Positions 1 to 37,567 are shown, numbered from the stretch's first letter. The stretch is 37,567 bases of DNA from Candidatus Caenarcanales bacterium (GCA_947459525.1 CANHDW010000009.1:1-37567), one strand, 5' to 3'. The notes: a model not told the origin generated them from the letters alone. Translations and numbers: made by a program.

Positions 1-10
1 TAACAAATAG

Positions 11-853
11 CTATGGCAAAAGATTAAGAATAAAACCAGCTTGGGAATTTGCTTGTGTCAAAACAGAAGCTGCTGTTCTTTGTTTTATTTGTTCCTTCGC
101 TAATTTAGAACTCTCTTCTGCCATATCAGTATCTGTTACATGGGATTTCAAGCTTTCTAAACCTATTATTCTCTGCTCATTAAAGTCATATTGAGTATCA
201 AGGCGTGATATTCTTGCTCCATAACGATCGTTAAAAGCTGGTGTCGAAGTATAATATGCATCAACAGTGGCTAAATTTCCACTCTTACCAAAAGTAGTAC
301 CATCATAAGCAGCGACAGTAGTAGAACCAACATTGAAATTAAGCAAGGTTGAAACTCCAATACCACTACCCCCTAAAATGATCCCTCTATCCGAGTCATC
401 TGGACCATATTGCGTTAAAACACCTGCAGTAGGATTAGGTATAGAATAATAAGGAGAGCTGGCAGATTGTTGCAGGCGATAAAGAGACTTAACATGCTCA
501 TTAACTTGTGTCTGAATAGCTGCTAATTCATTTTCAGAATTTGTACCATTGTATGCCTGTACCGTTAATTCACGAATTTTCTGAGTGATGTTGTTACTAG
601 CCTGTAAAATATTATCAAGATGATCAACCATATCTCGACTAGCTGCTACATTCTTTTGAGCTTGCTTTAAAGAACCAATCTGAGATATTGCCTTAGCCTG
701 TATAGATAAGCCAGCAGCATCATCACCTGCTCGATTAATTCTCTTTCCCGTAGCAAGCTTCTCTATGGAGTCCGAGGAATCTTGCGTAGCATTCTTAAGG
801 GCTCTTTGGTGCAATATAAATGCAGTATTAGTATTCAAAGAGACTGACGACAT
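11..853 (-). CDS. Flagellin
   Basis: Conserved flagellin N-terminus (NTNTAFILHQRALKNATQDSSDSIEKLATGKRINRAGDDAAGLSIQAK) and C-terminus (ESLKSHVTDTDMAEESSKLAKEQIKQRTAASVLTQANSQAGFILNLL); short variable middle. Confidence 0.97.
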   Translation of the reverse strand: MSSVSLNTNTAFILHQRALKNATQDSSDSIEKLATGKRINRAGDDAAGLSIQAKAISQIGSLKQAQKNVAASRDMVDHLDNILQASNNITQKIRELTVQAYNGTNSENELAAIQTQVNEHVKSLYRLQQSASSPYYSIPNPTAGVLTQYGPDDSDRGIILGGSGIGVSTLLNFNVGSTTVAAYDGTTFGKSGNLATVDAYYTSTPAFNDRYGARISRLDTQYDFNEQRIIGLESLKSHVTDTDMAEESSKLAKEQIKQRTAASVLTQANSQAGFILNLLP

Positions 854-886
854 CTAGATACCTTGAATTTTCTCCTTCAATTAAAG

Positions 887-914
887 GTATCGGCTATTTA
901 GGCGAATAAAGTTA
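887..914 (-). promoter_or_regulatory. Candidate sigma-28 (FliA)-type promoter upstream of flagellin
   Basis: Minus strand reads taacttta-ttcgcctaaata-GCCGATAC followed by aaggaga and ATG at 853. GCCGATA matches the FliA -10 element; the -35 match is partial and spacing is about 1 nt longer than consensus. Confidence 0.5.
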
Positions 915-1147
915 TCAGCTATTTAGATTAGATTTAAACTCTAAAGTGGACTGAAAAATTAAACTACTAACGATATAATTATAGGCACAGTACTCCTCAT
1001 CCCCATGAGTGAAGAGCTCTCAAAAATCTGCAACCCCGAACCTATAACAGGCTTTGAAGAATACACTATTGAAGCACTAAGGAACCAAGGTATCACCCTA
1101 AACAAAATAAACTAAACCACAAATCCTACTCCCCCACCCAACGCCAC

Positions 1148-1238
1148 GCTAGTGGGGGGCTGGATTTAGGATGGCGAAACTTGGGGACCCAAGCTCCGCT
1201 TGGGGTGAAGCCAGACTAAGTGCCAGCCCCCCACTAGC
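1148..1238. repeat. GC-rich palindromic element with 16-bp perfect terminal inverted repeats
   Basis: Left arm GCTAGTGGGGGGCTGG (1148-1163) is the exact reverse complement of CCAGCCCCCCACTAGC (1223-1238). Interior has extra short palindromes (CTTGGGgaCCCAAG, CAAGCtccGCTTG). Overlaps the stop codon of the CoaX-like gene. Confidence 0.85.
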
Positions 1239-1995
1239 TAAAAGCTAATTCAAAGAGCGCAGCATCATCCGCAATACTATCAAAATGCCCCGCAAAATAA
1301 CGTGCACCATAGCCACAAGCCACTGTATAAGGCTCTTGCATTAAAGTTTCTGCATATTTATTCCATTCTGAAATAGTTCCTAATACCCTAGCATAAATTC
1401 CATTTAATATAGCAAGCTCAGTAAGAGTGTAGTTACCCCCCTCACGGCTTTCTAGATCAAAATAGTAAGAATCTATCTTGCGATAAGTTAATTCTGGAAG
1501 CTGATCCATACCGCTGCCTAATAATTCAAAACTTTTTAAAAATCCTAAATCTATTAAACCACTCTTGAATTGATATTTAGAATTAACTAAAGTAAGCGTA
1601 GTCGCAGAACCGAAATCAAAAAGAGCGATATTCATATTCTCAAACATTTTTAAAGCCCCTAAAACCTTAATCTGCCTGTCATCGCCGAGTTCCCTGTAAA
1701 CATCTTTTAATAATTTTTTCTGCTCTAAAAGCTCTTCATTAAATTCAATCGGAAACCAAAGAGCATGTTGCTTTTGTAAACCCTGTAATAAAACCTTAGT
1801 CTTATCCTTTTCAGTAGCGTTTAGGGATTTTCTGGTGCTAACTATAAAAACCCTGAAAGTATCTATGCCAATTGATCCGCTATACTGATGTAAGGATACT
1901 GAAATCGCACTCGCTAAATCATCTATCTCAAAGAAGGTTTGTCGATTAAAATGATACTTAACGAGACTATTGCCGATATCAATAATTAATAACAT
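1234..1995 (-). CDS. coaX: Type III pantothenate kinase-like protein (CoaX family); start taken at MLLIIDIGNS rather than the longer ORF
   Basis: N-terminal LLIIDIGNSLVKYH, central YRELGDDRQIKVLGAL, IALFDFGSATTLTLVNSKYQFKSGLIDLGFLKSFELLGSGMDQLPEL match CoaX phosphate, type III PanK and substrate motifs. The ORF extends to 2073 but the motif begins at the internal ATG (1995). Confidence 0.75.
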   Translation of the reverse strand: MLLIIDIGNSLVKYHFNRQTFFEIDDLASAISVSLHQYSGSIGIDTFRVFIVSTRKSLNATEKDKTKVLLQGLQKQHALWFPIEFNEELLEQKKLLKDVYRELGDDRQIKVLGALKMFENMNIALFDFGSATTLTLVNSKYQFKSGLIDLGFLKSFELLGSGMDQLPELTYRKIDSYYFDLESREGGNYTLTELAILNGIYARVLGTISEWNKYAETLMQEPYTVACGYGARYFAGHFDSIADDAALFELAFS

Positions 1996-2515
1996 GAATT
2001 CTGTTTCTTCTAATATATACAACCTGATTTTTAAACCAAGTACTGCCTTTAAGTATTTTGACCTTAAATTCAATAGAAGTCTATTCTTTCAATCATTAAT
2101 CGTCTGTTTTTTAGCCGCCGCCTCTTCGACTTTTCTATCACTCAGCGAAAGCTTAGATATCATATTCCAAATCGTGGGTTCTGCGACACTGATTTTCTTA
2201 ATAGGCTTTATTTTTACTTTAAAACGAAATGATTTCTTTAAACTAATCTGTTTTCTCTGCTTCGCCAATCTACCACTGATTTTCAAAGCACCGCTAACTT
2301 TAATTAGTTATAAACTGCCATTCTTAGGCTTCACATTATCATTTTTACTTTCGCTATGGGTATTTAACCTTACATTAATCGCTACAGCCACTATCTGTAA
2401 AATATCTAAAGCAAGAGCCTTATTATTGTTACTAATACCGACTATTTTACTCGTAATAATTATTTTCATACTGGTAGTTAAATTAGTCTTACCTGCACTA
2501 GGAATGTTTATCTAA
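1994..2515 (+). CDS. Multi-pass membrane protein, Yip1-domain-like
   Basis: NLIFKPSTAFKYF start motif followed by several hydrophobic segments; ATG at 1994 overlaps the divergent CoaX ATG in CATG. Confidence 0.55.
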   Translation: MNSVSSNIYNLIFKPSTAFKYFDLKFNRSLFFQSLIVCFLAAASSTFLSLSESLDIIFQIVGSATLIFLIGFIFTLKRNDFFKLICFLCFANLPLIFKAPLTLISYKLPFLGFTLSFLLSLWVFNLTLIATATICKISKARALLLLLIPTILLVIIIFILVVKLVLPALGMFI

Positions 2516-2567
2516 GAAGAATCATGAGAGCGACAAAAACGCAGAAAATGGAGTCTTGTAGCAGTCT
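2516..2567 (+). repeat. Family-1 short dispersed element, intergenic copy
   Basis: aatcatgagagcgacaaaaacgcagaaaatggagtcttgtagcagtct; in the frame of the downstream ATG it reads NHESDKNAENGVL*QS-M. Fills the gap between the Yip1-like stop and the PNP start. Confidence 0.75.
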
Positions 2568-3500
2568 ATGAAAAGAGCAATTATATTAGGTTCGGGCTTA
2601 GATATCTTATCAGGAGAAAGTCCTATCGAATCTATCCCTTATACTGAAATCCCTGGCTGGCCTCTCGGTAAAGTTAAAGGACATAAAGGCGTACTTGATA
2701 AATATAAAAACATATGGGTATTAAGAGGCAGAGCCCATCTCTATGAGGGTTTCACTTGGGAGCAAGCTTGCTTTCCCACTCAGTATCTAGTTAATCAAGG
2801 TATAGAAGAACTTATTCTGACGAATGCAGCTGGTGGCATAGATCCTAATTACGAAATAGGTGATCTTATGCAGATTACAGGTTATCTAAATTTTATGAAA
2901 CCAGATAAGTCTCGTAAATTATCTAGGATTTTGCAGGAACCCACCATATTTAACACAGAACTAATTAATAATCCACAGAACAAAAATGTGACTCTTGGAG
3001 TTTCAGAACAGAACCTAGACATTCATCCAGATCAAGGCACTGTTGCCGAACGTGCAAGTTCAAGGCTGAGGAGGACGAATGACCGCAGTGTACGGGTAAT
3101 TTCTGGCGATGCCAAGGATGCGAGCCATGTAAATGGATCATATCCGAGCAAGCAGAAATACAAGCTTGATTTATTAAGCTTACATGAGGATCATGAGGAC
3201 GACGAAAACGCAGAAATTGGAGTTCGGCAACAGTGCCATCAAGGTATTTATGTAGGTGTGCATGGACCTAATTACGAAACCCACTCAGAGATAGCTCTAT
3301 TTAAAAGCATGGGTGCAAGCGCTGTTGGTATGTCTACTATTCCAGAAATAGAAACTGCTGTTAAAAATAATGTCAAAGTAACAGCGATTAGCATTATCAC
3401 TAATGTCTATGGAAAAACAGTAGATCTAGGGCATGAAGGCGTGGTTCAGGCAGCTAAAAATGCTAGTGAGAAATTAGCTAGATTACTATGCCTCAGTTAA
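2568..3500 (+). CDS. Purine-nucleoside phosphorylase (PNP/MTAP family) with internal repeat-derived insertions
   Basis: IILGSGL, RAHLYEGFTWEQ, LILTNAAGGI, GIYVGVHGPNYET, GASAVGMSTIPEI motifs; unusual insert between GDLMQITGYLNFM and GIYVG. Confidence 0.9.
   Translation: MKRAIILGSGLDILSGESPIESIPYTEIPGWPLGKVKGHKGVLDKYKNIWVLRGRAHLYEGFTWEQACFPTQYLVNQGIEELILTNAAGGIDPNYEIGDLMQITGYLNFMKPDKSRKLSRILQEPTIFNTELINNPQNKNVTLGVSEQNLDIHPDQGTVAERASSRLRRTNDRSVRVISGDAKDASHVNGSYPSKQKYKLDLLSLHEDHEDDENAEIGVRQQCHQGIYVGVHGPNYETHSEIALFKSMGASAVGMSTIPEIETAVKNNVKVTAISIITNVYGKTVDLGHEGVVQAAKNASEKLARLLCLS
3048..3141 (+). repeat. Family-2 element copy inside the PNP gene
   Basis: Encodes RRTNDRSVRVISGDAKDASHV; nucleotide similarity to the PheT insert (ctggcgatgccaaggatgcgagccatg vs ctggccgaattcccagcgatgcggagcatg). 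Confidence 0.45.
3184..3239 (+). repeat. Family-1 short dispersed element inside the PNP gene
   Basis: atgaggatcatgaggacgacgaaaacgcagaaattggagttcggcaacagtgcc, encoding EDHEDDENAEIGVRQQCH. Confidence 0.9.
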
Positions 3501-4321
3501 ATAAACACTTACAGAGAGAAGTTCTCCGCACTAGCGAAAAGGGTGACAAAAACATAAAGACTAACATTATCGGGCAACTTGTTACTAGAGGTGATAGAGG
3601 CTTTTCCATACTAGAGATGGTAGTCGCCATCACGATTCTAACTGTCGTGACCTCTTTACTTTATCTCTATAACAATAAAGGATTTCTCTTCTTCGATAAA
3701 ATATTTACTTTCGATAGAATACAGTTAAACAGCAAATCTGCTACGGAATTACTATTAAATAATCTGCGCGAAGCCAGCCAAGAATATATTTATATAGGAA
3801 CTGGTTTTAACAGCAGCATTCCTCTCCCTGATGATTTAGTTAATGGTTCTGAGTATATCTATTTCGCTAAATTCATCTCAGATAAAGAAAACTCTGAGAT
3901 ACAGGGAATTAAAGATAGTATAAACAGAAAGACTAACGGTCACTATGACTACTATCTAGCTTATCAAGCTCAAATAGAGAATGGTCAAGGTGCATATTAT
4001 GAAGATAGAGCTCGCTTAAGAACTATCATTTTCCCCGATCAAACTATCGATCATACTGATTTTAATCAAGAAGACTGGCCTTTTCTGCCTAAGATAAATA
4101 ACGAAGATTTGAAAAAAATTAAAAACTTTGGGTTTCTTGATTATTTAAAACTAGGTGGCAATAGCCCTGTCTTCAGCTTAAAAAATTCTGTAATAGATTT
4201 TAATTATTTAGATGGTAGTCAGTTACTTGATAAGAAGACCATTCTAATTAATATTAAAATGACGGATGGTAAACAGAGTGTCATTCTTGAGACTTCTAGT
4301 GCTGTGGTGCCGAGGAATTAA
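3488..4321 (+). CDS. Prepilin-like / pseudopilin protein with N-methylation motif
   Basis: RGFSILEMVVAITILTVVTSLLYLYN: G^F-xxxE prepilin cleavage and hydrophobic helix. Long leader, possibly containing a degenerate family-1 copy (GDKNIKTNIIG). Confidence 0.75.
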   Translation: MPQLNKHLQREVLRTSEKGDKNIKTNIIGQLVTRGDRGFSILEMVVAITILTVVTSLLYLYNNKGFLFFDKIFTFDRIQLNSKSATELLLNNLREASQEYIYIGTGFNSSIPLPDDLVNGSEYIYFAKFISDKENSEIQGIKDSINRKTNGHYDYYLAYQAQIENGQGAYYEDRARLRTIIFPDQTIDHTDFNQEDWPFLPKINNEDLKKIKNFGFLDYLKLGGNSPVFSLKNSVIDFNYLDGSQLLDKKTILINIKMTDGKQSVILETSSAVVPRN

Positions 4322-4396
4322 GTGTTCTAATTATTTTAGTAATGCAGAAAAATTGCAAGAGCTGAAACCTCCACTAGGCAAGGACTTCAAGAGCGC

Positions 4397-4433
4397 TATT
4401 GCAAATTACACACATGATGCTAAAATTGCAATA
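4397..4433. promoter_or_regulatory. Inverted repeat immediately 5' of a DUF4143 ATPase gene
   Basis: TATTGCAA (4397-4404) and TTGCAATA (4426-4433) are exact reverse complements, 1 nt before the GTG start at 4435. Confidence 0.5.
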
Positions 4434-4434
4434 A

Positions 4435-5634
4435 GTGATAAAAAGAGAAATATTACCTGATTTAGTAAATGAACTTGATAAACCTGAAGTTCTGATTTTA
4501 ATTGGGGCAAGGCAAGTTGGTAAGACACACTTATTAAATGAATTATATAAATTAGCTGAATCCAAAAAGAAAACTGTTAAATACTTTAACCTTGAACTCC
4601 CCCTAGACAGCAGAATATTTAATCAAGATCTAGTCTATCTCTATGAAGAATTAACCTCTGATACTGATTATTTGTTTATTGATGAATTTCAGTATTTTGA
4701 AAACGCCTCAAAATTTTTTAAAGCTATTTTTGATGATAAAAAGATCAACACCAAGGTTATAGCCTCAGGTTCTTCTTCCTTAGAAATCCATAAACATCTC
4801 AAGGAGAGCCTTGCTGGAAGAAAAAAAGAAAAAATTATTTACCCACTCTCTTTCCTAGAATACAAACAACTTGATACCAATTTTGAAGATTTTCTGCTCT
4901 ATGGCGGAATGCCTGGCTTATCTAAATTAAATCAACGTAAAGAGAAAATAGAGCTTATTGGTAATCTTCTGCAAACCTTTATCCTAAAAGATATTAAATC
5001 ATTAATTTTAGAGGAAAATGTACCAGCCTTTAATGATTTAATTTATCTATTGGCTAACTATCAAGGGCAGATAGTTTCAGTCAATAATTTATCTAATGAA
5101 TTGAGGCTTGATAATCGCAGCACCGAAAAGTTCTTATATATTTTAGAGCAAACTTTTGTATTACATTCACTAGCAAGCTTTTCAGCGAATCTAAGCAACG
5201 AAATAAAAAAATCTAAAAAATATTTTCTTTATGATCTTGGTATTAGAAATTTACTTTTAAATAACTTTAAGAATATTAAGAAAAGAGAGGATAAAGGCCA
5301 GATCTATGAAACTTATGTACATAATTTCTTTAAACAAAATAAGCCTATCAACTCAGAGCTGAGATTCTGGAGAACTCGTAATGGTGAAGAAGTAGATTTC
5401 ATCTATATTAAAGATCAGGATATATACGCTATAGAAGTTAAATCAAAACTCAAAGATATGACCATTCCCGATGGCTTAAAGAAATTTATTAGAGCTTATA
5501 ATAAAACTATTAAAGCTTTTATCATTAATGAAAACCTTTCTGGAAGTACCGAATATGAGAATATATCTATAGAGTTTATCCAAATAGAAGAACTTGAATC
5601 AAATAAAAACATTAGAAAAATCTTAAAATCTTAA
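4435..5634 (+). CDS. AAA_14/DUF4143-type ATPase
   Basis: Walker A LIGARQVGKT, Walker B YLFIDEFQYF, ASGSSSLEI, SLAGRKKEKIIYPLSFLEY, C-terminal FWRTRNGEEVDFIY (DUF4143 nuclease-like motif). Confidence 0.9.
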   Translation: MIKREILPDLVNELDKPEVLILIGARQVGKTHLLNELYKLAESKKKTVKYFNLELPLDSRIFNQDLVYLYEELTSDTDYLFIDEFQYFENASKFFKAIFDDKKINTKVIASGSSSLEIHKHLKESLAGRKKEKIIYPLSFLEYKQLDTNFEDFLLYGGMPGLSKLNQRKEKIELIGNLLQTFILKDIKSLILEENVPAFNDLIYLLANYQGQIVSVNNLSNELRLDNRSTEKFLYILEQTFVLHSLASFSANLSNEIKKSKKYFLYDLGIRNLLLNNFKNIKKREDKGQIYETYVHNFFKQNKPINSELRFWRTRNGEEVDFIYIKDQDIYAIEVKSKLKDMTIPDGLKKFIRAYNKTIKAFIINENLSGSTEYENISIEFIQIEELESNKNIRKILKS

Positions 5635-5650
5635 AATCTAATTAAACATA

Positions 5651-7204
5651 ATGGTAAAAATAAAAAAAATTCTTATTCTCCTCTTCCTTGCAGTCATAAG
5701 CTTTCAGCTTACAGCCTGCACCGAGATAAGTAATAAAACTAACTGCCTGAATATGAACCTCGGCTTCGAACCCGAATCTCTAGACTGGAATCAAGTCAGT
5801 GACGCTTACTCACCTACTATAATTTCTCAGATCATGGATGGCTTAACTAGTTTCGATGAAAAAGATGGGGAAATTACAGTAAAGCCAGCTTTAGCTAAGT
5901 CTTGGGCTATTAATTCTGATGGTACTGAATATACTTTTCACTTAGATTCTCGGGCGAAGTGGTCTGATGGAAAACCGGTTTTAGCACAGCATTTTATCGA
6001 TTCTTTCACGAGAGCTTTAAATCCAGAGACAGCTTCACCTTATGGAGACCTGCTTTCAGTGATAGATGTAAATAAGTCTAAAGCCCTAGATAATGAAACC
6101 CTTTTAATTAAATTAAAATTTCCTGCTAATTACTTTCTCTTCTTAACAGCACAATGCTTTACCTATCCTATCCGTAAAGATCTTATAAATAAATATGGTG
6201 ATAACTGGACTGAAGCTAAAAACATGGTTACTACTGGACGTTTCAAGCTAGATAAATGGCAGCATGAATATAAAATCGTTTTAAAAGCTGTCCCAGACTA
6301 TTATTTACAGAATGAGATAAAAAGTAATATTAATGAACTTAAGTTTTTTATGGTGCCAGAACAGTCCAGTGCCTTCACTCTCTTTAAAAAAGGACAGTTT
6401 GACTGGATAGACGGCGGCTCTGTGCCAAGCTCAGAATTTAGTAAATTAGACTCTTTAAATCCCCAGAGATCCTCACTGTTAAGAAGTACTTTCCTGGGCT
6501 TTAATGTCCAGAAAGCTCCTTTTAATAATCCTCTTCTGCGTAAAGCCTTTTCCTATGCGATAGATAGAAAAGAGCTGGTGAAATTACGTGGTAGAGGCGA
6601 TGTCGCCACTGCATCATGGATACCCCCTGGTCTAAAATCCTTTCATAATGAAAATCGTGGACTAGAATATAAACCAGATGAAGCTCGTGCTTTACTGAAA
6701 GCCGCTGGCTATGAGCATGGTAAGAATTTCCCTGAGGTAGAATATCTATACCCTAGTAGAGAAGATGCTAAAGCTTTGGCTGAAATTATGCATTCTATGT
6801 GGAAAAAAGAATTAAACATAAATGTAAAACTAGTAGCCCTAGAGTGGAAAGTCTTCTTAAAGACGCTCACCGACAATCCTCCGCATCTTTATCGCATGAG
6901 TTGGGGTGCAGACTATCCAGAACCAAGCACTTTTATGTATTTATTCAATAAAAAATCTGCTATAAATCATGGTAGGTGGCATAACGCTAGATATGAGGAA
7001 CTCGTAAATTCTGCGGTACAGAGCTTAAATAGAGAAGAAAGTATTAGGCTCTATCAAGAAGCTGAAAAAATTTTATTAGATGAAGAAACCGCTATCGCCC
7101 CATTATTCGTTAATAGTCAGGTATTATTAAAACACGAGAATATTCATAATATAAGCCCCAACTCTCTAGATATTCTCTTTTTAGAAAAAGTAGTTAAGCA
7201 ATGA
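5651..7204 (+). CDS. ABC transporter substrate-binding lipoprotein, OppA/peptide family (SBP_bac_5)
   Basis: Lipobox LTAC; PESLDWNQVSDAYSPTIISQIMDGL, WSDGKPVLAQHFIDSFTRALNPE, YAIDRKEL typical of family 5 SBPs. Confidence 0.93.
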   Translation: MVKIKKILILLFLAVISFQLTACTEISNKTNCLNMNLGFEPESLDWNQVSDAYSPTIISQIMDGLTSFDEKDGEITVKPALAKSWAINSDGTEYTFHLDSRAKWSDGKPVLAQHFIDSFTRALNPETASPYGDLLSVIDVNKSKALDNETLLIKLKFPANYFLFLTAQCFTYPIRKDLINKYGDNWTEAKNMVTTGRFKLDKWQHEYKIVLKAVPDYYLQNEIKSNINELKFFMVPEQSSAFTLFKKGQFDWIDGGSVPSSEFSKLDSLNPQRSSLLRSTFLGFNVQKAPFNNPLLRKAFSYAIDRKELVKLRGRGDVATASWIPPGLKSFHNENRGLEYKPDEARALLKAAGYEHGKNFPEVEYLYPSREDAKALAEIMHSMWKKELNINVKLVALEWKVFLKTLTDNPPHLYRMSWGADYPEPSTFMYLFNKKSAINHGRWHNARYEELVNSAVQSLNREESIRLYQEAEKILLDEETAIAPLFVNSQVLLKHENIHNISPNSLDILFLEKVVKQ

Positions 7205-7947
7205 AAAAAATATACGGCGATATTAAGAGAAAAATCCTAAACAAGGCAGATGACATACTCTCTGATGAAGTTAAAGAGGAGCTTGGCATTAAAAAAATTG
7301 AGCTAAATGACAAGATTAAAGAGAACTGTAAAGATTCACAAATAGGCTTCTTTCAACCCATAGATTCTCAGCTATTAAATTCTAAAGAAGCCCAGAAAGT
7401 AAAGTCTGGCAGCATAATCGTAATCACGATTTTAATAGCTTTCCTATTATTTCTTTTTTTTAAACTTATAGTTCCTAATGATAATTATCTAAATGAAAGA
7501 GAAGGTATTACTGTTGTTGATGGCGATACCGTTCGTAAAGAAATTCACCCAGACATTAAAAAATCTAAAGTAAATGAGATTCAACAGATGCCTCTCTCTG
7601 AGAGTGATTTAAAGGTAGAAGATATTAAAGTTGCTAGCTCTAAAACCACTCAAAAAGCAGCTAATAACACGGATAATGATCCTATTGCTCAGATCGAATC
7701 AGAAAGAGCGAAAGAGCTAGAAGCTGCTAAAAAAATTGAGGCACAGAATTTACTCAATAAGCAAAATAGCACAAACAGTCAAACTACAACTAACAGTTAC
7801 ACAGTACGTCGCGGAGACTCACTTGCTATTATTGCTCAGAGAGTTTATGGTTCAAGCAGCATAGCAAATATTGAGAAAATTAAACAAGCTAACAGAATTA
7901 GAAATCCTCGTTCTCTTCAGGTAGGGCAGAAGTTAGTGACTCCGTAG
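7201..7947 (+). CDS. Single-pass membrane protein with C-terminal LysM domain
   Basis: C-terminal YTVRRGDSLAIIAQRVYGSSSIANIEKIKQANRIRNPRSLQVGQKL; one TM segment (SIIVITILIAFLLFLFFKLIV). Overlaps the upstream stop by ATGA. Confidence 0.88.
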   Translation: MKKIYGDIKRKILNKADDILSDEVKEELGIKKIELNDKIKENCKDSQIGFFQPIDSQLLNSKEAQKVKSGSIIVITILIAFLLFLFFKLIVPNDNYLNEREGITVVDGDTVRKEIHPDIKKSKVNEIQQMPLSESDLKVEDIKVASSKTTQKAANNTDNDPIAQIESERAKELEAAKKIEAQNLLNKQNSTNSQTTTNSYTVRRGDSLAIIAQRVYGSSSIANIEKIKQANRIRNPRSLQVGQKLVTP

Positions 7948-8017
7948 GAACACTGTAGACCTAAATACCTAAGTTCATGAGCAGGATGACCTAGAAAGTT
8001 GGATTATACCACCATCT

Positions 8018-8728
8018 CTAAGCGGGCTGTGTGCCAGACTGGTTATTAAAGTTATTAAAGCTACTACCCACACGAGAAGCAGCTTGTTGAGCGGTGCTTG
8101 CAGCTTGCCTGCCCAAATTACTTAAAACATCTCTCGCCGTAGCACTTAGATTTTGTCCGTTAGAATTTTTATATGCATCAGCAGTTAACCTCTGATTTAA
8201 GAACTCAAAAATCTCTTTTTCTAGTTCCTTTGGTAACTTCATCGCTTTAATTTCACTAACTATTCGCTTATGATGGTCTTTTTCTACACCCACTTGCGCG
8301 AGTTTAGTTTTCAGAAGATAGCCAGCCCCCACACCTAAACCACCTATAATCATAGCTAATTTTTTCCAGCCTAAACCTAGGTACAGTAAGCCCGCCAAAC
8401 CACCTGCACCCCACATTAGAGTAGTACCAGCTTTATCCAGAGCAGCTCTGCCTTTGCCAATGATATTTTCAAAGGCATTTTTACCTGAAGGCTCATTGGG
8501 ATCTTGATTAGAATTGGTTTGTGTTTGATTCTTGGTAAAATTCGTACTCGCTGAGGGGTTAGTTTTGGAAAAATTCTGTCCAGTTCGGCGGTCATAATTA
8601 GGACCTGCATTTTCAGTAGTAATATTTCTAGCGTTATTCCCTCTAGGATCGCTAGGATTTAATACCTCGACTCCTGGTGTAGGAGCTGATGTAGACGAAT
8701 TTCTTGGAGTAGTACCTACTCTTGACAT
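8018..8728 (-). CDS. Hypothetical protein, low-complexity N/S/T-rich N-terminus plus glycine-rich hydrophobic core
   Basis: Full-length ORF; LMWGAGGLAGLLYLGLGWKKLAMIIGGLGVGAGYLL; no family recognised. Confidence 0.6.
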   Translation of the reverse strand: MSRVGTTPRNSSTSAPTPGVEVLNPSDPRGNNARNITTENAGPNYDRRTGQNFSKTNPSASTNFTKNQTQTNSNQDPNEPSGKNAFENIIGKGRAALDKAGTTLMWGAGGLAGLLYLGLGWKKLAMIIGGLGVGAGYLLKTKLAQVGVEKDHHKRIVSEIKAMKLPKELEKEIFEFLNQRLTADAYKNSNGQNLSATARDVLSNLGRQAASTAQQAASRVGSSFNNFNNQSGTQPA

Positions 8729-8880
8729 TGATAAATCTTATTTTAGCATAAATGTATATACCTATTTATGTTTTTATTATATTTTGTTTTTGGAGAATTT
8801 TAATATGGTTAAAACTGTATTAATCTCTCTTATTTTTGCTGTAGAACAGGCTGCTTGAGATTTACTTTGTTGGTTTGGGT

Positions 8881-11800
8881 TTAAACTATCTTATTTGCAG
8901 CATTTTCTCCCATCGCTAGTTTAGTAACTAATTCTGCTTCTGGCTTACTTAAATGATTAAATGGTCTATTCTGAATATATGTTTCGTGCTGATGCTGAGT
9001 ATTCGTAATTACGTGATTATCTATGGTCGGGATCATTTCTTCCAGAAACCCTTTAAAGAAAGCTGCATAACCAAGCTTATTAACTATCTGGAACCAATTA
9101 TGCAGCTTATGAGTTATTGAATTTTTTTCACCCATTGCCAAACCAGCACCTCCTGCGGCTACCATGATTCCACCCCAATTTTGCCAAAAAGATGCTTTTC
9201 CAGGGCTAAATATCATTTGCTCACCATATCTGTCTGTAAATCTAGTCATCTCCCCATCTATATTTAAAGCAGCCGTTTTTGCATGATTAATTAAGGCTAT
9301 ACTTGGTAATACATTTGAAAGTCCAGTGAAAACCTTAGCAGCAGTGTCCGCCTTGAATATCTTCGCTAGAACCCCAGACATGGCAGAGAACATAGTAGCT
9401 GCGACAACACCAGCAAACACGTGAGGCTCACTATGAGGTGCGACGTAAGCCCTTCCATTATTTTTACCCATCTTAGCTCCGATACCATGGTTAGAACCTG
9501 GTATCATGTTTTTTAACACACCTGTACGCAAACCGGGCTCAGTAAAGAACTGTTTAGCCATAGTTAAAAACATTTTTAAGTCTGGTACGACAGTAGCGAC
9601 AAATTCACCGAGTAGGGGAATCTTATGAAGATTTCCTCCCATAAACTCACTTCTAAAGTAATTTAAATCTTTTCTTCTCTGATCTGTTAACTTACTTGAG
9701 GCAATACGAATATCATAAAATTCATCAGGATTCTTAAAAGCCTTGTAGGACGGTGAATCTTTAACTTCATCTTTCCTGTCTACGTATGAATCAATATTCA
9801 AACTATTATTCATCCCACCATTAACGGCAACCCCTCCCGCACCTACGTAACTCATAGCTCCAGCCAAGCCAGAACCCACAGAATCTTTTATAAAGCTAGC
9901 TGATTCCTCTATTATCTTACCTACAGGTCTAAGAGTAAATTTATGAGGAGTCATCATGTAGAGAGCGATACCAGTAAATAAAGCTTGGAAACGCCCTGTC
10001 CATTTTTGGATTCCCATCCCCAATTTTTCACCTTGAGTATTCCCGGCGATAGTAGCTGCACCACTAAGAAGTCCACCTGCTAATAATCCACCGATAATTA
10101 AATTTATAGAGGTCTTAAATGATTTAGTTGGTCTATCTAAGGAAATTACTGGTCCAAGTAATGGAATTTTTGCAATAATGCTATGCAGAGGACTCCTCTC
10201 AGCAAAGGGTTTAAGATTACCACCCTTTTCCTGATTCTCTTCTCGAATCATCTCCCATAAACCTGGGATTAACGGAGTGGAAGAATCAGTAACGTTACGT
10301 TTCTCTTGAAACTCTTTAACCCAAGGAGCATTAGGATCGACTTCCAGAGAAGCTTTAGATGGATTCTTTAAACCAACTATTTCTTTCAAACCAGCTAGTA
10401 ACTCTGGTTTGTTATATTTAGTCGCAATCTCCCTGATAACCTCACCCCAAATACCACCCCACATGGCATCGTTTAGTGTTACGGTTTTTTGTTGAGAAAT
10501 TCGAGGATCAGCTGGATTAGTATAATGCTTAATTAATTTATCAATTAATGATTTTCTGTCAATTTCCTCACCAGTCTGAAGAAACTTAAACTTACCAGGA
10601 GAAATCTGCTGTATCGCAAATTCATGATCCTTAAACCTCTCTGTAGCTAGTAAATCTAATAAAGCTCCACCAATGTGTTTAATTACATCTATCTGACCAC
10701 GTGCAATAAAAGCTGCGCCACCAGAAAGAAGTCCATATGCTAATAATTCTTTATCAGAAGGACTATCACCAGAAGCCATCAGAAATCCAGGTGGGGCATC
10801 AATATCAGCTTTACTTGTATTAGCTGTGATTTCACAGTATGGATTTGGCGTATTTGCAATAATTTTTATAACCTGCTCTGGAGAACCCTTAGGAGCTATA
10901 CCTTTATTTTTAGCTTCCTCTAAACCATCAGCAAGTGCATTAAAATCTTTATAAACTTCGCCTGTAATCGTATTTTTGGGATCTTCACCTGAAAAGTCTA
11001 TATGAGAAGCTGAAATACCATTAATGTTGAAAACATCTTTATCTTTAGGAATATTATACTTAGTAAACAAGAAGTCCTTAAGCTCTGGCGATCTTAAGCT
11101 TTTAACCGTAAGTTTAATTAAATCTAACTTAGCCTGTTCGTCAATAATATTATATGGATCAATTGCATGTGGAACAAAGCAGACTATTTTTCCATAACGT
11201 AAAGCCGCACTAAAGGTTTTTATATTAACGGCTGTATTGCTAGGATCTTCAAGAGCTGCTAGAAGCTCCTTATGCTTACTGCTCATTGGAATATTAAGAG
11301 CTTTGAGTTCCTGTGCATATTTGTGATCTGACCACTTTAATTTAAAAGCTTGCTCAGTTAAATCAGTAAATTTTAAATAATCTTCTAATTTACTTTCATT
11401 TCTAGTACCCACTAAATATTCTGGTAAAGATTTATATTCTAAAACCCTTAATCCCTTACCCTTCATTACCTCGTTAAACTTATTAAGATAATTACTTGTC
11501 CGATTCATCTCGTCAACAATTTCGGAAAATTGAATTACTTTATCATTTAATTTAAGAGGCTCACTTGCCTTATGCTTAATCGCTCCACCAAGACCCACTA
11601 TATTTAAAGCTCCAAATAATGGATCTCGGTGATTATAAATTCCAACTTCATCAAAACAGTCTGAAATCTGTGAAACAGTCCTATAAGAGGGATGCGATTT
11701 ACCATTATGTACAGGTCCTGGTCCTTCTGAACCTTGTACGCTCATATTTGCTAATACGCTCACCCTCTGTGAGTTGATGGCAGTTTTACCACCAAGCATA

Positions 11801-12459
11801 TGAGTCGCCCAAATTGTCAATCTCAAAGCTGCTTTATCAATCAATGAACCAGAAGAACAACTGTTTTGTGTTTTTATTAATGTCTTGTTATATACGCAAC
11901 CGTCGCCATCTGTAGATATAAAAGGTGTCCATCTTTTCATCCATTCACCAAAAGCTGAAGGATCATCCTTGTCATATTGATTTAAAGCGTTTGACAGCGA
12001 TTTTAAAATTATCTTTCTTGCAAGTAGGTAGTCTTTAGTTACATCTTGCTTGTATGTTCCACTAGTTCCCTCTGTTGTTTCCAAAGGTATAGAAACCTCA
12101 GAATCCTTTTTGTTAAGAAGCTCTGTAGCTACAGTTCCAATTTGCTGAGCAGAAGGCTTGTATTGATCATATTTTTGCAGAAGTTCTGCACCACCAAGCT
12201 GGTGTTTTTGATTAGCGACTATAACTTGTTCTGCTTTTAAACCCGCCTCTAATTGAGCCTTCTGTACCCTTAAATCAGGACTTCCAGCCGTCTTAGCATC
12301 TTTCGCCGCCGAAAACTGAGCAGCTCCACCAGCATTCTCAGGGATAGTAACTCCTTCAAAAGGATCTTGACGACCAGCATTAGGCTGTCCGCTTGACTTT
12401 CCACTTAACTGAGGATTTGAATTTTTAGAGGGGTTGTTGTCAACATTGACAGGAGGCAT
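8881..12459 (-). CDS. Large (1192 aa) hypothetical protein with disordered N-terminus and hydrophobic segments in the C-terminal half
   Basis: Uninterrupted 3.6-kb ORF; N-terminal NVDNNPSKNSNPQLSGKSSGQPNAG, hydrophobic INLIIGGLLAGGLLSGAATIAG and others; no family recognised. Confidence 0.75.
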   Translation of the reverse strand: MPPVNVDNNPSKNSNPQLSGKSSGQPNAGRQDPFEGVTIPENAGGAAQFSAAKDAKTAGSPDLRVQKAQLEAGLKAEQVIVANQKHQLGGAELLQKYDQYKPSAQQIGTVATELLNKKDSEVSIPLETTEGTSGTYKQDVTKDYLLARKIILKSLSNALNQYDKDDPSAFGEWMKRWTPFISTDGDGCVYNKTLIKTQNSCSSGSLIDKAALRLTIWATHMLGGKTAINSQRVSVLANMSVQGSEGPGPVHNGKSHPSYRTVSQISDCFDEVGIYNHRDPLFGALNIVGLGGAIKHKASEPLKLNDKVIQFSEIVDEMNRTSNYLNKFNEVMKGKGLRVLEYKSLPEYLVGTRNESKLEDYLKFTDLTEQAFKLKWSDHKYAQELKALNIPMSSKHKELLAALEDPSNTAVNIKTFSAALRYGKIVCFVPHAIDPYNIIDEQAKLDLIKLTVKSLRSPELKDFLFTKYNIPKDKDVFNINGISASHIDFSGEDPKNTITGEVYKDFNALADGLEEAKNKGIAPKGSPEQVIKIIANTPNPYCEITANTSKADIDAPPGFLMASGDSPSDKELLAYGLLSGGAAFIARGQIDVIKHIGGALLDLLATERFKDHEFAIQQISPGKFKFLQTGEEIDRKSLIDKLIKHYTNPADPRISQQKTVTLNDAMWGGIWGEVIREIATKYNKPELLAGLKEIVGLKNPSKASLEVDPNAPWVKEFQEKRNVTDSSTPLIPGLWEMIREENQEKGGNLKPFAERSPLHSIIAKIPLLGPVISLDRPTKSFKTSINLIIGGLLAGGLLSGAATIAGNTQGEKLGMGIQKWTGRFQALFTGIALYMMTPHKFTLRPVGKIIEESASFIKDSVGSGLAGAMSYVGAGGVAVNGGMNNSLNIDSYVDRKDEVKDSPSYKAFKNPDEFYDIRIASSKLTDQRRKDLNYFRSEFMGGNLHKIPLLGEFVATVVPDLKMFLTMAKQFFTEPGLRTGVLKNMIPGSNHGIGAKMGKNNGRAYVAPHSEPHVFAGVVAATMFSAMSGVLAKIFKADTAAKVFTGLSNVLPSIALINHAKTAALNIDGEMTRFTDRYGEQMIFSPGKASFWQNWGGIMVAAGGAGLAMGEKNSITHKLHNWFQIVNKLGYAAFFKGFLEEMIPTIDNHVITNTQHQHETYIQNRPFNHLSKPEAELVTKLAMGENAANKIV

Positions 12460-12681
12460 CTATTTCAAAACTCCCTTGTTTTGATAGGGTTAAAAGCTAA
12501 TACGTGATCACGGTGTATTAACCCATTACATTATAACTAAAAACATAACAACTTGTTAATACTAAAAGTTAAAATTTTTTTTAGAAAATCTTTGGAACAA
12601 AGCATTTTTGCACTTAAATAAGAAAAAAGTTATAGTTTTTAAAGGAATTTCACATAAAATGAGTCCTATTTTCGTTTTCAA

Positions 12682-13740
12682 ATGCCGATTTCTGTATCAA
12701 AAAAAATATCTATTTTAGGCTCTGGCTCTTGGGGTAACACGCTTGCCTGCCATTTTTCTAAGGATTTTGATGTTTTGCTCTGGGATTATAAACCTGAAAG
12801 AGTCGAAATAATGTCTAAATCTCGCTTATTCGATAAGCCAAAGGAAGGTATTTATCCTGAAAATATAAATTTCACCGCAGATTTAAGAGCTGCTTTAGAA
12901 TTTAGCGACTTTATTTTCAGTGTTATACCTCTAAAAGGCATTAACCAATTAGCTAAAAATATCTCTAAAATCAATAATTTAAAAATTCTGGACCCTGCCA
13001 AAGACTCCTATTTAAATTTAAATCTTAAAAACCCCCTTAAGTTTTCAAAAAAGGTAATTATCAACTGCTCAAAAGGCATTGACCTAGCGAGTTTGAAGAC
13101 ACCTAGTGAAATTTTTACGGAAAAATTAAAGAATTTTCATATTTCCACCCTATCTGGCCCGAACCTCGCCATAGAGGTTTTAGCAGGCGAGCCAATGATA
13201 TCGAGCATCGCAAGTTCAGAATTAACTGTAGCTGAGGGCCTTCAAGAAGTATTTTCCTGTAGTCGCTTTCGCCTCTATCCCAGTAATGATATAGTTGGCG
13301 TAGAATTCTGCTCGGCCATCAAGAATGTAATCGCTATCGCAGCAGGAGCTTCTGATGGATTGGGTTTCAGAGCTAGTACTAAAGCAAGTTTAATAACCCG
13401 AGCTTTACATGAAATGCGTGAATTAATTAAGCTCAAAGGTGGTCTGGAAGAAACTTTATACTCGGCGGCTGGATTAGGTGATTTAATAGCAACCTGTAGC
13501 TCAGAGCTAAGTAGGAACTATCGTGTCGGTTATTTTCTTGCCCAAAATGACTCACTTGATGAAATTTATAGAAAAATCAATGCCACCGCTGAAGGAGTAA
13601 ATACTGCCTTCGCTCTAAAAAAATTAGCCCAAACTGAAAACTTAAGAATTCCAATTTGCCTTGAAGTCGCTGATATGCTTTCTGGAAGCAAGAATCCGGC
13701 AGAAGTGGTCAATTCATTAATGTCAAGAAAAATAAAATAA
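12682..13740 (+). CDS. gpsA: NAD(P)H-dependent glycerol-3-phosphate dehydrogenase
   Basis: ILGSGSWGNTLACHF, NCSKGID, LSGPNLAIEVLAGEP, GVEFCSAIKNVIAIAAGASDGLGF, AAGLGDLIATCSSELSRNYRVG. Confidence 0.96.
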   Translation: MPISVSKKISILGSGSWGNTLACHFSKDFDVLLWDYKPERVEIMSKSRLFDKPKEGIYPENINFTADLRAALEFSDFIFSVIPLKGINQLAKNISKINNLKILDPAKDSYLNLNLKNPLKFSKKVIINCSKGIDLASLKTPSEIFTEKLKNFHISTLSGPNLAIEVLAGEPMISSIASSELTVAEGLQEVFSCSRFRLYPSNDIVGVEFCSAIKNVIAIAAGASDGLGFRASTKASLITRALHEMRELIKLKGGLEETLYSAAGLGDLIATCSSELSRNYRVGYFLAQNDSLDEIYRKINATAEGVNTAFALKKLAQTENLRIPICLEVADMLSGSKNPAEVVNSLMSRKIK

Positions 13741-13808
13741 AACTATTGTTTTATATACATATTGTTGTTATTATGAATCCTTACTAAAAGGATAAGTATG
13801 ATATAGCG

Positions 13809-14267
13809 ATGTTTGGACCACACTTAGTAATGGAAGCCTATGGCTGCGATAGACGTCTTATGACGGATATAGAATCGATGATTGATCTCCTGGATTCGTT
13901 GCCCGAAAAGATGGATATGACGAAGATAATGCCCCCTTATGCATTTAAATATAAGGGTAAAGTTCCAGAAGAATGGGGCTTAAGCGGTGTGGTACTAATA
14001 GCAGAGAGTCATATAGCTCTTCATACTTTTCCAGACCAGAATGGTTTTCTGACTGTAGATATTTTTAGTTGTAAAGATTTCTGCATAGAGACAGCTATTT
14101 CTGAGATTGTTAAAGTTTATAATCCTACTCATTGGGATCACCAGTTGTTCATGAGAGGTAGAGAATACCCTAGATCTATTGGTAAAGCTGGTCAGATTAT
14201 TGAGACTGAAAGACTTCAGCATGCTCAGAATCTTCACCAGTTTGGTAAAACTCTAGCTCTTAACTAA
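13809..14267 (+). CDS. speD: S-adenosylmethionine decarboxylase proenzyme
   Basis: GLSGVVLIAESHIALHTFPDQNGFLTVDIFSC, including the ES self-cleavage motif. Confidence 0.94.
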   Translation: MFGPHLVMEAYGCDRRLMTDIESMIDLLDSLPEKMDMTKIMPPYAFKYKGKVPEEWGLSGVVLIAESHIALHTFPDQNGFLTVDIFSCKDFCIETAISEIVKVYNPTHWDHQLFMRGREYPRSIGKAGQIIETERLQHAQNLHQFGKTLALN

Positions 14268-14283
14268 AATGCCTAGGCATTTT
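14266..14283. repeat. 18-bp perfect palindrome AAAATGCCTAGGCATTTT at the speD 3' end
   Basis: Exact palindrome overlapping the speD stop and followed by T-rich sequence; could act as a weak terminator but has no loop spacer. Confidence 0.6.
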
Positions 14284-14300
14284 TAGCTGGTGCTATTTAA

Positions 14301-15560
14301 GTGAGCTTAACTAATAATCCAAAAGAGTTCTTTCAGTGGCTAGAAACAGCCACCGAAGGGACTCTTTTTTATTTTATTTCCGAATGGCATAAGAAAGGTG
14401 AGAGCAGTGAAGAACTTATTAAGTTTATAGAATTTCTTCGAGAAAAGGCTCCGCCACTCAAACTCACTTATAAGACTCTTGCGAGAGAGGATCATGAAGA
14501 CGACGAAAACGCAGAAATTGGAGTTTCGCTACACGCCCATCTTGCCTATGACTGTGCTGGTACTGGTGGCGATAAATCTCATAGTTTTAATATTTCTACC
14601 GGCACAGCCTTTCTTGCTGCTTACGCAGGCTTACCTGTAATTAAAAATGGCGGTCGCTCAGCTAGTAGTAAAGTAGGTTCAGTCGATGTCCTTTATGAAT
14701 TAGGTCTGGATTTAGATATTAGTAAAGAAAAAAAGCTAGAAGCCTTTCAAAAACTAGGTTTGAGTTTTTTTTCCAGTAAAGTATCTAGCGAATACTTACT
14801 GCCTGTAAAAAATTTAGCTAGAAAATATAAAGAATCCTGCTTTATAAATTTAATCGCTCCATTCCTCTCACCAATTGAGCTTCAGGGACAGATTATTGGT
14901 ATCGCTCAAGCTCGCTGGATTCCAGTAATGAAAGAGATAGCCCGATATTTTATAAAAAAAGGCTACCGCCAAAAATTTATCCTAGTACACTCAAGCGAAG
15001 AGTTTTTAGAAAATCCTCTTAAAGAGCTCAATGAGGGAAATACAGAAATTAGAGATTCCGAGCAGTCCCTTAAGAGTACTAAAGCTGAACTTTTAAGTTC
15101 ATCAGTCTTAGATGAGTTTAATACAGCCATGCCCTCTAAAATTATTTTCATTTCTGAGTATAAGGACGACGAAAACGCAGAGATTGGAGTTCCGCAAAAG
15201 TACCTTGAACAGGAATTTATACTCAACCCCGCGAGCAAATTATTTTCAGAACTAGCACTAACAACTGCGAAGCTTAAGGACTTAGAGGGGGGAAATACTG
15301 CAGAGAATGCTCAGATATTACTAAAAATCTTTAAAGGAGAGGCTCAAGACCCCAGATTAAAGATTAAAGCTGAGACTCTCGCCCTCAATACAGCCTTAAT
15401 GCTTCTACTAAAAGAGAACTTCAGTCTTTTTTACGATGAAAAGAGCTTAGTAAAAGAACTTACAGAGAATTACATAAAATTAAAAAAAAATCTTGAGACT
15501 CAGAATTTATATAAATTCCTAGGAGAATTACGCAAGTATTTCACAAAAGAAAAATTATGA
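14301..15560 (+). CDS. trpD: Anthranilate phosphoribosyltransferase with multiple internal insertions
   Basis: DCAGTGGDKSHSFNISTGTAFLAAYAGLPVIKNGGRSASSKVGSVDVL, LDLDIS, NPASKL and EGGNTAENAQILLKIFKGE. GTG start. Confidence 0.93.
   Translation: MSLTNNPKEFFQWLETATEGTLFYFISEWHKKGESSEELIKFIEFLREKAPPLKLTYKTLAREDHEDDENAEIGVSLHAHLAYDCAGTGGDKSHSFNISTGTAFLAAYAGLPVIKNGGRSASSKVGSVDVLYELGLDLDISKEKKLEAFQKLGLSFFSSKVSSEYLLPVKNLARKYKESCFINLIAPFLSPIELQGQIIGIAQARWIPVMKEIARYFIKKGYRQKFILVHSSEEFLENPLKELNEGNTEIRDSEQSLKSTKAELLSSSVLDEFNTAMPSKIIFISEYKDDENAEIGVPQKYLEQEFILNPASKLFSELALTTAKLKDLEGGNTAENAQILLKIFKGEAQDPRLKIKAETLALNTALMLLLKENFSLFYDEKSLVKELTENYIKLKKNLETQNLYKFLGELRKYFTKEKL
14485..14540 (+). repeat. Family-1 short dispersed element inside trpD (copy 1)
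   Basis: gagaggatcatgaagacgacgaaaacgcagaaattggagtttcgctacacgcccat; encodes REDHEDDENAEIGVSLHAH, just before the DCAGTGGD motif. Confidence 0.92.
15031..15070 (+). repeat. Possible degenerate family-1 copy inside trpD
   Basis: atgagggaaatacagaaattagagattccgagcagtcc, encoding NEGNTEIRDSEQS; aligns with gaaaacgcagaaattggagttccgctac with substitutions and an indel. Confidence 0.4.
15155..15200 (+). repeat. Family-1 short dispersed element inside trpD (copy 2)
   Basis: gagtataaggacgacgaaaacgcagagattggagttccgcaaaag; encodes EYKDDENAEIGVPQK. Confidence 0.9.
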
Positions 15561-15576
15561 ATTAAGATGTATACAT

Positions 15577-16071
15577 ATGTTCTCTAAATTTCGCACTAGT
15601 CTATTTATAATTTTCGTATACATTAGCGTTTTTGCTAGCTCAATGTCGCTTTTAGCTCAAGAGGTGAAAGCACCTCAGGACTATGCTGCTGATAAATTAG
15701 CGAACGCTGATGCACAGCTTACTAAACTCATCGAACAGAGAAATGCTTTAAATTCTTTAATTAAAGCTGTAAAGAAGGATCTTAAAGCTGCAAAGATAAG
15801 AGCTAAGGCAGAAGAAATTCAGATTAAAGCTAATGTAGCCAAGCAAGACGCAGAATTTATGATTGAGCAATCTGGCGTGGCTATTGATCTTCCTGATTTA
15901 ACAGCTAAAAAACCAATTCCTCGCAGCCCTCTTCTAGAAGATATTTCAGCAAAAGCACCTTCTTCTAGCTTTGCCGAAGACAGTTTCGATAAAGTAGACT
16001 CTGTTTTCTTTCCAAGCAATAACAGTATTAACGTTAAATCTAAAAAAGACCTACCCTACTACATTAAATAG
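15577..16071 (+). CDS. Hypothetical secreted coiled-coil protein
   Basis: N-terminal signal-like FIIFVYISVFASSMSLLAQEV; K/A-rich helical region. Confidence 0.6.
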   Translation: MFSKFRTSLFIIFVYISVFASSMSLLAQEVKAPQDYAADKLANADAQLTKLIEQRNALNSLIKAVKKDLKAAKIRAKAEEIQIKANVAKQDAEFMIEQSGVAIDLPDLTAKKPIPRSPLLEDISAKAPSSSFAEDSFDKVDSVFFPSNNSINVKSKKDLPYYIK

Positions 16072-16073
16072 TT

Positions 16074-16526
16074 TTGAGCGACTTTAAAAAATACAGTTTA
16101 ATCTCTCTCTATGCATTTCTAGTATTTGCTTTACAAATATCTTTTTTTTCTAGATTTACGAATATAGACCTTAACTTCATCCTAGTAAATATCGCTGTCT
16201 TCTCGGCTTTATTTAATTTAAAAGAAAATTTAGTATTCCTGTCTACAGCAACTATATTATTACAAGCTTTTACTTTTGATAAACAGTTTATCTGGTTTCT
16301 GCCATTACTGTCTGTTCTACTAAAGCTTTTCTACACTAAAGAACTCAAAGATCCACTCTGGCTTTGTGTTTTTTATTCAGTATTGCTTAGTGCTATCTAC
16401 TGTTTTATAAACCAAGATACTTACAGCTATTTTCATAAAATATTACTGAGCCTGCCTTTTAATGCACTATTCGCTGTAATATTATATTTTCTTTTTAAAT
16501 CTCTGATTAGCACTAAGGATAAATAA
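16074..16526 (+). CDS. MreD-like integral membrane protein
   Basis: Small hydrophobic protein (ISLYAFLVFALQISFFSRF...IDLNFILVNIAVFSAL) with MreD-like topology; TTG start. Family assignment tentative. Confidence 0.45.
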   Translation: MSDFKKYSLISLYAFLVFALQISFFSRFTNIDLNFILVNIAVFSALFNLKENLVFLSTATILLQAFTFDKQFIWFLPLLSVLLKLFYTKELKDPLWLCVFYSVLLSAIYCFINQDTYSYFHKILLSLPFNALFAVILYFLFKSLISTKDK

Positions 16527-16529
16527 TTT

Positions 16530-17519
16530 ATGTCTTTAGAGACTATTATTAAAAAATATGGAGCAGAAAATATATCTTTTGCTTTACTGAAAAGGGCTTC
16601 TACTAAAGAGAATGACGGAAACATAGAGAATGGACTTGTACAAAGGTCCCTAGAATTCGAAAATATACTTGAACATAACCTAGACAGCTACTTTCATCCA
16701 GCTAGTCTTTTAAAATTATTCATAAGCCTGATGGCAAGTGAGCTTTTGCTGCAAAATAATCAATTAGAAGTCAGAAAAACTGAGTATGAAAAAAATGAAT
16801 TAAGCAAGGCTATTCACGAAAGCATCTCTGCATCAGATAACGATGCTCTCGCCTTCCTTGTCGACTATTTAGCAGCTTATCCGTGGGATTATAATCTCAT
16901 TAATATAGAAAATACCCTGAAATTCACTCCAGATAAACAGTCCCAAGATATTTTAAATGACATACTTAATAGCCGCCTTGAAATTAATAAATTCTTTTTG
17001 GAGAAAGGTTTTTCAAAAAAAATAAACCTTGTTAATAAATGCTTTGGTTTTGATTACTATGGCAAAGAAAGACAGATCTATGAAGCTCTAGAACACAATC
17101 AGATCAATAATCGAGATCTAATAAAATTGCTAATCCTTATAGAAAAAGACTTCCCTCTTATTCTTAATTCCATGAAGCGAACGCTTGAAAATAGTGAAGA
17201 TCATGAAAGTGCAGAAATTGGAGTTCCGCTACACGCCTATGATATCCCTAGTGGCATAATCAACACAGAAGATTATCAAGTTCAAGCCTTCTCTGCAAAA
17301 GTGCTTGCTGAGGAATTTAAAGTAAAAAGCATTTATTCTAAAGCTGGCTGGAATTCTAAAGTTAGACATGATGCTGTGTTATTCAGCATAGAGAAAAACG
17401 TAGAAAATGGCGCTGTGCAGCAGTCTCAGTATATTTTAACTGTACTAACTAAGAACCTCAGCCATGACGAAGAGATTTTACAGGAAATCGCACGAGAAGT
17501 AATCTTGACCTTAAATTAG
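16530..17519 (+). CDS. Class A beta-lactamase-like serine hydrolase with internal repeat insertions
   Basis: SYFHPASLLKLFISLMASELL (SxxK), SASDNDALAFLVDYLA (SDN); KAGWNSKVRHDAVLFSI in KTG-like region. Confidence 0.75.
   Translation: MSLETIIKKYGAENISFALLKRASTKENDGNIENGLVQRSLEFENILEHNLDSYFHPASLLKLFISLMASELLLQNNQLEVRKTEYEKNELSKAIHESISASDNDALAFLVDYLAAYPWDYNLINIENTLKFTPDKQSQDILNDILNSRLEINKFFLEKGFSKKINLVNKCFGFDYYGKERQIYEALEHNQINNRDLIKLLILIEKDFPLILNSMKRTLENSEDHESAEIGVPLHAYDIPSGIINTEDYQVQAFSAKVLAEEFKVKSIYSKAGWNSKVRHDAVLFSIEKNVENGAVQQSQYILTVLTKNLSHDEEILQEIAREVILTLN
16608..16649 (+). repeat. Divergent family-1 element in the beta-lactamase-like gene (copy 1)
   Basis: gagaatgacggaaacatagagaatggacttgtacaaaggtcc; encodes ENDGNIENGLVQRS, matching the intergenic copy DKNAENGVL*QS. 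Confidence 0.6.
17196..17240 (+). repeat. Family-1 element in the beta-lactamase-like gene (copy 2)
   Basis: gaagatcatgaaagtgcagaaattggagttccgctacacgcctat; encodes EDHESAEIGVPLHAY. Confidence 0.9.
17391..17426 (+). repeat. Family-1 element in the beta-lactamase-like gene (copy 3)
   Basis: gagaaaaacgtagaaaatggcgctgtgcagcagtct; encodes EKNVENGAVQQS. Confidence 0.65.
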
Positions 17520-17535
17520 GACTCTTCTGAATTCA

Positions 17536-18144
17536 TCACCCTGCAACAGCTTCATCCAAAGCACTCTGCTTAGCACCGGTCTGCCCTTGATAATTACTCT
17601 TTGAATTCTTTTTTTTACCGTAAGGATGAGTAACTGGTAAGTTACGCATAAATATCATCTGGGCTATAGGCTTGCCCGCTATAAGCTTCAAAGGCGCCTT
17701 TCCTTGATTAGTTAACTCAACTACCCCTTCACCCTCAAAACCACTGTCAAAAAGCCCAGCAGACTCCACATAGAGCCCTAAACGCGCCCATGAACTTTTC
17801 CCCTGAAGATAACCATGTATAGTATTCGGAAAATAAAAATATTCTCTAGTAGTGCCTAAGACGAAATCACCGGGTGCAAGAATCATTTCATCAGCATCAA
17901 ACTCTTCAAAGCTTCCATCTGAACGCTGCTTTGCAAAGTGCTTACCGATATGCACATCTAGGCTATTAGGCTGTATCGCCTTCTCTTCTAAATTATCTAC
18001 TCTCAGGAAACCTAATGCTAGATAGAGTCTCATCTGCCAGTCTACTAAATTCCCTGGACTAAGAAACACTAAATATAAGCCAAAAAGTATTATTGGACTA
18101 ATTAATAAAGAGATGTAAAGAAGTATCAAAGGATATATACTCAT
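17536..18144 (-). CDS. dcd: dCTP deaminase / dUTPase-family protein with hydrophobic N-terminal extension
   Basis: IQPNSLDVHIGKHF, LAPGDFVLGTTREYFYFP, LQGKSSWARLGLYVESAGLFDSGFEGEGVVELTN, GKPIAQMIF. ORF N-terminus is TM-like. Confidence 0.88.
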   Translation of the reverse strand: MSIYPLILLYISLLISPIILFGLYLVFLSPGNLVDWQMRLYLALGFLRVDNLEEKAIQPNSLDVHIGKHFAKQRSDGSFEEFDADEMILAPGDFVLGTTREYFYFPNTIHGYLQGKSSWARLGLYVESAGLFDSGFEGEGVVELTNQGKAPLKLIAGKPIAQMIFMRNLPVTHPYGKKKNSKSNYQGQTGAKQSALDEAVAG

Positions 18145-18148
18145 AAAA

Positions 18149-19213
18149 TTACGCCTTAAGTGCCGCTCCCACTAAATTTTTCAATTCATCTACCTTAGAG
18201 CTTCTTGACATAGCATCTTCTAGGCTGATGACCTCACGGTTATAAAGTTCTGCTAGAGCAGATTCCAGAGTCTGCATACCGATATTCTTACCAGTCTGAA
18301 TCGCTGAATAGATCTGCGAAGTTTTAGATTCTCTAATTAAATTAGACACACCAGGTGTAACTAACATCGCCTCCATAGCGACTACCCTTCCTTGACCATC
18401 ACGTCTAGCAAGCAGGGTTTGGCTGAGTACAGCTTTCAATGAATGACTAAGCTGGGTTCTCACCTGTGCCTGCTGCTCAGCTGGAAACACATCTATAAGC
18501 CTATCTATAGTACCTGCTGCTGATGAAGTGTGCAGTGTAGCGAAAACTAAATGCCCTGTTTCAGCAGCACGCACTGCAAGTGAAATAGTCTCTAAATCAC
18601 GCATCTCACCAATTAAAATAACGTCTGGATCTTCTCTCAAAGCTGCTCTAAGAGCATTAGAGAAAGAATGCGTATGATTACCTATCTCACGCTGATTAAT
18701 AATACTCTGCTTAGAAGTGTGAATATACTCTATCGGATCTTCGATGGTAAGTATATGTTCAGCACGATTAGTATTAATCCAGTCCACCATCGCTGCTAAG
18801 GTAGTGGATTTACCAGAACCAGTAGGACCAGTAACCAAGACCAGACCACGAGGTAGCATGACTAATTTTTTTACTATCTCGGGTAATCCAAGCTCTTCAA
18901 TAGATGGTATTTGATAGCTAATCATCCTCAAAGCCACACTGTAACCGAGCCTATCTTTAAAAACATTGATTCTAAAACGACCCACACCTTCTATACCATA
19001 AGCACAGTCGACTTCCCACTCATTTTCTAAAACCTTTAACTGATCCAAAGAAAGAAAACCATCACAGATACTCTTAATCTGCTCACTAGTCAGCTTCTGC
19101 ATCTCAGTTCTTCTGAGGACACCATTAATTCTAAGTATAGGTGGCTCTTGTGGAGTAAGATGTAAGTCACTTGCCTTCGCTTTCTTTACTAGATCTAATA
19201 ATTTATTAATCAT
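18149..19213 (-). CDS. pilT: Twitching motility retraction ATPase PilT
   Basis: GLVLVTGPTGSGKSTTLAAMVDWIN, HILTIEDPIEYIH, DPDVILIGEMRDLETISLAVRAAETGHLVFATLHTSSA. Confidence 0.97.
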   Translation of the reverse strand: MINKLLDLVKKAKASDLHLTPQEPPILRINGVLRRTEMQKLTSEQIKSICDGFLSLDQLKVLENEWEVDCAYGIEGVGRFRINVFKDRLGYSVALRMISYQIPSIEELGLPEIVKKLVMLPRGLVLVTGPTGSGKSTTLAAMVDWINTNRAEHILTIEDPIEYIHTSKQSIINQREIGNHTHSFSNALRAALREDPDVILIGEMRDLETISLAVRAAETGHLVFATLHTSSAAGTIDRLIDVFPAEQQAQVRTQLSHSLKAVLSQTLLARRDGQGRVVAMEAMLVTPGVSNLIRESKTSQIYSAIQTGKNIGMQTLESALAELYNREVISLEDAMSRSSKVDELKNLVGAALKA

Positions 19214-19228
19214 AGAGTACCTTTCATC

Positions 19229-20239
19229 TTAGCCTAAATGCTTAAACACCTTATATGCAGTATCTAAAAGTGGTGCATAATCTTTAGCTCTAGATTTTAA
19301 AAGTAAATAATTACCCTTAAACTCAGCGATTAAATACCAGACCGCTCCGCTACTAATTAATGCCTGACAGACCTTCCCTGTGCCAATAGCTTGTGATGCT
19401 TGGCTAGAATTTTTAAATACCGAGATAAGCTCATCTTTATTACTCTCATCCCAGAAAAAAACAGATTTCTCTAATGAGGTGAAATTATCATCCAAGCACA
19501 ATGCTGCCGTAATATCTTTATTAATATATTTAAGTAAAGTCTCTTCTAAATTAGAAAGCTTAACATTAGTATTACTGTAAGTCTTCTGTGAAAACTGTTC
19601 TAAATAAACATCGAAAATTTCACTAACTTCGTCTTTAAGCTCATTTGCCATTCTGCGAGACTTTAAAGCCTGCTGCTTATTTTTAATCTGTTCTTCTGGA
19701 ACTTCTGCAATTAAATTAGAGAAATCAGCTTTTTTAAAACTATTTACGGTAGTTTCCGAATCATCGAAAATAGTCTTCCAATGAAGTCTTTCTTTGAAAT
19801 AAATCATCCCGAATACTAAAAGATTTATGAGAAGTAACACATAGGCATTCACTAAAACCGCTGAAGGAGACTGCCCTCCACTATTATCAGCAGCTACTTG
19901 GTTTACTAAAGGCTCTTTAAATATAAAGGCTGGGTTTCCCTCTCCGAGTGGCACGAAAACTAAAAGTAAAAAGAAAACGGCTATGATGACTAAAAACTCT
20001 GCTGAGAGCTTTATTACCTTTTTATTATCTACCGATGGAAACATAAAGCTAATGCTTAAAAAAGCGAAAGCTAATTCCCCCATTAAAAGATTTAGTATAG
20101 AGATCTCTGTCACCAAGCTGCTAAAAGCTGAGAGATATGAAAGCACTGTCATTAGAATTAAGACAGCCACAACTAATGAGACTATGCGCCTACGCATTAA
20201 TCCTCTTAAAACTGAATTTAAATCAAACCCTGAAAGCAA
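19229..20239 (-). CDS. Hypothetical membrane protein
   Basis: N-terminal TM segments and a soluble C-terminal region; 17-nt overlap with the pheT 3' end. Confidence 0.55.
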   Translation of the reverse strand: MLSGFDLNSVLRGLMRRRIVSLVVAVLILMTVLSYLSAFSSLVTEISILNLLMGELAFAFLSISFMFPSVDNKKVIKLSAEFLVIIAVFFLLLVFVPLGEGNPAFIFKEPLVNQVAADNSGGQSPSAVLVNAYVLLLINLLVFGMIYFKERLHWKTIFDDSETTVNSFKKADFSNLIAEVPEEQIKNKQQALKSRRMANELKDEVSEIFDVYLEQFSQKTYSNTNVKLSNLEETLLKYINKDITAALCLDDNFTSLEKSVFFWDESNKDELISVFKNSSQASQAIGTGKVCQALISSGAVWYLIAEFKGNYLLLKSRAKDYAPLLDTAYKVFKHLG

Positions 20240-22982
20240 CTGATAATTCCCTTATTAAAAACTCTTTTAGCTTTACGACCTCAGCATCTATCTGTTCTCT
20301 AGAATACTCTTGCTCAGAATGCCATCTAAGCCTTAAAGTAAAACTACTCTGATAAAGATCTAATAATTTAATATCCTGAAGATCTTTAGATTTAAATTGC
20401 TTAATACCATTCACGATCTCAGCATAAGTGTGCCCCGAAGCAGCATCTACAGTAATATCCCTTTCTACTGGAGGGTTTTTAATAATCTTAGCGAATTTAC
20501 TTTTCAGCTTACGTGGCAGCTCAAGCTCAATAAAATAGAGCTTCTCTGGCAGTTCTAGCTCATCTACTTTCTGTGGATGAATCTTAGCGATATAGCCTAT
20601 CTCTTTACCCTGATATATGACCTTAGCAGCGATACCAGGATGCATTAAATCAGTTAAAATACTTTCTGGATCTGAGTTAAGAGGTGTTTTTTTAATAGTA
20701 GATTCTGCATCTAAAGTCGTGAAACTCACATTCTGATACAGTCTTTCAATAATTGATTTAAATTCATAGAAATCCTTCTCTCGATGTAAGGGTTTCTGCT
20801 CATCAGTCCATGATTTCTCTAGCTTCGCCATTACTATAGCGACTTTCTCTACTTCCACGGTGTCGCTTAAATCGTATTTATGGCTCGGCTCGACTTCTAC
20901 GTTTTTGTCACGCTTGTAAGAAATAAGAGAGTCAAAAAACTCAATAACAACAGGACCTCCGACTTCTGCGTTTTTGTCACGCTTATAAGAGTAAGTTTTA
21001 CCAAATTCGAACAGCTTAATATCGGTAGTTCTGTCGTTAGCATAATTTTTAGAAACAGCCTTTATTAAAGATGGTAATAAAGAAGTCCTTAACACGGAAT
21101 AATCTTTAGATAATGGATTTAACATCTTAATCGCTGACTCAGAGACGGATGTATCGCTAACTAGGCTGCTTAAAATCACTTGGTTAAAGCCTTCTGCTAT
21201 TAATAAATTCTCTAATTCATCTTTAGCCAAATTTGGGACTTGTCTTGCATCATGCTCCGCATCGCTGGGAATTCGGCCAGAGGATATAACATGCTGATGT
21301 GGATGTACCGCTCCACGGAGATTCGTTAGTTTTAGTTTTTTTGCAGCAGGCTTAGCTGAAGTTGAACTTGTACGAGTCTCTTCTTTCGCTTCGAAACTAG
21401 CTTGCATAGGCGGTAACTGAGCTGGAATATTATCATAGCCATAGATTCTGACTATCTCTTCGATAAGATCTATTTCACGCTGTATATCTTTAGTTCTAAA
21501 GCTTGGTACGGAGAAGGTATATGATAATTCTGTTTCACCCACATAGCTAATACCCAAAGGAGCTAAAAGCTTTTGCACCTCTATAAGTGAAAGATCTATT
21601 CCGATAAATCTCTTTATCTGAGATAATCTTAGCGAAACTTCTTTAATCTCTAAAGCCTCATCTCCAGCTTTAGCTAAGTTACCTAAAATAGTAAGCTTGC
21701 TATCTTCGGCATTAGTGGCATCAGTAGCTAAATTACTTAAAAGATCAAGCGACATTAATATCGCATTTAGAGTATTAAGTTTATCGACACCTCTCTCGAA
21801 GCGTTTCTTAGCTTCACTATCTATACCAGCAGCTCTAGCACTGCGTCTTACTGTCGCTGGATAAAATACAGCTGACTCGATAACTATATTATTTGTGGCA
21901 GCAGTAATCTGTGAATCAAAACCACCCATTACCCCAGCGATAGCCACTGGACCAGACTCATCAGCGATAACTAAATTAATTTCACTTAATTCATAAGTCT
22001 CACCATCTAAGGCTTTCATGCTCTCACCTAAATTCGCTCTGCGGGAAATCAGTTTAGAACCTTTTAATTTATCTTTATCGTAAAAGTGCAGCGGCTGACC
22101 TAAAGTTAACTGAACATAATTACTTATATCCACCAAATTATTAATCGATTTCATGCCCATCGCATTTAATCTATCTTTTAGCCACTGCGGGGAATCCTTC
22201 ACTTTAAGTCCTGAAACATTTAAAGTATAAAAAAGTAAAGTATCTTTATTATCAGTTATCTCTGGCTCTATAAAAGCAGTATTTTCACTAGCATAAGCCT
22301 GAATCCCTTTATTAGTAAGCTGTTTTAATGGGCGCTGTAACAGAGCAGATATCTCTCTTGCTTGCCCTTGTACAGAAAGCGCATCACCACGATTACTTCT
22401 AGCTCCTATATCTAAAACAGTATCTTCTTCTATGCCTAAAACCTTTCTGACGGTAGTTCCTAAAGGAATATCTAAAGCTTTATTCTCTATATCTGCTCTA
22501 TTCGGATCGAAAAATAAATATATGCCATCACCCTGCTTCGCTTTAATTTTCTCTACTTCATCTTCACTAAACCCTAGTTCCTCTACACCACAGAGCATCC
22601 CGAAGCTTTCTACATCACGAATTTTACTAGGCTTAATTTCAATAAAATCACCTTTAACGCTTTTTAACTTCGCACCGATAGTCGCTACTGGTACTTTCTG
22701 CCCAACAGCTATATTTTTTGCTCCGCAGACTATTTGTTGAATATTTTTAGTACCATCAGCATTTAAGCCGACAGCCGTTTTAGTAACCTGTAATTTATCA
22801 GCATTCGGATGGGGCGCTATCTCTAGAATCTCACCTAAAACTATACGCTCATCTATAGAATCATTAAAAGCCTCATAGTCCTCGACCTCAAAGGCTCTCA
22901 TAGTTAATTCATGCACCAGATCTTGCAGTGGTACATCTTTAATATCAACGAACTCATTTAAGCAGTTTAAAGATACTTTCAT
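20223..22982 (-). CDS. pheT: Phenylalanyl-tRNA synthetase beta subunit, enlarged (919 aa) by insertions
   Basis: MKVSLNCLNEFVDI, tRNA-binding domain, YGYDNIPAQLPPM, LFEFGKTY, C-terminal anticodon-binding domain LRLRWHSEQEYSREQIDAEV. Confidence 0.96.
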   Translation of the reverse strand: MKVSLNCLNEFVDIKDVPLQDLVHELTMRAFEVEDYEAFNDSIDERIVLGEILEIAPHPNADKLQVTKTAVGLNADGTKNIQQIVCGAKNIAVGQKVPVATIGAKLKSVKGDFIEIKPSKIRDVESFGMLCGVEELGFSEDEVEKIKAKQGDGIYLFFDPNRADIENKALDIPLGTTVRKVLGIEEDTVLDIGARSNRGDALSVQGQAREISALLQRPLKQLTNKGIQAYASENTAFIEPEITDNKDTLLFYTLNVSGLKVKDSPQWLKDRLNAMGMKSINNLVDISNYVQLTLGQPLHFYDKDKLKGSKLISRRANLGESMKALDGETYELSEINLVIADESGPVAIAGVMGGFDSQITAATNNIVIESAVFYPATVRRSARAAGIDSEAKKRFERGVDKLNTLNAILMSLDLLSNLATDATNAEDSKLTILGNLAKAGDEALEIKEVSLRLSQIKRFIGIDLSLIEVQKLLAPLGISYVGETELSYTFSVPSFRTKDIQREIDLIEEIVRIYGYDNIPAQLPPMQASFEAKEETRTSSTSAKPAAKKLKLTNLRGAVHPHQHVISSGRIPSDAEHDARQVPNLAKDELENLLIAEGFNQVILSSLVSDTSVSESAIKMLNPLSKDYSVLRTSLLPSLIKAVSKNYANDRTTDIKLFEFGKTYSYKRDKNAEVGGPVVIEFFDSLISYKRDKNVEVEPSHKYDLSDTVEVEKVAIVMAKLEKSWTDEQKPLHREKDFYEFKSIIERLYQNVSFTTLDAESTIKKTPLNSDPESILTDLMHPGIAAKVIYQGKEIGYIAKIHPQKVDELELPEKLYFIELELPRKLKSKFAKIIKNPPVERDITVDAASGHTYAEIVNGIKQFKSKDLQDIKLLDLYQSSFTLRLRWHSEQEYSREQIDAEVVKLKEFLIRELSVAFRV
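20881..20922 (-). repeat. Family-1 variant element inside pheT (copy A)
   Basis: Minus strand tcttacaagcgtgacaaaaacgtagaagtcgagccgagcca; encodes SYKRDKNVEVEPSHKYD. Confidence 0.75.
20952..20990 (-). repeat. Family-1 variant element inside pheT (copy B)
   Basis: Minus strand tcttataagcgtgacaaaaacgcagaagtcggaggtcc; encodes SYKRDKNAEVGGP. 31-nt core matches copy A at 29 positions, 69 nt apart. Confidence 0.8.
21241..21330 (-). repeat. Family-2 element copy inside pheT
   Basis: Encodes LTNLRGAVHPHQHVISSGRIPSDAEHDARQV between YGYDNIPAQLPPM and KDELENLLIAEGF; similar to the PNP insert. Confidence 0.5.
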
Positions 22983-23003
22983 GCAAGTTACAATATTAGC
23001 AAT

Positions 23004-23360
23004 ATGACGTTTATGAAGAAATCATTTTCATCTTTTTTGGTTCTAATTAGCTTAATTAGCTACCCTTTAAACTCCTCGGCCGCAAATAGCCCAGCAGAGC
23101 CACATGAATCTCTAGAATGGTTTGAGCTGATGCAAGACTGGCTAGATAATAAAATCGATGAAACTACTATAGAACTTCATGAAGAAATGGATAAAACTTT
23201 AGAAACAGCTGAAAAAACTAAAAAAGAAGTCCGCAAGGATATAGAAAAAACTAAAAAGAAGAATCAAGAAAAAAGGGCTGAGCTGCAAAAGAAAAAAGAA
23301 GCTCATAAAGAAAAACTGAAAAAAGAACTGGATGCTGGCAAAGAGCTTGGCGGTGAGTAA
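23004..23360 (+). CDS. Hypothetical secreted, highly charged coiled-coil protein
   Basis: Signal-peptide-like N-terminus (SFLVLISLISYPLNSSAA) and K/E-rich coiled coil. Confidence 0.6.
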   Translation: MTFMKKSFSSFLVLISLISYPLNSSAANSPAEPHESLEWFELMQDWLDNKIDETTIELHEEMDKTLETAEKTKKEVRKDIEKTKKKNQEKRAELQKKKEAHKEKLKKELDAGKELGGE

Positions 23361-23437
23361 GACTGGGAAAGTAACTACAAAATATCTGTTATGATAAATT
23401 AAAAGTTAAAATAAATACCGAACTAAAAAGGTGAAGA

Positions 23438-24298
23438 ATGAGTAGACTGTTTGAATTTGATTCATGTGTTTCAAAGATTTTTAATCAAAACTGCTTAGAT
23501 GGACTCATAGCCCTAGAAAGTAATTCTATTGACCTCATTATAACTTCTCCTCCCTATGCCGACCAAAGGTCAGCTACTTATACGGCAATAAAGCCAGATC
23601 ATTATGTCGAATGGTTCTTGCCAATAACATCCGAATTATTTAGAGTCTTAAAACCCACTGGCACTTTTATTCTTAACATCAAGGAAAAAGTTGCTAATGG
23701 AGAAAGGCATACTTACGTTCTTGAATTAATCCTTGAGATGAAAAAACAAGGTTGGTTATGGACCGAAGAATTTATGTGGCATAAAAAAAACTGTTATCCA
23801 GGTAAGTGGCCAAATCGTTTCCGTGACTCATGGGAGCGTCTCTTACAATTCAATAAAGAACGTAAATTTAACATGTATCAAGAAGAAGTCATGGTTCCTG
23901 TTGGGGACTGGGCTCAAAATCGCTTAAAAAATTTAAGTGAAACCGATAAAATTCGAGATCCTTCTAAGGTCGGTAGTGGGTTTGGTAAAAATATTTCCAA
24001 TTGGGTTGGGCGAGATAAAGCTTATCCAACAAATGTACTCCATCTTGCAACAGAATGCAGCAATAAGTCACATAGTGCTGCTTTCCCTAAAAGCCTCCCC
24101 GAATGGTTCATTAAGCTTTTTACAGAAAAAGGAGATACTGTACTAGACCCATTTTTAGGATCTGGAACTACTTGTCTTGTTGCAAGCTCAATGAAGCGTA
24201 ACTCAATTGGTTTTGAGCTTGAAGAAAAATACTTTAATATTTGTGTAGAATCACTATCCCAGTTAAATGATAGTAATAAACAATTATGCCTGTTTTAG
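23438..24298 (+). CDS. Site-specific DNA methyltransferase (N4-cytosine or N6-adenine, TSPPY type)
   Basis: LIITSPPYADQR (motif IV), DTVLDPFLGSGTTCLVASSMKRNSIGFEL (motif I), C-terminal to the catalytic motif. Confidence 0.93.
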   Translation: MSRLFEFDSCVSKIFNQNCLDGLIALESNSIDLIITSPPYADQRSATYTAIKPDHYVEWFLPITSELFRVLKPTGTFILNIKEKVANGERHTYVLELILEMKKQGWLWTEEFMWHKKNCYPGKWPNRFRDSWERLLQFNKERKFNMYQEEVMVPVGDWAQNRLKNLSETDKIRDPSKVGSGFGKNISNWVGRDKAYPTNVLHLATECSNKSHSAAFPKSLPEWFIKLFTEKGDTVLDPFLGSGTTCLVASSMKRNSIGFELEEKYFNICVESLSQLNDSNKQLCLF

Positions 24299-25050
24299 AT
24301 TACAACAAAGTCGAAGTATTTATCCAAGATCATGTCATTCAGCCATTTTACGAAGAAAAATTTAAAAAACTACAAAACCTACAGTTAAAAAAATTTCTTT
24401 CAAGAAAAAATCCTTATTTATATAAAGCTAAAAATGCAACTATCGTCAGTGAACTGGTTGAATCCATGCTAGATTCTTATCTCTCATCACAAGAAGAAAC
24501 TATTTTAGGAAACCTTATGGAAAAATTAGCCATCCATATTTGTGAATTAGTTTTTAATGGAAAAAAAGCAGAAGAGAAAAAATTCAAATCAATTGATCTC
24601 ATTTTTGAAACAGATCTTAGCCTGTTCATTGTTGGAATCAAATCCGGACCATCTTGGGGGAATGCAGATCAAATTAAAAAAATGCAGGAGAATTTTAAAA
24701 AAGCAAGAATCATTCTTCGAGAAGAGGGCATTCAAAAATCAATAAAAGCTATCAATGGTTGTATGTACGGCAAAGAAATTAGAATTTTAAATGACAATGT
24801 AGATCCAGACATGCATTATGAAAAAATTTCTGGACAAGCTTTCTGGGAGCTTATTTCAGGAGACGTGAATTTATATAAGAAAATTATCAAACCGATGGAA
24901 CTACGAGCTAAACAGAATTCAGATAAACTAGATGTTTTATATACACAAAAAGTCAATGGTTTTACAGATGACTTCTCAGCAAGTTTTTGCACTAATAACC
25001 TAATAGACTGGGAAAAACTACTAGATTTTATTTCAAAAAATAAATCATAA
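24286..25050 (+). CDS. Putative type II restriction endonuclease, resembling the PmeII family
   Basis: 13-nt overlap with the methyltransferase; LGNLMEKLAIHICELVFNGKKAEEKKFKSIDLIFETDLSLFIVGIKSGPSWGNADQIKKM, a D-x(n)-GIKSG nuclease-like core. Confidence 0.8.
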   Translation: MPVLDYNKVEVFIQDHVIQPFYEEKFKKLQNLQLKKFLSRKNPYLYKAKNATIVSELVESMLDSYLSSQEETILGNLMEKLAIHICELVFNGKKAEEKKFKSIDLIFETDLSLFIVGIKSGPSWGNADQIKKMQENFKKARIILREEGIQKSIKAINGCMYGKEIRILNDNVDPDMHYEKISGQAFWELISGDVNLYKKIIKPMELRAKQNSDKLDVLYTQKVNGFTDDFSASFCTNNLIDWEKLLDFISKNKS

Positions 25051-25174
25051 TGATTCGTAATTTATCAGCATTCCAGCCCCAAACTCCAAAAATTCTATTA
25101 ATTTTTTAGACTAGAGCTCCAAAACACTCAAAAACTGGGTAAAATATTACTATTCAAGAAAGTATTTTAAAACC

Positions 25175-26314
25175 ATGGATATAAAAAGAGAAGTACAAAT
25201 AGATAAACTTCTTAAAAAAGGCAAAGCCTTACTAATTTATGGTGCAAGGCAGGTTGGGAAAACCACTTTAGTTAAAAACTTTCTTCTTGATAATAAATCT
25301 AAATTCAGGCAGCATACTGGAGAAGACATTCAACTACAGATTTTATTTAAAGACCTTTCAACATATGACTTAGACGAGTTTGTGGAAAATTTAGAAATTC
25401 TCATTATAGATGAAGCTCAAATTCTAGAGAATCTCGGCAGAGGAATTAAATTAATTTTAGATAGAAACCCAAAGTTAGCAGTAATATTAACAGGTTCATC
25501 TTCGTTTGAATTAGCAAATCAGCTCAGTGAACCACTAACTGGCAGGAAAAAAACTCAGTGCCTCTTACCTCTTAGTATTAAAGAACTCTCTGAGCATTAT
25601 GGTCGATATGAAATTAAACATAAACTAGAAGAATTATTACTCTATGGCTCATACCCAGAAATCATTACGACTAAAAATAAGCATGAGAAGAGAGAACTGA
25701 TCCTTGAGATAGCTAATAGCTATTTATTTAAAGACATTCTGAGTTTTTTAAATCTAAAAAAAGCTGATGTACTTTATAAATTAACGAAATTACTTGCTTA
25801 TCAAATCAGCTCAGAAGTGAATGTTAATGAGCTTGCGAGCAACTTACAAGTAGATAATAAAACTATTACTCATTACCTAGATATATTAGAAAAGTCCTTT
25901 GTTATAAAAATGATTCCAGCCTTCAACAGTAATCAGAGAAACGAAATCAAAAAATCTAAAAAGATATATTTCTTAGATCTCGGTATTAGAAATGCTTTAA
26001 TAAACCAGTTTCAAGATATAGAGCTGCGGAATGATAAAGGAGCCTTATGGGAAAATTTCGTTTTTCTGGAACTCTATAAGCGAATCGAATACGACAGAAG
26101 TTTTAAAACTATCTATTTTTGGCGAACTCATGAACAGCAGGAAATAGATTTTATTCTAGAAGCAGATGGTTTACTAGAACTCTACGAAACGAAGTTTAAT
26201 GCTAAAAAAAGCACGAAGATCCCGCCGCAGTGGCTAAAACATTATCCTGAATTTCAAGAATTAAAGCTGATTCATACTGGGAATTTTATGGATTTTTTTA
26301 CTAATACAGATTAG
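25175..26314 (+). CDS. AAA_14/DUF4143-type ATPase
   Basis: LIYGARQVGKTTLV, ILIIDEAQILEN, LTGSSSFELANQLSEPLTGRKKTQCLLPLS, FWRTHEQQEIDFILE. Confidence 0.92.
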   Translation: MDIKREVQIDKLLKKGKALLIYGARQVGKTTLVKNFLLDNKSKFRQHTGEDIQLQILFKDLSTYDLDEFVENLEILIIDEAQILENLGRGIKLILDRNPKLAVILTGSSSFELANQLSEPLTGRKKTQCLLPLSIKELSEHYGRYEIKHKLEELLLYGSYPEIITTKNKHEKRELILEIANSYLFKDILSFLNLKKADVLYKLTKLLAYQISSEVNVNELASNLQVDNKTITHYLDILEKSFVIKMIPAFNSNQRNEIKKSKKIYFLDLGIRNALINQFQDIELRNDKGALWENFVFLELYKRIEYDRSFKTIYFWRTHEQQEIDFILEADGLLELYETKFNAKKSTKIPPQWLKHYPEFQELKLIHTGNFMDFFTNTD

Positions 26315-26430
26315 ATATTAAATGCATTAAAAATCATTAAAAAACCTTAAAAGAGTTTTATCTATTCGCTAATCTGCCCTTTAATACTGCTAGGATTATG
26401 AGCGTCTTATTTTAAACAAAGGAGTTTAAA

Positions 26431-27609
26431 TTGGATAGACGTAAGTTCCTAACATTAGCAGGAGCAGCAGGAGTTATAGCAGCATACCCAAAAGGAACTG
26501 CGGCTCTTAGATCTGAAATATCTGATAATTACACTGCTACCGCCAAAGCTCTCAGAGAAGAGATGCCTAATAACGGTGTGAATAATGACGATGAAAACGC
26601 AAAAATTAAAAGTAAGCAATCCCCTGACCGCCCAATAGCTCTACACGAGAGAGTTTTAGAAACATTAAATCCCACTGTTACGGAAGCAGCCACCTCAATC
26701 TTTAGCCAGTTTAAAGAAGCTTCTCTATTGATCGAAAAAAATATAAAAGCTAATACAGTTGGTCGCTTAAACAAAGAAGAAACTATTTACTCTAATGCTG
26801 ATAAATGGGCATCTGCCACTATGGCTGCTCCTATATGGGCATTAAGCCTAGCAAGTCGCACGTTAGGTGACTCTATTACAGCAGGAATTGAATTGAGTAA
26901 ATCCGATAAATCTTCCCTCAGCAGCATGTTTGCATATAATGCTCAAACTTTTTCTATCACTTATATTAAAAACTTTCTTGTCGAATCACTACGAAATTTA
27001 CTCATAGAGCAGATGAAATTAAACAATGAGCTAGACCCTCGTCGCATAAATGCTCAAGCTGTTTTTGAAGATCTAAACGGAGATTCTCTGAAAATAAAAT
27101 TTTCTGAAAATCTTCAATCAATATCTGAAATTCCCAAATCCTTTAGCAAGGCTTCTACTAATAGGAAAATCTTAGATAGTGGATCAATCGGCATAGGTTT
27201 TCTGCTAAGCCCTATTAATACTGGTCTTGGTAAATTTATAAATTCACTCGGTCGCCAAAGAATAGTCGGTGAGAATGCTTTAAGAAAAGAGCTGGGATCT
27301 GAAAATTATAATAAACAAGCCAAAATAGCTGTGGCTAATGCAATTACTTACCCTTTTTTTAATTTAATTAATGGAATATGCCAAGAGCTAGTTAAGAAGA
27401 CTATTACACTTGATAGCAGCTCACAGTTAGCTCAAACTAATTTCAGAGAATTAATCGGTAACCTATCAAGCTTTTTTGGATATATGACTCTAAAAGTACC
27501 TATTCAAAATGAGCTTGAGTACGCGATGCATAAGCAAGAAGAATTCCGGACACCTTTTAAGGAAATTGCTGAATTGATGGAGCCGACTTCCAAAAAATCC
27601 CTAGATTAA
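26431..27609 (+). CDS. Hypothetical exported protein with Tat-like signal peptide
   Basis: TTG start after aaaggag; MDRRKFLTLAGAAGVIAA twin-arginine-like signal. Confidence 0.65.
   Translation: MDRRKFLTLAGAAGVIAAYPKGTAALRSEISDNYTATAKALREEMPNNGVNNDDENAKIKSKQSPDRPIALHERVLETLNPTVTEAATSIFSQFKEASLLIEKNIKANTVGRLNKEETIYSNADKWASATMAAPIWALSLASRTLGDSITAGIELSKSDKSSLSSMFAYNAQTFSITYIKNFLVESLRNLLIEQMKLNNELDPRRINAQAVFEDLNGDSLKIKFSENLQSISEIPKSFSKASTNRKILDSGSIGIGFLLSPINTGLGKFINSLGRQRIVGENALRKELGSENYNKQAKIAVANAITYPFFNLINGICQELVKKTITLDSSSQLAQTNFRELIGNLSSFFGYMTLKVPIQNELEYAMHKQEEFRTPFKEIAELMEPTSKKSLD
26587..26613 (+). repeat. Family-1 element (partial/degenerate) in the Tat-signal protein gene
   Basis: gacgatgaaaacgcaaaaattaaaagt; encodes DDENAKIKS. 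Confidence 0.6.
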
Positions 27610-27644
27610 AAATATTTCAAAGAAAACCTTATTTACAAACAATT

Positions 27645-28838
27645 TTAGACTAGAAGAAACTCTAAAAGATTCATTAATAAAATGCCTTCAATATTGGATG
27701 CAGGCTTATTATCCATAGATAAAATATACTTGGGATAAGCATCTTTGACCTGCCTTAAAGGTTCAAGTTCTCTAGCCAAGACTTCTTTACTTGAAAGCAA
27801 ATATGAAACCTGTATGTAGAGCTTGATATCATTTTTAACAGCAATAAAATCTATTTCTAAATCGCCTATTTTACCCACCGAAACTTCATAGCCTCGACGT
27901 AACAATTCAATAAATACAATATTTTCTAAATAATCATTAATATCATCAAATTTGAAGCCTAAGAGTGCATGCCTAAAAGCAATATCCGCAAGGTAGTACT
28001 TTTCATAAATCTCTAAATGCCTTTTACCTTTTATGTCGTATCTACTTACTTTGTATAAGAGGTGTGTTGATTCAATATAGCTTAAATAATTTAATATAGT
28101 TTCGACACCAACACTCAATTTTTGTGATTTTAGGTAATCCGAAATAGACTTAGCAGAAAAAGTACTACCAATATTATCAAAGGTAAATTTAATCAAAGCC
28201 TCTAAGAGAGATACATTACGAACTTCAAATCTTTTAACGATATCCTTTAAAACAATAGTATTCAAAATAGAATTTAGATATTCGTAAATTATCTCCCGCC
28301 GCAAATCAAAATTATGAATCCCTGGCAAAGAGCCATATTCCAAGTATTTATAAAATTCTTTATCACTAGATTGTTTCTTACGAAATTTTAAAAACTCTTT
28401 ATAACTCAATGTGTATAAGGAAAAATTAATATATCGTCCTGTTAAAAAAGTAGCTAATTCCGAAGATAAAAGCTGGGCATTAGAGCCTGTAATAAATATT
28501 TCAGCCTTATTCGCTCCTGAAATAGATCTAATGCAGCGTTCCCATTCTTTTATTTCTTGAATTTCATCTATGAATAAGTAATAATGCTTAGCTTTTTTAT
28601 TAAATAAATTTTCATCAATGAAATTATTTAAATCCTTATAATCTCGAATATCGTCAAACTCTAAAGATTCTTTATCAATATAGAGATATCGCATACCCTT
28701 TTCAGGTAAATCACTGATCAACTGTTTTAATAAAAAACTCTTACCTGAACGCCTCAACCCAGTTATAACCTTAACAATCGGCTTCCCAAGAAAGGCTTCT
28801 AATTTATTATTAAAATCATCTCTTCTAATTATCGCCAT
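27645..28838 (-). CDS. AAA_14/DUF4143-type ATPase
   Basis: VITGLRRSGKSFLLKQLI, YYLFIDEIQEIKEWE, FITGSNAQLLSSELATFLTGRYINFSLYTLSYKEF, EIDFIAVK. Confidence 0.92.
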   Translation of the reverse strand: MAIIRRDDFNNKLEAFLGKPIVKVITGLRRSGKSFLLKQLISDLPEKGMRYLYIDKESLEFDDIRDYKDLNNFIDENLFNKKAKHYYLFIDEIQEIKEWERCIRSISGANKAEIFITGSNAQLLSSELATFLTGRYINFSLYTLSYKEFLKFRKKQSSDKEFYKYLEYGSLPGIHNFDLRREIIYEYLNSILNTIVLKDIVKRFEVRNVSLLEALIKFTFDNIGSTFSAKSISDYLKSQKLSVGVETILNYLSYIESTHLLYKVSRYDIKGKRHLEIYEKYYLADIAFRHALLGFKFDDINDYLENIVFIELLRRGYEVSVGKIGDLEIDFIAVKNDIKLYIQVSYLLSSKEVLARELEPLRQVKDAYPKYILSMDNKPASNIEGILLMNLLEFLLV

Positions 28839-28840
28839 AA

Positions 28841-28939
28841 TTTTCTATATATAAAAAACTTACCACAAATTATTATAAATTTTCTATATATAAAAAACTT
28901 ACCACAAATTATTATAAATTTTGTGTATGTAAAAAACTT
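28841..28939. repeat. 39-bp tandem direct repeat (about 2.5 units) at the 5' end of a DUF4143 ATPase gene
   Basis: ttttctatatataaaaaacttaccacaaattattataaa at 28841-28879 and 28880-28918, then partial ttttgtgtatgtaaaaaactt to 28939. Confidence 0.95.
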
Positions 28940-29004
28940 CTGAGAATATCTACCAATCTCAGCCCTATATCCGTGATAACTAATTAAGCTAAAATGTCTG
29001 GGTT

Positions 29005-30768
29005 ATGCCTATTCCTAACTATCAAGAAATAATGCTACCTATTTTAAAGTTTTTTACTGATGGTCTGGAACACAGCCGAAAAGAATTACATGAATTTATT
29101 TGTGCTGAGCTGAACTTATCTCCAGAAGAAATCAATGAATTATTACCCAATAAATCAATGACTAGAATAATGAATAGAATTGGCTGGGCTAGAACAGGCC
29201 TAGCCCAAGCTCAATTACTTAAAACAAAAAAGAGAGGTGTTTATGTAATCACGGAAAGGGGTTTAGAACTTTTAAAAACAGAGCCTAAGTTAATTAATAA
29301 TAAGCTTCTGTTTACCTATCCAGAATACGCTCTTATTTATAACAAAAAGAAAATCGATCAAGACGACACTATTAACAATCTCGATCAAAGGCAATACTGG
29401 CTTATCGCTGCTGGAGATAAATCTAAATTTCAAAATGATTTTTTTGAGAACGAATATATAGGTATAGGTTGGCATAAAATTGGTGATTTAAATCAGTACT
29501 CTAATAAAGAGGAAATAGAAAAGGCTCTATCATTTACCGAAGAAGATATCTCAAACCCAGCAACTAGACCGACTAACAAGGCTCTTGCCTGCTATCAGTT
29601 CGCAAAAGAAATACAAGAAGGTGATATAGTAGCTTTAAAAGAAGGCCAGCAGAAGATTATAGCTATAGGTGAAGTCTGTTCTGACTATATTTATAAACCT
29701 AATGCGGAAGAACAATACCATAATCAAAGAAGTGTTAAATGGTTAGCAAAAGTAAACTATGAGCTAGCTGAAACGGAAAGAGTCTCACGGAAAACACTTA
29801 CTAATATCACCTCCTTCTCTTCACTGGTAGAAATTATTAAAAAGCTCATCAGCAATGGAGACAGCCTAAATGAGAACGATATTTTCCTAACTCCTAATGA
29901 ATTAACAAAAATTATTAAGCTCTTAAAATACAAGAAAAATATCATCCTACAAGGCTCTGCTGGAGTGGGTAAAACCTTTATCGCTAAAAAGATAGCGAAA
30001 CTTTTTAGTGAAAGCTACGATAGCATTCCAGAACCTAATGGGTCTGTGCATCAATCGCCTAAAATAGAAATGATACAGTTTCACCAATCCTATGGCTATG
30101 AGGATTTTATTCAAGGCTTCAAGCCCAAACAAGATGGCAATGGCTTTCAATTGAGTAATGGTATTTTTTATAATTTTTGCAAAGATGCAACTGAGAACCC
30201 TGATGCTGACTACTTTTTAATCATCGATGAGATAAACAGGGGTAATTTAAGTAAAATTTTTGGTGAGCTAATGCTGCTTATCGAGGCTGACAAGAGGGGA
30301 GAAGACTATAAAGTAAAACTCACTTATGGTGAAGATTTCCACATACCTGAAAATCTCTATATTATCGGCACTATGAATACAGCAGATCGCTCACTTGCAC
30401 TTATCGACTATGCCTTAAGAAGACGTTTTGCCTTCATAGAGATAGAACCCGCTTTTAATACTGCTGCTAGAGATGCTTTCAAAAGATATCTACAAGAAAA
30501 TTCCGTCCCTGAATATCTTGTAGAAAAAATCCTGAATCGAGTAAATTCACTTAACGAAGATATCTCGAATGAAAAACTCTTAGGTAAAGGCTTTCAGATA
30601 GGTCATAGTTATTTCTGTAATTTTAATAATCTCAATTATGAATCAGAAGATAGTGATTATGAAGAATGGTATAGAAATATTATTGACTATGAGATAAAAC
30701 CACTATTAGAAGAACTTTTTTTCGATGATTTAAAAAAAGCTGAAAGCCACTATATGAACCTTATTTAG
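29005..30768 (+). CDS. McrB-like GTPase/AAA+ subunit of type IV restriction, with Mrr_N-like and EVE/PUA-like N-terminal regions
   Basis: GSAGVGKTFIAKKIAKL, FHQSYGYEDFIQGFKP, DEINRGNLSKIFGELMLLIE, GTMNTADRSLALIDYALRRRFAFIEIEP. N-terminal LPILKFFTDGLEHSRKELHEF...RGVYVITERG; middle YWLIAAGDKSKFQNDFFENEYIGIGW. Confidence 0.93.
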   Translation: MPIPNYQEIMLPILKFFTDGLEHSRKELHEFICAELNLSPEEINELLPNKSMTRIMNRIGWARTGLAQAQLLKTKKRGVYVITERGLELLKTEPKLINNKLLFTYPEYALIYNKKKIDQDDTINNLDQRQYWLIAAGDKSKFQNDFFENEYIGIGWHKIGDLNQYSNKEEIEKALSFTEEDISNPATRPTNKALACYQFAKEIQEGDIVALKEGQQKIIAIGEVCSDYIYKPNAEEQYHNQRSVKWLAKVNYELAETERVSRKTLTNITSFSSLVEIIKKLISNGDSLNENDIFLTPNELTKIIKLLKYKKNIILQGSAGVGKTFIAKKIAKLFSESYDSIPEPNGSVHQSPKIEMIQFHQSYGYEDFIQGFKPKQDGNGFQLSNGIFYNFCKDATENPDADYFLIIDEINRGNLSKIFGELMLLIEADKRGEDYKVKLTYGEDFHIPENLYIIGTMNTADRSLALIDYALRRRFAFIEIEPAFNTAARDAFKRYLQENSVPEYLVEKILNRVNSLNEDISNEKLLGKGFQIGHSYFCNFNNLNYESEDSDYEEWYRNIIDYEIKPLLEELFFDDLKKAESHYMNLI

Positions 30769-30776
30769 TTAAATAT

Positions 30777-31841
30777 ATGTCTTTTAAAACTAAATCTAAG
30801 CATCCCATCCCCATTAAAAATATTTTTTATATGCTTACTTACGCATGGGATCTATATCAGGAAAGATCTTTAGATGAATTTTCGGAAGAGGACTCACCAG
30901 ATATCTATAACCTACTAGCTAAGGTATTTCTATCTTCGGTTAAACATCTTTTAAAGAAAGGCTTAGAGAAAAGCTATGATCCTGCTCTAGAATGTAGTTC
31001 TACTCTCAAGGGAAAACTTGATTTTAATCTATCAATAAAAACCCAGTCTTTTTTAAATGCTAAAGCCTGGTGCAATTTCGATGAATTGAGCTGTAATACT
31101 TTAGCTAACAAGATTTTAAAAGCAACGTTAAAACAGCTACTGAAGCTTAATTTAGATGAGACTCTAAAAGCAAACAGTCTGGAGTTATATCTAAGACTGA
31201 ATCAAATAGAGGATTATATAATTCAAAAAAATGATTTCTCCTCTATCAGACTAAATAAAAATAATTTTCACTATAAACTAGCTGTTAATATAGCGAAACT
31301 GATTCATGAAAACTCATTAGCTTCAGAAGACGCTCAAAGACAGCTTTTTAAAGATTTTGAAGATGAGAAATTCATGTGGAAACTTTTTGAAAGTTTTATT
31401 CGAAATTTTTATGATAATGAACAGAAAAAATATAACGTGAGGCGAGAACATATAGACTGGCAGCTTAAAGCAGCTGAGGATTCGGGTTTGAGCCTATTAC
31501 CTAAAATGGAAACAGATATATCCCTAGAATCAGCTACCGAAAAGATTATTATAGAAACTAAATTTTATAAAGAAGCTCTAGTATCTAAAGAAAATACTTT
31601 TAATCAAGCGCTAAGAAATAAAAAATTCCACTCTAAACATCTGTATCAGCTATTTAGCTATATGAAAAATACTGAAGCTAAAGGCGAAGACAAGGCTCTG
31701 ACTGGGATTTTACTTTACCCTACTGTAAATTATTCACTAAATGAAAGTTATTTTATCGGGGATACTAAATTAAAAATCTATACCATTAATCTGAATCAGG
31801 CTTGGGAAGGGATTCATAGAGACTTATTGGAATTGATCTGA
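30777..31841 (+). CDS. McrC-like specificity/nuclease subunit
   Basis: IPIKNIFYMLTYAWD N-terminal motif; LLPKMETDISLESATEKIIIETKFYKEAL PD-(D/E)xK-like core; adjacent to mcrB. Confidence 0.92.
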   Translation: MSFKTKSKHPIPIKNIFYMLTYAWDLYQERSLDEFSEEDSPDIYNLLAKVFLSSVKHLLKKGLEKSYDPALECSSTLKGKLDFNLSIKTQSFLNAKAWCNFDELSCNTLANKILKATLKQLLKLNLDETLKANSLELYLRLNQIEDYIIQKNDFSSIRLNKNNFHYKLAVNIAKLIHENSLASEDAQRQLFKDFEDEKFMWKLFESFIRNFYDNEQKKYNVRREHIDWQLKAAEDSGLSLLPKMETDISLESATEKIIIETKFYKEALVSKENTFNQALRNKKFHSKHLYQLFSYMKNTEAKGEDKALTGILLYPTVNYSLNESYFIGDTKLKIYTINLNQAWEGIHRDLLELI

Positions 31842-31884
31842 TAAAAATCATTATAACCTTAACGCTCTTTAAAATTTAAAAGGA

Positions 31885-31969
31885 AAAAGGCATTAACCAT
31901 TCTGGTTTTTTATGCAGCTCATCAAAAATAATCAAATCTAAATCCCTGTCCCAGATTTTGACTTTTTCT
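31885..31969 (-). pseudogene. Remnant of a DUF4143/AAA_14 ATPase (Walker B region)
   Basis: Minus-strand translation KVKIWDRDLDLIIFDELHKKPEWLMPFSF*, matching the Walker B (LIIFDEL/Q-K-xxW) context of the neighbouring ATPases. Confidence 0.6.
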
Positions 31970-31977
31970 CAAGCTAC

Positions 31978-32021
31978 TGCAAATTAGTCGCAACTTTTTT
32001 GCAATTCAATGCAAATTAGTC
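31978..32021. repeat. Direct repeat TGCAAATTAGTC, exactly 32 bp apart
   Basis: Copies at 31978-31989 and 32010-32021, upstream (on the minus strand) of the ATPase remnant; includes TTGCAattcaaTGCAA. Confidence 0.7.
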
Positions 32022-32084
32022 ATTTCATTAGCAAAAAAATCACAAGATCATTTCCCCTCAAACTTGCTAAAATAGCTTATTAAT

Positions 32085-33437
32085 ATGCCTAATACTCTCT
32101 TCGATAAAGTCTGGGATGCACACGTAGTGGAAGCACTTCCTGGAGATAATTACCTGATATTCATGGATAGAATAGTGGCTCACGAGATCACTACACCACA
32201 GGGTGCGATTCAAATCGATGAAGAGTTCGCTGGCAGAATTTTTGATGCTAATCGTATTTTAGCGATTAATGACCATGTCGCTCCAGCAAAAGATACAGCT
32301 ACAGCGATTCAAGCAAGTGTACTTAGAAAATGGGCTAAAAAGCATGGCATAAGACATTTTGATATCGGTGAAAATGGTATCTGCCACGTAGTCGCCCCAG
32401 AAAGAGGCTATGTTCAGCCAGGGATGACGCTTTGTTGTGGGGATAGCCATACCTGTACTAATGGAGCTTTCGCCTGTTTCGCTCTAGGAATCGGGACTAC
32501 TGCTAATGCTGGAGCTATGCTCTCTCAGTGCTTATTACTGAAAAAGCCTAAAGTTATGCAGATTAACCTTACTGGGAAACGCCGCCAAGGAGTTTATGCC
32601 AAGGATATCATTCTAGCTATTATTAATAAAATTACCTTTAAAGGCGGTACTGGCTTCGTTCTAGAATACACTGGTGATGCTATCGCTGACCTAGACATGG
32701 AAGAACGCATGACTATCTGTAATATGGCTATAGAAGCTGGTGCTACTAGCGGCATGATAGCTGCTGATGAAGTGACTTTTGAATACCTAAGAGGTAAAGA
32801 ACAGATAACTAAAGATTCTGCTGAATTCGAAGCACTAAAAACCAAGTGGGCTAAATTCACTCCAGATGCGGGTGCTACTTATGATGAAGTCGTCGAAATA
32901 GATGTTTCTGCACTAAAACCTACAGTTACTTGGGGGATTAATCCTGGTGAATCTAGCAGTTTCGATGGTGTAGTGCCTGCTGATGCAGATCCTAAGGCTC
33001 TAGAATATATGGGACTTAAAGCTGGAGATAAATTAGCTGATCTAGACATAGACCAAGCCTTTATCGGTAGCTGTACTAACGCTAGAATTTCCGATCTTAG
33101 AATCGCTGCGAGCATTTTAAAAGGTCAGAAAGTTTCTATCCCGACTATTATTACTCCGGGGTCTCAAGAAGTTAAACGCCAAGCGGAACGTGAAGGATTA
33201 CATGAAATATTTCAAGATGCTGGAGCACTCTGGACTCATGCTAGCTGCGGACCTTGCCTCGGAATGAGCATGGGTGTAGTTGCACCACAGGAAAGATGTA
33301 TCTCTAGTACTAACCGTAATTTCCCAGGACGCATGGGTGCTGGAGCAAGAACACATTTAGCTAGCCCTGCGATAGTCGCTGCGACAGCGATTAAGGGTAG
33401 GATTACTTCGCCTGAGCTTTTATTGGCTGGGGTGTAA
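32085..33437 (+). CDS. leuC: 3-isopropylmalate dehydratase large subunit
   Basis: TLFDKVWDAHVV, CCGDSHTCTNGAFACFALGIGTT, AFIGSCTNARISDLRIAA, CGPCLGMSMGVVAPQERCISSTNRNFPGRMG. Confidence 0.96.
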   Translation: MPNTLFDKVWDAHVVEALPGDNYLIFMDRIVAHEITTPQGAIQIDEEFAGRIFDANRILAINDHVAPAKDTATAIQASVLRKWAKKHGIRHFDIGENGICHVVAPERGYVQPGMTLCCGDSHTCTNGAFACFALGIGTTANAGAMLSQCLLLKKPKVMQINLTGKRRQGVYAKDIILAIINKITFKGGTGFVLEYTGDAIADLDMEERMTICNMAIEAGATSGMIAADEVTFEYLRGKEQITKDSAEFEALKTKWAKFTPDAGATYDEVVEIDVSALKPTVTWGINPGESSSFDGVVPADADPKALEYMGLKAGDKLADLDIDQAFIGSCTNARISDLRIAASILKGQKVSIPTIITPGSQEVKRQAEREGLHEIFQDAGALWTHASCGPCLGMSMGVVAPQERCISSTNRNFPGRMGAGARTHLASPAIVAATAIKGRITSPELLLAGV

Positions 33438-33446
33438 AAAGCTAGC

Positions 33447-34316
33447 TTGGATTTAAGTTTCGCAATAAATCGAATTAGTAATAATTATGTAGCCATAGCT
33501 AGCTTGGGTTTTGATACTTATCTCTTTACTTTATGCTCTTTAGATAAACTAGATGTTAGTTACAGTCCTTTTTTTTCATTGAATGGTGAAGTTAATAAAC
33601 AAGAATGTTCTATAGACCTTACTAAAAAAGCTGAAATCAAACAAAGACAAGCAAATCTCCTTTTATTGCAAATAATAAGTGGACTAGAAGTCGCTTTAAT
33701 GCAGGCTTGTATTGTTACAAAATTTATTGAAAAACATCTTGAGAAACCTTTATCCAATGATGAGCTTGAAAATCACGATAGAGAATATCTGAAAAAACCT
33801 TGGGGAGAGCTTTGGAGAAGCTTAGAAAAGTCTTTTTTACTTAAAGACCTAAGCGAAGATGATAATTTTAAAAAATATTTTACTGAAATTAAAAATCATG
33901 CAGAAAAATTATATAAATCTAGAAACGCTTTAATGCATCGAGGCGGCATAGTAGCAGAGCAGGATATATACCCTAAGAATGCGGAATCCCTAGAAATCTC
34001 TTACCGTAAATTAATTTTTAGCTCGCAAGGTACGGAAACGGGTCAATCATATAATCTTCAAGAAATGATAGCTAATGGAACCCCAATTTCTGGACCATTT
34101 AATATTATGGTTAAACCTGAAACAATCACTGCAAAAGAATTTAAAATAGGCGATCAAATAAACTTTGAAGACCAAGATCTAAATTCTATTTATGAAACCT
34201 TTCAGATGTTTACAGTAGTTTTACAAAGTCGCGTCACCACTATCATTACGACTCTTAATTTCATTCAAATTATTGCAACCAGTAAAAAAACCAAACGAAA
34301 GTATACTTTAAAATAG
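33447..34316 (+). CDS. Hypothetical protein with possible HEPN-like motif
   Basis: YKSRNALMHRGGIV contains R-N-x3-H as in HEPN (Rx4-6H) families; otherwise unrecognised. Confidence 0.45.
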   Translation: MDLSFAINRISNNYVAIASLGFDTYLFTLCSLDKLDVSYSPFFSLNGEVNKQECSIDLTKKAEIKQRQANLLLLQIISGLEVALMQACIVTKFIEKHLEKPLSNDELENHDREYLKKPWGELWRSLEKSFLLKDLSEDDNFKKYFTEIKNHAEKLYKSRNALMHRGGIVAEQDIYPKNAESLEISYRKLIFSSQGTETGQSYNLQEMIANGTPISGPFNIMVKPETITAKEFKIGDQINFEDQDLNSIYETFQMFTVVLQSRVTTIITTLNFIQIIATSKKTKRKYTLK

Positions 34317-34393
34317 TAGAACTAAACTAAACCATACTTTAGAATAGTTCTAAAAAATAAAGTGAAATTCACCACTGCACTTTAGAAATCAAC

Positions 34394-34570
34394 CTAATTA
34401 AACAAATCTAGATTCTTAGCAATAAAAGCAAAAGCCTTAGAAGCATTTCTATTACCGATATTAGTCAGCATTAAAAAAGTATGCTCATCACTATCTCTTC
34501 TAATAACCTCTGATAACCAAAAACCATCTGAACCCGTGTGATTAAACACTGTTGCACCAATGTCCTTAAT
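34394..34570 (-). pseudogene. C-terminal remnant of a class C beta-lactamase-like serine hydrolase
   Basis: Minus strand translates to IKDIGATVFNHTGSDGFWLSEVIRRDSDEHTFLMLTNIGNRNASKAFAFIAKNLDLFN*, with the HTGSDGF...FLMLTN motif; no N-terminal part in the window. Confidence 0.6.
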
Positions 34571-34604
34571 TTATCCTAGCATTCAAAGACCAATCTTACT
34601 TTTA

Positions 34605-34690
34605 CTCTATCTACAATAGATTAAATAAGGGTATAATTCTATTACTAATAGAGTAAATAATATAGTCACTCTATTAACAATAGAATAAAT
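34605..34690. repeat. Three palindromic repeats with exact 32-bp period directly upstream of a DUF4143 ATPase ATG
   Basis: Units start at 34605, 34637, 34669: ctctatctacaatagattaaata / ttctattactaatagagtaaata / ctctattaacaatagaataaata; core CTATTnnnAATAG. Confidence 0.9.
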
Positions 34691-35995
34691 ATGGTCTTCA
34701 AAGTCAACGATATCAAAGAATTACTAGTATTGCAGATGAAGAGGTTTGGCTCAGCAGAATTAAACGTCATCAGAGAAGATGCCCTTAAATTAGTAGAAAA
34801 ACATATAAAAGCTCCTCAAGCAGTGGTTATTAGTGGCTTAAGACGAGCTGGTAAATCCACATTCCTGCATCAGATCGCCCATAAATACTATGAGAAAAAT
34901 GCTTACTACTATATTAATTTTGATGATGATAGATTCACAGACTTCACAGCCAGTGACTTTAACGCATTACTAGAAATTTTAATCGAACTATTTTCAGAAA
35001 AAAAAGTAATCTTTTTCGATGAAATCCAAAACATTGACAAGTGGGAAACCTTCTGTAGAAGGCTTATAGATAATGGCTTTAAACTTTACATCACTGGATC
35101 TAACGCTTCATTACTCAGTAAAGAACTTGGCACTAGGCTTACAGGGCGTTATTTTCCGCTAGAGCTTTTTCCTTTTAGCTTCGAAGAATTTTTACGTTAT
35201 CGGAAAATTGATATTAAAGAGATATTAAAAGAGAACCGAAATGTTTTAGACACTAAAACACGAGCCTTATTAAAAAATAAGCTTAAAGAATATATTTTAA
35301 AAGGCTCTATCCCAGAGGCTTTAAGATATCCAGAGTTACCTGTATTGAAAAGCCTATATCGAGATATTCTCTATAGAGATATAGCTACACGTTACAGAAT
35401 AGAAGCTGATAAAACCCTGCGCGAGCTTTCCCTTCGAGTTTTCACTGATATTACTAGCCCTATACAGTTTTCTAAAATTAAACAGCAGCTCGGTATCGGT
35501 AATGTAACGACTGTCACTAATTACATTTCATATTTAGAAAACTCTTGGCTAATTTTTTCTATAAATATTTTCGATATTTCGATTAAAAGGCAGCAAATCG
35601 CTCCTAAAAAAATCTATGCAATAGATACAGGTCTCGTACACGAGATAACCTTTAAATTTAAAGAAAAACAGGGAGTCCTGTTAGAGAATCTAGTTTTTTT
35701 ACACCTGCGCAAAAAATACCAAGAGGTTTTTTACTATAAAACTAAATCTAGCTATGAAGTAGATTTTTTTATTCCAGAAGCTGCCCTGCTAGTGCAGGTT
35801 TCCTATGACATTTCAGATTTAGAGACCAAGGCAAGGGAAATCAGATCACTAATAGAAGCTAAATCTGAATTAGAGGCAGATAAAAAATTTAAAATTAAAA
35901 AACTCCTAGTAATAAACTTTGAGCTTAAAGATCAGGAAAAAATCCAGAAAAATACTATAGAAGTTATTCCAGCTTATGAGTTTTTACTTTCCTAG
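34691..35995 (+). CDS. AAA_14/DUF4143-type ATPase
   Basis: VISGLRRAGKSTFLHQIA, VIFFDEIQNIDKWE, YITGSNASLLSKELGTRLTGRYFPLELFPFSFEEF, YYKTKSSYEVDFFI. Confidence 0.93.
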   Translation: MVFKVNDIKELLVLQMKRFGSAELNVIREDALKLVEKHIKAPQAVVISGLRRAGKSTFLHQIAHKYYEKNAYYYINFDDDRFTDFTASDFNALLEILIELFSEKKVIFFDEIQNIDKWETFCRRLIDNGFKLYITGSNASLLSKELGTRLTGRYFPLELFPFSFEEFLRYRKIDIKEILKENRNVLDTKTRALLKNKLKEYILKGSIPEALRYPELPVLKSLYRDILYRDIATRYRIEADKTLRELSLRVFTDITSPIQFSKIKQQLGIGNVTTVTNYISYLENSWLIFSINIFDISIKRQQIAPKKIYAIDTGLVHEITFKFKEKQGVLLENLVFLHLRKKYQEVFYYKTKSSYEVDFFIPEAALLVQVSYDISDLETKAREIRSLIEAKSELEADKKFKIKKLLVINFELKDQEKIQKNTIEVIPAYEFLLS

Positions 35996-36065
35996 TGAGT
36001 CTTAATTATATGCTACAGTTTTACATGTAATACATAATATGTTTTATGATTACTAATTAACAAAG

Positions 36066-37373
36066 ATGTTTATTAGACTTCCTTCGTTCAGTAAAACAAC
36101 TCAAACAACGGATCGCAACGCTTCTCAGAGTACTGGTGCCCAGCAGGCTTCCGCAACAACAGATATTCAACCTAGCCCTAAAACTCAAGGACGTAATTCT
36201 TCACAAGGCACCAGTCGCAGCCCTCAAACCCAATCCCTATCAGAATCACAACAAGACTTTAACTGGCAAACTGTTAATTTAGAAAATTTAAAAACTGCTG
36301 GAATACTCTCCACTGAAACTAAAAAAGTCGCAGGTAAAGATATGACTATACAAAGCTTCTCGCTGAACGATAAATCAGCCAAAGTAAGTATCAGCCCTGA
36401 ATTAGGAGCAAATGTATTAGGTCTCGAATTAGCAGGTGAAAAGGTTATCAGCTCACCAGTCCTAGAAAATAAAGCCAAAGGCAATAATGTAAGTCAAATG
36501 GAGGGCATGGCTTTAATCAGCCCACCTAACAGAACTAATAAAAGTGAAATTTATTATCCTGACGCTAAAGGCAAAATACGGAAAATTAAATTAACAAATC
36601 GCTGGAATAAAAACTTTGAGTTTAATAAGGGAAACATGATTCATGGCAGAATGCATAAAGAGAAGTGGTCTTTAAAAGAAGCTGTGACTAACAGTGCTGG
36701 CGATCTTAAACTTACTTATAACTTTAATACTAAAGATGATCCTATTTTAAGTAAGAAACTCGGCTCTGCCGAGTTCTCTATGACTTACACTTTAAGTAAA
36801 AATCCTGAAACAGGCGTGCCAAGCTTAAAAACAGAAGTCACTGTAACTAATACTGGAGATAAAAAATCTCCAAATGGTGGTCTGTATCCATTAATAGGAC
36901 TGGGTTTCCATCCATATTTTAATGTCGATAAAGAGGCTAGCTTTACTGCACCAGTAAGAGAAAGGCTAGAACTAGATAAAAAGCTTATACCGACTGGGAA
37001 ATTAGAAAATGCAAGCAGCGATATTAACACTGGCAGAAAAGCTTCTAAAGCAGAAGGCTTTATAGATGCGACTTTTACCGTTAAGCCTAATGCTAAAGGT
37101 GAAGCAAGATCCACTATCACTCAAGGAAACGGCACTAAAATACATATAGACCCAAGCAGTGAAATGGGCTTCGTAACTATCTATAACGGTGAAACCAATA
37201 AGAAAACTGGTCAGAATAAGCTCTGCATAGAACCTCTTAGCTGTGCACCTGATGCTAGTGAATTAGAGTGTGAGAATAAAGCCACAGACGCAGCATTAAA
37301 ACCTAATGCCATAACTTTAAAACCACAAGAGAGCCACCAAGCTAGTTTTACCATTAGCGTAGAAAAAACTTGA
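36066..37373 (+). CDS. Aldose 1-epimerase-like (galactose mutarotase fold) protein with disordered S/T/Q-rich N-terminus
   Basis: GANVLGLELAGEKVISSP, NRWNKNFEFNKGNMIHGRMHKEKW, GLGFHPYF, GETNKKTGQNKLCIEPLSC; N-terminal ~70 aa low complexity. Confidence 0.75.
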   Translation: MFIRLPSFSKTTQTTDRNASQSTGAQQASATTDIQPSPKTQGRNSSQGTSRSPQTQSLSESQQDFNWQTVNLENLKTAGILSTETKKVAGKDMTIQSFSLNDKSAKVSISPELGANVLGLELAGEKVISSPVLENKAKGNNVSQMEGMALISPPNRTNKSEIYYPDAKGKIRKIKLTNRWNKNFEFNKGNMIHGRMHKEKWSLKEAVTNSAGDLKLTYNFNTKDDPILSKKLGSAEFSMTYTLSKNPETGVPSLKTEVTVTNTGDKKSPNGGLYPLIGLGFHPYFNVDKEASFTAPVRERLELDKKLIPTGKLENASSDINTGRKASKAEGFIDATFTVKPNAKGEARSTITQGNGTKIHIDPSSEMGFVTIYNGETNKKTGQNKLCIEPLSCAPDASELECENKATDAALKPNAITLKPQESHQASFTISVEKT

Positions 37374-37567
37374 CTTAACACATTTATTAATTTAAGATAA
37401 TCAGAATATTTATGGTTCTAACAGCAAAAATTCCTAAAGAAAAAATAAAGATAGTGATTTAGCTCTGGCCTTTGTAAGGGTATTGTGCTTAACTAGAGCT
37501 GTTGAGAGAGAGTAGTCTTAATTTAAATAGCTTACTGAGTGGTTTTTCAAGTTCCGTAGAGAAGATA

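Follow-up and report, generated by a model that had tools for sequence, protein, structure and literature searches.

A frame-compatible hairpin element in protein genes of a Caenarcanales bacterium, probably a mobile MITE-like palindrome

The window analysed here, a stretch of 37,567 nucleotides from a Candidatus Caenarcanales bacterium, raises the question why near-identical short DNA segments lie inside unrelated genes in one frame and one orientation. A first-pass annotation, made from the sequence alone, had described a dispersed element of about 50 nt, either a selfish mini-element with one tolerated frame, similar to the Rickettsia palindromic elements (RPE), or a peptide module selected at the protein level. 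The copies at 2517, 3186, 14487, 15162, 16608, 17196, 17391 and 26587 are present, and the genic ones are in sense and in the DENAEIGV frame. The dispersed copies are real, but the unit is longer than proposed, and the 50 nt are its 3' part, mostly left as deletion remnants. The evidence presented below makes it likely that the element is non-autonomous and mobile, a MITE-like, RPE-like palindrome that is tolerated in frame and mobilised as a folded strand.

The window belongs to genome G000, a Caenarcaniphilales-type Melainabacteria of 1.02 Mb (54.5% complete). The congeneric genomes G001 and G002 were used for comparison; G006 is from another genus of the family.

The unit, its ends and its hairpin

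The complete element is a hairpin of 121 nt (102 of 124 distinct copies). A long form of 190-205 nt, mostly 190, 196, 199, 202 or 205 nt, carries an extra internal segment. The element is bounded by inverted repeats of about 16 bp, and insertion is accompanied by a 5-bp target-site duplication (TSD). When the flanking 5-mers of 124 copies were compared, per-base identity was 62% at the exact boundary; it was about 30% at shifted offsets and did not exceed 39% when the pairings were shuffled. At least four of the five bases matched in 36 of the 70 copies without a preceding remnant. The target preference looks like (A/C)(A/T)NA(T/A/G). Copy length was 1 mod 3 in 120/124 copies. The element and its duplication sum up to 126 nt (121+5), thus insertion is frame-neutral; each standard insertion lengthens the sequence by 126 nt or by some other multiple of three, and the element starts at a codon boundary in the genic phase. 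Short, with terminal inverted repeats and a target-site duplication but no transposase gene, the element has the properties of a MITE.

The features of the window are listed in Table 1. The PNP orthologues of G001 and G002 do not contain the full copy and are 91-98% identical in the aligned parts. Alignments with solved PNP structures skip the insert. G002 also has the older remnant in this gene, which predates the full copy. The remnants of trpD and of the beta-lactamase-like gene are in part common to three genomes and in part missing from G002. Orthologues in distant taxa carrying the segment as a conserved part of the fold would have spoken against insertion; the other genera lack the segment. 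Two further segments in pheT (20889-20918 and 20958-20987) had been taken for independent insertions. These are a local duplication: the KRDKNAE stretch is native in two congeneric genomes and was duplicated here.

Table 1. Element copies, remnants and target duplications in the window.
Feature	Position	Strand	Basis
Full long-form hairpin element, 202 nt, in frame in the PNP gene (2568-3500)	3036-3237	+	Empty site in G001/G002 PNP; covariance model (R1) match 3036-3237; fold
Left TSD copy, ATCAA	3031-3035	+	Sequence; family-wide 5-bp TSD statistics
Right TSD copy, ATCAA	3238-3242	+	Sequence; family-wide 5-bp TSD statistics
Older, decayed PNP remnant (3' half), upstream of the full copy; G002 has it, G001 does not	2979-3015	+	
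3'-half remnant lying between two genes; G001 has the orthologous copy	2517-2567	+	
3'-half remnant in trpD, present in each of the three congeneric genomes; lies outside the part of trpD that aligns with homologues of other genera	14487-14538	+	
Decayed 3'-half remnant in trpD (NTEIRDSEQSL); also in G001, absent in G002	15039-15069	+	
3'-half remnant in trpD, absent in G002	15162-15204	+	
Decayed 3'-half remnant, beta-lactamase-like gene; in G001, absent in G002	16608-16650	+	
3'-half remnant, beta-lactamase-like gene, common to three genomes	17196-17237	+	
3'-half remnant, beta-lactamase-like gene, common to three genomes	17391-17427	+	
Decayed pheT insert, in frame, with pieces of the long-form internal segment and of the 5' segment; both G001 and G002 lack it	21236-21377	-	
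Probable decayed 3'-half remnant (DDENAKIKSKQSP) in the Tat-signal protein gene	26587-26624	+	Sequence match only

Two other observations were made in the window. A 39-nt AT-rich intergenic unit is perfectly duplicated in tandem at 28839-28916, just upstream of a minus-strand ORF. Two ORFs (4435-5634 and 25175-26314) contain the Walker-type motif GARQVGKT; they are presumably related ATPases of the DUF4143 type.

The aligned 121-nt copies are predicted to fold over their full length into one hairpin (z=-5.8), and the long PNP copy folds as a single hairpin as well (z=-6.7). Both sides had changed with pairing kept in 25 of the 38 pairs of the 121-nt alignment, a number that no shuffle matched. 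Pairing was 96.7%, compared with 83.3% in shuffled alignments and 29-42% when the partner was slid. Covariation was 0.372; shuffling reduced it to 0.113 and sliding to 0.071 or less. In the inner stem, single Watson-Crick pairs at intervals of three bases (29-93, 32-90, 35-87, 38-84, 41-81 and 44-78) form a ladder that lies between conserved duplex parts and has the period of the codon. Four of the ladder steps are tandem G.A/A.G mismatches, retained in 95-102 of 102 copies; from their sequence, these would form sheared G.A pairs. In 60 matches from other genera 37 of 38 pairs had changed on both sides, with a covariation of 0.781 versus at most 0.135 after sliding, although this alignment was fitted to the model and therefore leans towards structure. 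An Rfam search around element copies from several genera gave no relevant match. The element is a strongly covarying structure with an unusual tandem G.A ladder that is absent from Rfam.

Reading frame, orientation and decay

Copies counted as genic when they lay, with flanks on both sides, within an open stretch of 150 codons or more. The counts cover three genomes plus a few loci of relatives. All 51 genic full copies (46 separate loci) were in sense and in the same phase, and so were 79 of 81 genic half copies. The frames are therefore not used at random, and the earlier statement that the frame is always the same holds for full copies, with two exceptions among the half copies: one is a remnant near an ORF start, the other a chance-level match in another genus. 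Six genic copies from other genera, another family and a viral contig had the same frame. In G004 and G006 the clearly genic copies were 121 nt long and the intergenic ones mostly 118-120 nt.

The genic frame reads GRVAERTSSRLRRTNDRSV-LRVHEDHEDDENAEIGVPLHA, a strongly hydrophilic peptide. Stop codons close two sense frames in nearly all copies. They were rejected as the only cause of the sense bias, since one antisense frame is open in 32/51 genic full copies and is never used. The GRAVY value was -1.32 for the sense peptide and -0.26 for the antisense peptide. Genic 121-nt copies were free of stops in frame in 42/42 cases, the others in 49/60.

As a control for orientation, intergenic copies between co-directional genes were counted. 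Here, 17 lay with and 9 against transcription (p=0.17), and the difference to the genic loci (46:0) was significant (p=4e-5). Intergenic copies occur in both orientations, thus the sense bias most likely arises after insertion. Polarity of insertion was rejected as its cause on these numbers; what they indicate is selection acting on the translated product. Genes destroyed by an insertion would score as intergenic, so that the phase statistic is partly conditioned and the orientation statistic is not. Insertion itself would then have no strong orientation bias, and copies that break or burden a protein would be purged. A lineage with tolerated length, open frame and tolerated peptide may have multiplied in the genus in this way.

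Most remnants are 3' halves (147 copies, versus 4 5'-half copies). Orthologue pairs document the conversion. At one locus (L064/L088) G001 has a full copy and G002 the 3' part alone. At another (L147/L081) G001 has a half copy and, after it, a full copy, where G002 has just one half copy; recombination between the two cores would give this outcome. These pairs show that genic copies decay into 3'-half remnants, either through in-frame deletion or when neighbouring cores spaced about 126 nt recombine. The concentration of 3' halves was also seen between genes, and protein-level purging does not account for that. Of 124 full copies, 54 lie directly 3' of a half copy and only 3 have a half copy downstream. 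Therefore, old remnants are preferred landing places.

Mobilisation

The ends differ widely in sequence among copies and retain their complementarity. Because they vary and yet stay complementary, we infer that mobilisation needs the folded strand, as single-stranded DNA or RNA, which an enzyme acting in trans would cut. Among mobiliser candidates, Y1 transposase and reverse transcriptase domains were not found in the genus, whose assemblies are incomplete.

The main rival for this step, which differs from the folded-strand reading in mobilisation only, is an ordinary MITE. Here, a DDE transposase would bind a conserved subterminal sequence, and end complementarity would be kept only by template-switch (quasi-palindrome) correction. 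Terminal inverted repeats with a 5-bp TSD are the classical DDE signature, the nearly invariant columns of the aligned copies (about 16-34 and 88-106) could be binding sites, and the arms of palindromes are known to correct each other. However, the end sequences would have to be constant for a classical DDE transposase, and the variable ends of the element count against it. No autonomous partner was recognised either, and the covariation also takes in isolated rungs of the inner ladder, a pattern not readily predicted from arm correction alone. We regard a DDE transposase as possible but doubtful.

An RNA-mediated element is unlikely. A structured transcript would be copied back and 5'-truncated as in LINEs, which would account for the 3'-half copies and the sense bias, and both the RNA-like structure and the large excess of 3' halves are in line with it. 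Yet half copies have no target duplication at the left edge, and their interpretation as 5'-truncated retro-insertions was rejected on this ground. The orthologue pairs argue for deletion of full copies, and intergenic copies have no significant sense bias. The RVT_1 domain (PF00078) was not found in the incomplete assemblies G000-G005.

Movement of a REP-like palindrome by a Y1/HUH (RAYT-type) transposase that recognises single-stranded DNA hairpins would fit recognition of a hairpin rather than a sequence, and Y1_Tnp (PF01797) is present in G003, G004 and G005, other element-carrying genera of the family. It was not found in G000, G001 and G002, where the element is most abundant and of which two are 88-93% complete. 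Moreover, IS200/IS605-type insertion yields no target duplication, in contrast to the 5 bp duplicated here. This mechanism is distinctly improbable.

Least probable, and very unlikely in our view, is a peptide module (such as an acidic linker or a binding motif) whose usefulness to its host proteins makes it spread: the identical frame, the core peptide kept by older copies in three genomes (trpD 14487, bla 17196) and a weak synonymous excess (11/29 changes in genic full copies versus 7/45 in intergenic ones, 30-nt part, p=0.05) speak for it, but the hosts are unrelated enzymes with no common context, orthologues in sister genomes often lack or truncate the insert, about 60% of full copies lie outside a long ORF, nucleotide pairing and not the peptide is conserved across families, and the 5' and 3' halves are oppositely charged, with usually one alone remaining. 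The synonymous excess fits a weak constraint in genes whose frame has to remain open, and not strong peptide selection. The element peptide had no Pfam or NCBIfam domain match. Of the two original proposals, the selfish mini-element is the one supported, by empty sites, 5-bp TSDs and covarying ends.

Distribution and comparison with known systems

Absence of further copies would have contradicted a dispersed element. A 60-nt consensus had 52 matches in G000 at E<=10, nearly all with E<1e-3 and far above chance, and many in G001 and G002 too. Copy numbers per genome are lower bounds and refer to the stretches around matches only. With an exact 31-base pattern, which diverged relatives could escape, a GTDB-wide search gave only Melainabacteria/Caenarcanales records among the matches listed. 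The covariance model detected the element in all nine family members searched. In family f8 it found 20 and 29 copies in two genomes and a few in two more, and in family f9 a weak single match. In a sample of the phylum, two genomes of a further family had 1 and 3 copies; the stretches that carry them have 51-68% G+C and may be contaminants. Several intergenic copies in G004 had 5-bp duplications when inspected by eye.

Three observations concern more distant or unusual copies. Loci L275, L276, L278 and L280 (G149, G127) are GC-rich hairpin relatives with the tip GGGCCGCAGCGUAC...GUACGUGAGG, and two of them are flanked by near-identical direct repeats of 7-8 nt; this suggests a wider superfamily, or contamination of the MAGs. 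On a small contig of the window genome (L046, G000:C33, 3850-9561) at least nine cores were found, with tandem arrays of 123-126 nt period inside ORFs, which looks like expansion by unequal exchange. BLAST against phages and plasmids gave no match to the element. The viral contig IMGVR_UViG_3300036719_006592 (L282:7769-7889) carries a decayed in-frame copy with a perfect tip motif near the C-terminus of a 230-codon ORF, and spread between hosts by this route is possible.

A broader reading, which we put forward tentatively and hold to be somewhat less than evenly supported, is a previously undescribed superfamily of hairpin transposons in several Vampirovibrionia families, perhaps in more of the phylum. 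Its enzyme would recognise the shape of the folded strand (tandem G.A ladder and CCGCAG-GUAC...GUAC-UGAGG tip) and not the end sequence. One lineage would have become codon-compatible through an inoffensive peptide and a length that, with the duplication, is a multiple of three.

The Rickettsia palindromic elements were reportedly described by Ogata in 2000 and 2002. RPE are about 105-150 bp long stem-loops with inverted ends and an open frame with a conserved peptide, and they occur in frame inside protein genes unrelated to each other (PMC10969869, PMC2229807). The present element is similar as a hairpin of 121-205 nt that is in frame at all 46 genic loci, in unrelated protein genes. In contrast, its peptide does not match the RPE1 model TIGR01045, the sole RPE family compared (no NCBIfam match; TIGR01045 not found in 7 genomes), and its hosts are Vampirovibrionia, not Alphaproteobacteria. 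A 5-bp target duplication was found here, whereas that of RPE is listed as unknown (PMC2229807). The tandem G.A ladder, the deletion remnants and the insertion beside remnants also differ.

The Correia/NEMIS, ERIC, RUP and YPAL MITEs are short, lack a transposase gene and have inverted ends and target duplications, with some frames fused to genes, and known bacterial MITE families are primarily intergenic (PMC2229807). The element shares short length, inverted ends, TSD, the missing transposase gene and an open frame in genes. Unlike in these families, its ends are not constant in sequence and no partner insertion sequence was identified. REPs are 20-40 nt long with a constant tag at one end and are associated with RAYT (Y1) transposases (PMC3733652). 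Palindromic nature, high copy number and a plausible hairpin recognition are common to REP/BIME and the element, which differs by its 121 nt, variable ends, 5-bp TSD and the Y1 gene not found in the genus. In Nematomorpha mitochondria, coding palindromes are perfect repeats within protein-coding sequence (PMC6649704). There, too, hairpins in coding sequence satisfy protein and structure at once; the element, however, is an inserted mobile unit with a mismatched inner stem. Nothing relevant on the tip motif or on Melainabacteria palindromes was found in the literature consulted.

In summary, the element is a separate, structure-conserved family of protein-coding palindromic elements that behaves like RPE and has no sequence relation to RPE1. 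To our knowledge, protein-coding palindromes have so far been a curiosity of Rickettsia and Wolbachia with unknown insertion mechanism. A family in another phylum, without detectable relation to these, now offers empty sites, a 5-bp TSD, exact boundaries and an intergenic control for orientation. It makes the question of selfish DNA inside essential genes directly testable. For the organisms themselves, it means that the extra loops of many proteins in these genomes are debris of a mobile element.
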